NCBI GenBank assembly: GCA_949751835.1
Contig: CATKHK010000022.1
Span: forward strand, 62,001 to 126,000
Length of the DNA stretch: 64,000 bases
From: Blepharisma japonicum
Taxonomy: Eukaryota; Ciliophora; Heterotrichea; Heterotrichida; Blepharismidae
Direction of reading: 5' to 3'
Shown: positions 1 through 64,000 of the stretch, one piece after another
How positions within the stretch are numbered: position 1 is the stretch's first letter
Layout of the letters: every line of letters starts with the position of its first letter
Notes under the pieces: generated by a model
Told to the model about the DNA's origin: nothing
Seen by the model: the letters and a program-made list of their open reading frames with translations, nothing else
Database searches by the model: none
Translations under genes and position numbers: made by a program

Positions 1-210
1 AATTTTGATGCAAAATCTCTGATAATTTATTAAATATGCAAAATTTGAAAAATAAAACATAAAAATCTAAGAATTATGATTTTAAAAATCTTTAATGCGA
101 TAACTATAAATATCCTTAAGCTTAAAATTAATTTTACTATGAAATCGATTTATTCAAATTTAAAATAATGCTCAATGATAATTCTGAGTTATTATCAAAC
201 TTAATAAAAT
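1..210. other. AT-rich spacer at window start
   Basis: Very AT-rich sequence upstream of the first gene. I see no coding frame or RNA gene in it. It probably holds the promoter of the plus-strand gene that starts at 211. Confidence 0.4.
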
Positions 211-912
211 ATGTCATCAGCTTCCTTTAAAGATTTGCCACACACTCGAATAATCTATTCACAGCCAATGATTTCACATAGAGCAAGCAACCCATTTAAA
301 AACCTTAAGCCCCTGCCTCTAAAATTAAGTGAGCCTATGCATGATTTTACTTTAAACTCTACTCCATCCACAATCAGCTGTCCTAAAAGTCCGTTCAGCT
401 CATTGCCAATTTCTCATAAAACCTCTTTTTATGAAAGTCCTACCAAACTATGCTCATATAAAAGCAGCCCTATAAAGCCAAGCTCAAGCTGCTCAGTTTC
501 TCCGACTATTTTTACTATAGAAGTCTCTGACAGATCAAATAAATTTTTGAGCACTTTTAAATTCCCTATATCTAAGCAAGGGTCAAATTTATTGAATGGG
601 TATGTTGTAAAAGAACGCACAGATTTAATTAATAATAAAAAACAAACGAAATTAGCAAGGCTGCCTATGAAATATAAATCAATTAATAAAACAAGAAGCA
701 TTATGAGCCCTGAGCCATTTCGGACCAAAACTAGTAAACAAATAAGCGACTTTGAGGTTTTAGAAAAATATAAAAATTCATTTCCTGAGAGAAAAGAAAA
801 GTTCATGCAGCTATTAAATAATGAGCCTTACATAGAGTACGTAAAAGCATCAAAAAATTCGCAGTCTTTAGGATATCATACAAATTACTTATCCAAGCAG
901 CCCAAAGTGTAA
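211..912 (+). CDS. Hypothetical Ser/Pro/Lys-rich protein
   Basis: Open frame of 233 residues ending in TAA. The first half is rich in Ser, Pro and Thr with many short S-P and S-S-P stretches, which looks disordered. The last third is Lys/Glu-rich with a possible helix around DFEVLEKYKNSFPERKE. I see no signal peptide, membrane segment or recognisable domain. It converges with the minus-strand gene ending at 978, leaving 65 bp between the stops. The family is not recognised. It may be a disordered ciliate cytoskeletal or regulatory protein, but the sequence does not show this. Confidence 0.6.
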   Translation: MSSASFKDLPHTRIIYSQPMISHRASNPFKNLKPLPLKLSEPMHDFTLNSTPSTISCPKSPFSSLPISHKTSFYESPTKLCSYKSSPIKPSSSCSVSPTIFTIEVSDRSNKFLSTFKFPISKQGSNLLNGYVVKERTDLINNKKQTKLARLPMKYKSINKTRSIMSPEPFRTKTSKQISDFEVLEKYKNSFPERKEKFMQLLNNEPYIEYVKASKNSQSLGYHTNYLSKQPKV

Positions 913-977
913 GCTTAAATTAGCTGTAATTTTACATAGAAATAAAATTAGCAATTCTCTATTATAAATCCATATAA

Positions 978-1793
978 TTACAGCTGCAATTTTGATTTTT
1001 TATTCCTTTTAGCAAACTCTGTACAAGTTTTAACACTCTGATTATATACCGGCTTCTCCACAAGTTCTTCATCGCTGCTTTCTTTTGCTTTATCTTTCAA
1101 TTCTTCCACTTTATTTAGCAAAATTTCTCTTTCATTTTCTCCTTTCTCTTCTCCTTCTTCCTCTTCTTCATTTTCCTCATCTTCTACAATAATTTCTTCT
1201 TTCTTATAAATTCCTTCAAATTTATCTTCTTCGCTTTCTTCTTTATCTTCTCCAAACCAACTACTTCCTGTCACTTCTTTTCATTCACCTGGTTTGGCTT
1301 GCTCGTCTTCGTCCTCTTCTTCATATTCTTGATAATTAAATTGGCTTTGAGTGTTATTTTCTTGAAGACTTTGTATGATTTCTCTGTCAAAATCTTCGTC
1401 TAGCAAGCCAACTGGACGATTTCTCTGCATTTTTCCACTGAGTTTGTTTTTAAAGTAGGTAGTACCAGTTGTCTCATCTTCAATTAGGGTCCAAATGCCT
1501 TTTGCTTTGGATTTTGTTATAAGCGCATCGTGAGGATTAAATAGTGCTGGGCCAAGTTCTTCCGGGGCCATTGGCATTTTGTTAGCAAAAAAGGCATCTG
1601 GGTCATCTTTAAATTTTTTATAGGGATTTTCTTTAGATTTTGCTTGATAAAACATTCTTGCTGCTTTAGCTCGTAAATGCTGTTGGCAATACTGATGCTT
1701 AGGCATAAGCCACTGTGGGATGCTTTTTCTACAAATATCACAATAAACTTTCCCTTGCTCTTTTTTTCCTGATTTTTTGTCCATTTTGAACAA
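978..1793 (-). CDS. WBP4-like U1 zinc finger/WW protein
   Basis: About 271 residues. Residues about 18-40 form a U1/matrin-type C2H2 zinc finger (CDIC, then H-x5-H in HQYCQQH). Residues about 113-145 form a WW-like segment (GIWTLIEDETTGTTYF, NR-P). The tail is very acidic (runs of Glu). A U1-type finger followed by WW is the layout of WBP4/FBP21, a spliceosome-associated protein, so a pre-mRNA splicing role is inferred. One in-frame TGA at 1281-1283 is read as Trp; without it the acidic tail would be cut off. The second WW tryptophan is replaced (Q-R-N-R-P). The start could be Met-1 (1793) or Met-4. It is divergent from the SUMO ligase gene, only 70 bp away, so the two probably share a promoter region. 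Confidence 0.65.
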
Positions 1794-1863
1794 AATTTTT
1801 ATTTAACAAAATTTTTTCTAAGATTTTTTATCAAAAATTTTCGGGGCTTAAAAATTTATTTCC

Positions 1864-3186
1864 ATGAGCGTAAATGCCCTCCAGCTCGATATGCTAAAAA
1901 CGAGTACAGTCCGAGAAATTTGCAGAGACTTAAAAATCAGGACATCAGGAAATTGCGAGCAGATAAAATCCACCCTCCTCTTATACCTCAGCACTGAAGA
2001 AGGCCGTGAGCGTGCCTATCAAAAACTCAAAGTGAGCATGCTAGAAAGACTATTTGGTGATGAAGACCCTATAAAGACCTTAGTATCTTATTCAAGACCA
2101 GAAACAGTAGATACAAGTGTTATGACAAACCCTACCTTAGCAGACAGCTTAGAAAGAAAAGGGAAAAACATCCGCTGTGTCTGCTTATCAGGCTCTTATC
2201 CTTTAAAGCTATGCGAAACCTGCGGAACTTATCAGCACTGAGGCTGTATGGGTAGAAATGTTACTATGCTCTATTATGAATGCATTTTCTGCCAAATGAC
2301 AGCTTTAGACCTCGGCCAACAAATACTCGACGCATTAGTTATGCCTTTTTCTTTACCTCGAGAAGACCCACAAATTACCAATAAAAAGATGCAGAGAAAA
2401 TTTTCCTTTACTTCCGAACATTTACGCATATTAGAAAGCGGTCATGGCACAGTCAGAGTATTTTTATATTGTATGAAAATTGATGGGCTTGGGTACAACA
2501 ACATCTGGCCGTCCTCTGGGGCTGTAATTTTAAATGACAGAACTATTTTAGAGCCTCATAAAATGCAAGAGCGTCAAGACGTCCCATTAGATATCACAGA
2601 GTTGCTTGTAGGTGGAGAAAACTCTTTATCAGTCCTAAAATACAATGATTATCAATACTACGTATCCGGAATTTTTCTTGTAAAAACCTTGTCTCTCCCA
2701 GAAGTCAGAGAAAAAATATACAGCTCTATTAAAATAAAAAATGAAGAAGAAGGCATTGCATTTGTCAAGCAAAAGTTCACAGAAAGTGAAGTCGATATAG
2801 ACACAATTACAGTCACTTTTAAATGTCCACTTTCGTTAAAAGTCCTTGACGATCCTGTCCGAGGAGCCCACTGCACCCATTTAAACTGTTTTGGGCTTGA
2901 AGCTTATATAATGTACCAGACTCAGCAGATAAAAAACAGGTGAAATTGCCCAATTTGCCATGAAAGGTGCAATAAAGTGATCAGGGATGAATATTTTGAA
3001 AAAATCCTGATGGAGGCGAAGGTATTTGGAGCTAACTCTGTAGAGTTCAAAAGGGATGGAACCTATGTGCTTTGTGCGTCAAAAAGTGGGAATATTAAAG
3101 AAATCAATGAGAAAAAGACGTATCAAAGGGTAGTAAAAAGAAAAACGGAAACTAAGGTTATAGCTGGGACTATTGAAATAGATTAA
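1864..3186 (+). CDS. SIZ/PIAS-type E3 SUMO ligase
   Basis: 440 residues. A SAP motif lies at about 15-42 (TVREICRDLKIRTSGN). A PHD finger lies at about 105-143, with C105, C107, C117, C120, H125, C128, C140 and C143. A PINIT-like region lies at about 160-290. An SP-RING lies at about 321-365 (CPLSLKVLDDPVRGAHC, H-x2-C, W-x-CPIC). SP-RING proteins of this kind transfer SUMO from Ubc9 to nuclear substrates. The SAP-PHD-PINIT-SP-RING order is that of plant SIZ1; animal PIAS proteins lack the PHD. Trp126 and Trp360 are both encoded by TGA (2239-2241 and 2941-2943), and Trp360 is a hallmark SP-RING residue. The C-terminus is basic. The next gene begins 29 bp downstream on the same strand. Confidence 0.88.
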
Positions 3187-3215
3187 ATTTATTGTTAAGT
3201 TATTGTAAATAATTT

Positions 3216-4391
3216 ATGGCTGATCATATACAAATCCTTGCGAAAGCTTTTCCTACACTTACAGCTTCGGAGTTAAATGATATTAATTCAAGGTGTTCGA
3301 CGCTTGAAGAAAAACAACAAGCCTGTGCGAACTTAGCAGTAAATAAAGTTATTCAAGAGGAACACATTTCTCAAGCCCCACCCGAGGCATCAATGGACTA
3401 TCATGAAACTATTCAAGATATCCTTACCGAAATCCTACGTTCCGAGTGTGGAGCTTCTTATAATCAAGCCATTTCTGTCATAAAAACTATATTAGAAAAT
3501 ATAAAACGCGACCCTACCAATGACAAATATAAAAGAATTCGGCTCAATAACCCAAAATTTCACAGCTCACTAGGGCAGTATGAAACTGGGATAGTTTTGC
3601 TTGAAATTCTTGGGTTTCGGAAAGAAATGGACGGAGAAGAAGAAGTCTTATTGATGCAGGAATACAATGATGAATATATAAAATATGCATTAGGAATTAT
3701 TACAAGAATAAATCCACCCCCAGCTCAGCCATCTGCCAGTCAGAATAGAAATGAATTTTTAGCAAAAATTCATGAAGACAGAGCAAAACAGCCATTTACA
3801 TATGTAAGACCTAACAGGAATTTGAATATGCCAAATGATACAACGCTGCAGCTACAAGAGTATAGGAGGCAGAAAAAAGGGGCTTATTTTCATGGCAGGC
3901 CAGCAAGAGTGATGACGTTTGCTGATTTAAATAGACAGCAAGCGCCATCTGCCCCTTATAATAATTCGCCGCAGCCCCATTATGATTCTTTAGCAAGTTT
4001 TGATAATCCAAGAAATATTGCAATCAGAGCTTTTCAATTATCAAATGAATTTAGAAAAAGCCAAGGACTATGTGAGCTAATATGGGATGAAGGATTAATG
4101 GAAATCGGAAAAGTCCACTCTACCAATATGGGAGATGAAAGAGTTGCATTTGGCCATGATGGATTTAATGCTAGATTTAGACAGTTTCCTATACCTTATG
4201 TAAGAAGTGGGGCTGAAAATGTAGCCATGAGTCATGGAATGGGAGATCCTGCCAAAGTTGCAGTTGACGGGTGGATAAATTCTCCAGGGCATAGGAAAAA
4301 TTTGCTGGGACATTTTAATTATATGGGGATAGGTGTGTATCAAAATCAAAGAGGAGCTTGGTACTTCACTCAGCTATTCGCAGGAATCTAA
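3216..4391 (+). CDS. PUB domain-CAP (SCP) domain fusion protein
   Basis: 391 residues. The first 45 look like a small helical UBA/CUE-type module. A PUB domain lies at about 65-165 (DPTNDKYKRIRLNNPKF is the classic PUB core); PUB domains bind the C-terminus of p97/VCP. A Pro/Gln-rich linker follows. A CAP domain lies at about 268-391 with the family signatures GAENVA, VDGWINSPGHRKNLLG and YFTQLF, and with both putative His residues (FGHDGF, SPGHR). CAP domains are usually secreted, but no signal peptide is visible, so this protein is probably cytosolic. The domain pairing is unusual. The Pfam-level assignments rest on clear motifs; the function of the fusion is unknown. Confidence 0.82.
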   Translation: MADHIQILAKAFPTLTASELNDINSRCSTLEEKQQACANLAVNKVIQEEHISQAPPEASMDYHETIQDILTEILRSECGASYNQAISVIKTILENIKRDPTNDKYKRIRLNNPKFHSSLGQYETGIVLLEILGFRKEMDGEEEVLLMQEYNDEYIKYALGIITRINPPPAQPSASQNRNEFLAKIHEDRAKQPFTYVRPNRNLNMPNDTTLQLQEYRRQKKGAYFHGRPARVMTFADLNRQQAPSAPYNNSPQPHYDSLASFDNPRNIAIRAFQLSNEFRKSQGLCELIWDEGLMEIGKVHSTNMGDERVAFGHDGFNARFRQFPIPYVRSGAENVAMSHGMGDPAKVAVDGWINSPGHRKNLLGHFNYMGIGVYQNQRGAWYFTQLFAGI

Positions 4392-4442
4392 TTAAATTAT
4401 ACATTATTATAAAAATATTTGTAGAATTGGATAAATAATAAA

Positions 4443-6026
4443 ATGAATAAATGCAAATATTGCCAAAGATTGACATTAAGGAAATGTCTTCAATGCGGAT
4501 ATATCTGTGAAAGCCACTCATTAGATTGTAATAGCCATAATCATGATATGAAATCGGATTTGAATTGTGCCAGTCAACCTAATTTAAAGATGCTAGAGGA
4601 TTCTTTACAAGAAATAATAAGGAAACTTGAACTTGACAGGAAAAAAGTAAAGGAAGAAGGCATTAAGCTTATAAAATATACACATGAAATGGTTTTTGAG
4701 GCTGAAATTTCTCTTGATGCGTTGCAGAGAAGATTTAGTAGCCATTTAAAGGATATTCGGAAATTTAAAAAATGTGTGAGAAATAATGTGAAAAACGCTG
4801 AACCTAAATATGAAAATATTGGGCTAGTTGTTTTAGATGATTTATATTTAAATATGATTAAAGATTCAGCTGTATATTCTACTTATATAAAGGATTTATA
4901 TAAGTTTGAATTTTGTGAAGAAATTTATAAATACAAAATTTTTGAAATTTCCTCGTTATGAGACGAAAAATTCCAAAATATTGAGAAAAGGGAATTGAAA
5001 AAATCCCAAGAATTATTGCCAGGTTTCAAAGGTCCTGTAGAAAAAGTCAGAGGTTTTCTTGATGAAATGAGGTTAGAAGAAGGGCCTTTTCAAAATGCGC
5101 TTTTAGAGTGTTTATATTTAAATGGCCACGGGAAAAACCATGGATACCTATCAATGGAAGAACTTTTAAAAGAGATCGACCAAAACGACCCCAATGGAAA
5201 ATCGCTAAAAAGCATAAGCCCAGAAATTTTAGGAAAATTTTTTAAAAATGATGAGGAAGAAGAACAAAAAGGTGAAGACACTGTTTTCGAGAGTTTTTTA
5301 AAGCTAAATCCAGAAATAACCCAAGTTAATATGAAAAACTGCCCGCATACAGACATTTATGGAAATTTAATTTTGGGGTCTTTAAGAGTCTTACCAAATC
5401 TAAAACACTTGAATTTAGAAAATACAGATTTGTCACAGAATTTTGAACAAATAATGAGCGGAATGGCGAAGCTGGTTAACCTTGAAATTATCAACCTTGG
5501 GTCATGCAATATTAATGAAGAGAGAGCTATTATCTTATCAGAAATTATGCCGAATTTCAGAAATTTGACACATTTGTATCTTTCTCATAACGAAATAAAA
5601 AATAATGTGGGATATATTGTAAAAAACATTGTTAGGCCACAGAAAATTGTTTACTTGGACCTTAGCTTTAATAATATAACTGAAGGAATTCTCGACATCT
5701 CTGATGCTTTACTCAAAATGGCTAATCTTGAATACTTACATTTAGGAGGAAACTGAATCAATACCGGGCTCGCTGAATTATCTGCGGCTTTTCTTAAGTG
5801 TGGCAGCCTATTCCAAGCCCAGTTTTCTAATATAGACTTTTTAGATGATCTTTATGCGTCTATCGCAGACGGAATTTCTGATCTAAAATATCTTAAAGTG
5901 CTAAGACTGGCTAACTTAGGAGAAGAGCATGAGCGAAGGTTCAAAAGGTCTCATACAGACTGCCTTGTGTATAGGCAAAAAATGAACCCTAACGACAATA
6001 CTTTTGAGGTTTTATTAGTTAGGTAA
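4443..6026 (+). CDS. Zinc-finger (B-box-like), coiled-coil, leucine-rich repeat protein
   Basis: 527 residues. The N-terminus carries a Cys/His cluster (CKYCQ, CLQCG, CESHSLDC, HNH) like a B-box. It is followed by a helical coiled-coil region (about 50-110). From about residue 290 there are leucine-rich repeats of the RNase-inhibitor type (LPNLKHLNLENTDLS, LTHLYLSHNEIKN, IVYLDLSFNNITE, LEYLHLGGN). TGA codons at 4959-4961 and 5754-5756 are read as Trp and join three frame segments into one gene ending in TAA at 6024-6026. Such LRR proteins act as binding scaffolds; the partner cannot be inferred. It lies 51 bp after the PUB-CAP gene. Confidence 0.75.
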
Positions 6027-6108
6027 TTAAGCAAACATCATTTATAAGATTTTCTATTATTAAAAATATTGGTTATAGTAAAATTTCTAATGTCTCTTCA
6101 TAATCATA

Positions 6109-9100
6109 ATGGAAGGCAGAGTAAAAAAGCTAATCGACTGCATTACAAGCAATAAATCATTCGAATTATCCCAAATCGCTTCTTTTCAGCTTGGAGAGCT
6201 CTCCAAAGATGATCCTGACCTTGTATGTGAAGAAGTCTCAAATTTATTTTATCACATAAATTGGGATGTGAGGATAGCAGCTGGTTTGGCGCTATCCCAA
6301 ATATTGCAAAAAATTCAGTGTCATTGTATGACTTCTGCCAGCACATTTAAATTAGAAAATCTTGATTTATTTTATGAGGAGCCAGATCCTTCAAAAAAAA
6401 GAAATTTAGAATTAAACGGATTTCAAAAATTACTTGAAAAATCAAGAGAAAAAATGCTGATTGGCAGCTGAGATGAGAAACATGGAGCTTGTATTGCTAT
6501 GAAAGAGCTTGCAAATTCACATTTTCTATGCAAGGAATGCTTAGAAGATGCTATATGCAGGTGTTTAATCATTATTGGAAGAGATCAAGTTGCTGATTAT
6601 GCTGAAGATTTGCCTGAATATCCTTTAAGAGACTTAGCAAGCGACATTATATCAATTTCCAAAGCAGCGGTCAAAGAAGAAGCCCTCGAGAACTTTTTAT
6701 CACAGCTAATAGAAGTAACAGAGCCTCAAGGACCTTTAATATGTCTAAGAAAATCAAAGATTTATACAAAAAACGCTTATAAAAATATAAAAAATTGGTA
6801 AAAAATATTCAGCTTGACACAATCAGAAGATATAGTTCTAGAAGCTTGCCATTATTTAACAAAATATCCTTTGGATCAAGATCAAGAACTTGTAGATATT
6901 TTGTGTAATATTATTATTGAGTCTGATGACTTGTCAGCAAGCTTAAAATATGCGATTCAGGTTGTTGATAAACTGTTAAATTTAGGGTGCAGAATATCTT
7001 GTGATATGGAAAAACTATATCATTTATTTTTTCATAAATTACAAGCAGTAAGATATTCCACATATTCTGCATTTTTAGGAATAATAAAAACACAACGGAT
7101 TGACCATGAGTCTTTATTTCGAATTATTACTCAAGGAATTATATTAGAAAACAACAAACAAATAATACAAAAATGCTTCGAATTAGCCAAATCTATATCA
7201 CAACAATACGGAATTAGCCAATTTATTATTAAATTTTGGAATAGTTGGGTGAATTTTTTAAAAAATCGAAAATTTGAGGATTATTCATTTATGTTGATTT
7301 ATGGGCAGCCTGGCGAATCCCCAAAAGAAGTTTATAGCTTTGCTGACTCTGAAAGTACTGATGATATCAATACAATTCCTTATTTAGAAGCAAAACAGTT
7401 TCGCGGGATATGGAATATTTGTAAAGCTATAAAATATGTACGAAGAAGTGAAAATTTTATGCTGGGGAAGGTAAATATGAATTTTACTTCTATTGAAAAT
7501 ATTTTTCATGTTTTATCAAGTGATAATAGTGCTTTGTCATCAGCTGTCCTTAATGCTTCCAAAGAGCAAAATGGTATTTCAGAATATAATGATTTACTTA
7601 ATTTAATCACTACATTTCCAGAATCATCTGATGGAAAATTAGGATTTTTAAGACTTCGTGTGCTATCTTGCTATCGAATAGCAAAATTAGCACTTAAAGA
7701 AAGAATTCCTTTACCTGATAAGATAACCCCCATATTGCAAGTAATTGTAACTGGCTTTACTAACGAATCAGTACCTTTTTTAAGATATAAAATCGCCAAA
7801 ACTGCTGCAAGAATTACCTTAGCCGCAATTGATCGAACCTGCAACGAAAAATTTGTTCAAAATTTAATTAAAATAGATTCACTTCCCCTTATAAAAGAAC
7901 TGCAAATAATTCACAAAGAAGCTATAGTCAATAGATTTCAATTCTATAAAGCTTTGATAGAGCAGCCTATTTTGAATTCCTTACAAAATTTAAAGATTTT
8001 AACTGTTTATATCCATCAATCACTATTTCCATTATTTATCCAATTATTTTCTCAAATCCTTCAATCAGTTGATAATGAGGAAATCAATGTGATTATTGTA
8101 AACATAACCATTCAAATAGAAGAATGTCTTATAATGTTTATTACACAATTTTTGACAGATGCAGAGTCTAATCAGCTGAAAGAAAATTTTCTTTTGGTGC
8201 TGCAAGAATTACTGTCCCCAAAATATTCACACAAATTAATTCCATATTCAGCTTGCTTTGTCCTCCCTCTGCTGAAAAATTTGAATTCAAGCCTAGGGCA
8301 TATAATAACTAGGATTTTTGGTGAAATATTAAATTTGGTTTTATTAGATTCCCCTATAAATGAAATTTGTGAGAGCTTACAAAGGTATAGAGAAGAAGGG
8401 CTTCATTTCTTAGGGCAGCTGAAAGGTAGCTATGAATTACCTACTTATGAACAAAGAGTCAAAGTTAATGGAATTTCACTGAGAGAGTACCAAAAAGAAG
8501 GAATTGCATGGCTAAGATTTTTAAATATTTTTGGACTATGTGGAATGCTTTGTGATGAAATGGGCCTTGGGAAGACTATACAAACTCTCTGTGCAGTTGC
8601 AGAAGCTCATTTAGATTACCAAGATGCTATATCACTTGTTGTGTGTCCAACATCTGTAACCGGCCATTGGAAAGAAGAAGTCCACAGATATTTTGATAGA
8701 AATATTTTGGATGCTGATGAATTTGAAAATAATAAAAAATTTTCTCGAGGATTACTAGTAATTTCTTACAACTCTTTAAAAAAGCACATAGAAGCTCTCA
8801 AAGAAATCGAATTTTTATATATCGTTTTAGATGAAGGCCATTTAATTAATAACCCAAACACCCAAACATATAAAGCTATTCTTCAACTAAAAGGCAAGCA
8901 TAAGTTGATTCTTACAGGAACACCTCTTCAGAACAAAATTCTAGAGCTTTGGCCTTTTTTCAACTTTTTAATGCCAGGATTTTTAGGGACTTCTTCAGAA
9001 TTTTCCAATAACTATGAAAAATATTTAAAGCCAAAAAAATCAGAAAAGCAAATCCAATTTAGAGATGAACACGCAGCACTTAAGAAGTTAAATCTTTTGC

Positions 9101-9885
9101 ATAAAAAAGTACTGCCTTTTATACTGAGAAGGCTGAAAAAAGATGTGCTAAAAGATCTCCCTGAAAAAATTATACAGGACTATTATGTTAATTTGACAGC
9201 ATTACAGGCATTTTTATTATCAAAAATAAAAGATGAAAAAAGTATGAAGAATGACCCTTTAAAAGAAATTATAGATATAAGGAAAATTTGTAATCATCCT
9301 ATCCTCAAAGATAGCTCTGCAAATCCTTCCTACAAAGAATCTCCAAAACTAACAGCTCTTAAAGAGCTTCTTATTGACTGCGAAATTCCTGAAGAATCAG
9401 GCAGCGGCCATAAAGCATTAATTTTTTCTCAAATGAAAAAAATGCTTGACCTTGTTGAAAAAGAGCTTCTTGCCAAAGAATTTCCATTAACTGCTTATAA
9501 AAGACTAGACGGAAAAACCCCACTGCAAAAGAGAGCTGACATTGTAAATGAATTTAACCAAAACCCAAAATTCCGGCTGATGCTTCTTACTACAGAAACA
9601 GGTGGATTAGGTCTGAACTTACAGTCAGCAGATGTCGTGATCTTTATTGATCACGATTGGAACCCAGTAAAAGACCTTCAAGCTATGGACAGAGCTCATA
9701 GAATTGGCCAAAAAAATGTAGTTAATGTGTATAGATTAATTACAAAAAATACAATTGAAGAAGAAATACTTGGGCTGCAGGCATTTAAATCGAAAATTGC
9801 TGAAACTTTGGTTAATGTAGATAACGCATCAATGCAGGCGATAGATACTATATCTTTATTAGGAAATTTATCTGAAGCAAAGTAA
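6109..9885 (+). CDS. MOT1: Mot1/BTAF1-like SNF2 ATPase that acts on TBP
   Basis: Two exons (6109-6797 and 6813-9885) give about 1253 residues. The N-terminal two thirds are helical HEAT-like repeats. The C-terminus is an SNF2 ATPase: EYQKEGIAWLRFLN, DEMGLGKT (about 811-818, Walker A), LDEGHLINN (about 902-910, motif II), LTGTPLQNK, FSQMKKMLD, GLGLNLQSADVVI and DRAHRIGQ. Motif II reads DEGH, as in Mot1/BTAF1, rather than the usual DEAH/DEGH-plus-R of remodellers. Mot1 uses ATP to strip TBP from DNA. The protein is much shorter than yeast or human Mot1 (about 1850), mainly in the HEAT part. A TGA at 6469-6471 is read as Trp. Without removal of the 15-nt intron a TAA would end the protein early. 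Confidence 0.88.
6798..6812 (+). other. 15-nt spliceosomal intron in the Mot1 gene
   Basis: The sequence gtaaaaaatattcag has GT and AG ends. Removing it joins TG to C, giving a Cys codon, and avoids an in-frame TAA. Both flanking frames code for the same HEAT-repeat protein. Confidence 0.85.
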
Positions 9886-10224
9886 TTAAGTTTATTTGGT
9901 ATTTTTTAAATTTAATTAATATATGCAATAGTAAGATATTGATTCGGATAAAATTATAAGAACTTTTTGGATATTCTTTTGGATAATGGCATTAAAGGAT
10001 CATTTTTTCATGTATTCAAAATCACAAATTTCTAGACATGCAGAAGATAAATAATAAATTTTACTTATCTAAAATAATTATTTTATTATATATAATTATA
10101 ATTCAAGAGTTTTGATTCTTTTATTCTCTAAATAAAATTATCATTATTAAATTAGGGATTATTTTACTGTTAAATATTAATTCTGATAGATAATTTATAT
10201 GTACTTTGCGTCCATTTTAATAAT
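9886..10224. other. Convergent spacer between Mot1 and CBM20 genes
   Basis: AT-rich sequence between the TAA of the Mot1 gene and the TAA of the minus-strand CBM20 gene. No coding frame, RNA gene or repeat was recognised. It must hold both 3' ends. Confidence 0.5.
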
Positions 10225-10842
10225 TTATTTTTGTCAACAGTCTTCTTTATTGAAAACTAAAGTTGAGCCTTTCTTTAGCCCATCTCTGATTCTGAAAATT
10301 CTATTTGGTCCGTTTTCCCATAAAGCTTGGTTTCTTTTAAGACAAACATATTTATATTCGAATTCTGGAAGTTCACCTTCTCCAATTAATATAGAGATCT
10401 CCCAAAAATCTCCAGCCCTTCATTCTAATTCCAGTCCTTTATTCGGATCCCAATCACCCAAAAATTCTTGACTCCCTACAACCACTAGTTTTTCCTCAAA
10501 TAAGGTCTTATAATGCATACGGAAGTGAAGCATATAAGATGTGGGTCTTATTTTTTCATTTTCAAGTATCATAACTTCGTTTAGCAATTTATAATATAGC
10601 TCTGGATTCTTTTTAAGCTCTCCGATATCGCATTTGTTATTATTATGTGCTCCTTGACGATTGATATTTTGCTGTTTTTCAGAGGGGCGATTTACTCCTC
10701 GGCGATTTTGATAGGGCTGCTCTGCTGAGCTGAGATTTTTGGATAAATTGTGATTATTTTGGGGAATCGAGGCTGTTGATGCTGACTCTTGATATTGATG
10801 GAGTTCTGAATTTGAAATTCCTAATATATGGTTTTGTTCCAT
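10225..10842 (-). CDS. CBM20 starch/glycogen-binding domain protein
   Basis: 205 residues. The first 80 are Asn/Gln/Ser-rich and look disordered. Residues about 100-195 form a CBM20 domain: YKTLFEEKLVVVGSQEFLGD, W-D, W-R-A-G-D-F-W-E, EFEYKYVCL, ALWENGPNRIFRI. The two conserved binding tryptophans and the WENGPNR motif are present. In-frame TGAs at 10420-10422 and 10234-10236 are read as Trp, the first of them in the domain core; the real stop is TAA at 10225-10227. CBM20 binds alpha-glucans. No catalytic domain is attached, so the protein may be a glycogen-binding adaptor. No signal peptide is seen. Confidence 0.8.
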
Positions 10843-11352
10843 TATAAAATTAGAATAGCTTCTAGAAAAATAGGTCTAATGAGATAATGACATTGTGAAA
10901 ATTATGACCAAAAATAATTTATAAATAAGAAAAATACAGATGGAGACTTATTTAAGTTTATTTTTTGATATTAAAAGCTATTTAATCAAAATAGTAAAAA
11001 AATTATTATTTTTATATTCGCATAAAATTTTAACCCAAAATAAATTGCGTGATTTTTGGCTGATAATATAAGCGAAATTATACATGAGGATAAATAAAAA
11101 TTGATGGTATTGGTGATTCAATGATAGATTTTTGTTAGTATAACAAAATTAAAATAATATAGGCACAAAAATCAAAAAAATGCTATATTAATAGCCCAAT
11201 AATTTGATTTTTTTAAAAAATAATTACCATTGCAATAAAAACTAAAAACTCCTGCAAATCCGTTTCTTTTTAAATATGAAATAATAGTCCACCATTTATA
11301 TATGAAAAACGTTCTGATTAGACACAAAAAATAACTCTTTATAATAAAAAAG
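10843..11352. other. Divergent spacer, CBM20 and GST promoters
   Basis: About 510 bp of AT-rich DNA between two divergent starts. No frame or RNA gene was recognised. It should contain the promoters of both genes. Confidence 0.45.
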
Positions 11353-11991
11353 ATGCAACAACAACCAACTCTACACTATTTCGATATGATGGGAACTGCC
11401 GAGCCAATTCGTATGATGTTCAAATATCACAACACCAATTTCAACGACCACCGCATTTCTGAACAAGAATGGACTCACCTCAAAACCACTGGCTTTTCTG
11501 AATTTGACACTCTCCCAATCATGGAAATTGATAATAACAGACTAGTTGAGCCATTCGCCATCTCGAAATATATTGCCCACAAGTTTGGCTACCTCCCTAA
11601 CACCCCAATGGAGATGTACATGGTAGATTCCATCTGTGAATTCTGCTGCAATATCAACAAAATGTTCATGAAAATGCACGAAGAAAGAGACATGGAAGGC
11701 ATGAGACGATGTTGCATGGAAAAAATGCCGACTTGGCTAAGAAAAATCGAAACAAGACTAGAAAGAAATAACAATGGGACTGGCTTCTTTGTAGGTAACA
11801 ACGTAACTTTGGCTGATTTCTGCGTTTTCCAAATGCTGTGGGATACTTGTCTGAAGCCTGGCAAAGTGGAGCAATGTGGAAATATGGTTAATACTAATGC
11901 ACCAAAACTTATGCAGTGGCACAATAGAATGATGAATAACTGTCAGAGTTTCAAAAATTATTTGGAGACAAGACCTCATAGAGAGTGCTAG
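11353..11991 (+). CDS. Glutathione S-transferase, sigma-like
   Basis: 212 residues, the usual cytosolic GST length. The N-terminal thioredoxin-like domain has the catalytic Tyr9 (TLHYFDMMGTAEPIR) and the cis-proline segment DTLPIMEIDNNRLVEP. The C-terminal helical domain has the N-cap/hydrophobic-staple motif (NNVTLADFCVFQML). The layout matches sigma/prostaglandin-D-synthase-like GSTs, which conjugate glutathione to electrophiles. The G-site motif usually reads Q-S before the helix; here it is E-P (VEPFAISKYIA), so glutathione contacts may differ. The protein is rich in Met and Cys. It is a single exon with stop TAG. Confidence 0.87.
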   Translation: MQQQPTLHYFDMMGTAEPIRMMFKYHNTNFNDHRISEQEWTHLKTTGFSEFDTLPIMEIDNNRLVEPFAISKYIAHKFGYLPNTPMEMYMVDSICEFCCNINKMFMKMHEERDMEGMRRCCMEKMPTWLRKIETRLERNNNGTGFFVGNNVTLADFCVFQMLWDTCLKPGKVEQCGNMVNTNAPKLMQWHNRMMNNCQSFKNYLETRPHREC

Positions 11992-12609
11992 TCTTAATAA
12001 TTAATTATTGCAAATCTTGGAAAATTGAAAATATTAATAAAATTTAGGTTTATTAAAGAAAATTAAATTTTTAATTTTTATATAATAATTATTATTTAGT
12101 AACAATAAAAGGATATAATAAGACAATTGATTAAATTTCAGGTTAAATACTATTAATTTTGAATGTTTAAATAATAGTGAAACTGTTGAATTTTTTTGTT
12201 ATTACTTTTCTTATCTGCCAGATTAAGATTAGATTATTTAGGTTATTACTATAAAATGGAATAAACTTTATCCCATTTTCATAATAATTTATGAAATTAA
12301 ATTTTGCCAATGTGTAAATATACAATAGCTAAAATTTTTGACTTTAGCTAAAACATTATTGAGACTACGCTAAAAGTAATTTTACCTCTAAATGAACGTA
12401 AAATTTCAAGGATAATCAAAATTTAAGCTTTTTATTTGTATGCGTGCATCTGCCTTAAAATTAACACCAAAAACTTTGTTGATTTCATTGGAAAAAGCAC
12501 TCTTTTTAAAATATATATCCAATTAATAAGCTTTAAGCATCTGATTTCCAGTAATTAAAAATTAAAATTTCAATGATAATAAAGGCTAATCACGCCATAA
12601 GTACATTTA
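11992..12609. other. Spacer between GST and arginase genes
   Basis: About 620 bp of strongly AT-rich DNA with homopolymer runs. I see no conserved frame, RNA gene or tandem repeat in it. Confidence 0.45.
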
Positions 12610-13584
12610 ATGACAAGTAGAATTGCTAAGGGATTTTGGAGGAAAGTGAAAATTTTAGGCTTAGCTGTATCAATCGGCCAACCAAAGAAAGGAGTTGAGC
12701 GAACACCGCAGATTTTGCTTGACAGCCAAATTTCAAATCTTTTTCACCCTCAATATGAAGCTGAGTGGATTGGGATTCTTGACCAGCAACTTCTGATAGA
12801 AGAATGAAAACAAAAATTAGCCTTGAATTCACCAAGCATAGAATCGCCAGAAAATACACTGTTTCAAGAAGAACGCCCGCCGAAAATTAAGAATCTTGGA
12901 GAATTAAACTACTATATGGAACACCAATATAAGTCAATAGTTAGGAATATTTCTTCAACTGATTTCTTATTATCAATAGGCGGCGACCACTCAGTTGCAA
13001 GTGCCACTATTTCTGCTTCCCTCAAACTCCAAAAAGGCAATCTTTCAGTTATATGAATAGACGCACATGGCGATTGCAATACCCCAGATATTTCACCTTC
13101 AGGTAATTATCATGGAATGCCACTCGCCCACGTTTTTGGACTATTCAAGAAAAATCCCTTTAGTTGGATGTCAAATTTTCTTCCGATCCAGCGATGCGTA
13201 CAAATTGGAATCAGAGACCTGGATGGCGAAGAAGAAAAACTGATGAACTCGATAGGACTCAAATATTTTACTGCAAGTCAGGTAAGGAACTATGGGATAC
13301 AACAAGTGATAAAAGACTCATTAGCATATATTGATCCTGAAAATAACAGAAACATCCACCTTAGCTTAGATGTGGATGGATTTGACCCTACTTTTGTTCC
13401 AGGAACTGGCACTTTGGCTCCAAATGGACTGTTTATAGAAGATTATTCAGTAGTGATTGATGAAATCAAGAAGTGTGGGGAAAGGTTTTCGTCGATGGAT
13501 TTGGTAGAAGTCAATTTTCAAATTGAAAAAGAGCAGACTTTGAAAGCTGTCAAAGAAATACTAAAAACAACCTTTTCTGATTAA
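12610..13584 (+). CDS. Arginase (arginase/agmatinase family)
   Basis: 324 residues, the normal arginase size. All Mn-ligand motifs are present: GGDHS (H127), W-I-DAHGDCNTP (D151, H153, D155) and LDVDGFDP (D254, D256). The SPSGNYHGMPLA segment that shapes the arginine pocket is also present. Two TGA codons (12805-12807 and 13054-13056) are read as Trp; the second gives the W-I-D-A-H motif common in the family. The usual PGTGTP reads PGTGTL, and VNP near the end reads VNF, both mild deviations. It hydrolyses arginine to ornithine and urea. The basic N-terminus (MTSRIAKGFWRKV) could be a weak mitochondrial signal. Confidence 0.9.
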
Positions 13585-13754
13585 CTTAACTTCAGAATAT
13601 ATAAATATCTAGATTAATTATTTTAAAAATTAATATCTTTTAATAATATATGCTAATTTTTTATAAAAATTAGCATTGGGCATTGGGTGTGCCATAAGAA
13701 AATTTGCTTCAAAATGTACAGAAATATTCTGGTCTTTTATGATAATTTATAATT

Positions 13755-14645
13755 ATGTGGAGAAGCGAAAATCCAACATGGAAAGTAAGCGAGCCTGATA
13801 AGGTTGCTATGCTACTCCGAGGAATTAAACATTTGGCAAGTCTTTCTGAAATTATCACATTTATCGTCCGTCCAAAGCGCTTGGACTTATTTGCAGAAAG
13901 CCAAGACCAATCATCAGCTTTAATATGTACTTTTGAGTCATCCTTTTTCAATGACTATAATGGCGCCAACCGTATTTTCGCGATTTATTCGAAAAATCTT
14001 ATGCTGATCACAGATTCACATAAAACTAGTATCATTAATTTGCAGTTTGCCATGAGACAAGAAGAATTTATAGATGTTGTTATTGATTATAATACAGGTG
14101 TCTCCGCAAGCTATGGATGCCCAACTACAGATAAAATCCATGACTGCTGCAGAATGGGTGGGCCAGAAATAACGATCTACCAAGGCTGGATAGGGCATAA
14201 TATCAGTTTTTGGGACGAAAAAATGATGAGACTTTTCCCTGGTAGCTATGATTTTTTTGCAATAAAAATCACTAAAGCTGGCATTGAGGTGAGGAATTTT
14301 GATTTCGAAAAAAATCAGACTGGGACTGCTGGACATCCTATCAAGATCCCAAGAGCCAAAATCCAGCTGTTTTCTCCATTAGAAGAAATAGAAATTACTA
14401 CAATTCCATTCCCAAGACTCAGAAGTTTTATGGACTCAGCTAGGAAATGCCGACTTGGCGTCCAAATGAGTCCTGAATACAGCGAATCCTGCTCCCAAAT
14501 ATTCTGGCAAGGTTTCACTGAAAGCCAAAATGCTTATTTTTCGCTTCTTTTAGGGTGTGAAATTAAGCCAATTTCAGAAAAGTACATAAAGCCAGAGGAG
14601 ACGCATGACGTAAGAAGCGTAAAAGAGTTTAGAAGTATAGCGTAA
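13755..14645 (+). CDS. Rad9-like subunit of the 9-1-1 checkpoint clamp
   Basis: 296 residues. The N-terminal part matches the Rad9 fold start: KVAMLLRGIKHLASLSEI, then LDLFAESQDQSSALICTF, then ESSFFNDY, the equivalents of the Rad9 LK-x-F-x-K-A-I...SRSAYA-x-F...FF-x-x-Y pattern. A second clamp-like half follows, with LFSPLEEIEITTIPF and a final LLLGC strand. Rad9 forms a ring with Rad1 and Hus1 that loads at DNA damage and activates ATR. The long phosphorylated tail of animal Rad9 is missing; only about 35 residues follow the core. The assignment is by pattern, not alignment. Confidence 0.65.
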   Translation: MWRSENPTWKVSEPDKVAMLLRGIKHLASLSEIITFIVRPKRLDLFAESQDQSSALICTFESSFFNDYNGANRIFAIYSKNLMLITDSHKTSIINLQFAMRQEEFIDVVIDYNTGVSASYGCPTTDKIHDCCRMGGPEITIYQGWIGHNISFWDEKMMRLFPGSYDFFAIKITKAGIEVRNFDFEKNQTGTAGHPIKIPRAKIQLFSPLEEIEITTIPFPRLRSFMDSARKCRLGVQMSPEYSESCSQIFWQGFTESQNAYFSLLLGCEIKPISEKYIKPEETHDVRSVKEFRSIA

Positions 14646-14705
14646 TAGGTTTTGTTAACATATAAATTATTGCAGACTTGAAATTAATGGCCGCTATATT
14701 AAAAC

Positions 14706-14990
14706 TTACGTATTTCTAACGAGGGCTAAGTTGTCGCCTTTAAGCATGATTCTTCCTATAGGTCTTCTGGCATTTCTTTTGACTGAAACCTCAACTGCGT
14801 CGTCTAAGACTAAATTCATGTACTCATCAAAGCCAATTATTTTTCCTTCAATACGAAGATCTGTGTTCTCAAAAAGCCAAACTTGTACAGTGACTCCATT
14901 TCGTAAAAAACCAAAGAGCAAACCCTATGTAAATTTTACCAGTGGTTTTATCATGTTTTGCATCTTCTTGGCAACCCTTGGGAGCTCCAT
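14706..14990 (-). CDS. Small nuclear ribonucleoprotein SmE
   Basis: Two exons (14990-14940 and 14924-14706, read on the minus strand) give 89 residues; human SmE has 92. The Sm1 motif runs from VTVQVWLFENTDLRIEGKI through GFDEYMNLVLDDA, almost the same as human SmE. Sm2 is GRIMLKGDNLALV. After splicing, exon 1 supplies the N-terminal helix IKPLGLLFGFLRNG, the counterpart of the INLIFRYLQN helix in human SmE. SmE is part of the heptameric Sm ring on spliceosomal snRNAs. It converges with the Rad9-like gene, with 60 bp between the stops. Confidence 0.93.
14925..14939 (-). other. 15-nt intron in the SmE gene
   Basis: On the minus strand the intron reads gtaaaatttacatag. Removing it restores the conserved N-terminal helix of SmE in frame. 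The sequence 5' of the intron would otherwise run into TAG. Confidence 0.88.
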
Positions 14991-15331
14991 TTAAGAAATT
15001 TTTAATTATTTTGTTTTTTACTATTTTATAGTTTACAATAAATGCAAAACAGCTTGATAATTCTATTTTATTATAAATCATGAATGTATTATGATCTTTA
15101 CTTATAATTTATTATGATATTTCCTTAACTTCTTAAAACTGCTCTAATTAATATAAATCTGCTTAAACTAAGCCAAAAAACTCATAAATCGCTAAAAAAT
15201 AATTTAAAATCACTTTGCCTGCTTAATTAATTTTTTTAAAGAAAATCCATTAATTGGGCTCTAACCTGATCTGATATAACAGAAATCCCCATCTTCGAAT
15301 AACTTATCACATAATTTAATAATAAAAAATA
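14991..15331. other. Divergent spacer, SmE and VDAC promoters
   Basis: About 340 bp, AT-rich, between two divergent starts. No coding or RNA signal was recognised. Confidence 0.45.
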
Positions 15332-16216
15332 ATGGTGAAGCTTGAGAACTACAGCGGATTAACCAAGAAACAAGAAGATTTACTCAAAAAACACTACTGC
15401 TATGGCAGCTTTGCTCTTCTAAACATCAACCTCTCCCAAAGCGACTTCGTTTTCCACACCAGAGCCGCCGCCAAGCACCCAAATACCCTGGTCCCCATCC
15501 TTGCATCTAGTTGGCTTCAAATGCGCAACAACAGCTTGTCCTTAAAATCAAAACTCCGCACAGACGGTTTAACTCACTTTATTTTCGAAATGACTCCAAA
15601 ATCCATCGTAGAAAACACCAAACTTAAAGCAGAATGGAAAGTTTCCCAAGTAAAAGGTGTCCAAAATGCAGAGCCAAGCGCTACTCTTGAATATTCTATC
15701 CCTTCGGCTAAGGCAAAATTGACCTTTGTTGAAAACCCTCTTCAGCTAAAAGGAAATTTGACTATTGGAAAACCTCAATATGGGGTTGGTTTTGATGGAA
15801 AATTCGACCTTACTTCACAGAAGCTGTCTGGGTATAACTTAGCCTTGTGGTTCTTCAGAAAACACTCAAAAGTTGTGCTAAAACATGTAGGGACTAATGC
15901 AGATGAGCTTGCCCTTGGGAATGTTGAGTTGTCTTATTATCAGAAATTGAGTCCTTTGGCTCACTTCGGCTCAAAAGTGACGACCAAGCTGGCTGGAGGA
16001 GAAACTAGCATTGAGTTCGGAGGGGACTATAAATATGATGAAAATACTTTGTTGAAAGGAAAATTAAACACTGATGGAAAGCTGGGATTAGCAATGTCAA
16101 GGCAGCTGAATAAAGCTATGACATTTACAGTTGGGTCTGAAATTGATACCAAAGAAGTCGCTGCGAATCGTTTCCATGATTATAAGCTAGGCTTCCGTTT
16201 GGATTTTTACCATTAA
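15332..16216 (+). CDS. Mitochondrial porin VDAC
   Basis: 294 residues, typical for VDAC. It has an N-terminal helix segment and then alternating amphipathic strands. The C-terminal signature region is YKYDENTLLKGKLNTDGKLG followed by LAMSRQLNKAMTFTVGSEID, and the chain ends in KLGFRLDFYH. VDAC is a 19-strand barrel in the outer mitochondrial membrane that passes metabolites such as ADP, ATP and NADH. The codons are richer in G and C than those of its neighbours, as expected for a highly expressed gene. It is a single exon with no TGA codons. Confidence 0.85.
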   Translation: MVKLENYSGLTKKQEDLLKKHYCYGSFALLNINLSQSDFVFHTRAAAKHPNTLVPILASSWLQMRNNSLSLKSKLRTDGLTHFIFEMTPKSIVENTKLKAEWKVSQVKGVQNAEPSATLEYSIPSAKAKLTFVENPLQLKGNLTIGKPQYGVGFDGKFDLTSQKLSGYNLALWFFRKHSKVVLKHVGTNADELALGNVELSYYQKLSPLAHFGSKVTTKLAGGETSIEFGGDYKYDENTLLKGKLNTDGKLGLAMSRQLNKAMTFTVGSEIDTKEVAANRFHDYKLGFRLDFYH

Positions 16217-16329
16217 TAACTAAAAATATCTAAGAGATTAAAATTACTTATAAAAATATAAAAATTAACAAAAATTGGCTTACTTCTATAATTAAAGATT
16301 TGTTAAATTTAATTGTTACTTTAATTCGC

Positions 16330-18762
16330 TTAACGTTCTGTCTGTATTGACTTCCACCTTTCTTCATCCCTTCTTTTATACCTTTCTGAGTCAAAATCCA
16401 CACTTCTATGGTCTCTTAGAGTTCTAGCTCCATCATCAATCCCTAAATAGTAATAAGGGTCGCATTTTTTTAGCAAGTTTTCATCCCTCACTAAAAATTT
16501 TTCAACTAGTTCTTCTCTTAGCACCCTATGTGAAAAAGTTCGATATGTCTCATAACCTTGTGGAGGTTCTTCATCAGTTTTATATCTTGGCATCTCTTCA
16601 AGCTCTTTAATTTTTTGTTTGAGTCTGACGTTTTCATCTTTGACTTCTTTGAATTGGTTCGCCCAAAAATCGTTAATTTTTCTCAATCTTTCGCTTTCCT
16701 CTGCTTGATAGGCTTGCAGTTTTTCAACTTGCGTTTTTAAATACATCTCGTCATCTGTTCTTCCTATTAATGCTGGATCAATGTATGTTTCTTTATTTAA
16801 AGCAAGCTTAGAAACCTCAAATTTCTGCATCATTTTAAGGGTGTCCATATCAAGGTCAGTCTGAGTCGGCTTATTTTGTGAATATTCGCCTTCAGTTTGT
16901 ACCGATTTCTGCAAAACTTGTTTAATTTCAGTCTGAGTAAACGCTCCTTGAACAGAAAACTCATTAGTTTGTGTATATTTACTAATATTCCATAGCTGGG
17001 CAAGATTTTGATTTTGTATCACAATTTCTGGTTCCTCTTTTATCTGCTGAAGCTCAGGATCCCTCACAATAATGACTTTATCAGATTCTTTAGTTTCTTC
17101 TCGAATAATTTCCACATTTTTTGTTTTAAAAATATCAGGTGGAGCTGTATGCACAATTTTTGGGTTAGGGGAAGCCTGAAACCCAAGGAAGGCTGGTATT
17201 GTTTGCATAGAAGGCGTTGAATCTTCAAGAGGGTCTGGAACTTTGAGCTCTATAGTTTTTGGCTCTTTAAAAGTAGGCGACCCTACTGGTTCCACATTAA
17301 TATCTTCTTCAATTTCTATATTTTCTTCAATTTCTTCCCCTTCTGCATGAGAAATCACAACTTCTGGCTTTTTAAACACATTTTTTGGAGGAGAATGGAT
17401 TTTTGTCCATTCAAAGTCTTTCAGCTTAGATTTTATTTGGGATAAATCATATAAAATCAGGGTTTTTGGAAGTGCAATGGTCCGAGGTTCTCCTTTTCTG
17501 GACCTGTACATTCTTTCGAATGATCTTTGGAACTCGATTTTCCATTTGGGGATTTCTTCATTAAGCCAGACTAGCTCACTGAGGTCACCGTTTTCAATTT
17601 GTTTGCCCACCCAGCAGTGCTGTATGATTTTTGCTGTATAAGTTAGTAGCTGTACAGCATTTAAATCAGCATATTCAACAATTCCAGCCATCACTGGGTT
17701 TGATACATACGGTGCTAACAGCTTTAAAATTAGCAGTCCATTTAATTCATTTCAATAGTCCTCAACACCTTTAATTTCTGTAATAATATTGCAGACTTCA
17801 CATATAAATTTCGATAAATAGGGAGATAAAGAATGCATATTTTCTAGAGTGTATTTAAAAAATGAGATTAATTCGACTATGTAGGTTTTGTATTGAGGAG
17901 ATTTTATTATAGCTCTGGTGTCTGATGTTTTTAGGAGGTTTACTAAGGCGCGGACGCAAGCCCCAACAATACTTTCGATAAAGGTAGCTGCGTGCATTGT
18001 AACAAAAACTTGAGGGAAAATGGCAAGTTTGTCACTTCCTATATTTCTGAAGACTAAATTTTTGTTATTTTCTGAAGTCAGCATAGACACTAAATATTGC
18101 CTAGTTATATTTATAAGTATTTGCCATCCCTCTGCGTTGGTATAATTCAAAATCTGGTGTCTGTATGGTTCTTTATTCGGCTCAGCATTTCTAAACGAAA
18201 ATTCCCACACCCTCAGCATATGCGTTGCAACAGCTTCTGTAGTATTCACCTTTAAATACTCAGAAAACACTTCATTTACTTCTAATAAAGTATTATGGAC
18301 ATCTTTAAAGTTAACTGCTTCTTTTTCTTTGCTTTCCATAAGTTTGCAAATGCTTGGAGTCAACCTGTTTTCTATTTTATAGTTTAATTTTCATTCTAAA
18401 AGGGTCTTGCCAAGCTGATTTTCCCATTCTTTTCAGTCTCTTGATAAATGCCTTTCCATGACATCAAGGCCCAGATCTAAAATTTTTCCTAAAAATTCGG
18501 CGTCTGCAGTGTCTTTGGAAATTAAACGAAAGTTATATACAATGGTATTAATTATGTGCAAAACCATGATTGCATGATTTTCACGTTCAGTTTCAAGAGC
18601 GGCTATTAGTAATGCTGCAAAAAGTTCTTTATACTCTGGATTTTTGGTAATTATATTAGTTAGTCTGTTTAAAGCTGAGAGATCTAGCAGCTGCTTGTCA
18701 GTTTTTGAGGTAAGATAGCGAAGTCATGTTTCAGCGTCCTGTCTTATGCTTCCTTCTTGCAT
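16330..18762 (-). CDS. RasGAP-domain protein with coiled-coil tail
   Basis: 810 residues in one frame, crossing several TGA=Trp codons (for example 17752-17754). Around residue 238 is the arginine-finger region LVFRNIGSDKL, followed by MHAATFIESIVGACVRALV, which matches the RasGAP pattern LFRGN...Y-x-TYL...L-x-P-x-x-R. Around 340-357 is NGLLILKLLAPYVSNP, equivalent to the RasGAP FLRF-I-x-P-A-I-x-x-P block. The C-terminal half is acidic and low in complexity, with repeated TQT motifs and a coiled coil (about 650-720). RasGAPs speed GTP hydrolysis on Ras. The glycine usually present after the FR is replaced. It is divergent from the WNK gene, 167 bp away. Confidence 0.68.
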
Positions 18763-18929
18763 ATTTTATTCAAATACATCTGCATTTAAAATGTCCTAAA
18801 TGAGCATAATTTATATAAAAATCCTATGAAATTTGTTATTTTTTCAGTAAAAATACTCAAATTTCCTTATTTTCTGGTATTTCTAATTAAATTTTTAATT
18901 ACGATTTATATTTAATTATTTCGTTGCCA

Positions 18930-20033
18930 ATGGATTGTGACATCACTGTCGCAGAGAGGTCACCCAAAGGTCGATTTATAAGGGATAAAGAAGAATTAGG
19001 CAGTGGCGCGCAAAAACAAGTATATAAAGCCTATGATCTTGAGCGTGGCAACGAAGTAGCCTGAAATGCTGTAAACTTGTATACAATCAGTGAAAAGCGG
19101 AGGAAAAGACTTACCGAAGAAATTACGTTAATTAAGATGTTAGACCATCCAAATGTCTTAAAATGCCGAGGAGCTTGGGTTGCAGCTGGCCAATGCATTT
19201 TTATTACAGATCTATGTACAGGTGGTTCTTTAAAATCTTACATAAGAAAAATTCATTCACTAAGACGCCGTGTTATTAAAAATTGGTGTAAAGGGATTTT
19301 AGAAGGGCTGAATTATTTACATACACAAAATCCTCCTATTGTCCATAGAGATATTAAATGTGAAAATATTTTGTTGGACTCTACAACGGGGAATGTAAAA
19401 ATCGGGGATTTAGGACTGTCTACAGCTTTATCTACGTCTCAAAGAAGTTTCAAAGGGACACCTAGCTTTATGGCGCCTGAAATGTATGATGACAGGTACG
19501 GCCCTGGAGTAGATATTTATTCCTTTGGAATGTGCCTTCTTGAGATGTGCACGTTAGAAAACCCTTATTCCGAGTGCCAAAACGCAATGGAGCTTTTCCA
19601 GAAAGTAATAAACCATAAAACTCCGAATGCGCTATTACGAATAAAAGACACACAAATTGTAGAATTCATCAAGCAGTGCTTACTTCCTGCCGGCTCACGT
19701 CCAACAGCTGGAGAGTTACTAAGAAGTGAATTCTTGAACTCTGAAACCAAAATTGATAGAGAGCCAGTGGCTGTAGAGGATAATATTTTGCCAGAATCAG
19801 TTACTATTAGTATGAGCCTGGCTAATTATTTACAAAATTCTCAAATAATCAGTTTTGATTATTTTTTAGGAAGAGACACCCCAGAAGGCATTGCATTGGA
19901 AATTATAAAAGAATTTCAAATCCATAAAGCAGTTTTACCTCAGTTGATTACACAAATTACACACCTTATCAATTGTAAAGTAAGACTTATGCCTCAACCT
20001 CACATACAAGAAACAAAGTTAATAGAAATTTAG
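18930..20033 (+). CDS. WNK-family protein kinase
   Basis: 367 residues. The glycine loop GSGAQKQVYKAYD carries Lys29 at the WNK-specific position. The usual subdomain II lysine is absent: V-A-W-N-A-V has Asn46 there, and its Trp is encoded by TGA. Other motifs are HRDIKCEN (139-146), DLG in place of DFG (160-162) and GTPSFMAPEMY (176-186). These are the hallmarks of WNK (with-no-lysine) kinases, which sense chloride and osmotic state in other eukaryotes. About 130 residues follow the kinase domain; part of them may form the OSR1/PF2-like region (SLANYLQNSQIISFDYFLG). The TAA is only 23 bp before the next start. Confidence 0.9.
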
Positions 20034-20056
20034 ATTTTTTATAGATTATAATAAAT

Positions 20057-21445
20057 ATGGACCCTAAACCAGATGCAGCTGGCTTGCTAGAGCAAGCAGT
20101 CATCAGCAAAGACCTCGAATCAGCATACAATTTAATAAATTTTATAGTCAGTAGTAGGCTACAAGTAAAAATCAACCTCGCGAAGTTTAAATGCTCATCC
20201 CACATCTTTTTGTTTCCATATGAGCCATCCTTCTTTTATGATGGCCCACAAAGTTATCATTCTCCTTACCTATGCGCAAATTCTCATAAAATTTGTCCTA
20301 AATGCTTAAGTACTTTCACAACTAGGCAATTTGAGATGTCAGGGTTGAAAAATTACTATGAGTGCCCTGCGTGTATTGGGTATAATATTTCGGGTTCACT
20401 TCTTTATGATCCAGAATTAGAACAAAAATGGGTGACTTATTATGTTGGGGAAGATTCGGTAATTGCTGATATATCAAGCCGAGCCCAGCATGCTTATTGT
20501 AATAATCATTGCAATAATACAAGTAGTCAGGCTTATTGTGTTTGTATTGATAATCATATTTTCTGTGAAGTTTGTATACAAAAATCAATCAAAGAGACGA
20601 AGTTTTCGTTAAGGTGCCCTTTGAAAAGCTGCAAGAGGATAATGATGAGTACAGTTTTAGAACAAGCTTGCTTCGAAAATAAAGAATTATTGAAAAAAAT
20701 TTGGGAGGATTTGAACATTGAAGGGTTTTTGTTTAATTTGTGTCCAAATTGTGACGCGAGAATAAAAACACCTACAGCTAGTGCTGAGATTGTGTGCTCA
20801 GAATGTGGCAAAAAATATTGCATTGACTGTCAAGAAGAGTCACATATTGGAATTTCTTGTTTGGCAGCAGGTGAAGATCAAGTAAAAATTGTAGATTTAC
20901 CTGTCCCAGCTGATTTTTCCAAGCCAAAAAATAAATTAGAGAGAGAGTATTTAAATGCAAAATTTGTGTTTGAGCAGAATGCACCTGATAAGCAGATGGT
21001 GTCGGCAAAGATGATAATTAATAAAGCAATAGAAATGAGGTATAAAGCAAAAAAAGAAGAAATTTCAAAGACATTGACTGATAGAGAAGAAGATCAATAT
21101 GTGTGGCATGGCTCAACTGCTGCTGCTTATGATAATATTGCAAAAAATGGGTTTGGTATAGGCGGGGTAACACCAGGAGTAGCAATTAAGACGAATACAG
21201 CCTTTGGATATGGAGTTTATACAGCTACTAATCCACAACTTTCATTTTCTTATGTTGTTGGAGACACTATTTTGTGTTGCAAAGCTTTTAAAGGTAATTT
21301 AGGAAACAATGCTCAGGCAGCAACTCCTGCTGATTTAAATAATCCAAACCAGAATGCTTATCTGAAACTCCCAGAAGGCATCCTTGTGCTGTTTTCTACA
21401 GACCAAATTGTCCCAGTGTATCTAATTAAATATAAAAATGCATAG
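20057..21445 (+). CDS. RING/IBR-like zinc fingers fused to a PARP catalytic domain
   Basis: 462 residues. Cys/His clusters lie at about 73-106 (C-x-x-C, CPAC), 148-192 (CNNHC, CVCIDNHIFCEVC, CPLKSC) and 229-268 (CPNC, CSECGKKYCIDC), resembling RING-IBR modules of RBR ligases. A PARP-type domain occupies about 340-460: VWHGS (H351), GYGVY (Y388) and VLFSTDQIVPVYLI. By alignment to the human PARP1 tail, the catalytic Glu position is Ile442 (H-Y-I), which in other PARPs means mono-ADP-ribosylation. The protein may couple ubiquitin-like transfer with ADP-ribosylation. The second RBR catalytic Cys was not identified. It is a single exon with stop TAG. Confidence 0.8.
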   Translation: MDPKPDAAGLLEQAVISKDLESAYNLINFIVSSRLQVKINLAKFKCSSHIFLFPYEPSFFYDGPQSYHSPYLCANSHKICPKCLSTFTTRQFEMSGLKNYYECPACIGYNISGSLLYDPELEQKWVTYYVGEDSVIADISSRAQHAYCNNHCNNTSSQAYCVCIDNHIFCEVCIQKSIKETKFSLRCPLKSCKRIMMSTVLEQACFENKELLKKIWEDLNIEGFLFNLCPNCDARIKTPTASAEIVCSECGKKYCIDCQEESHIGISCLAAGEDQVKIVDLPVPADFSKPKNKLEREYLNAKFVFEQNAPDKQMVSAKMIINKAIEMRYKAKKEEISKTLTDREEDQYVWHGSTAAAYDNIAKNGFGIGGVTPGVAIKTNTAFGYGVYTATNPQLSFSYVVGDTILCCKAFKGNLGNNAQAATPADLNNPNQNAYLKLPEGILVLFSTDQIVPVYLIKYKNA

Positions 21446-21903
21446 AAATATGCAAAGAAAATTGAAATAATAAGGTAAAATTATATAATAAATAGCTTAT
21501 TATAATTTTAGAGGACTTATTCTCTAGGACTGGGATTTTATTAATAAGCTTTCTTAGTATTTTTATGAATTAATTATGATGGCTCAGGCTGGTTTATATT
21601 GGAGCATTATTTTATTATAATTATCGCTAATTTTCTGTAAATTTTATTAATTATTTATTTGAGTTCAAAGATAATTTTATAGTCTTTGAGATTTTTCAGT
21701 CCTAAAATGTTTTTAATAGAAAATAATAATTGCCTTATTAATTTAAAATATGCCAAATATTTTTTTTCGTTATTAAAAGGGACTAAAATTTTATAATTAT
21801 TGATGAATATGTGATATCAGTTTTTAACGGCTGATGATATCAAATCATTAATTCACTTTACAAGAATTGGCTTGGCTAATCCTTTTATTCAAGCTGCGAG
21901 TCC
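21446..21903. other. AT-rich spacer after the PARP gene
   Basis: No intact frame or RNA gene was recognised. It lies between the last housekeeping gene and decayed coding sequence. Confidence 0.4.
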
Positions 21904-22590
21904 ATGAGCGACCCTCTTACCTACAGTCAACCCAAATTACTCAGCCCACTTTCCACATCAAGCTCTCCTTACCTCCTTTTTCCCACCAAGAACAATTGGA
22001 CCATAGCGGAGAAAATACTGGAGTAGTTAGAGAATATGAAGACTGATTAGATGATGAAGAATATGCAGAATATCTGGATAATTTTAAATATAATGATGTA
22101 ATGGGTGTGGCTGAATTTTTAGTGATAATGAAGATTATGAAAGCAGAGGTTATGGTAATAAAGATGAAGAATATGAAGACGAAAGCTTAGGAGATGCAGA
22201 AGCTAACGTAGTTGAAAAAGTTAGTGTAAAAGCTGAAGCTCAAAGTGAAGTTCAAGGCGAAGGTGAAAGTGCCCTTGGATAAGTGGAATTTGAAAATATC
22301 AGAGGAAAATTTGTGAATCAGAATATGAAGTAGGAGATTTTAAATCCGGAGTTCTAGATGAAGAAGCTGGTGAAAGATGTGAAGATCAAGGCGAAGATAA
22401 CAGTGACTGCCAGAAAGCGAAATTTGATAAGATTGGAAAGAAAATTGCAAAGCAAGTGATGAAGTGACAGATAATAAATAGTAAATCAGTTGTTCTAAGA
22501 TTTAGAGTGCAAATTATGGTAAGATTACTCGAGTATAGGACAAAGAACAAAACGAAGAGAAGAATTATTATAGAAATTTTTAATTTTTAA
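21904..22590 (+). pseudogene. Decayed acidic-protein gene
   Basis: It opens with ATG and about 40 codons of Ser/Pro-rich protein (MSDPLTYSQPKLLSPLSTSS), then a stop. Coding-like composition continues in shifting frames. It is strongly acidic with many Glu/Asp/Tyr (EYEDWLDDEEYAEYLDNF, KDEEYEDESLGDAEA, EDQGEDNSDCQKAK). TGA occurs in one of these stretches where Trp would fit. At least three frame breaks or stops interrupt it. The family is not recognised. A gene with longer, atypical introns (an 18-nt gtgtgg...tag candidate exists near 22108) is an alternative but fits the 15-16 nt rule poorly. Confidence 0.4.
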
Positions 22591-22809
22591 TTTTTTACAG
22601 AAAAACTCTTACAGGAGAGGATATATAGAGAAGTAATGCAAAATTTTCGATATCGGATAAATCCAATGAGTCATGTAAAATTTTGAAGAAATAATTTTAA
22701 GCGACATGAACTTTGAGGAAATAATGAAAAACAAAGAAAGTATTATAAATTATAAATTTTATTGTATCATTAAATGGGACTTAAGGGAAAATTTTTAAAA
22801 TCACTTTAC

Positions 22810-23100
22810 AGTAACATTTTAGAAGGCATTTATCTAAGGATGAGCCTTTTATAAAGCTAGATATTGTCCAACCTTTTGATTTATGTAAAAAAATGGCTCC
22901 CAGCTCAAGCTATTTTATTCAAGCTAAGAAAAAAATGAGTAATAAGCTTATTTTTAAGACTATTAAAGTAGATCGAACATCCATGGAAAATTCTCTATGA
23001 AACATTTTGGATCATCAATAAAGAACTGACTTTAAATTTGCTGCTACGTGATTGATTTCTATACTAGTTTATCATCAAGATGAAAAGAAATAGAAATCAT
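22810..23100 (+). pseudogene. Decayed coding fragment, family unknown
   Basis: About 95 codons of coding-like sequence (FIKLDIVQPFDLCKKMAPSS, then KKKMSNKLIFKTIKVDRTSM) broken by two in-frame stops. It contains TGA where Trp is plausible (ENSLWNILDHQ). It could be the 3' part of the same lost gene as the acidic fragment upstream. No family is recognised. Confidence 0.3.
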
Positions 23101-23229
23101 TTTAAAATAATAGATCAATTAATAATAATATTGCAAAACTAATACCATGAATATTTATATATAAATCATAAATATAAAGGAAATCATCATACAATTTTGC
23201 TTTTATAAATCTACTATTATAATAATATT

Positions 23230-24972
23230 ATGGACATCAAGCTATGTTCTGAGCCAAATTGTCACTTTGAAGTCGAGTATGTATGCAAATATACTTCTCC
23301 AGCAATGCATTTCTGCAAGCATCATGCTTGAAAGCATATAGAACTGTCTAGTCAAACTCATGCACTCGAATTGATTTTTATAGACCCTTGTGAAGCAGCA
23401 AAAGAAGCAATTCTTGGATTACTTACGAAAGTAAAGTCAGAGCATATCAAGCTTAAGAGGAAAATCTTAGCATCATTTAGCCAGTATCTAATTATTTCAG
23501 AAAAGTATATAAAAATGCTTATAAAAAATCTGGATTCTTCTTCAGATGTAATTAGTAATTTCTCCTTAAAAATTGAGAAAGCCCAAAAGATATCTAAGTT
23601 AGTTCAAGACCCAATTTTAGAATTATTGGCTTTACAACCTAATGAGGCTGTTGAGAAAGTAAAAATAATGATCCCAAACAACTCAGATTGGTACGAAAGT
23701 GCAGAGTTGTTTTGCGGGTTCAGTGAGAAAATCAGAAATATTGTTGAAAACTTCATTAGAGATAAGTCTGAAGCTCATCTAAGCAAAACACTTACGAAAG
23801 TAGAAAGCATGCAAGAAGAGCACAGTAAAGCTATAAACCTAACAAATAGCCAGTTAGCAAACACAAATGATTCAATTTCTTTAAAAATAAATGAGAGCAG
23901 TGAAATTTTAAAAGAGCTTGAAAACGTAAAAGAGCCCATAAAACAAAAAACAATAAACAAGCCAAGTTTGCTTGAACCTCAAATATGCACTGTTACTAAT
24001 AATCACAACAGTAAGCTCAAAGAAACAGAAAGCTCTTTAAATACATTAGACAGCTTAAGAAATAAAACAGTTGAGATTTTGAGCAGACCAAACGATCCAG
24101 AATTAGAATTGGATTTCAGAGCAGCACGATCAAAATAGCTGGAAGATACTAATGCTTATGATCCACCAATAATGCAGGCTTACCAAGAATATATTAATGC
24201 TTATCAGCAGAAGACATCGCTTTATATGCTTAGAGATGATAATGATTACTGGGGAACTTATTTGCATATTTATAACACTGAAACTAAAACTAAAGATGAA
24301 ATCAAAATCTTGCGAGGACTGCTAAATAATACCACTTGCATAACTCAACTTCCAAATGGAAAGCTGTTCTGTTTTGGCAATGGTTCATCTTCTGGAATTA
24401 CAGTAATAATGGATGCGAAGGGTACAGTCGAAATGCTGACATATGGAACTCCTTGCTACTTATCATCATGTATCTATTTCAACAACAGCGTCTATTGTTT
24501 TGGAGGAGGAGATAATTTTTATATTTTAACTCTCTCTAGTAGATTTGATTTGGAACAAAATCGATGAATTCAATTAGCTTCAATGCCAAAAGCTGGTAAT
24601 TCTTGCAATAGTACAATATTTAATGGGAATATATTGATTTCTAGATATGAAAATAAAAATCTTTTGTTATACTCAATTGATATTGACTCTTTCTCGACTA
24701 TTCCTTATGAGTTTACAGAATCGACAAGGAAGATCCTGATCAATGCAGAGAGACTTTATTTGATTGAATGCAGTGGATCAATCTATGAAAGCGAATTTGG
24801 AAGTTGAACAAATTGAAAACAAATCAATAAATCAGCAATCTGTCATGTTCCTCTTCAAGTGTATTGTGCATATAATAAAGGAGGAATATACATTGGTATC
24901 ATAAACATTTACAATAAACCCAGCTACTACAAGTTCGATTTGAATACAAAATTAATCTCCAGTCTTAATTAA
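23230..24972 (+). pseudogene. K1: B-box/coiled-coil/kelch gene with one in-frame TAG
   Basis: It would encode about 580 residues. The N-terminal zinc-binding cluster (C-x4-C, CKYTSPAMHFCKHH, H) is B-box-like. It is followed by coiled coil (about 50-260), the family linker (TLDSLRNKTVEILSRPNDPE to YINAYQQKTSLY) and kelch-like repeats (TQLPNGKLFCFG, YFNNSVYCFGGG, FDLEQNRWIQLASMPKAG). A TAG at 24136-24138 interrupts the linker where intact paralogues have Tyr or Phe, so a Tyr-to-stop change is likely. Several TGA codons are read as Trp. All frames before and after the TAG agree, so it is either a recent pseudogene or two separate proteins. It lies far from its relatives at 48.7-64 kb. Confidence 0.7.
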
Positions 24973-25902
24973 AATATTATTTTTTTCAATAAAGATTGCT
25001 TAAAGTATTTGCAAAACATACTAGGTAAGTATTAAATCTGTAAACTTGGAAAATATTAGTATTAATTAAATCTCTAGTATAAATATACTGTTTCTAGTTT
25101 TTTTAGATCCTTTTCAAATAATTTTCATTCTACACTAAGATTTTATGGCTTAAATTAAGCTTTAAACTCGATTTTTAGATATATATTGATTTCTGACACT
25201 CTTTTATTTAATTCAGATATCCCCAGACTTGAATTTAAACTTATAATATCATTTTCTTCCAATTTTCATTCAATAAAGAATTTTTATATAGTCTACTGCA
25301 AGTAGAGCCAATTCTACAGGAGATATAAGTATTTAGTTAATACGAATTAAAAAATTTTGGGTATATGGGAGGTTGCACCCTAAATATTTTTGGCTTAAGA
25401 AATCTTATTTTTAGGAAAAATTTATTAAGGTAATTTAAATCCAATATAGCATAAAACTTTTAAGTTAAAAAAGGCTGTAGTAATAAGTAAAATAAAGATC
25501 TTTAAAAATAGATAAAGACAATTTTTCTACAAAAATTAAATTATTATCGTTCGAAAAATTAAATAACTTTAAGTCTTTCATGTGGTCTAGAATGGAGATC
25601 ATTGTTCAAGATTTAAAGCTTTAATAAATTTTACCCATTTTTACTGGAATTTCGAAATTTTATCTGTTGTGAAAATTCCTTTGCTATTATTAACTAATAA
25701 TAGTATCACTCTGTTTTAATTGCAGAATATTAATCCTTTCAGACTCTGCACAGGTTATACAAGTTCATAATTAATGTTTAAAAAGGAATTTCCCACCTAA
25801 GGTAGCTTTTAATTTGTGGCAAAAGATTAATAATAAATTTATATTCTATTTTTTTATTAAATATTCTTAGCTTGAACTAAAGCTAGTAAAAGTAACCATC
25901 TT
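24973..25902. other. 930-bp AT-rich spacer between K1 and the RING array
   Basis: No frame of note, RNA gene or family relic was recognised. It separates plus-strand K1 from the minus-strand receptor-RING array; both transcription units end into it. Confidence 0.4.
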
Positions 25903-27907
25903 CTAATGAATTTCTTCATTACAGTTAGGGCATCTCGCATCTTCACCTTTCCTATCTGTCCACTCCTTTAAGCAATATTTGTGGAAAATATGTTTGCATT
26001 TTGTAATTTTCATATTTTCTTCTGTAATTCCATCAAAGCAAATTGAGCAAACTGAGTCTCCAAAAACCCATAATCTGAAATACTTAGAGAGATGTTTTGA
26101 ACACTAATTGGCCTACTGTTTTCAGAACCAATTTCACCTTCAGAATTACTTTGATTAGGGGAACTAGTATCACTATAAGAAGAATATATATGTCTAGGCA
26201 ATCTGATCTCAAAGTTACTATTAAGTGAAGGAGCCCGTTCAGAATAAATTCCATTATTAGAATAAAGTTCAACATTAGAAATAATGTCACTTTCAGAAGA
26301 AGGCCCATGCATACGCATTGACAAAGGAAGAGGCAATGGAGGTAAGTGATGAGGGGGAACTATGGAACGCAAGGGAATTAGGGGGCTAAGGGTGATGAAG
26401 GACCTAAGGGATGCGAGGGACGTGAAGGAGGTAATGGATGTGAGGGAGGCAAAGAACGCGGGGGATTATGAGTGCTATAGGCAGCGAGCTCCAGGATTTC
26501 TAAGGAGTTCTGACTTTCTCCGTCATTATATAGCGTATCTAGGTACATGATAAAATAGCGACAGCCGATACAACAGCAAACGCAACTAAATAAAAATTAC
26601 CAAGAACAACATCCAACACAGCTAAATACTGCAATTAAAATTATAGAGGTTTGGCTTAAACCTTCATCGTTACCAGAACTGTCAGAACTACTATAACTAC
26701 AAACAAGAGTGTGAACGTCATTGCAAAAATCATACAAACTGTTGCAATCTTCAAAATCATTGAAGCAAGAGTCTGCTTTACAATTTTTATTGCAATAATT
26801 ATTGCTTAAATTGTCTATTGTGCAGTCCTCACTGCAGCTATTATTACAGAGATATGATGAAAATTCAGCATAGTCGCATATGTGAGTCTCAAAGCTGTCT
26901 ACTTCATTTCGGCCCAGATCAATATGGCCTACAGAGATTCTTGGCATATTTCCACTATATTTTTCCCGTTGGATTCGGAGAAAATGATTATCTCAATAAT
27001 TATTATATCCATTTAATATTCAGGAAGAATCAATAATTTTCTGGATTTTTTCTCAGTCAATTTTGAGCCAGTTAAAAATATTTCTACTACAAGTTGTTGA
27101 ATAATCGTTGGAGCAAGAATTTGCTATTTCATATAAAAATATAGCAAAAGCGCTTAAATATAGATTATTAGTAATCGTATAATTAAGCAAAGCAAGTTCT
27201 AATAGAGTTCTATCAATCATATCTCTTCCATTAGCATTATTTACATCATCAATCATACAGTATTTATAATTGGAATAGCAATCATATGAGCTGCAATTAT
27301 CACAGTGATATGAATAATTAAAAGTAAGTTCGATATTCACTTCGTTTGCAGTGATAGGTATTAGATATGTATAAAAATTTTCAATAAACGCAGCATCATA
27401 AAAATAATTTCCGCTAAGCGCAATAGTAATATTTGGTTTTTCTGAATATATTCAGTCACGTTCAAAATTAACATAAATTAAACCCTGTTTAATTTTTCTT
27501 CATATATCAATATACTCATTTGAAATTCCAACTGCAAATATTGTGCTACGAATATCCGTTGATATCGAAACAGTATATATGCTATATTTAGACATATTCA
27601 GGACAAAAATGACACCTTGAGCTCCTCTTTCTTCGGCAATATCAACAACAGTCGAATAATCACAAGTAATATTCATAATAGCAAAGACTGTGTAGTTAAT
27701 AAATTGAGGCCATGAGCTTTCATCACATGGATTTGTATCATTTGATAAAAATCCTACAGTACCTTGAGTATGTGATGGAAATTTTCTAAAGTTGGCTGTA
27801 ATAGATGGGACGATACCATCAGGATAAAGCTTAAATAATTCTGTAGGAAATGAAACTTTTAGAGTACAATGCACTGTAATAAAAAATAAAAGTAGGATTT
27901 TTATCAT
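25903..27907 (-). pseudogene. Copy A: VSR-like/LNR/TM/RING gene, frameshifted
   Basis: Exon 1 (27907-26601) is an open frame: signal peptide (MIKILLLFFITVHC), PA domain (EERGAQGVIFVLN, IFAVGISNEYID), a Cys-rich VSR-like region (CDNCSSYDCYSNYKYC to GRDMIDRTLLELALLNY), an LNR (CTIDNLSNNYCNKNC, DFEDC) and a membrane segment. Exon 2, after the 15-nt intron, has a Pro-rich part, a Ser/Glu-rich part and a type-I RING-H2 (CSICFDGITEENMKITKCKH). Compared with copy D, exon 2 has one frame break in the Pro-rich part and a one-base loss just before the RING (DYGF, then out of frame). The total coding length is not a multiple of three. It is probably a pseudogene, or exon 2 is mis-assembled. Confidence 0.75.
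26586..26600 (-). other. 15-nt intron, copy A
   Basis: On the minus strand it reads gtaatttttatttag. It is identical in sequence and position to the introns of copies B, C, D and F. Removal keeps the membrane segment open. Confidence 0.85.
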
Positions 27908-28077
27908 ATTTTCTTATAAACTTTTGAAAATAGCTAATTCTTATATAAATTAGGCAAGATTTTTAGTGTAAATAATTACAAAAAAAAGGTAACGTTAATT
28001 TTTTAAGACTACCTGAATAGATATAACTTTACACGGCTGAATAAAAAATTATATTTTTAATTGAATCTTTTTATTTA

Positions 28078-28700
28078 TTAGTACCAAGTGACTTGAACCA
28101 ATTTCACCTTCAGAATTAATTTCACTATTAGAATGAATACCATAACCAAAGAAGGTAGCCAAAAAATTACTCTGTATATGTGTTGACCTCTGCAAAAGAA
28201 GAGGCAATGGAGATAAGGTAGGTCAGAGAGGCAAAGAAAGCGATTGGTAATAATTATTATCAGCAACAATACTCGGATTTCTAACAAATTTGGATTTTCT
28301 CGATTCCTATCGCATTTATGTAAGTAATTGGCAAAATAAGGGAAAAACACAACAAAAAGCGCAGCTAAATACTGCTATTAGAATTATAGAAGTTTTAAAA
28401 ATATTTATTGCTATAGCCAGAAAGAATTGCATGTCGTTACAGAAATCATATAAATCTTCTCAATCTTCTTTATCGTTGAAGCAAGAGTACTCAATTTAAA
28501 TATCTACATCAAATATAGTGCCTCGAGTATCTCTATGTATCAAAAATCTTTTAATTTTGAGCCAGAAAAATTATCACAAAAATAGCACGTTGTGCACCTC
28601 TCCTTTCAAAAATGTGAGCAATAGTTGAATAATGGCATGCTGTATTTTTAATGGCAAACACTTTAGCATAAAAACCGAGGCTATGAAATTTGTGCTCTTA
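28078..28700 (-). pseudogene. Relic 1 of the VSR-like/RING family
   Basis: A short decayed copy reading on the minus strand. Pieces of the acidic tail, Pro-rich region, membrane segment, LNR and PA domain occur in family order, but shortened and with many breaks. Equivalent relics follow genes B, C and D at the same place. All of them share the run tatagtgcctcgagtatct. Confidence 0.6.
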
Positions 28701-29265
28701 TTAATTAACATAATATTCATTGAATTTTATATATATTAAGATCTAATAAATAGCTATTTGTATATATTCCGAACAGCATTAAAAGTAAAATAGTACAAGC
28801 TTTGCTATAGTCTTCACTTAAAATTCGCTAAAGCCTTATAAATTTTTGCTCTATTTCTTCTTTTAGGCTTATGATTTTTGAAAAATTTTTATAAAAATAA
28901 TACGATCTTTTAAATTCTTTTTAAGTGACACTCTAGAATCATAACTATAAGCACTTAGCTAGTTCAGTTGAAAGATAAAAGGTCAACTCTAGCAAAGAAA
29001 CGTAAAATTCATTAGTAAACATTAATTATTAATTTTATCAGCTTCTTTTTGATTATCAAATCTTATCCTTTTGGATTTCACATATCTTAGATTACCATCG
29101 TACAAGTAGCTTCTTAGCTTCTTAAAAGTCTAAAAAGCTCATATGAATTACTATCAAAAATTTATTTTATTTTAATAAGAACTGCTTAAATTATAAAACA
29201 CAAATTTTTATGCAGAAAATTAAGCCAAAATTAATCTTTCTAACCATTTTTGTATTAAAATATGA
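28701..29265. repeat. Spacer duplicated at 40040-40678
   Basis: This AT-rich spacer downstream of copy B closely matches the spacer downstream of copy E, for example around tcttagattaccatcgtacaa, ttcttagcttc and the final tatgcagaaaattaagcc. The match shows that B and E share a downstream flank as well as a tail type. Confidence 0.55.
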
Positions 29266-31559
29266 TTACGAAAGATTTGCTCTGCACATAGGGCATCTTG
29301 CTCTTGCACCATTGTTTCCTATCCACACTCTCAAGCAACGCTCATGGAAAATGTGCATGCATTCTGTAATTCTAATATCGCTTTGATCAATATTATCTAA
29401 ACAAATTGGACAATTATGCACTTCATTTATTGAACTTCGTCTTGAGCTAGCTTGAGACGCTTGAGGAGCTGATGGTTGATAAGGTGGCAAGTTCCCTATC
29501 GCCTGTATTGCTGACTGATAAAGCTGACTTAAAAACTGCAAGATTTCTTGAGGGTTTTGCATAGGTGGTAAATTTGCATTTTGGTTATAAAGAGCAACAG
29601 CCTGTAAAATTTCTTGAGGATTTTGCACAGGAAGATGCCCAGCAAATTGATTATAAAAATAGATAGCCTGCTGGATTTCTCTCAAATTTTGTATAGGAGA
29701 TAATCTAGCAAATTGATTATAGAAAGAAACAGCCTGCTGAATTGAAAGAGAGTTTACAATAGGAGNNNNNNNNNNNNNNNNNNNNNNNNNNNNNNNNNNN
29801 NNNNNNNNNNNNNNNNNNNNNNNNNNNNNNNNNNNNNNNNNNNNNNNNNNNNNNNNNNNNNNNNNGGCATTGCATTTCGTTCCTGGCCCTGAAGATTTCT
29901 ATAAGCATTGTAACTTTGAGAAGAAGGCATATTCATAGGCCTCGGTAAAGGAAGAGGCAATGGAGATAAGGGAGGAAGGGGATTTAAGCGACGTAAGGGA
30001 ATTAAGGGAGGTAAGGATAATGAAAGGCGTGAGGGAGGCGAGGGAGGTGAGGGAGGTGAGGGAGGCAATGGAGGTGAGGGAGGTGAGGGAGGCAATGGAG
30101 GTGAGGGATGAAAAAGGCGCGAGGGGTTATGATTGTTATTGGCAGCAAGCTCCCGGATTTCTAAGGAGTTCCGATTTTCTCTAATCCTATTTGCCTTATC
30201 TAGGCAGTTGAAAAAATAGAAAGAGCTGAAGAAACAGCAAACGCAGCTAAATAAAAATTACAATCCAACAGAGCCAAACACTACAATTAAAGTTATAGAG
30301 GTTTGGCTTAAATGTCTATCGCTACCAGAACTGTCAGAATTACTATAATTACATACAAGATTGCGCACATCATAACAAAAATCATACAAAGTGTTGCAAT
30401 CTTCAAAATCATTGAAGCAAGAATCTGCTATACAATTTTTATTGCAATAACTATTGCTTAAATTGTCTATTGTGCAGCTCTCACTGCAGTTATTATTACA
30501 GAGATATGATGAAAATTCAACATAGTCGCATATATGAGTTGCAAAGCTGTCTAATTCATTTCGGCTAAGATTAATATAGCCCACGGAAATTCTTGGCATT
30601 AATCCACTATTTTTATGCAGTTGGCTTTGAAGAAAATGATTATCTCAATATTTATTATATCCATTTTGTATTCAGGAAGAATCAATAATTTGCTGGATTT
30701 TTTCTCAGTCAATTTTGAGCCAGTTTAAAATATTTCTACTACAAGTTATTGAATAATCGTAGTAGCAAGAATTTGCTATTTCATATAAAAATATAGCAAA
30801 AGCGCTTAAATATAGATTATTAGTAATCGTATAATTAAGCAAAGCAAGTTCTAATAGAGTTCTATCAATCATATCTCTTCCATTAGCATGATTTGCATCA
30901 TCAATCATACAGTATTTATAATTCGAATAGCAATCAGATGAGCTGCAATTATCACAATGAAATGAATAATTAAAAGTAAGATCTATTTTCACTTCGTTTG
31001 CAGTGATAGGTATTAGATATGTATAAAATTCTTCAATAAACGCAGTATCATGAATATAATTTCCAGTAAGCCCAATTGTAATATTTGGTTTTTTTCAAAG
31101 TATATAGTCACGTTCAAATTGAACAGTAATTTGACCCTCTTTGAATTTTCTTCATATATCAATATCAAATTTTGTAATTCCAACAGCAAATATAGTGCCA
31201 CGAAAATTTGCGTGCATAAAATCGTGATTTAAACTATTTTTGGGCATATTCAGGAAAAAAATAACACCTTTAGCTCCTTTTCTTTCTGCAATGTCAACAA
31301 CAGTCGAATAATTGCAGGTAATATTCATAATAGCAAAAACTGTATAATTAACAAATTTAGGCCATGAGGTTTCATAGCATGGATTTGTATTGTTTGGTAA
31401 AAATCATACAGAGCCATAAGCAGGATTAGGAAAATTTCTAAAGTTAGGGGTAATAGATGGGACAATACTATCAGGATAAAGCTTATATAATTCTGAAGGA
31501 GATAAGACTTTTAGCTTGCAAAGTGCTGTAATAAAAAATAAAAGTAGGATTTTTATCAT
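29266..31559 (-). CDS. Copy B: VSR-like/LNR/TM/RING protein, type-II tail, contains N gap
   Basis: Exon 1 (31559-30262) encodes a signal peptide, PA domain (ERKGAKGVIFFLN), VSR-like Cys region (CDNCSSSDCYSNYKYC, GRDMIDRTLLELALLNY), LNR (SESCTIDNLSNSYCNKNC) and membrane start. Exon 2 (30246-29266) encodes a Pro-rich juxtamembrane stretch, 22-residue repeats ([18 protein letters not shown]) and a RING-H2 (CPICLDNIDQSDI, CMHIFHERC, CPMC). A 100-N gap (29766-29865) interrupts the repeats. Reading frames on its two sides differ by one, but the same region in copy C is 164 nt, which would bring them into register. The gene is probably intact in the organism. Likely role: membrane-bound E3 ubiquitin ligase of the endomembrane system (inferred). 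Confidence 0.8.
29766..29865. other. Assembly gap of 100 N
   Basis: Exactly 100 N, a conventional placeholder size. It lies inside the repeat-encoding part of copy B, where near-identical 66-nt repeats would be hard to assemble. Confidence 0.97.
30247..30261 (-). other. 15-nt intron, copy B
   Basis: On the minus strand it reads gtaatttttatttag. Without its removal the frame ends at TAA just after the membrane segment begins. Confidence 0.87.
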
Positions 31560-31744
31560 ATTATCTTATAAACTTTTGAAATATCTAAACCTTCTATAAA
31601 TTTTACACAATTTTTAGTGTGAATAATTACAAAAAAAGGTAAAATTAAGTTTTAAAACTGCTTGAATATAGGCTGAATAAAAAATTTATATTTAATTGAA
31701 TCTTTATATTTATATTCAAGATTATTAACTTTAAACTAAAATTC

Positions 31745-32530
31745 TGAAAATTATTATCTTTTAATGAATTTGCTTATTAAAATTAGAGCATTTCGCATCT
31801 ATCTATGCCTTTAAGCAATTTTTATGAAAATATCTTCGATCTTTAATTTTTGCTAACATAAACAAATTGAGCAAGTTGCGTCTCCAAATCCCATAATTTG
31901 AATTATTTTTTAAGATGTTCTGATTTCAGAGCTACAGTCAAGTTGACGCAATTTCACCTTCGGAACTAATTTCACTAGCAGAATGAATACCATAGCCAGA
32001 AGAAGGCATCAGAAAATTACTCTGTATATGTGTTGATCTCTGAAAGGAAGAGGCAATGGAGGCTACAGTAAGAAAATTCAAAGGAAGCGAATAATAATTA
32101 TTATCAGAAGCAATACTCAGATTTCTAACTAGTTCTGATTTTCTCGATTCCTATCGCACTTATGTAAATAATTGGCAAAGTAAAGGGCAAAACACAACAA
32201 AAGCTCAGCTAAATGCTGCTATTAGAATTATAGAAGTTTTAAAAATATTTATTGCTATAGTCAGAAAGAATTGTACGTCATTACAGAAATCATATAAATC
32301 TTCTCAATCTTCTTTATCTTTGAAGCAAGAGTACTCGTTTTAAATAACTATATCAAATATAGTGCCTCGAGTATCTGTGGATACAAAACATCTTTTAATT
32401 TTGAGCCAGTAAAACTTAACACAAAAATAACACATTGGAAACCTCTGCTATCAAAAATGTAAGCAATAGTTGAATAATCATAAGCTATATTTGTAGCATT
32501 TGTCTGTAGAATTAAAACCGAAGCCATGAA
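31745..32530 (-). pseudogene. Relic 2 of the VSR-like/RING family
   Basis: A decayed minus-strand copy with RING remnants at its low end (gagcatttcgcatct, aaattgagcaagttgcgtctcc), then acidic tail, LNR and PA remnants. Multiple breaks are present. It is closely similar to relics 1, 3 and 4. Confidence 0.65.
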
Positions 32531-32990
32531 AATGTGTTCTGCTTTATATTTTTGCTAAATTATTTATATGATGCTCTGTAAAATAGTGATTTTTTATATT
32601 ATTTGTCTTCTTGTTTGCAAAATAATTCGGAAATTGTCTTTGTATGTAAGGTCTAAATAAAATGCTGCATTGTCAAAGAAGATAAACCTCTCTGATTAGC
32701 AGTTGATTATAATTAAAATTCGCTGTAAGCATTTTAATGCTGCTTTTGATATTTGATAAATGATTCCGTTACTATTGCTTTAGCTATCTTTCTTTTCTTA
32801 TTGAGAATCTCAATCTCATCATCTTCAATGAGAGTTAATTAAACTCTTAAAGTTTAAAGCATAAAAAATCTTATAAAATAAATCATTTCATTATTTATTA
32901 TAAGAACTGCTTAAATTATAAAACACAAATTTTTATGCAGAAAATTAAGCCAAAATTAATCTTTCTAACCATTTTTGCATTAAAATATAA
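32530..32990. repeat. Spacer duplicated at 36240-36600
   Basis: It shares long stretches with the spacer downstream of copy D, for example gctctgtaaaatagtgattt, ttgtcttcttg and ttgagaatctcaatctcatc. The last 60 bp instead match the flank of copy B. Confidence 0.55.
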
Positions 32991-35291
32991 TTACGAAAGA
33001 TTTGCCCTGCATATAGGACAGCTTGCTCTTGCACCTCTGGTTTCTATCCACACTCTCAAGCAACGCTCATGGAAAATATGCATGCATTCTGTAATTCTAA
33101 TATCCCTCTGTTCAATATTTCCTAAACAAATTGGACAATTATGCACTTCATTTATTGAACTTCTTCTTGAGCTAGCTTGAGACGCTTGAGGAGCTGATGG
33201 TTGATAAGGGGGCAAATTCCCTATCGCCTGTATTGCTGACTGATAAAGCTGACTTAAAAACTGCAAGATTTCTTGAGGGTTTTGCCTAGGTGGTAAATTT
33301 GCATTTTGGTTATAAAGAGCAACAGCCTGTAAAATTTCTTGAGGATTTTGCACAGGAAGATGTCCAGCAAATTGATTATAAAAATAGATAGCCTGCTGGA
33401 TTTCTCTCAAATTTTGTATAGGAGATAATCTAGCAAATTGATTATAGAAAGAAACAGCCTGCTGAATTGAAAGAGAGTTTACAATAGGAGGTAGTCCCGC
33501 GTACTGATTATAAAAATCAATGGCCTGCTGAATTTCTTGCAAATTTTGTATTGGAGGCATTCATACGTATTGATTATAGAAAGAAATTGCCTGCTGAATT
33601 TCTTGAGGATTTTGTATTGGAGCTACTGGTGCAATTCGTTGATATTGGGAATTTGGCATTGCATTTCGTTCCTGGCCCTGAAGATTTCTATAAGCATTGT
33701 AACTTTGAGAAGAAGGCATATTCATAGGCCTCGGTAAAGGAAGAGGCAATGGAGATAAGGGAGGAAGGGGATTTAAGCGACTTAAGGGAATTAAGAGGGA
33801 CAAGGGTAATGAGGGAGGTGAGGGAGGTGAGGGAGGCAATGGAGGTGAGAGAGGAAAAAGGCGCGAGGGGTTATGATTGTTATTGGTAGCAAGCTGCAAT
33901 GTATTTGAGTGGTTTTGATTTTTTCTAAAGTTGATAAAATAATCGCAGCCGACACAACAGCAAGTACAGCTAAATAAAAATTACACCCAACAAAATCCAA
34001 CACAGCTAAACACTATAATTAAAATTACAGAGGTTTGGCTTAAACCTTCATTGCCATCAGAGCTGCTATCACTACTATAATTACATACAAGAGTGTGCGC
34101 GTCATAACAAAAATCATACAAAGTGTTGCAATCTTCAAAATCATTAAAGCAAGAATCTGCTTGACAATTTTTATTGCAATAACTATTGCTTAAATCATCT
34201 ATTGTGCAGTTCTTACTGCAGCTATTTCTACAGAGATGTGATGAAAATTCAACATATTCACATATATGAGTTTTAAAGCTGTCTAATTCATTTCGGCTAA
34301 GATCAATATCGCCTACGGAAATTCTTGGCATTAATCCATTATTTTTATACAGTTGGCTTTGAAGAAAATGATTATCTCAATATTTATTAGATCCATTTTT
34401 TATTCAGGAAGAATCAATAATTTGCTGGATTTTTTCTCAGTCAATTTTAAGCCAGTTTAAAATATTTCTACTACAAGTTGTCGAATAATCATTGTAGCAA
34501 GAATTTGCTATTTCATATAAAAATATAGCAAAAGCGCTTAAATATAGATTATTAGTAACCGTATAATGAAGCAAAGCAAGTTCTAATAGAGTTCTATCAA
34601 TCATGTCTGCTCCATTTGCATGATTTACATCATCAATCATACAGTATTTATAATTGGAATAGCAATCATATGAGCTGCAATTATCACAATGATATGAATA
34701 ATTAAAAGTAAGATCTATATTCACTTCGCTTGCAGTGATAGGTATTAGATATGTATAAAATTCTTCAATAAACGCAGTATCATAAACATAATTTCCAGTA
34801 AGCCCAATCGTAATATTTGGTTTTTCTCAAAGTATAAAGTCAGGTTCAAATTGAACAGTAATTTGACCCTGTTTGAATTTTCTTCATATATCAATATCAA
34901 ATTTTGTAATTCCTAATGCAAATATAGTGCCACGGAAATTTGCGTGCTTAAAATCGTGATTTAAACTATATTTGGGCATATCCAGGAAAAAAATAACACC
35001 TTTAGCTCCTTTTCTTTCGGCAATGTCAGCAACAGTCGAATAATTGCAGGTAATATTCATAATAGCAAAAACTGTGTAATTAACAAATTGAGGTCATGAG
35101 GTTTCATAGCATGGATTTGTATTGTTTGGTAAAAATCATACAGAGCCATAAGCGGGATTTGGAGTTTTTCTAAAGTTAGGGGTAATAGATGGGACAATAC
35201 TATCAAGATAAAGCTTATATAATTCTTTTGGAGATAAGATTGTTAGCTTGCAAAGTGCTGTAATAAAAAATAAAAGTAGGATTTTTATCAT
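32991..35291 (-). CDS. Copy C: VSR-like/LNR/TM/RING protein, type-II tail (intact)
   Basis: Two exons (35291-33985 and 33969-32991) give 761 residues with no break. Signal peptide 1-16; PA domain about 60-150; VSR-like Cys region about 190-300 (CDNCSSYDCYSNYKYC, C-S-R-N-I-L-N-W-L); LNR about 354-388 (CTIDDLSNSYCNKNC, CFNDFEDC); membrane segment about 421-450, split by the intron; Pro-rich juxtamembrane part; six 22-residue repeats about 545-680 ([16 protein letters not shown]); RING-H2 714-757 (CPICLGNIEQ, CMHIFHERC, CPIC). The PA + VSR-like lumenal part suggests cargo binding in the secretory or endosomal system; the RING suggests ubiquitin ligase activity. Both are family inferences. In-frame TGAs encode Trp. 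Confidence 0.85.
33970..33984 (-). other. 15-nt intron, copy C
   Basis: On the minus strand it reads gtaatttttatttag. Removing it joins GT to C (Val) within the membrane segment. Unspliced, the frame meets TAA. Confidence 0.87.
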
Positions 35292-35459
35292 ATTATCTTA
35301 TAAATTTTTGTAATAGCTAAACCTTCTATAAATTTGGCAGGATTTTTAGTACCAATAATTACCAAAAAAGGTAAAATTAATTTTTAAAACTGCCTGAATA
35401 GATAGGCTGAATACAAAAATATTTTAATTGAATCTTTGTTTTTATATTTAAGATTATTA

Positions 35460-36240
35460 ACTTTAAACTATTAATTCTGAAAATATTATCTTTTAATGAA
35501 TTTACGAATTAAAATTAAAGCATTTCACATCTATGCCTTTAAGCGATTTTTATAAAAATATCTTTGATCTTTAATTTCTGCAACATAAAACAAATTGAGC
35601 AAGTTGCTTCTCCAAAACCCCATAATTTGAATTATTTTCTAAAGTGTTCTGATTTCATAGCTACAGTCAAGTTGAGCCAATTTCACCTTCAGAACTAATT
35701 TCACTAGCAGAATGAGGACCATAGCCAGAAGAAGGCAGCGGAAAATTACTCTGTATATGTGTTGACCTCTGCAAGGAAGAGGCAATGGAGGGTATGCAGT
35801 AAGGAAATTCAAAGGAAGCGAGTAATAATAATTATCAGCAGCAATACTCGGATTTCTGACTACTTCCGATTCCTACTTCACTTATACAAATAATTGGTAA
35901 AGTAAAGGGCAAAAATAAAAAGCTAAATACTGCTATTAGAATTATAGAAGTTTTAAAAATATTTATTGCTATAGCCAGAAAGAATTGCACGTCGTTACAG
36001 AAATCATATAAATCTTCTCAATCTTCTTTATCTTTGAAGCAAGAGTACTCGTTTTAATACATATATCAAATTTAGTGCCTCGAGTATCTCTATATATCAA
36101 AGCATCTTTTAATTTTGAGCCAGAAAAATTTAGTAAAAAATAGCACGTTGAAAGCCCTGCTTTCAAAAATGAAAACAATAGTTGAATAATTAAAGGTTAT
36201 AATTTGTAATATTTGTCTGTAGAATTAAAACTGAGGTCAT
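35460..36240 (-). pseudogene. Relic 3 of the VSR-like/RING family
   Basis: A decayed minus-strand copy, collinear with relics 2 and 4: RING remnant, acidic tail, LNR remnant, then a PA remnant containing gtgcctcgagtatctc. Many breaks are present. Confidence 0.65.
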
Positions 36241-36914
36241 GAATTTGTTCTGCTTTGTATTTTTGCTAAATTATTTATATTATGCTCTGTAAAATAGTGA
36301 TTTTTATATTATTTGTCTTCTTGCTTGCGAAATAAGTCGGAAAATGTCTTTGTATGTAAAGGTCTAATAAATGCCACATTGTCAAAGCATGATAAACCTC
36401 TCTGATTAGCAATTTGATTATAATTAAAATTTGCTGTAAGCATTTTAATATGCTGCTTTTAATATTTGATAAATGATTCCGTTACTATTGCTTTAGCTAT
36501 CTTTCTTTTCTTATTGAGAATCTCAATCTCATCATCTTCAACGAGAGTTAATTAAACTCTTAAAGTTTTTTAAAGCATAAAAAATCTAAGAAATCTTAAA
36601 GAAATAATGATAAGTTCTCTTTTTAGTAAAAAAAAACCCTCCATTCAATATCAATCAATTTGCGTATGTGAACTTTGTATTTCTGCCACCCTGCGCTCAT
36701 GTATAGTGTCTGATGCTTGCATCCTTTCGCCCAAGCGTAATAATTACTCAGTTTCACTTTGTCAGAAGTCATTCTTTCAGCCTTAGCACAGATCCGAGCA
36801 TACACCTTAATAGATAAAGCTTTATGCGGCTTAAAAAAATCATATTTTACTCATAATTCGTAATTTTATTAAATATTTTTAGTTTTAACTAAAATTAGAG
36901 AAAGCTTCCATCTT
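36241..36914. other. Spacer with an unusual GC-richer island
   Basis: The first 360 bp duplicate the spacer at 32530-32880. From about 36610 to 36840 the base composition rises. A 60-codon minus-strand open stretch (36623-36805; YYAWAKGCKHQTLYMSAGWQ) fills most of it, with no relative elsewhere in the window. Its origin is unknown. Confidence 0.4.
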
Positions 36915-39095
36915 CTAATGAATTTCCTCATTGCAATTAGGGCATCTCGCATGTTCACCTTTCCTATCTGTCCATTCCTTTAAGCAATTTTTGTGAAAAA
37001 TATGTTTGCATTTTGTAATTTTCATATTTTCCTCAGTGATTCCATCAAAGCAAATTGAGCAAACTGCGTCTCCAAAAAATCCATAATCTGAGATACTTTC
37101 AGATCTATTTTGAGTTTTAATTCTGTTTCCGAAGCGACTGTTAAGTCTCCTGCTACTATCAGGACCAATTTCATTTTCAGAACTACTGTTAAGTGACCTG
37201 CTACTATCAGGACCAATTTCATTTTCAGAACTACTTTCACTAGAGGAACTACTTTCACTAGAGGAACTACTAGAGGAACTACTTTCACTAGAGGAACTAG
37301 TATCACTATGAGAAGATGGCGAAGCCTGTTGAGATTCAATTTCACTGTTAGAGCCAACTCCAATATTAGAAGCCACATCACTTTCAGAAGAAGGCACATG
37401 CATAGGCCTTGGCAAAGGAAGAGGCAAGGGAGGTAAGAGATTAGGAGGAGCAGGAGGAGGAATAGGAGGAGGAACAGGAGGACGAACAGGAGGACGAACA
37501 GGAGGACGAACAGGATGGCGAACAGGAGGACGAACAGGAGGACGAGCAGGAGGAGGAGTAGGAAGTAAGCGACGCAAGGGAATTCCGCGGGGTAAGGCTA
37601 GTGAGGGAGGTGAAGGAGGTGAAGGAGGTAATTGATGTAAAGGAGGCAAAGGGGGCGGGGGATTATGATTGTTATTGGCAGCAAGCTGTAAGATATCTGA
37701 GGGGTTCTGATTTTCTTCCTTATTTATATAATTGATAAAATAGCGACAGCCGATACAACAGCAAATGCAGCTAAATAAAAATTACAACGAGCAAAATCCC
37801 ACACAGCTAAACACTGCAATTAAAATTACAGAGGTTTGGCTTAAACCTTCATCGCCATCAGAGTTGCTATCACTACTATAACTACAAACAAGAGTGTGCA
37901 CATCATCACAAAAATCATACAAACTGTTGCAATCTTCAAAATCATTGAAGCAAGAATCTGCTTTACAATTTTTATTGCAATAACTATTGCTTAAATAGCC
38001 TATTGTGCAGTTCTCACTGCAGCTATTATTACAGAGATGTGATGAAAATTCAGCATAGTCGCATATATGAGTTGCAAAGCTGTCTACTTCATTTCAGCCA
38101 AGATCAATATAACCTACGGAGATTCTTGGCAATACTCCTTCATATTTTTGCCGTTGGATTCGGAGAAAATGATTATCTCAATATTTATTATATCCATTTT
38201 GTATTCAGGAAGAATCAATAATTTGCTGGATTTTTTCTCAATCAATTTTGAGCCAGTTTAAAATATTTCTACTACAAGTTGTTGAATAATCGTAGTAGCA
38301 AGAATATGCTATTTCATATAAAAATATAGCAAAAGCGCCTAAATATAGATTATTAGTAATCGTATAATTAAGCAAAGCAATTTCTAATAGAGTTCTATCA
38401 ATCATATCTCTTCCATTAGCATTATAAACATCATCAATCATACAGTATTTATAATTGGAATAGCAATCATATGAGCTGCAATTATCACAATGATATGAAT
38501 AATTAAAAGTAAGATCTATATTCACTTCGTTTGCAGTGATAGGTATTAGATATGTATAAAATTCTTCAATAAACTCAGCATCATAAAAATAATTTCCAGT
38601 AAGCCCAATCGTAATATTTGGTTTTTTTGAATATATTCAGTCACGTTCAAATTGAACAGTAATTTGACCCTGTTTGAATTTTCGTCACATATCAATATAA
38701 TCTTTTGAAATTCCAACTGCAAATATAGTGCCACGAATAACTTCGTACATAAAATCATCATATAAACTATATTTAGACATATTCAGGACAAAAATAACAC
38801 CATAAGCTCCTTTTCCTTGGGCAATGTCAACAACAGTCGAATAATTACAGGTAATATTCATAATAGCAAAGACTGTGTAGTTAACATAATAAGGCCATGA
38901 GGTTCCTAGGCATGGATTTGTATTGTTTGGTAAAAATCCTACAGTGCCTCAAGTGTGAGTTGGAAAATTTCTAAAGTTAGGGGTAATAGATGGGACAGTA
39001 CCATTATCAATATAAAGGTTATGTAATTCTGAAGGATATAAGACTCTCAGCTTGCAAAGTGCTGTAATAAAAAATAAAAGTAGGATTTTTATCAT
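36915..39095 (-). CDS. Copy D: VSR-like/LNR/TM/RING protein, type-I tail (intact)
   Basis: Two exons (39095-37786 and 37770-36915) give 721 residues with no break. The lumenal part is nearly the same as in copies A-C: signal peptide, PA (GKGAYGVIFVLN), VSR-like Cys region, LNR (CTIGYLSNSYCNKNC) and TM. The tail differs from B and C. It has a Pro-rich stretch with repeated R-P-P-V, a long Ser-run acidic region with a duplicated block (SENEIGPDSSR) and a RING-H2 of another subtype (CSICFDGITEENMKITKCKH, CPNC) ending at TAG. Probably a membrane E3 ligase. The tail is homologous to that of copy F and to broken copy A. Expression from a conserved upstream block shared with B and C is likely. Confidence 0.85.
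37771..37785 (-). other. 15-nt intron, copy D
   Basis: On the minus strand it reads gtaatttttatttag, identical to the other copies. Confidence 0.87.
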
Positions 39096-39239
39096 ATTAT
39101 CTTATAAACTTTTGAAATATCTAAACCTTCTATAAATTTGACATTTTTAGTGTGAGTAATTACAAAAAAATCTAAAATTAATTTTTAAGACTCTGAATAT
39201 ATAGGCTGAATAAAAAATTTATATTTTAATTGAATCCTT

Positions 39240-40040
39240 GTATTTATATTTAAGATTATTAACTTTAAACTATTAATTCTGAAAATTATTATCTTTAATG
39301 AATTTGCTCATTAAAATTAAAGCATTTCGCACCTATCTATGCCTTTAAGCAATCTTTATGAAAATATCATTGATCTTTAATTTTCTGTAACATAAAACAA
39401 ATTAAGCAAGTTGCGTCTCCAAAACCCCATAATTTGAATTATTTTCTAAGGTGTTCTGATTTCATAGCTATAGTCAAGTTGAACCAATTTCACCTTCAGA
39501 ACTAATTTCACTAAAAGAATGAATACCATAGCTAGAAAAAGGCATCTGAAATTACTCTGTATATGTGTTGACATCTGCAAAGAAAGAAAGGAAATTCAAA
39601 GGAAGCAAGTAATAATTATTATCAGCAGCAATACTTGGATTTCTGGCTAGTTCCGATTCCTACCTCACTTATGCAAATAATTGGTAAAGTAAAGGGCAAA
39701 AACAACAAGACCACAGCTAAATACTGCTATTAGAATTATAGAAGTTTTAAAAATATTTATTGCTATAGCCAGAAAGAATTGCACGTCGTTACAGAAATCA
39801 TATAAATCTTCTCAACGTTCTTTATCGTTTAAGCAAGAGTACTCGTTTTTAATACCTACATCAAATATAGTGCCTCGAGTATCTGCAGATATCAAAAATC
39901 TTTTGATTTTGAGCCAGAAAAATTTAGTACAAAAATAAAACATTGGGAACCTCTGCTTTCAAAAATGTAAGCAATAGTTGAATAATTAACAGGCTATATT
40001 TGTAATATTTGTTTGTAGGATTAAAACCAAAGCCATGAAT
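39240..40040 (-). pseudogene. Relic 4 of the VSR-like/RING family
   Basis: A decayed minus-strand copy, collinear with relics 2 and 3, upstream of the start of gene D. It has RING, acidic, LNR and PA remnants with many breaks. Confidence 0.65.
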
Positions 40041-40678
40041 ATGTGTTCATCTTCTGAGCTTCATTAAAAGTCAAATAGTAGGAGCTTTGTTGTAGTTTTC
40101 ACTTAAAATTCGCTTAGGTCCCTTATAAATTTTGGTTCTATTTCTTCTCTAAAGATTTTTGATTTTTGAAGAGGTTTATAAATAAGATACGGTCTTTTAA
40201 ATTCTTATTTTAAATGGCTCAAGAATCATAATATAACCACTTAGCAAGTTCAGCTGAAAGATAAAAAGTCAACTCTATTAAAAACGTCCAGATTCATTAA
40301 TAAACATTAATTAATAATTTTATTAAAATTGCTATTTTTGACAATCAAATCTTATCTTTTTGATTTTTCACATATCTTAGATTATCACTCTACAAGTAGC
40401 TTCTTAGCTTCCTAAAATCTTGAAAGCGCATATTTTTTACTATCAGGAATTTATTTCTTTTAATAAGAATTGCCTAAGAGATGCTGAGATGACTTTATAC
40501 ATTACGTGTGCACTAGCTGCGGTTGCATATGGCAGCAGGCTTCATTCACAAGTTGAGAACTGGTTTCAATAGCAGCAATATTTATTTTAAAAGAACTGCC
40601 TAAATTATAAAACGTAAATACTTATGCAGAAAGTTAAGCCAAGACTAATTTTTCTAACCATTTTGCATTAGAATATGA
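40041..40678. repeat. Spacer duplicated from 28701-29265, with a 127-bp insertion
   Basis: Collinear with the spacer downstream of copy B except for about 127 bp (about 40477-40603). The insertion is bounded by two imperfect copies of ttttaataagaactgcctaa and has a higher GC content than the flanks. No frame is evident in the insert. Confidence 0.5.
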
Positions 40679-43468
40679 TTATGAAAGATTTGCTCTGCAA
40701 ATAGGACATTTTGCTCTTGCACCATTGTTTTCTATCCACGTTCTCAAGCAACGCTCATGGAAAATATGCAAGCATCTCGTAATTTTAATATCCCTCTGTT
40801 CAATATTTTCTAAGCAAATTGTACAGTTATGCACTTCATTTATCGAGCTTCTTCTTGAGCTAGCTTGAGACGCTTGAGGAGCTGATGGCTGATGAGGGCC
40901 ATCTTGGAGTTGCAAATTCCCTACCTCCTGTATCGCTGACGGATAAAGCTGACTTAAAGACTGCACGATTTCTTGAGGGTTCTGCATTCGTCTTAAATTT
41001 GCATTTTGGTTATAAAGAGCAATAGCCTGCAAAATTTCTTGAGGATTTTGCACTGGAGCAAGTCCAGCAAATTGATTATAAAAGTAAATAGCCTGCTGGA
41101 TTTCTCTCAAATTCTGAACAGGAGATAATCTAGCAAATTGATTATAGAAAGTAACAGCCTGCTGAATTGAGAGGGAGTTTAGAATAGGAGGTAGCCCTGC
41201 GTATTGATTATAAAAATCAATAGCCCGCTGAATTTCTTGCAAATTTTGTATAGGAGGCATTCAGACGTATTGATTATAGAAAGAAATTGCTTGCTGGATT
41301 TCTTGAGGATTTTGTATTGGAGCTACTGGTGCAATTCACTGATAATGAGAAATTGGCATAGCAATTGATGCCTGATCTTGAAAATTTCTAGGCTGATTAA
41401 GACTTTGATTTGAAGGAGAGTAATGCTGCAATCGATTTGACTGCTGGGATGGACTTAGAGCTGGCACTTGTACAATTGCACGTGCGGACTGATTATACTC
41501 ATTTATAGCTACCTCAGCCGTTTGAGCTCGGCTATTTCTACGTTCATTTTTTCCTTTATAATATTGATGGAAATACACTATTAAGCAATAGGTTGGAATA
41601 GATAATATGAATAGTCCTACTGGAACTAGAACTGAGATAAGGATAATATCTGTTTTACTGTAGCTAGAATCAGAACTTGAGTCTGATTTTGAACTGGATC
41701 CTGAGTCTGATCCTGAGTCTGAGTTTGAGTCTGAGCCTGAGTCTGATCCTGAGTCTGATCCTGAGTCTGAGCCTGATCCTGAGTTTGAGCCTGATCCTGA
41801 GTTTGAGCCTGATCCTGAATTTGAGCCTGATCCTGAGTTTGAGCCTGATCCTGAGTTTGAGCCTGAGCCTGATCCTGATCCTGAGTTTGAGCCTGATCCT
41901 GAGTTTGATCCTGATCCTGAATGCGAATTAGAACCTGATCCTGAATGAGAATTTGAGCCTGATCCTGAATGCGAATTAGAACCTGATCCTGAATGCGAAT
42001 TTGAGTCTGATCCTGAGTGCGAATTAGAGTCTGATCCTGAATGCGAATTAGAACCTGATCCTGAGTGCGAATTAGAACCTGATCCTGAATGAGAATTTGA
42101 GTCTGATCCTGAGTGCGAATTAGAACCTGATCCTGAATGCGAATTTGAGCCTGATCCTGAATGTGAATTTGAGTCTGATCCTGAATGCGATTTTGAGTCT
42201 GATCCTGAATGCGAATTTGAACCTGATCCTGAATGCGATTTTGAGTGTGATCCTAAGTTTCGTCCTGGATCTGACCTTGAGCCTGATCTTAAGTTTCGGC
42301 TCGGTCACGAGCCTGATTCTGAGTTTATATCTATTTTTTCTTGTTCCCGTTTACAGTCTTCAATATCATATGCACATGAATCTGTTTTACAGCTAGAGTC
42401 GCAAAAGTTATTATCTATTCCCTTTAAATCACATTGACTGCTACACTTACCACTACATATATCCGACGAATTCCCTAAGCTCCTGCAAATATAATTTTGA
42501 ATAAGGTCTGTTTCATATTCAAAAAACTCTTTATTATCAATAAAGACCGCATTTTTATCTTTAATATTTCTTTTCACCCAACTTTGCATTTGGCTTATAA
42601 TTGTTGAGTGGCCTCATATAGAGGATTTGATTGAGTTTATAAAGGTAGGATCGATATCCAGTAACTCAAGAATTGTTTTATGGCAGATATCTGTATAGTC
42701 ATTTTTGCAAAAACTTATAGTAAAGTGTAAAAACATTGCAAAATCTCCATAATATACTTTATTTTTGATTACATACTCGAGTAAAGCTAATTCATAAAAA
42801 GTTCTATCAATCATCAATTTTTCTTGATTTTCGTCTAAATTATGGAGACAATAATATTCAATATTGCCCTCAGGTTTACTTGACTGGCATCTAGAATAAT
42901 TGAAAAGCAGCTCTATATTAGCCTCGTTTACTTTTAAAGGAATTAGCGATTTATATAATTTCTCAATAAAATCCTTATCAGTGTAATAATCTCCGCTAAG
43001 TATAATTGTAATAGTTGGCTTTTTAAAAATCAAATCTGGCTCAAAGGAAATATTTATAGTTCCATCTGAATAATATTTCCATGAATCAATATATTTATTA
43101 GAAATCCCTACAACAAATATGGAGCCATTTTCATTTTTGGGTAATAAAGCTCTATTTAACTCTAAATCGGTTACATTCAGTGAAATAATAATTCCAGCTA
43201 CATTGGCAGCGGCAGGAATTTCAGGAGGATATCCACAACTTGTATTTGAAATTATATTTATTTTTGAAGGATAATAAGTATAATTATCGCATCTTGAGCT
43301 TGGTAAAAATACAGCATTTCCATTGATTCCGCTTTGTGGGATTTTTTCAGAACTTGCTGTAGTAGAGGGAACGATGCCATTTGGATAAAGTTGAACGAGT
43401 TCTGGGGGATATAGAAGCTTCAAAGTGCAAAATGCAGAAGCTAAGAGTAAACTAAAGAATTTTAGCAT
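40679..43468 (-). CDS. Copy E: divergent VSR-like/LNR protein with Ser-Gly stalk and type-II RING tail
   Basis: One uninterrupted frame of 929 residues, crossing several TGA=Trp codons. Signal peptide 1-16; PA domain to about 150; VSR-like region to about 290 ([15 protein letters not shown] kept, but CxxC lost); LNR about 337-375 ([20 protein letters not shown]); a stalk of about 210 residues with Ser at every second position (SGSGSN, SDSNSH) 388-597; membrane segment about 604-633; then a tail with 22-residue repeats (about 715-850) and RING-H2 ([26 protein letters not shown]) closely matching copies B and C. No intron is present at the membrane segment. The lumenal half is far more diverged than the tail, which points to tail exchange. 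Confidence 0.82.
41680..42305 (-). repeat. Low-complexity 12-18 bp repeats coding the Ser-Gly/Asn/His stalk
   Basis: About 625 bp of short imperfect repeats around gatcctgagtctga (plus strand). Read in the gene frame they give alternating Ser with Gly, Asn, Asp or His. Such repeats mutate in length easily, so the stalk is likely to vary between cells or strains. Confidence 0.8.
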
Positions 43469-43959
43469 CAGAATTCTTACTATTTATTATTTCATAATTG
43501 CTTTATTAATTATTCTATAATTTTTTAGAGATTTGTAAGGTTTTATTTGCTCCTCTAAGTAGAATTCCAAAGCAAAAATTTGAATTTACAATGGAATTAT
43601 TTTATTTATTTTGGAAAAACTTTAATATGGCAAGCTTTCTATTCTGCATGAAGATATAATGAATCATGCATTTAAGAACATTTTAAATCGATTGATTTTA
43701 TTATCTTTCTTGAAATCTTACAGATTATAATCTTAGCACATAAGCTTTTTGCTGCAAATAGAAAATATGCTGTTTTAGCATTTAACGCTTTCTAGGAATT
43801 TGAGAAAGTAGACATAACAAATTGTCTAGCATACTCCATAAAAAATAATAATAGAAGCTTGATTAGTTCCCATAATAATTTTTAATCTTTCCAATCTCAT
43901 TGCCTCAAATTTTTCGCAGAATCTTATCCTAAATAATTTTATTTTTAGATTATAATTAT
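43469..43959. other. Spacer upstream of copy E
   Basis: AT-rich. It contains the promoter side of gene E and no recognisable frame. The conserved upstream block of copies B, C and D is not evident here. Confidence 0.35.
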
Positions 43960-44640
43960 TTTATAAAATTATTATTTCAATTAGGGCACTGTGCAATTTT
44001 AGCCTTTTTATTTTTTCGTTCTTTTAAGCATCTTCATGGAAAAATGTCCTGGTAACTTGTAATTTCTTTTTTATAATTTTCTTTTTTTTCTAAAGCAAAT
44101 TGTGTGCACCAGATCTCCATAAATCCCATAACCCATGTTTTTATCATTTTAAGAATAGCAGCTTCTTATTCTCATTCTACGCAAAGTTTTCGAAGCTCTG
44201 CAGAATGATTTAGCTATTCATTATTAGTAGTATTTCTGGCATACTCAGAATCGCTTGATAGTCTCCACAATTGCTGTAAAACAATCCTTTCTGGCAAATT
44301 TATATGATGGCTATTTTGATTTGCTGGCTGCTGAATTTCTTGATTATTTTCATTATTTGACTTGCAGCGTCTTTGGATGCATCAAATACAAAAATCTAGA
44401 TAACAAGTAAGCCTAATTTTTGCAATAATATTTGATAACTTCTTTGCAAAACCAAATACTCTTACAGTCAAAGATATGATTTAAGCATATTTCTGTTTGC
44501 ATAATTTTTGGAAGATTTCGTTTTCTAAATCGTTTATGGAGCAATGATTGTTACACGCCACAATATGAAAAGGTGAAGATCAATTAGAGCTACAAAGGCT
44601 TAAATATTGTAAAATATAAGACAAGCCGTTTAAATATAAT
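43960..44640 (-). pseudogene. Relic 5 of the VSR-like/RING family
   Basis: RING remnants at the low end (ttagggcactgtgcaatt, catcttcatggaaaaatgtcc, caaattgtgtgcaccagatc), then a tail remnant with NNENNQEIQQPANQN, then an LNR remnant (CNNHCSINDLENE). Heavily broken and more diverged than relics 1-4. Confidence 0.5.
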
Positions 44641-44984
44641 TATTGTTTATTTCAAATTTGAGGGACAACTTTTATTTTCTTTTTTTTTTCAAATGCTTGC
44701 CTGGCTTCTAAGAATATCATTGTGATCCGAGGCACTATATTTTTAAATATTTTTTGATTTATAACTGTAAACGAATAAAAATTTTAATATCACAATTTTT
44801 ATAATTTTAGTAATTTTATTAAATTCAAATAGTTTGGATTTTATAAATTAAATTATTTAAAATTTTACTTTAAGAATATTTCAAATTGAAATCTTGTTAA
44901 GTTAAATAACAAAAAAATGTATATAATATATATAAGAACTTTAATCCCCTTTGATTATCTGCTCAAGGAGGGTGTAAACAAAGT

Positions 44985-45340
44985 AATTTCTAATAGGGTA
45001 CTATCAATCATATCTCTTCCGTTAGCATGATTTACATCATCAGTCATGCAGCTATCTTTACTTAATTTATTTTATAATGCAGAAAATATTTGTCTCAAAA
45101 CAGTAATAATTGAAATTTATAATTCCAAGCAACTTTTCTTATTTTACTTTATCAATTGGAATCACAATGGTAGTATATACATAATCGGATTACAATAATA
45201 TGAACTGCAATATCGCACCAATAAGAATAATTAATATTATGCTCCATATTAACTTCGTTTGCATTTATAGGTATTAGATATATATATCATTCTTCAATAA
45301 TCGCAACATCATAAAATAATTTCCACTAAGAAAAAATAAA
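44985..45340 (-). pseudogene. Relic of the VSR-like ectodomain upstream of copy F tail
   Basis: Contains actatcaatcatatctcttc and gttagcatgatttacatcat, the codons for HANGRDMIDR of the VSR-like region. Further pieces of the Cys region and the ITANEV segment follow. Many breaks and deletions are present. Confidence 0.6.
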
Positions 45341-45544
45341 AGTAAAATTTTTATAATATTATTTTATAAACTTTAATAATTGAAATTTTCATGCTCATTA
45401 TTACAAATAAAATTGCAGCCCTAGTATTCCAAAGCTGCTTGAATTAATAAAGCTTTATATAGTTAAATGAACAATGGGATTTTAATTGAAGGTCTATATT
45501 TTTATAAATTAACTTAAACTTAAACTAGTAAAAGTTATCGTCTT

Positions 45545-47512
45545 CTAATGCATTTCCAAGTTGCAATTAGGACATTTCGCATTTCTCCCTTTCGCATCTG
45601 TCCATGCCTTTAGGCAATCTTTATGAAAAATATGCTTGCATCTTGTAATTTTCATATTTTCCTCTGTGATTGCATCAAAACAAATTGAGCAAGTTGCGTC
45701 TCCAAAAAACCCATAATCATTATTATTTTCAGAGTTATTCTCAGCTCTAGGCCTGATTTCAGAGTCTATTTCAAGTGGCATACTGCTCTCATAGTCAATT
45801 TCACTGTCAGAACTAATTTCACTGTCCAAACGAATATCATTGCTAGAATCTGGTGCTGGAAAGCGTACTCTGGGTATACGTCTCTGCAAAGGAATATTGT
45901 TTTGAGCTCTAAATCTACTCTCAAGTTGTCTATCACTATCAGGAACATTTTCACCTCCATAAATAATAATTTCAAAATCAGGACGACTTTCATTGGCAGA
46001 AGAAGGCCTCCGTAAATTTAATCTGTGCATAATATGTCTAGGCACCTGTGAGGGAGGTAAGGAAGGTGAAGAAGGCAAAGGAAAATTGTTGTCAGGAGCA
46101 GATTCTGGGACTTCTGACGAGTTCTCATTTACTCTAACCTTAAGGCGCTTACCTATAAAATAAAGGAAACAAGCAGAGCAAAAAGTCCAGCTAAATAAAA
46201 ATTACCATAAAAAAAATCCAGCACAGCTAAATACTGCAATTAGAATTACCGAAGTCTTGCTTAATCCTCCATCGCTATATTTACAAACATGAGTGTGTAT
46301 GTCGCTACAAAAATCATGCAAACCATTACAATCTTGAATATCATAAAAACAAGAGTCTTCTTTACATTTTCCATCGCAATGGCCGTTGTCTAAATCATCA
46401 ATTGTGCAATCATTGCCACCACAAACATCATCACAGTTAAATTGTGCATATGAAATATAATTACATATATATCCTCCGACACCATATCCTTGACCTAAGC
46501 CAAGCGTGATATTACCTATGGAGATGCTTGGTATAGGTTGAGAATAATTTTTTAGTACCCATTTGTCATGCTGTCATCTGAGTAAACGATTATCTCAATT
46601 TTCCATATTTAAATTTGACATTCAAGAAGCGTTAATAACACCTTGGATATATGCTGAGTCAACTTTGAGCCAATTCAAAACATTCATAGCACATTTTGGT
46701 GAGTAGTCATTAGAGCAAGAATTTCCTATTTCATATAAAAATATAGCAAAAGTACCAAAATATAAGTTATTAGCAATTACATAATTAAGCAAAGCAATTT
46801 CAAATAGAGTTCTATCAATCATTTCTCTTCCATTAGCATGATTTGTATTATCAATCATACAGTACTTATTATCAGAATAACAATCAAATGTGCTGCAACT
46901 AGAGCATCCAAATGAATAATTAAAATAAAGATCTATATCCATATCACTTGAAACAATAGGGATTAGATATGAATATCATTCTTTAATAAATTGTGCATCA
47001 TAATAATAATTTCCGCTAAGTGCAATAGTAATACTTGGTTTTTCATAATATATTCAATCGCGCTCAAAAGAAACCATTATTAGTCCCTGCTGAATTTTTC
47101 TTCATATATCAATATGTTCATTTGAAATACCTACAATAAATATAGGGCTGCGAACGTCTGTAGATATCAAAACATCCTTTAATTTTGAACTAGGCAAATT
47201 CAGCACAAAAATAACACCTTCGGCTCCTCTTTTTTCGGCAATTTCAGCAACAGTCAAGTAATCACAAGTAATGCTCATAATAGCAAAAACTGTGTAATTA
47301 ACGGATTGAGGCCATGAGCTTTCTTCACATGGATTTATATCGTTTGGTAAAAATCCTACATTGCCTTGACTGATTATTGGAAATTTTCTAAGGATAGCAG
47401 TAACCGAAGGGACAATGCTTCTATTAGGATAAAATCTGGATAGTTCTGGAGGGGATAAAATAATAAGCTCGCAAAACGCTGTGATAGAGAACAAAAGTAG
47501 GATTTTTATCAT
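45545..47512 (-). CDS. Copy F: VSR-like/LNR/TM/RING protein, type-I tail (intact)
   Basis: Two exons (47512-46206 and 46190-45545) give 650 residues. Signal peptide (MIKILLLFSITAFC), PA (EKRGAEGVIFVLN, IFIVGISNEHID), VSR-like region (CSSCSTFDCYSDNKYC, GREMIDRTLFEIALLNYVI, C-A-M-N-V-L-N-W-L), LNR (CTIDDLDNGHCDGKC, CFYDIQDC), TM split by the intron, acidic tail with Asp/Ser/Glu, type-I RING-H2 (CSICFDAITEENMKITRCKH, CPNC), stop TAG. The tail lacks the long Ser runs of copy D. It is the outermost, more diverged intact member and may be close to the ancestral type. TGA=Trp at several places. Confidence 0.84.
46191..46205 (-). other. 15-nt intron, copy F
   Basis: On the minus strand it reads gtaatttttatttag, unchanged even though the flanking exons have diverged from those of copies A-D. 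Confidence 0.86.
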
Positions 47513-47779
47513 ATTATCTTATAAAACTTATTAATTAAATCTTCTATAAATATTAAATATATGCAGAGCACAGATAAAATGGCAGATTTAGTTTTAAAGA
47601 TATCTAAAGGTTTGGGTATTGTCACATGCAAATGCCAAGCCGAAAAGGAATTTTTAGACACTAAAGCCTTGTGTCTAAGTATTACCTTCTTGCCAATAAA
47701 TGCATCAATCCAGTAATATATTATTTCCTAGACTTTAATTGGAATTTAGAATATCTATTTCTAAATTAAGAAGCTATAT

Positions 47780-48000
47780 TATTATGGTTTAATCAAAGCA
47801 TATTGAGCAAGCTGCATCTCAAAAAAATCAATTATTTCAATGATTTTCAGAGCTACTTTGGACAGATATTCTGATTTCTGAGCTGTTTTCAATTCTCCTG
47901 CTACTTCCAGAATTAATTTTACTATCAGAAGATGAATGCCTATGTCTTGACCTGCTATTTTCTATACTAGTTTTCAATGAATTAGCCTGATGGCTTGCCT
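47780..48000 (-). pseudogene. Relic 6: tail/RING fragment
   Basis: A small remnant containing caaagcatattgagcaagct (CSICFD region), then a Ser/Glu-rich acidic tail remnant. It lies upstream of copy F in the same relative position as relics 1-4 to their genes. Confidence 0.5.
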
Positions 48001-48703
48001 AATTTACTCTCAATATTTTTAGAAAATTTAACTAACCAAAAATTATTCTTAAAAATCACAAATTAGCATTATTTCAGAAGATTCAATTAAAAATTAGCTA
48101 GAATGCTAATAATTGATAGGATGCACTTAATATTTAAAGTGTAAAACCATTTAATTTCCCGTTCACTCCAAACTTTGAAAGCCTTGCGAGATGAATTTTG
48201 ATTGCATTTTTTTCAATGATGCTAAAGCATATCAGTAAAACCAAGAAATAAATAAGATTAACTTCAAAACTTCCAGGAAAAGCCGATCTCTTTTCACTGC
48301 TTTGCAATTTTGCCTTAAAAAGGTCATGCTTTGTCTAGAGAAATTTTGATTATTATCTAAACTCTCCCATTTGAAGAGATAAAGCATTCTAAACAGAACT
48401 TCAACTTACAGTCATCATAGATTTTCAAATTCAATGTTTATAAAGGATCAGTAATGAATCCTGATGTCTAGTTTAGGTTTATAGAAAAATGTTTTCAGCT
48501 CTTGCTTTGTGATGATAGCTATTATTTAAATTAAAGTTGATCAAGGCTAAATTTAAATTTATATGATTTTCAATTCACAAATTTAAAATTTATTTGAGAA
48601 AGGAAGACTAACTGCATCTAAAAAATACTAGAGAGCTAATATATTTATATTGAAATTTATTCAACTGTTCATACTTTACAATCTTACAAATTTTAATACT
48701 CAG
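48001..48703. repeat. Spacer homologous (inverted) to 63060-63660
   Basis: The segment around ttgcgagatgaa, aacttccagga and ctttgcaattttgcc matches the reverse complement of the spacer downstream of K7. It lies 3' of minus-strand K2, as the other copy lies 3' of plus-strand K7, so it behaves as a shared downstream flank. Confidence 0.5.
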
Positions 48704-49795
48704 CTAGCATTTTTCGCAAAATAAATTGCAATGATAAGGGCTTTTAGCATTTAACTTAATAATAAAAGAATAAGAGAAATAATTACTTATGCTTAGTAGC
48801 TTGCTGATGACTTTTTCCTTTAAATCGAACTTGTAACATTCATAAGTGATTTCGTCTCAAATATCTTCAGAACTGTATAGGGTGCCAATATATATTCCTC
48901 CTTTGTTATATGAGCAATAAACTTCTTTAGGCCTGAAATCGAACGTTGATTCTGCAATTCATCTCCAATTCATGTAACTTCCAATTTCGCATTCATAGAT
49001 GGACCCATCATCACCATATTCAATCAAATATAGTCTCTTTGCATTTATCAGGATCTTTGTTTTTCCTGTAGCAAACTGATAAGGAATAGTCGAGAAAGAG
49101 TCAATATCAATTGAGTATAATCAAATATTTCTATTTTCATATCCAGAAATCAATATATTCCCATTAAATATTGTACTATTGCAAGAATCACCAGCTTTTG
49201 GCATTGAAGCTAATTGAATTCATCGATTTTGTTCCAAATCAAATCTACTAGATAGATTTAAGGGACCATTATTTTTCTTTCCGCCAAAGCAATAAACACT
49301 GTTATTGAAATATATAGATGATGAAAATGTGCAAGGAGTTCCAGATGGCAGCCATTTGACTCCGCCATTCACATCAATTATCAATATAATCCCAGGATAT
49401 CGATATTTTTTACCATAACAGAATAGCTTGCCATTTGGAAGTTGGGTTATGCAAGTCCTAAAGTCTAGTTCTTGTGGAATCTTCAAGATTTTTACTTCTT
49501 TGGTATTAGTTTCTGTGTTATAAATAAATAATTTAGTGTTGTTCATTTCTCATATAATATTATAAAGAGATGTCTTTTGCTGATAAGAATTAATATAGTC
49601 TTTGTAAGCTTGCGTTAGCTGAGGATCATTAAGACTAGAATTTTTCTGATATTCTGAGCAAGTTGTTCTAAAATCCATCTCTAATTCTGGATTATTTGGT
49701 CTACTCCAAATCTCAGCTGTTTTATTTCTTAAGTTTTCTATAGCATTTAAAGCATTTCCTTTGCAGTCTGGCACAAAACATAGCTTGATGTCCAT
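48704..49795 (-). CDS. K2: short kelch-family protein lacking the B-box/coiled coil
   Basis: 363 residues. It begins MDIKLCFVPDCK like the B-box members, then jumps straight to the linker (LRNKTAEIWSRPNNPELEMD, YINSYQQKTSLYN). Kelch-like repeats follow (ITQLPNGKLFCYG, YFNNSVYCFGGK, FDLEQNRWIQLASMPKAG, ILISGYENRN, ILINAKRLYLIEYG). The zinc cluster and coiled coil present in K3 (about 230 residues) are missing, consistent with an in-frame deletion. TGAs at 49220-49222, 49550-49552 and elsewhere are Trp. The C-terminus runs about 30 residues past that of K3 before TAG. Kelch propellers bind proteins; the partner is unknown. Confidence 0.78.
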
Positions 49796-49997
49796 AATAA
49801 TTATTATAATGGCAGATTTATAAAAGCAAATTTTATACTAATTTGCTTTAAATATAATTATATTGGAATTATTAAGCTGCTCATACATTACAAGCTTACT
49901 CAACTATCATTTTTTCACAAAATTAATTGAAATGATAAAGCTTTTAGCTTTCAACATAAAGAATGAAATGTAGAGAAATATTTTAAAACAATTTTTA

Positions 49998-51794
49998 TTA
50001 GTCAACTTTATTCCTTAAACTCTGTAGCTTGCTGATTAATTTCGTATTCAAATCGAACTTGTAACATTCGTAAATCATCCCGCTCTAGCAACCTCCACAA
50101 TAATAATCATCTTTGTATATGGTACCAATGTATATTCCTCCTTTGTTATATGAACAATATACTTGATAAGGATTAAAATTGAGCGTTGAGTCTGCTATTC
50201 GTGTCCAATTCGTGTCACTTCCAATTTCGCTTTCATAAATAGACCCATCAGCCCCACATTCAATCAAATACAGTCTCTCTGCATTTATCAAGACCTTTAT
50301 TTTCTTCTCTGCAAACTGATAAGGAATAGTCGAGAAAGAGTCAATATCAATTGAATATAACCAAAGATTTCTATTTCAATATCCAGAAATCAATATATTC
50401 CCATTAAATATTATACTATAAATATAACAATATCAACCAACTTTTGGCATAGAGGTTAATTGAAATCATCGATTTTGTTCCAAATCAAATCTACCAGATA
50501 GGTTTAAACAGTTATTTCAATAATTTCCTCCAAAGTAATAGACACTGTTGTTGAAATAGATACATGATGAGGGATTACAAGGAGCTCCAGATGGCAGCAC
50601 TTCGTCACCACCATCCATATCAATTAACTCTGTAATTCCAGAAGGTGTATAATATTTATCACCCCCAAAACAGAATAGCTTGCCATTTGGAAGTTGAGCT
50701 ATACAAGTGCAATGGTTTAGTGGTTTTAGAGTCTTCAAGATTTTGACTTCTTGAGTTTTATTTTCAATGTTATAAATAAGCAAATGAGTTCTGTCGTATT
50801 TATCTTTTCAAATATTATAAAGAGACGTCTTTTGCTGATAAGCATTAAGATAATCTTGGTAAGCTTGGATTAGCTGTGGATCATAAAGATTAGAGCTACT
50901 CTGATATACTGAGCAAGTTGTTCTAAAATCCAATTCTAATTCTGGATTGTTTGGTCTACTCCAAATCTCAGCTGTTTTATTTCTTAAGGTTTCTAGAGCG
51001 TTTAAAGCACTTTCTTTGTGTAGATTATGAGTAGTGGAGCTTATTTGAAAATTAAGCAAATTTTTCTTGTTTTCTGTGTTTATTTTTCTTGACTCTTTTA
51101 CGTTTTCAAACTCTTTTAAACTCTGATTGCTCTCATTTATTATAGAAATAGAATCCTTAATGCTTGCTAACTTGCTATTTGTCAGGATAGTAGCTTTACT
51201 TTTGTCTTCTTCTGTGGTTTCAATATTTACAAGACTTTTGTCTAGATGCGCTTCAAACTCGTCTTTAATAAAGCTATCAATAATATTACCGATTTCTTTA
51301 TTGAATCCGCAAAAAGACTTTGTGCTTTCATACCAAGCTGAAATGGTTGGGATCATCATTTTTACTTTCTCAACAGCCTCGTTAGGTTGTAACCTCAGCA
51401 AATCTAAAATAGGGTCTTGCATTGAGTCAGATATTATTTTAGCTTCCTCAATTTTTAAACAACAATTACTAATTATATCTGAAGAAGAATCCAGAGTTTT
51501 TATAATCTCTTTTATATACTCTTCTGAATTAAGTAGATTCTGGCTAAAGGATGCTAAGATTTTTCTCTTCAGGTTGATATACTCTGACTTTTCTCTTGTA
51601 AGAAATCCAAGAATTGTTTCTTTTGCTCCTTCGCAAGGGTCTATAAAAATAAATTCAAATGTATGAGTTTTATTAGATAACTCTATATGCTTTCAGGTAT
51701 GCTTCTTGCAAGAATAGGTTCAAGGAGAAGCACATTTGCATACATACTCCCCCTCAAACTCGCAGTTTAGTTCAAAACATCGCTTGATGTCCAT
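49998..51794 (-). CDS. K3: B-box/coiled-coil/kelch protein (intact family reference)
   Basis: 598 residues in one frame with TGA=Trp at many places. The B-box-like cluster lies at residues about 6-45 (C-x4-C, CKCASPWTYSCKKH, KH). A coiled-coil region spans about 60-280 with a conserved LLRLQPNEAVEKVK block. The family linker is about 300-355 (ALNALETLRNKTAEIWSRPN, YLNAYQQKTSLYN). Kelch-like repeats fill 370-595 (IAQLPNGKLFCFGG, YFNNSVYYFGG, FDLEQNRW). The stop is TAA. The layout (zinc finger, coiled coil, propeller) recalls TRIM/NHL or kelch adaptor proteins of ubiquitin ligases, but no RING is present, so that role is only suggested. Confidence 0.82.
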
Positions 51795-52454
51795 ATAAAT
51801 TATTATAATGGCAGATCTATAAAAGCTAATTGTATAAGCTTTTTTTTGAGTTTTTTAAAATTTTCTGTTTGCTTTGTAAGATTTGCCACAGCAAATAATT
51901 TTTGTTTTTATATTTGTATTAGAAATAATCATTAGTTATAAAATAAGATGAATCTTATAAATATATAAAAATAGATTAGACATAATACTCTTTTTTCTAC
52001 CTTAAATTCAATAGCATGATAAGGGCTGAAGAGCCTTGAAATGCTCATTAATGTGGTCTGATCATAAAAACGCTTTAGGATTGGCATAATTAAACATAAT
52101 CTTGTATCATTTTGCAGCCTTCATTATTAAATTTGTCTGAAATTAATGTTTTACTGTTCCATTTAGGTAATTTTATTAGCTTTTTAATAAATTTATTTAT
52201 AATAAAATATTAAAAATTTAAACCTTTATTTAGAAGATTTTAAAAAGATATCCATTTATTAAATATATAATCTTTCAAGGATACCACAATTCCTTATATC
52301 CCAATTTTTGATATTCACATCCTCTACTACTGTTAAAATCAAGAAAAACACTAGAAGATTACTGAAAGAAATAGCAAGATTATTCTCAGAATCAGTATTT
52401 ATTATAAAGCATTCATCAGTATTTTATATTTAAAGCATCAAAAGTTACTTTTAA
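51795..52454. other. Spacer between K3 and K4
   Basis: AT-rich, with no recognised frame or relic. It contains the K3 promoter (start side at 51794) and the K4 3' end. Confidence 0.4.
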
Positions 52455-54482
52455 CTAACCATTTGAATATCATACTAACCAAATCAATCTCTTTTTATTC
52501 AAATCAAACTTGTAGTAATCAATACTACGATCACAACTTATTCCAATGTATATTCCTTCTTTCTTATATGACCAATACAGTTGATAATCAGTAATATTGA
52601 TTTTTGAATCTGCTATTCGTCTCCAATTCATGTCACTTCCAATTTCGCATTCATAGATTGATCCTTTATTGCATTCAATCAAATACAGTCTCTCTGCATT
52701 TATCAGTATCTTTCTTTTATCACCTGCAAATTTATAAGGAATTGTTGTGAAAGAGTTGCTATCAATTGAATATCGTAAAAGATTAGGATTTGCCAATCCT
52801 GAAATTAAAATATTCCCATTAAATATTGTACTACTGCACTTGTTATCATTTTCTGGCATTGGAGCTAGTTTGATTCATCTACTTTGATCTAAATCAAATC
52901 TACTAGATAGATCTAATAAACCCATTTTACTAAATCCTCCAAAACAATAGAGGCTGTTGTTGAAATAGATACATGATGAGTATTCACAAGGAATTCCAGA
53001 TGGCAGCACTTCCACTTCATAATTCACATCAATTAGCACTGCAATCTCTGAATACGGCTTTGATTTACCAAAACAGAATAGCTTGCCATTTGGAAGCTGA
53101 GTTATGCAAGTCTCTATACCTAGTCGTTCTGGAGTCTGCAAGATTTTGTGTTCACCGGTTTCAGTTCTTTGCTATAAATAATTAAATTAGTTCTCTGTTT
53201 ATAATCTTTGATAAGATTATAAACAGATGTTTTTGACTGATATGCATTAAGATAATCTTGATAAGCTTGGAATAGCGGTGGGTAATAAGGAATTAAACTG
53301 TTCTCAAATGCTAAGCAAGTTGCTCTGAAATCCATCTCTAAATCTCGATTGTTTGGTCTACTCAAGATCTCAGCTGTTTTCTTTCTTAAAGAGTCTGTGA
53401 TTTCAAGCTTTCTGTTCGGATCATTAGTAGCAGTACTTATTTGAGAAATAGGCAAGCTTGTTTTTTCTTTTGTTGACTCTTTTACATTTTCATTAATTAT
53501 TTTATGTAAATCATATAATTCTGCTTTAAGAGATTCAATTTCCTTTTTTTTGGCGCTGTTCTTTTTTTTATATTTAGATAGCTTCTTTTCAAGCTGCTCA
53601 TTTCTTTTTCTTTCTTCATTAAGTTGAATTTGGAAAATAACTGCATTCATAGCAGATGTTTGTGGAATCGTTATGCTTAAGCTTAGAGTTTTGTTGACTA
53701 TAAACTCATGAGATAAGATATCAAATATTGTTGGCCTTTCTATTCGCTGCTTTTTTAAGCACCAATCAACGAAATAACCCAGATCCTTTGAGTATTCACT
53801 TCTCATTGGTTTGCTAGGCTCATTTTTTATTTTATTCACATTATCGTCAAAAGGATGCTCAAGATTGCAGAGATAATATAAAATGCAGCCGAGGGCCCAA
53901 ATGTCGCTTTCTTTAGCTTGGATATCACCACTATGAGTCCTAGGGGACAGGTAAGCAAAAACTCCTTGTATTTGCTTTGTTGGTAATAAGCGAGAAATGC
54001 CAAAATCAGCTATTTTAATGTCATTGTTTTCATCTAAAAGGATATTTTGTGGATGAAGATCTCTATGAATAACTCCGTTGTAGTGCAAAGATTCGAGTCC
54101 AAAGCAGATCTGGATAAAATATTTTCAGATTTCGTCTTCTTCAAACTGTTCATGAGCGTGAATCTTGTCAGCTATGGCTTTAAGAAGATCTCCAGCTTTA
54201 CAATAATCTATGATCATAAAGAAGGTATCTCCATCCACAAAAAAACAATCTAAATGAAGTTTATATGGGTTGACCCATGAAAGTACTTGTAATTCAGTTT
54301 CAATGTCCTTCCAGCTTGACCCTGAATTATCTCTGACCACAGCCTTCATCACATACATTTTTTGATTGCCTGAATAAAAAATTACTTCTCTTTATTACTT
54401 TATAGATAGTCCCATAAGCTCCACCATTAATATGATTTTTTACTTCAAAAGCGTTTGTTAGCTCTTCTGGGAAAGTCGCCAT
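52455..54482 (-). pseudogene. K4: protein kinase-kelch fusion with one frameshift
   Basis: Exon 1 (54482-54386) and exon 2 from 54369 are joined across a 16-nt intron. The kinase has GGAYGTIYK (glycine loop), VMKAVV (Lys), HRDLHPQNILLD, DFGISR and S-P-R in place of A-P-E; the key catalytic residues are present. A basic coiled coil follows (KKLSKYKKKNSAKKKEIESL), then the family linker (DSLRKKTAEILSRPNN). The frame then ends at TAG 53120-53122, while the kelch part continues in another frame from about 53160 (ETCITQLPNGKLFCFG, YFNNSLYCFGG) to about 52455. One base change separates the two. The kinase may still be made without the propeller. Confidence 0.72.
54370..54385 (-). other. 16-nt intron in the K4 kinase exon
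   Basis: On the minus strand it reads gtaattttttattcag. Removing it joins A to GC (Ser) and links the glycine loop to the VMKAV strand in frame. It is the only 16-nt intron seen in the window. Confidence 0.85.
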
Positions 54483-55030
54483 CGTTATTAAAATTATCTA
54501 TCGAAATTATGGTCCTAACTAATTTGTATAACTTCAGTCCTAGTTTATAATGATAGTAATTTGAATATTTGCAATGAGCTTTAATAAGCACTATGAAAAG
54601 TAAAGCCTAATCCTTTTTGATTATGCATCAATTATTATTTCTTTGAGGATTGTCGAATGAATGATTATTGCATTACTTAAGTTATAAATTTACAGAAATG
54701 TAGTATATACTATGGAGTTATTAAAGAAAAATTCAAAATACACGAAATAGCGCTTTACTTACAAAAATTTGTGAACTGAATTGATGAAATCATGGAGAGA
54801 AATTTCAAAAGTTGATATGGAGATAAAGAGATTCATTTATTTGTTAATAAAAGAAAAAGAGCCAAATGCTGAAATTTCAGCATTCAAATAATTTTAAATT
54901 CTAAATTCTAAATTGTTGTAATAAATATGAAGGTGAAGGTTTTCGAAGATTTATAAATTTGAAGGTTAAAAATGGTTTAATTTAACATAAAATTCTTTAA
55001 GCTTGTTTGTATTAATATAATGCTATAACA
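54483..55030. other. Divergent-side spacer upstream of K4
   Basis: AT-rich with no recognisable frame. It holds the K4 promoter side. Confidence 0.35.
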
Positions 55031-55150
55031 TGCAACTCTTGCTTGCAATTATGGCGACTCGGGTTCAAGTGATGATAAAGATCTAAGCAAAACTTCTGTA
55101 ATTCTAATAGCAGTCTTTATAATAGGTTTATATAATTATTATTGACTATA
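55031..55150 (+). pseudogene. Relic 7 of the VSR-like/RING family, plus strand
   Basis: The plus strand reads TLACNYGDSGSSDDKDLSKT then SVILIAVFIIGL, which is the stretch after the LNR plus the first half of the membrane segment of the receptor family (compare HTLVCNYSS...LSQTSVILI in copy C). It is the only relic found outside the 25.9-48 kb array and in the opposite orientation. It ends near where the intron would lie. Confidence 0.7.
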
Positions 55151-55216
55151 ATTTTAACTTAAAATATAAATAATCTTAAAGTGCTGTAAATAGCATTATC
55201 TAGTCTCGCAGTTTTG

Positions 55217-56455
55217 TTAAAATATTTTACATGGATTTTCCTTTTCTCAACAAAGGAGGCATTTTGCATAATAAATTGCTTTACATGGCTTGATTTTAAA
55301 TGCATTTTGGTAATATTCAATTGCCTCTCCATATCTATTTTCATCATAGAAGATATTACCTATTCCATAGTACGCAGATGCATTATTTGGGTTAATTTTT
55401 ATGGCATCTTTATAGCACTCTATTGCTTCTTCTCTTCTGCCTAACTTTTTAAGAGCATTTGCTTTATTTTCATGAAAGCATGCAATATTTGAACCGACCC
55501 CAATTGCTTTGCTAAAAAGCATTACTGCTTCTTCATATCTCTTTTCATCATAGAAGATATTTCCTATGCCATATAATTCAAGTTCAGAGTCTGGATGATT
55601 GCTGATAACTTTTTCATAGCATTTCATAGCTTCTTCTCTTCTGCCTAGCTTTTTAAGAGCATTTCCTTTAAATGTTCACAAACATTCCTCATTTGGTTTG
55701 ATTCTAATTGCATCATTGTAATATTTTATTGCTTCCTCATATCTCTTTTCTTCATTCAAGATAGCTCCTATCATCAAGTATGCATATTCATCATTTGGAT
55801 CAATTTTTATAGCTTCTTTATACTTGTTTAATTCTGATTTTATATTTTCATTCTCATTCTCAAAGTTCATATACTCTGTGGGAGTGTTTTTGAATCCAGG
55901 ATTCATTTCAATTGAAATAACCTTGGATGTTCCTTCGTTAAAGCTCTTGATAATTGCATCAATTTGACTTCCCATTATGGAGAATAACTCGACATTATTT
56001 GTTTTTGCTGTAAGCATTTCTTTAGCTTTTTCAATAGCATCAGTTGGCTGCAGGGCTAATAAATTTAATAAAGGATCCTTTTCCAATTTTGATAGTTTTT
56101 TTACTTGGCAGATCTTTTCGTCATATCTATTAATTTTTGTAGAGTCAGAGTCGATGTCTTTTAAAATTTGCTGTAGGAGATTTTGATATCTACAGAGAGT
56201 TTGAGAAAAGGAAGCGATAATATCTACTTTTATTTCATCATTTCTTGATTTTTCTTCTCTAAAAAAATTAAGGATCGCCTCTTTTGTACCTTCAATAGGC
56301 TCTGAAAAAATAGGGATGAAATTATGAGGCTTGTTGACTGATTTACAATGCCCTATTAGGTGCTTTTCGCAAGAATAAGTCTCAGGAGAAGTGCAGTTGC
56401 ATGAAAGTTCAACTTCATTGTCACAATCTGGTTCATAGCATTTTACGATACTCAT
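55217..56455 (-). CDS. T1: B-box/coiled-coil/TPR protein
   Basis: 412 residues from the Met shared with T2. An upstream in-frame ATG at 56479 would add eight residues, but T2 has ATA there, so the inner start is preferred. B-box-like cluster (C-x4-C, CNCTSPETYSCEKHLIGHC, H), coiled coil with LLALQPTDAIEKAKEM (equivalent to LLALQPNEAVEKVK of the kelch members), then about six TPR units of 34 residues (NKYKEAIKIDPNDEYAYLMI, YKDAIKINPNNASAYYGIGN). TGA 55247-55249 and one more encode Trp; stop TAA at 55217-55219. TPR arrays bind peptide ligands. The N-terminus is homologous to that of K1, K3 and K8. Confidence 0.82.
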
Positions 56456-56539
56456 ATTTTTATAATTTAATAGTTCCATTAATTTATACTCCTAAATCGC
56501 TAAGTAGCATAATCTAGTCTCACAGCTTTGCTAAAATAT

Positions 56540-57769
56540 TTAGCATAGATTTCCCTTTTTTCAACTATCGAGGTATTTTGCAAAATAAATTGCTTTAAAT
56601 GCCTTGATTCGTAATGCATTTTGGTAATATGTAATTGCGTCTTCATATCTATTTTCATCATAGAAGATATTACCTATTCCATAGTGCGCAGATGCATTAT
56701 TTGGATTAATTTTTATGGCATCTTTATAGCACTCTATTGCTTCTTCTCTTCTGCCTAACATTTTAAGAGCATTTGCTTTATTTATATGAAAGAATGCATC
56801 ATCTGAATCAATTTTAATTGCTTTGCTAAAAAGCATAACTGCTTCTTCATATCTCTTTTCATCATAGAAGATATTTCCTATTCTACATAATGCAAATTCA
56901 GAGTTTGGATCATTGTTGATAACTTGTTCATAGCATTCCATAGCTTCTTCTCTTCTGCCTAGCTTTTTAAGAATATCTCCTTTAAATATTCGCAAAAATC
57001 CCTCATTTGGTTTGATTCTAATTGCATCATTGTAATATTTTATTGCTTCCTCATATCTATTTTCTTCATCCAAGATAGCTCCTATCATCAAATATGCAGA
57101 GTCATCATTTGGATCAATTTGTATAGCTTCTTTATACTTGTTTAATTCTGATTTTATATTTTCTTTCCCGTTCTCAAAGTTCATATACCCTGCGGGAGTG
57201 ATTTTGAATCCAGATTGCATTTCAATTGAAATAGCCTTGGATGTTTCTTCATTAAAGCTCTTGATAATTACATCAATTTGATTTCCCATTATGGAGAATA
57301 ACTTGGCATTATTTGTTTTTGCTGTAAGCATTTCTTTAGCTTTTTCAATAGCATCAGTTGGCTGCAGAGCTAATAAATTTAATAAAGGATCCTTTTCCAA
57401 TCTTGATAATTTTTGTACATGGCAGATCTTTTTGGCATATCTACTAATTTTTGTGGAATCAGAGTAGATGTCTTTTAAAATTTGCTGTAGGAGATTTTGA
57501 TAGCTACAGAGAGTTTGAGAAAAGGAAGTGATAATATTTGCTTTTATTTCATCATTTCTTGATTTCTCTTCTCTAAAAAAATTAAGGATCGCCTCTTTTG
57601 TACCTTCAACAGGCTCTAAAATAATGGGGATGAAATTATGAGGCTTGTTGATTGATTTACAATGCCCTATTAGGTGCTTTTCGCAAGAATAAGTCTCAGG
57701 AGAAGTGCAGTCGCATGAAAGTTCAACTTCATTGTCACATTCTGGCTCATAGCATTTTACGATACTCAT
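56540..57769 (-). CDS. T2: B-box/coiled-coil/TPR protein, paralogue of T1
   Basis: 409 residues, closely similar to T1 throughout, including the 3' end, and probably a recent tandem duplicate. B-box-like cluster (CYEPECDNEVELSCDC, CEKHLIGHC), coiled coil (LLALQPTDAIEKAKEML), then TPR units (NKYKEAIQIDPNDDSAYLMI, FSKAIKIDSDDAFFHINKAN, YKDAIKINPNNASAHYGIGN). The TGA at 56561-56563 is read as Trp and the stop is TAA at 56540-56542. No in-frame stop breaks it. Confidence 0.83.
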
Positions 57770-57951
57770 ATTTTTATAATTTAATAGTTCTATTAATTTA
57801 TACTCCTAAATCGCTAATGCTTCTGATAAATCATTACTGACACTTCAAATCTATTTCATGACTGATAAATTTAAAATAATTGTTTGTAGAATTATGCATT
57901 TTAGTAATAATCTTTATTTAAAGCCTGCCAAACTATTAATAATTATCTGAG

Positions 57952-59319
57952 ATGTATTTTAAATTTCAAAAAGATATTGCTGAAAATTATGAGCCAACAG
58001 AAGAAGAATGAGAAAAAGAGATCGATGAAAATTACGAGCCAACAGAAAAAGAAATTATCGATTATGGCGTACAGCTTGGTCTAACTCTTCCAGATGATAA
58101 AGATTTGCTATACATAACTCAGAAATGTTTGAAAGATCCTCTTCCTAGTGCATGAAGAGCATTCAAAACTCGTGAGGGTGATATTTATTATAAAAACATC
58201 GAAACTAGCAAAAGTCAATGAGAAAATCCATGTGAAAATGATTATAAACAATTAATAAGAGAAGCTAAGAGTTTAAAAAGGCTTGAAAAACAAAAACTAG
58301 AATCCAAAAGTGAAGATGGGCTCAATTCTCAAATAGATACCTTAAGAAATAAAGCAGTTGAGATTTTAAACAGACCAGACAATCCAGAGTTAGAGATGGA
58401 TTTTAGAACAACTTGCTCAGCATTTCGTGCTAATAATAATTTTTTTGATCCGTCGCTAATACAAGCTTACAAAGATTATCTTAATGCTTATGAACGAAAG
58501 ACATCTCTTTATACTTTTATAGGAGACAGGAAAAATCATCGAAGTATTTTATATATTTATACCACTGAATTTGAAACCGCAAAATCCAAAACCACTAAGA
58601 ATATTCCACAACTACTAGACTATACCACTTGCATAGCTCAGCTTCCAAATGGCAAGCTATTCTGTTATGGTAATGAATACCCATCTTCTGGAATTACAGT
58701 GCTAATTGATCTGAATGGTGGAGTCGAAATGCTACCATCTGGAACTCCTTGCAACCGCTCATCATGTATCTATTTCAACAACAGTGTCTATTGCTTTGGA
58801 GGAAAGAAAGATTTTTGTGATTTAGTTCTATCTAGTAGATTTGATTTGGATCAAAATCGATGAATTAAATTAACTTCATTGCCAAAAGCTGATCTATTTT
58901 GCAATAATATAATACTCGATGGGAATATTTTGACTTCAGGATATGAAAATAGAAATCTTTGGTTATACTCAATTGATATTGACTCTTTCTCGACTATTCC
59001 TTATGAGTTTACACATAAGAAAGTAAAGATACTCATAAAAGCAGAGAGACTGTATTTGATTGAATGCTGTGGATCAATCTATGAATGCGAAAGTGGAAGT
59101 TACACGAATTGGAGGAAAATAGCACAATCAACAATTAGTTGTAGTGATCTTTCTCGTATTTATTGCTCATATAATAAAGGAGGATGATATATCGGTGCCT
59201 TATACAAAGATTATTCTTATGGACTCTTCGAACATATGATGACTTACGAATGCTACAAGTTTGATTTGAACACAAAATCAGCCGGCAGGCTACTTAGTTT
59301 AGCATATAAAATTTCTTAA
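57952..59319 (+). CDS. K5: CEP164-like WW plus kelch protein
   Basis: 455 residues. An acidic start contains a duplicated ENYEPTE motif. Residues about 40-100 match the N-terminal WW module of CEP164: EIIDYGVQLGLTLPDDKDLL, then LPSAW, GDIYYKNIETSKSQW, ENPC. In CEP164 this module docks TTBK2 at centriole appendages. After a short basic helix comes the family linker (DTLRNKAVEILNRPDNPELE, YLNAYERKTSLY) and the kelch repeats (IAQLPNGKLFCYG, YFNNSVYCFGGK, FDLDQNRWIKLTSLPKAD), ending in TAA. Several Trp, including both WW tryptophans, are TGA. A link to cilia or basal bodies is only inferred from the WW module. Confidence 0.8.
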
Positions 59320-60240
59320 TTGAGATTGCTTAAAAATTTTTACTACTCTTTCATTCTTTAAGTTGAAAATTAAAAAGTCTTTATCAATATGAATTATTTT
59401 GTGAAAAAATTTTAGCTGTAATTTAAAATTTTAAGGTTGTAAAATATTACAGCCTAATATATCAAATATAATTATGCAAGTTTTCTAGTATTTTTCAAAC
59501 GCTTCTCTTCTCAAATATTTTTTAAACATCACAATGAAGATTGCATAACTTTGAATTTATGCTTTATAAGGTGATGGGCTATTATTTAAATAAAAGCTTA
59601 AGTAAAAGGCTAGGCCCAAATTCCTTTTTGTATAAACTTAAACTGGACGCCAGTATTTCTTAATATTCTTTTGCAGACAAAGATTCTGAAGGTTCGCTAG
59701 TCACGCTTAATAATATCGCCTCATTAGGTTTGAGTCCAATTGCTGCTATCTAATAATCAGGTTTGAGTTTGATTGCTTCCTCATGCATTCAGATAGGCCA
59801 TCTTTCACATTATGAAATCTCTTTAAAAAATTATACATTATAAATTTCATATTGAAATTGAAAATATCAAAGTTAGAGAGAAAATAAAACTATAAAAATT
59901 AAGCAATTTTAGGTATGTATTGGATAATAAAATTAAAAAGAAAAAATTGCTTCTTTTGTTATAAACAAAATAAAAGAATCAAGAACTTTGCTCAGATACA
60001 TCTTCTTCCGAATACTTTTATAATATCTTAATAGGTAAAAAAAATTTATTAATTTACAAGCCAAAACGACCATAAGTTTTTGCTGCTGAAAGTATTATAT
60101 AATAAAATAATGAAGCAATTTCTAATAAATCATTACCAGCACTTCAAATCTATTTAATTGATAAATTTATAACAATTATGCTTGCATCTTTAGTAGCTAT
60201 CTTTATTTAAAGCCTACCCAGCAATTAATAATTATTTTAA
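59320..60240. other. Spacer with repeat unit and TPR relic
   Basis: The first 380 bp (tttactactctttcattctt, then ttgcagacaaagattctgaa near 59680) recur downstream of K6 and K7. At 59690-59830 the minus strand reads EEAIKLKPDY and IGLKPNEAI, remnants of TPR units. The last 100 bp match the block just upstream of K5 (attaataattat). Confidence 0.5.
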
Positions 60241-61542
60241 ATGTATTTCAAATTTCTAAAAGAGATCGATGAAGATTACGAGATCAATGAAGATTACGAG
60301 CCAACAGAAGAAGAAATTATCGAATATGGCATGAGACTAGGTCTAACTCTTCCAGATGATGAAGATTTGCTATACATAGCTCGGAAAAGTTTGAAATATC
60401 CTCTTCCTAGGCCATGAAGAGCATACAAAACTCTTGAAGATGAAATTTATTATAAAAATACTGAAACTCACAAAAGTCAACGAGAACATCCATGTGAGAT
60501 CGACCATAAACAGCTAGTAAGAGAAGCCAAGAGTTCTAAATTTGAAAACCAAAAAATAAAATCAAAAATCATAGAAACCTTAAGAAATAAAACAGCTGAG
60601 ATTTTGAGAAGACCATACAATCCAGAATTAGAGGTGGAATTCAGAGCAGCTTGTTCAGCGTATGAAGAAAGCTCTAGTCTCTATGATCATTCAGTCGAAA
60701 AAGCTTACCAAGATTATCTTAATGCTTATCAACAAAAGACGTCTCTTTATAATATAAGTAGGGAGAGTTTAATTATTTATAACACCGAAACTGAAACCAA
60801 AGAAATTAAAATATTGAAGACTCCAAAACCACTAGACTATACCACTAGCATAGCTCAGCTTCCAAATGGCAAGTTATTCTGTTATGGTGGCAATATTTCT
60901 CGACCTCTTGGGACTACAATGTTAATTGATGTGAGTGGTGGAGTAGAAGTTCTACAATCTGGAACTCCATGCATACGCTCATCATGTATCTATTTCAACA
61001 ACAGCATCTATTGCTTTGGAGGAAAGAAAGATTATCGTAGTAATTTAGCTCTATCTAGTAGATTTAATTTGGATCAAAATCGATGAATTCAATTAATTCC
61101 ATTACCAAAAATAGATTGTCTTTGCAATAGTATGATATTTAATGGGAATACTTTGATTTCAGGATATGAAAATAAAAATCTTTGGCTATACTCAATTGAT
61201 ATTGACTCTTTCTCGACGATTCCTTATGAGTTTGCAGAGATGAAAGTAAAAATCCTGATAAATGCAGAGAGACTGTATTTGATTGAATGCGGTATTGATG
61301 GATCAATCTATGAATGCGAAAGTGGAAATTACATGAGTTGAAGACGAATAGGAGAATCAAAAATTAGTTTTAATTATTCTCTTGTTTATTGTTCATGTAA
61401 TAAAGGAGAAATATATATTGGTACCGTATATGAAAAAGTAAATTTATTCGCCAGGATAAGTAGTGATCAGATGATTTACGAATGCTATAGGTTCGATTTG
61501 AAAAAAAAATTAGCCAAAGAGCTATTTAGAAGCATTTGATAG
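60241..61542 (+). CDS. K6: CEP164-like WW-derived plus kelch protein
   Basis: 433 residues, paralogue of K5 (start, WW region, linker and propeller all align). The CEP164-like region keeps EIIEYGMRLGLTLPDDEDLL, P-W and EIYYKNTETHKSQ. The second WW tryptophan is Arg here (S-Q-R-E-H-P-C), so proline-ligand binding is probably weakened or lost. Linker ETLRNKTAEILRRPYNPELE; kelch repeats IAQLPNGKLFCYGG, YFNNSIYCFGGK, FNLDQNRW. TGA codons are Trp (for example 60417-60419 in the WW region and the last codon before TAG). One frame throughout. Confidence 0.8.
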
Positions 61543-61969
61543 TTGATTAATAGAGATTGTTTAAATATTTTTACTATTTTTTTTATTCTTTACATTGAAA
61601 GTTAAAAGTCTTCATCAATACGAATTATTTTTTGAAAAAATGTGAGTTGTGTTAAATTTGCAAGGTTGTAAATAATGAAACGCTGAATAAGTCCCAATAT
61701 AATTATATCAGTTTTCTAGTATTTTTCAGAAGCTATTAGTCTTATTTGCACAATGAAGATTGTATAACATTGAATTTTAGCTTTAAAAGTGTGATAGCTT
61801 TTTTAAATAATAGCACTCAGTATAAAGTAAGGCTGAAATTTCTTTTTTCTGTAAACTTTAAACTAGACGCCAGGTTTCTTTGCTCTTCTTTTGCAGATAA
61901 AGATTCTGATGGACTGCTGATCATGCTATGATTTCATATATAATAAATATGAAAATTAAGAGTTAAAAG
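61543..61969. repeat. Intergenic repeat unit after K6
   Basis: Collinear with the spacers after K5 (59340-59720) and K7 (63060-63430): a poly-T/attctttacattgaaagtta block, a ttttctagtatttttcaga block and a ttcttttgcagataaagatt block. It shows that K5-K8 arose by tandem duplication including their 3' flanks. Confidence 0.6.
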
Positions 61970-63054
61970 ATGCTTGAAAGCCAAAAACTAAAAACAAAAA
62001 GCATAGAATTTCTAAATTTCAATATAGACACCTTAAGAAATAAAGCAGCTGAGATTTTGAGCAGACCAAACAACCCAGAATTAGAGATGGAATTCAGAGC
62101 AACTTGCTCAACATATAAAAGAAACCCTAGTCCTTATGATCCATTAATCGAAAAAGCTTACCAAAATTATCTCAATGCTTATCAGCAAAAGACGTCTGTT
62201 TATAATTTTAAAGGAGATTGCCATTGAGCTAAATTATATATTTATAACACTGAAACTGAAGTCGAAAAAGTCAAAATCATTAAGACAAATCAAAACTACT
62301 AGATGCTTGCATAACTCAACTTCCAAATGGCAAACTATTCTGTCATGGTGGTGATACTTCTCAACCTTCTGGAATTACAGTGCTAATTGATGTGAATGGT
62401 GAAGTCAAAGTGCTGCCATTGGAACAAAAATTGCAGTTATTTTTTTATTAGTTCATAGAATAAATCAGCAATAAATAGCACCCATCTGGAACTCCTTGCA
62501 TTCACTCATCATGTATCTATTCCAACAACAGCGTCTATTGCTTTGGAGGAATTAATAAAGCACTTTTAACTCTCTCTAGTAGATTTGGTTTGGATCAAAA
62601 TCGATGAATTCAATTAGCTTCATTGCCAAAAGCTGATTTTTGTTGCAATAGTATAATATTCAATGGAAATATTTTGATTTCTGGATATAAAAATGGAAAT
62701 CTTTGGTTATACTCAATTGATATTAACTCTTACTCAACAATTTCTTATTGGTTTGCAGAGAATAAAAGAAAGATCCTGATAAATGCAGACAGACTATAGT
62801 GGATTGAATGCGATGATGGATGAATCTTTGAAAGTGAAATTGGAAGTTACACAAATTGGAGTATAATAGGAAAATCAGCAATCGATTATGATCCTTGTCA
62901 AGTGTATTGCTCATATAATAAAGGAAGAATATATATTGGCACCATATCCATTTCAATGGTTTTTGGAGAATATAATCCCCCGTACTTTTTCTATTTACAT
63001 AGGTTTGATTTGAATACAAAATTAATCACTGAGTTAACATGTGTAGTTGATTAA
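61970..63054 (+). pseudogene. K7: broken kelch-family gene
   Basis: Starts MLESQKLKTKSIEF and enters the family linker (DTLRNKAAEILSRPNNPELE, YLNAYQQKTSVYN) without a B-box, kinase or WW module. After about 110 codons the frame breaks (near 62290), about 66 bp are inserted within the kelch codons (62419-62484), and a further stop lies near 62798. Kelch remnants remain clear (FDLDQNRW-like, ILISGYKN, ILINADRL). It is a host gene in decay, with at least three defects. Confidence 0.8.
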
Positions 63055-63736
63055 AATAATCGTTTTTTAAAAATTTTACTACTCTTTCATTCTTTACGTT
63101 TAAAGGTAAAAGCCCTTATCATTACAATTTATTTTATCAAAAGATGTTAAAATTTGTAAGGTTTTGAGCAGCCGTATAATTCAAATATAATTATATCAAT
63201 TTTATAGTCTTTTTTTTAGATACAGCTAATCTTCCTTTATCAAATATATTTTAAATTTGCATAATGAAAATCATATAACTTTGAAATTTAGCCTTGAAAG
63301 TCTGATGGGCTTTTATTTAAATAATAACCCCCAGCACAATAAGGCCGAAAATTTTTTTCTATTGACATAAATAGATATCAGGCTTCATTGTTCTTCTTTT
63401 GCAGACAAAGAATGCGCAGATCCGCTAATGATGCGAAGTTGAAATTCTGTTTTAGAGTGCTTGTTCTCTACAAGTGGGGCGCAGTTTAGATGATATATAA
63501 AGTTTCCATAAAAGCACATGCACCTTACTAGGGCGAAATTGCAAAGAAGTGAAAATAGACCAACTTTCCAGGAAGAGTAAAAGTTAAACTCGCCAAAATT
63601 CATAATTTTGACTGATTTGCTTTTAATATTTGTTAATAAACTTCATCTCGCAAAGCTCCTTTTTATATAGAAAATCATTTTCAAAGAATTAGATCAATAA
63701 AGAAAAATATATAGATCTGTAATTATAATAATTATT
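63055..63736. other. Spacer between K7 and K8
   Basis: Contains the intergenic repeat unit shared with K5 and K6 flanks, then about 200 bp (63400-63650) whose reverse complement matches 48160-48420. A 72-codon minus-strand open stretch (63385-63603) overlaps that match. The other copy does not keep it open, so I do not call it a gene. The last 40 bp match the block upstream of K1 and K3 starts. Confidence 0.5.
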
Positions 63737-64000
63737 ATGGATATCAAACAATGTTTTAAGCCAGGCTGTAAGTTTGAGGCTGAGTATGTATGCAAATGTG
63801 CTTCTTCTTGAACTTATTCCTGCAGACAGCATACAGGAAAGCATATAGAGCTGTCTAATAAAAATCATATATTTGAATTTATTTTTAAAGACTCTTGCGA
63901 AGGAACAAAAGAAGCAATTCTCGGATTTCTCGTAAAAGAAAAGTCAGAGTATATCAACCTGAAGAGAAAAATCTTAGCATCCTTCAGCCAGCATCTACTT
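63737..64000 (+). CDS. K8: B-box/coiled-coil gene, 5' part only (cut by window end)
   Basis: 88 codons visible, open to the window edge. MDIKQCFKPGCKFEAEYVCK begins the B-box-like cluster (CKCASSWTYSCRQHTGKH). The coiled coil begins with GTKEAILGFLVKEKSEYINL and SLKRKILASFSQ-like sequence. It is closest to K3 and K1. One TGA codes Trp (63807-63809 region). Whether a kelch or TPR part follows cannot be seen. Confidence 0.8.

Follow-up and report, generated by a model that had tools for sequence, protein, structure and literature searches.

Plant work distinguishes two receptor classes, the vacuolar sorting receptors (VSRs) and the RMR proteins, with a PA domain in common and different tails (PMC12552968). 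The same work poses the role of the RING domain in sorting as a question, and reports that RMR E3 activity requires Ile234 (PMC12552968). Alveolates, too, are reported to have VSRs (PMC5264500). Here we compare these systems with a gene family of Blepharisma japonicum whose predicted products, by their sequence, are type I membrane proteins with a VSR lumenal part on a TM-RING-H2 chassis. They resemble VSR/BP-80 (AtVSR1, PDB 8r4y, 9b1r) in type I topology, in the succession of PA and thioredoxin-like (TRX) central domain and in most VSR cysteines; in place of EGF repeats and a short YxxPhi tail they have an LNR-like module and a long cytosolic arm with RING-H2. With RMR and the Goliath-GRAIL-RNF13 ligases they share a lumenal PA, a single TM, a cytosolic C3H2C3 RING-H2 and the CxIC isoleucine, and a ubiquitin output would be expected in common, whereas the VSR TRX and the LNR-like module set them apart, as does a TM-RING part from a local class with an intron in the TM. 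A VSR-RING hybrid was not found in the open-access literature, judged from titles and the starts of abstracts among the matches listed.

Positions 25903-47512 of the window (the whole stretch of DNA analysed, 64,000 nucleotides; Table 1) contain six minus-strand genes arranged head to tail. Gene models were read with TGA as tryptophan, and one 15-nt intron was removed per copy, except in copy E, which has none; an 819-aa spliced model of copy E (L017) contained a spurious intron call and was discarded. Each copy is laid out as PA-like region, VSR-type TRX, LNR-like module, one TM, low-complexity arm and RING-H2, and putative signal peptides were judged by eye. The combination of PA, VSR-type TRX, TM and RING-H2 in one gene family is real, with confirmation in 5 of 6 copies, and homology of these domains within one gene is almost certain. 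The intactness of copies A and B is unproven, because the arm of A contains at least two frame breaks (its RING frame is open) and the Q-type tail of B is interrupted by a 100-N gap. Rfam and tRNA scans of the whole window gave no matches.

Table 1. Features of the array, in window positions (approximate for all PA-like regions).
Feature	Position	Strand	Details
Copy A	25905..27907	-	exon 1 26601-27907; 15-nt intron 26586-26600; RING 25918-26049
Copy B	29266..31559	-	exon 1 30262-31559; intron 30247-30261; Q-type tail; RING 29281-29415
100-N gap, copy B	29766-29865
Copy C	32991..35291	-	intron 33970-33984; 761 aa spliced; Q-type tail; RING 33006-33140
Copy D	36915..39095	-	intron 37771-37785; 721 aa spliced; N-type tail; RING 36930-37061
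Copy E	40679..43468	-	single exon; 929 aa; Q-type tail; RING 40694-40828
Copy F	45545..47512	-	650 aa spliced; N-type tail; RING 45560-45694
15-nt intron inside TM helix, copy F	46191..46205	-	identical sequence in A-D
PA-like region, copy F	47042..47461	-	sub-threshold Pfam PA, hhalign, cysteine pair
PA-like region, copy A	27440-27856	-
PA-like region, copy B	31092-31508	-
PA-like region, copy C	34824-35240	-
PA-like region, copy D	38625-39044	-
PA-like region, copy E	43022-43417	-
VSR-type TRX, copy A	26873..27439	-	TRX-only HMM, hhalign
VSR-type TRX, copy B	30525..31091	-	TRX-only HMM, hhalign; model compared with PDB
VSR-type TRX, copy C	34257..34823	-	TRX-only HMM, hhalign
VSR-type TRX, copy D	38058..38624	-	TRX-only HMM, hhalign
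VSR-type TRX, copy F	46460..47041	-	TRX-only HMM, hhalign
Degenerate TRX region, copy E	42482..43021	-	placed by alignment with other copies
LNR-like module, copy F	46328..46408	-	local profile; cysteine pattern 6/6; degenerate in A-D
LNR-like module, copy E	42353-42436	-	local profile
Recombination breakpoint, copy C	33690..33702	-	upstream D-like (88%), downstream E-like (88%)
Relic fragments of another copy	28349..28661	-	tblastn
Relic fragments of another copy	32187..32491	-	tblastn
Relic fragment	35922..36050	-	tblastn
Relic fragments of another copy	39298..40065	-	tblastn
Relic fragments of another copy	44979..45316	-	tblastn
Possible tail relic, upstream of copy F	47792..47917	-	tblastn, E 9e-5

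The first-pass annotation had described a PA domain and a fixed order of cysteine-region motifs in every copy. Scoring C-x2-C, K-Y-C, G-R-D-M-I, C-S-x2-V/I-L-x-W-L and W-D-N-x2-L, we recovered the order, with minor variations, in every copy but E (GADMI in C, GREMI and CAMNVLNWL in F, CSRNIFNWL in A), and none of the five motifs in copy E, which has a degenerate TRX, a lumenal Ser/Gly/Asn repeat and an ectodomain 35-37% identical to those of the other copies. Pfam alone leaves PA below its cut-off in five copies (E 0.0033 to 0.14) with copy E unlisted, and the domain in A-D and F is backed by profile comparison, PA-only hhalign giving 96.7% (E 3.5e-10). The PA cysteine pair is present in all six copies.

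To score the central domain we used an HMM that covers TRX only and derives from eight VSRs encoded in this genome. Copies A, D, F, B and C reached 44.6, 43.2, 41.4, 40.7 and 38.2 bits, against at most 10.8 bits in 3000 shuffles and no outsider above 9.0 bits among 714 ORFs; copy E, at 8.9 bits, did not match the VSR TRX profile. TRX-only hhalign of A-D and F gave 97.4%, and the whole lumenal part of the six copies aligned with four VSRs at E 3e-17 over 342 columns. In five copies the likeness to VSRs that had been proposed for the central domain is found with TRX alone. The predicted fold of the whole lumenal part has a pLDDT of 36.9, and Foldseek with the TRX-only model of copy B gave nothing significant (best, a DsbA-like protein, E 0.33). 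An LNR had been suggested in place of EGF repeats, and its assignment is weak: a genome-specific LNR profile found copies E and F (E 6e-4 and 1e-3) and left A-D unmatched, and Pfam LNR listed E alone among window copies (E 0.021). No EGF family was listed by Pfam among the family members scanned. EGF is not universal in VSRs, since those of this genome lack it too, TRX and TM lying too close together to accommodate it in 8/8.

These eight VSRs, a count that leaves out VSR fragments (C33 and the C41/C53 pieces at contig ends), are all recognized by Pfam VSR_TRX, and one of them (L001) was tested against PDB and matches AtVSR1 at E 1.4e-50. Their tails all carry YxxPhi (YIAL, YFAM, YFAL, YFSL or YFMI). 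The VSR-RING design recurs at two further loci, a trio of genes (C5) and a single-copy gene (C62). The latter, one intronless ORF of 373 aa, exceeds the Pfam cut-offs for both VSR_TRX (E 1.3e-13) and RING_2 (E 1.7e-11); upstream of it, no convincing PA match was obtained (best E 0.045). In the C5 trio, PA is sub-threshold in two members and unlisted in the third, RING is above cut-off, and there are 4, 4 and 3 LNR stretches, with Pfam LNR above cut-off in 3/3. A TRX tree places the ten hybrids (six window copies, three C5, C62) on one side of a branch with support 100/99.

Arg95 of the VSR PA domain is tied to binding of vacuolar sorting determinants. Its equivalent, by inferred numbering, is kept in none of the nine C5 and window copies. 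The window family also departs from VSRs in lacking one helix disulfide: two cysteine columns present in AtVSR1, 8/8 VSRs and C62 are jointly lost in 3/3 C5 and 6/6 window copies, and by our own assignment this pair fits the published alpha1-alpha4 disulfide (PMC11052993).

The RING-H2 tail, already noted from the window letters, was recovered by a genome search at all six places, and Pfam RING_2 is above cut-off in all three tails scanned (D, E and F). The C3H2C3 zinc ligands and the CxIC isoleucine, which we take to correspond to RMR Ile234, are conserved in 6/6, and the RINGs are probably active E3s. The first-pass annotation had likened the tail to that of RMR/Goliath-type ligases. In a RING tree, which contained no plant or animal PA-TM-RING, the RINGs of A, D, F, C5 and C62 fall with local TM-RINGs in a 24-row set (fork 88/88); Q-type RINGs have long branches and are unplaced. 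An intron interrupts the TM helix in five of the six window copies, in all three C5 genes and in a further 16 TM-RING genes, and in none of the eight VSRs; copy E and C62 are without it. The intron finder is biased toward introns that would yield an in-frame stop. Conserved intron phase was dropped as evidence, all single-intron calls being phase 2, including those in L070, which crosses the membrane several times and has its intron in one of the spans, and L071, where it lies outside the TM.

Members of the local class have the TM-RING layout of the window family, often with LNR, some without; Pfam LNR is above cut-off in 5/6 scanned, and the sixth (L049) had no prior LNR pattern. Its LNR-TM-RING proteins (L042, which is the C85 array, and L048, L052, L057, L060, L061, L063 and L066; 162-267 aa) differ from the window family in having one or two LNRs as nearly the whole ectodomain and no PA or TRX. 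The intron is inside the TM in 10/12 of them, and 9/12 of their RINGs fall inside the 24-row set. A donor role for RMR was unsupported, as all 10 Pfam PA matches in the genome (E<=0.01) were VSR loci or fragments, in a search that can miss divergent PA domains such as those of the window copies. The RING half does not look RMR-derived and would belong to the local TM-RING class. The idea that two receptor classes meet in one protein is partly supported, for the VSR head with a RING tail, and an RMR identity of the RING half is unsupported. Because the TM intron is shared with the local class, the VSR part was very probably grafted onto a TM-RING chassis.

Two tail types occur, N-type (D and F) and Q-type (B, C and E). 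Copies C and D are 80% identical in the ectodomain and 33% in the RING, and copy C changes at its breakpoint from D-like to E-like sequence; the Q-type tail appears to be common to B, C and E through recombination. In the genome, the copy E tail has strong relatives only in B and C, followed by RINGs at E 4e-12 or weaker. The cytosolic parts of C, D, E and F measure 208-319 aa with the RING at the end, and these copies have the long arm and RING instead of the short YxxPhi tail of VSRs. Lysine is scarce in the arms (one in 319 cytosolic residues in C, 0/165 after the gap in B, 4/301 in E), N-type arms being lysine-poor outside the RING as well; C, D, E and F each have 19 cytosolic arginines. 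Lysine-poor arms have been reported for many disordered E3s (PMC10169902).

The most likely reading, to which we give somewhat better than even weight, is a receptor for luminal ligands that acts through ubiquitin; whether it sorts ligand or serves another receptor role is evenly balanced. The PA/TRX head would bind its ligand, soluble or luminal, in the Golgi or endosome lumen or at the surface, and the single TM span would relay binding to the long low-complexity arm. The RING-H2 could recruit an E2 and ubiquitinate the receptor itself or membrane partners, and this might route receptor and ligand toward multivesicular bodies and digestive vacuoles. VSR-type recognition would be coupled to the ubiquitin output known from RMR, replacing the YxxPhi tail of the ciliate's own VSRs. 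Output may depend on which of the two exchangeable tails is present. Q-type RINGs have 0-2 lysines and N-type RINGs (D and F counted) six each, so that Q-type tails would work chiefly in trans. It is possible but doubtful that the family is a third type of luminal sorting receptor: the VSR head would be a plug-in on a modular TM-RING chassis, paralogues would trade their complete cytosolic E3 tails by recombination within the low-complexity linker, one kind of head would serve different ubiquitin outputs (lysine-bearing RING versus lysine-free tail), and CxxC may make the head redox-active. The lysine-poor N-type arms make this extension less likely.

By its sequence, the locus is a birth-and-death array in which six copies stand in tandem together with relics. 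This would also suit cell-surface recognition receptors (food, mating or self) in place of vacuolar sorting receptors, with a ubiquitin down-regulation tail and the VSR ectodomain recruited as a fast-changing ligand head. High dN/dS points the same way (24/30 comparisons at 0.3-0.9, three above 1), although these are pairwise values and not a formal site test, as do the exchanged tails, the lost Arg95-equivalent and the absence of YxxPhi from the D and F tails save YGFF beside the RING. We nevertheless consider such receptors unlikely, given the conservation of CxxC, of the PA pair and of most cysteines of VSRs, the existence of a single-copy VSR-RING gene (C62), and the several YxxPhi in the C and E arms. 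Decay of the array, with most copies pseudogenes or near-neutral leftovers, would explain relic fragments at six places, the frame breaks of A, the degenerate TRX of E and several dN/dS values near 1; it is quite improbable, as C, D, E and F are fully open (650-929 aa, one terminal stop each), zinc ligands persist in 6/6 RINGs, and cysteines and intron are shared.

Where AtVSR1 has C-x3-C, a thioredoxin-type CxxC occurs in every one of the eight ciliate VSRs, in the three C5 genes and in five of the six window copies. The presumed cis-Pro segment retains its proline in A-D and F, whereas copy E has lost this residue along with CxxC. This pattern is consistent with a redox quality-control receptor, whose TRX would reduce or sense disulfides of luminal proteins and signal through the RING, and the authors of the AtVSR1 work leave catalysis open (PMC11052993); however, C62 lacks CxxC and the cysteines may be structural, so that such a role is improbable. 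Chance or convergent resemblance of the cysteine region to VSRs is hardly tenable. Pfam's own VSR_TRX model leaves the window copies unlisted, and searching PDB directly with a profile of the window family gave no VSR match. Yet the profile scores far exceed those of shuffles and real ORFs, the cysteines correspond to VSRs column by column, and the C62 and C5 genes are intermediate.

The VSR PA-TRX unit would be mobile as a module, a VSR lumenal part having been placed on a RING tail and RING tails then exchanged under similar heads (C versus D). As natural constructs, C and D make it testable whether head or tail sets destination.

PA domain, Cys region, LNR, transmembrane (TM) helix and RING do stand together in one protein, as the first-pass annotation had proposed, and the sequence evidence for this arrangement is good. 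The order in copies A-F is a hydrophobic N terminus (a signal peptide, judged by eye), a PA-like region with a cysteine pair, the Cys region, an LNR-like module, one TM helix by hydropathy, a long Pro/Ser- or Gln-rich arm and a C-terminal RING-H2. Once spliced, copies C, D, E and F encode 761, 721, 929 and 650 aa; their frames read through in-frame TGA 8, 7, 4 and 6 times, and each has one terminal stop, TAA or TAG. An identical 15-nt intron, GTAATTTTTATTTAG, occurs in five copies. For Blepharisma stoltei, UGA coding for Trp, introns mostly of 15 and 16 bp and a 41-Mb AT-rich genome are reported (PMC9942806); the present genome comprises 45.2 Mb in 224 contigs, and its in-frame TGA and 15-nt introns make a heterotrich akin to Blepharisma the likely source. 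The arm of copy A contains at least two frame breaks, with the RING frame open, and that of copy B an assembly gap in a repeat-rich stretch. In copy E the TM intron is absent, and the lumenal part includes a repeat rich in Ser/Gly/Asn. By eye, the Q-type arm of copy C has a 22-residue unit with an FYNQ-like core, repeated about six times.

Further VSR-RING hybrids lie elsewhere in the genome. Contig C5 carries three tandem genes (685-712 aa) with PA-like region, TRX, 3-4 LNR stretches, TM and RING, and C62 a 373-aa frame that lacks introns, is over cut-off for both VSR_TRX (1.3e-13) and RING_2 (1.7e-11), and has no recognisable PA. In an unrooted TRX tree, the ten hybrids fall on one side of a branch (100/99), with C62 drawn outermost. 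Eight ordinary VSRs (L001-L008, on C3, C10, C82, C119, C47, C63, C48 and C28) are intronless and have YxxPhi tails and no EGF repeats. Another VSR may be split over the contig ends C41/C53, and a copy on C33 looks broken.

In a residue alignment of 19 rows, 10 cysteine columns of these VSRs were found again in most hybrid rows, and 9 of the 10 also in the plant reference AtVSR1. Among the rows that depart from this, copy E lacks three, L019 of the C5 trio two and C62 four. A CxxC motif in TRX is present in all eight VSRs, all three C5 genes and five of the six window copies; the spacing in AtVSR1 is C-x3-C (PMC11052993). Two cysteine columns fit, by our assignment, the published alpha1-alpha4 bundle disulfide of AtVSR1. 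They are present in AtVSR1, the eight VSRs and C62, and both are gone in all nine C5 and window copies, as would be expected of disulfide partners. At the presumed equivalent of AtVSR1 Arg95, arginine was found in 5/8 VSRs and 0/9 C5 and window copies.

VSRs are termed plant-specific in the article with the AtVSR1 structure (PMC11052993), and another source reports them also in diatoms, watermolds and alveolates (PMC5264500), so that ciliate VSRs are not new. RMR RINGs are described as E3 ligases, with RING-H2 confined to RMR and absent from VSR (PMC12552968). Titles and abstract openings of the open-access matches listed contained no description of a VSR-RING protein. Judged by sequence, the hybrid is a real arrangement of known domains, described in none of these matches; its function we can only infer.

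The origin of the RING tail was studied in 31 genomic regions, a non-random sample chosen mostly by RING likeness to C62 or E, or by PA/TRX matches, with a gene finder admitting 15/16-nt GT-AG introns only. Among the 39 predicted RING genes (C62 and C5 included), 19 (three C5 and 16 others) have a single intron mid-way in the sole TM helix, and 5/6 window copies have one at the same place. The other 20 lack this arrangement, among them the multi-span L070 with an intron in one span. In twelve genes of the local TM-RING class, an LNR pattern occurs once or twice in a product of 162-267 aa, and Pfam LNR was over cut-off in all five that were scanned. In a poorly resolved 45-row RING tree, A, D, F and C5 group together (94/91), nested in a 24-row set (88/88) that also includes C62, 9/12 LNR-TM-RINGs and 8/8 other TM-RINGs; the RINGs of B, C and E fall outside it. 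Because of the shared TM intron and the RING grouping, a TM-RING chassis that already existed most likely received the lumenal part of a VSR, and a local chassis for the tail is well supported. C62 has no TM intron, which would allow more than one order of events.

The tiny TM-helix intron (16 genes of the TM-RING class; L041, L042, L052-L058, L060, L061, L066) is a useful descent marker. LNR is very abundant in the genome (at least 148 matches), and L042 is a tandem array of five LNR-TM-RING genes of 162-198 aa.

Locations of the features discussed (window coordinates unless a contig is named)
Feature	Location	Strand
Window	C22:62001-126000	
Copies A-F	25905-47512	minus
100-N gap, copy B arm	29766-29865	
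Tail switch, copy C	33690-33702	
PUB + CAP frame	3213-4388	+
Kelch motifs	48707-49837	
Kelch motifs	60241-61539	
Similar to 48707-49837 (by eye)	23209-24972	
L042 array	C85:34000-42800	

RING identity is 82-87% among B, C and E and 32-38% between these and A, D and F; ectodomain identity is 75-86% among A-D and 35-37% for E versus all others. At the DNA level, copy C resembles D over nt 1-1590 (87-88%, two pieces) and E over nt 1602-2301 (88%), with a sharp recombination breakpoint where it switches from D-like to E-like. Unexpectedly, RING tails have been swapped between paralogues beneath conserved heads, and as B and C have the switched tail in common, one event pre-dating their split would suffice. 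An assembly error is possible behind the switch in B, with its N gap, and unlikely in C.

Six sites, either in the gaps separating the copies or next to them, contain ten relic fragments (E<=1e-3). Ten pairs drawn from A, B, C, D and F were compared in each of three regions, and the 30 pairwise dN/dS values ranged from 0.25 to 2.26. Of these, 24 fell between 0.3 and 0.9 and three were above 1: C-D in PA and, in the short stretch from LNR to TM, B-C and B-D. The copies are evolving fast, and these values are not proof of positive selection.

The cytosolic part of copy C contains one lysine in 319 residues and none in the last 309, that of B none in the 165 residues beyond the gap, and that of E four in 301, two of them in the RING. 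D and F have 8 in 278 and 8 in 208, six within the RING region in each, so that the arms of these N-type tails are lysine-poor too and the tail types differ in the RING. Comparison values are 10-16 in 148-161 (C5), 6 in 90 (C62) and 5-13 in 58-135 (other TM-RINGs); arginine content is normal, with 19 residues apiece in C, D, E and F. Disordered proteins of the ubiquitin system, many E3 ligases included, are reported to have lysine deserts frequently (PMC10169902). We read the scarcity, a matter of simple counts, as support for working E3s and, in B, C and E, as an argument against tail autoubiquitination.

Elsewhere in the window, one frame has the odd pairing of PUB and CAP, each over its Pfam cut-off. 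Kelch motifs over cut-off occur at two further places, the first of which has, by eye, a look-alike on the opposite side of the array.
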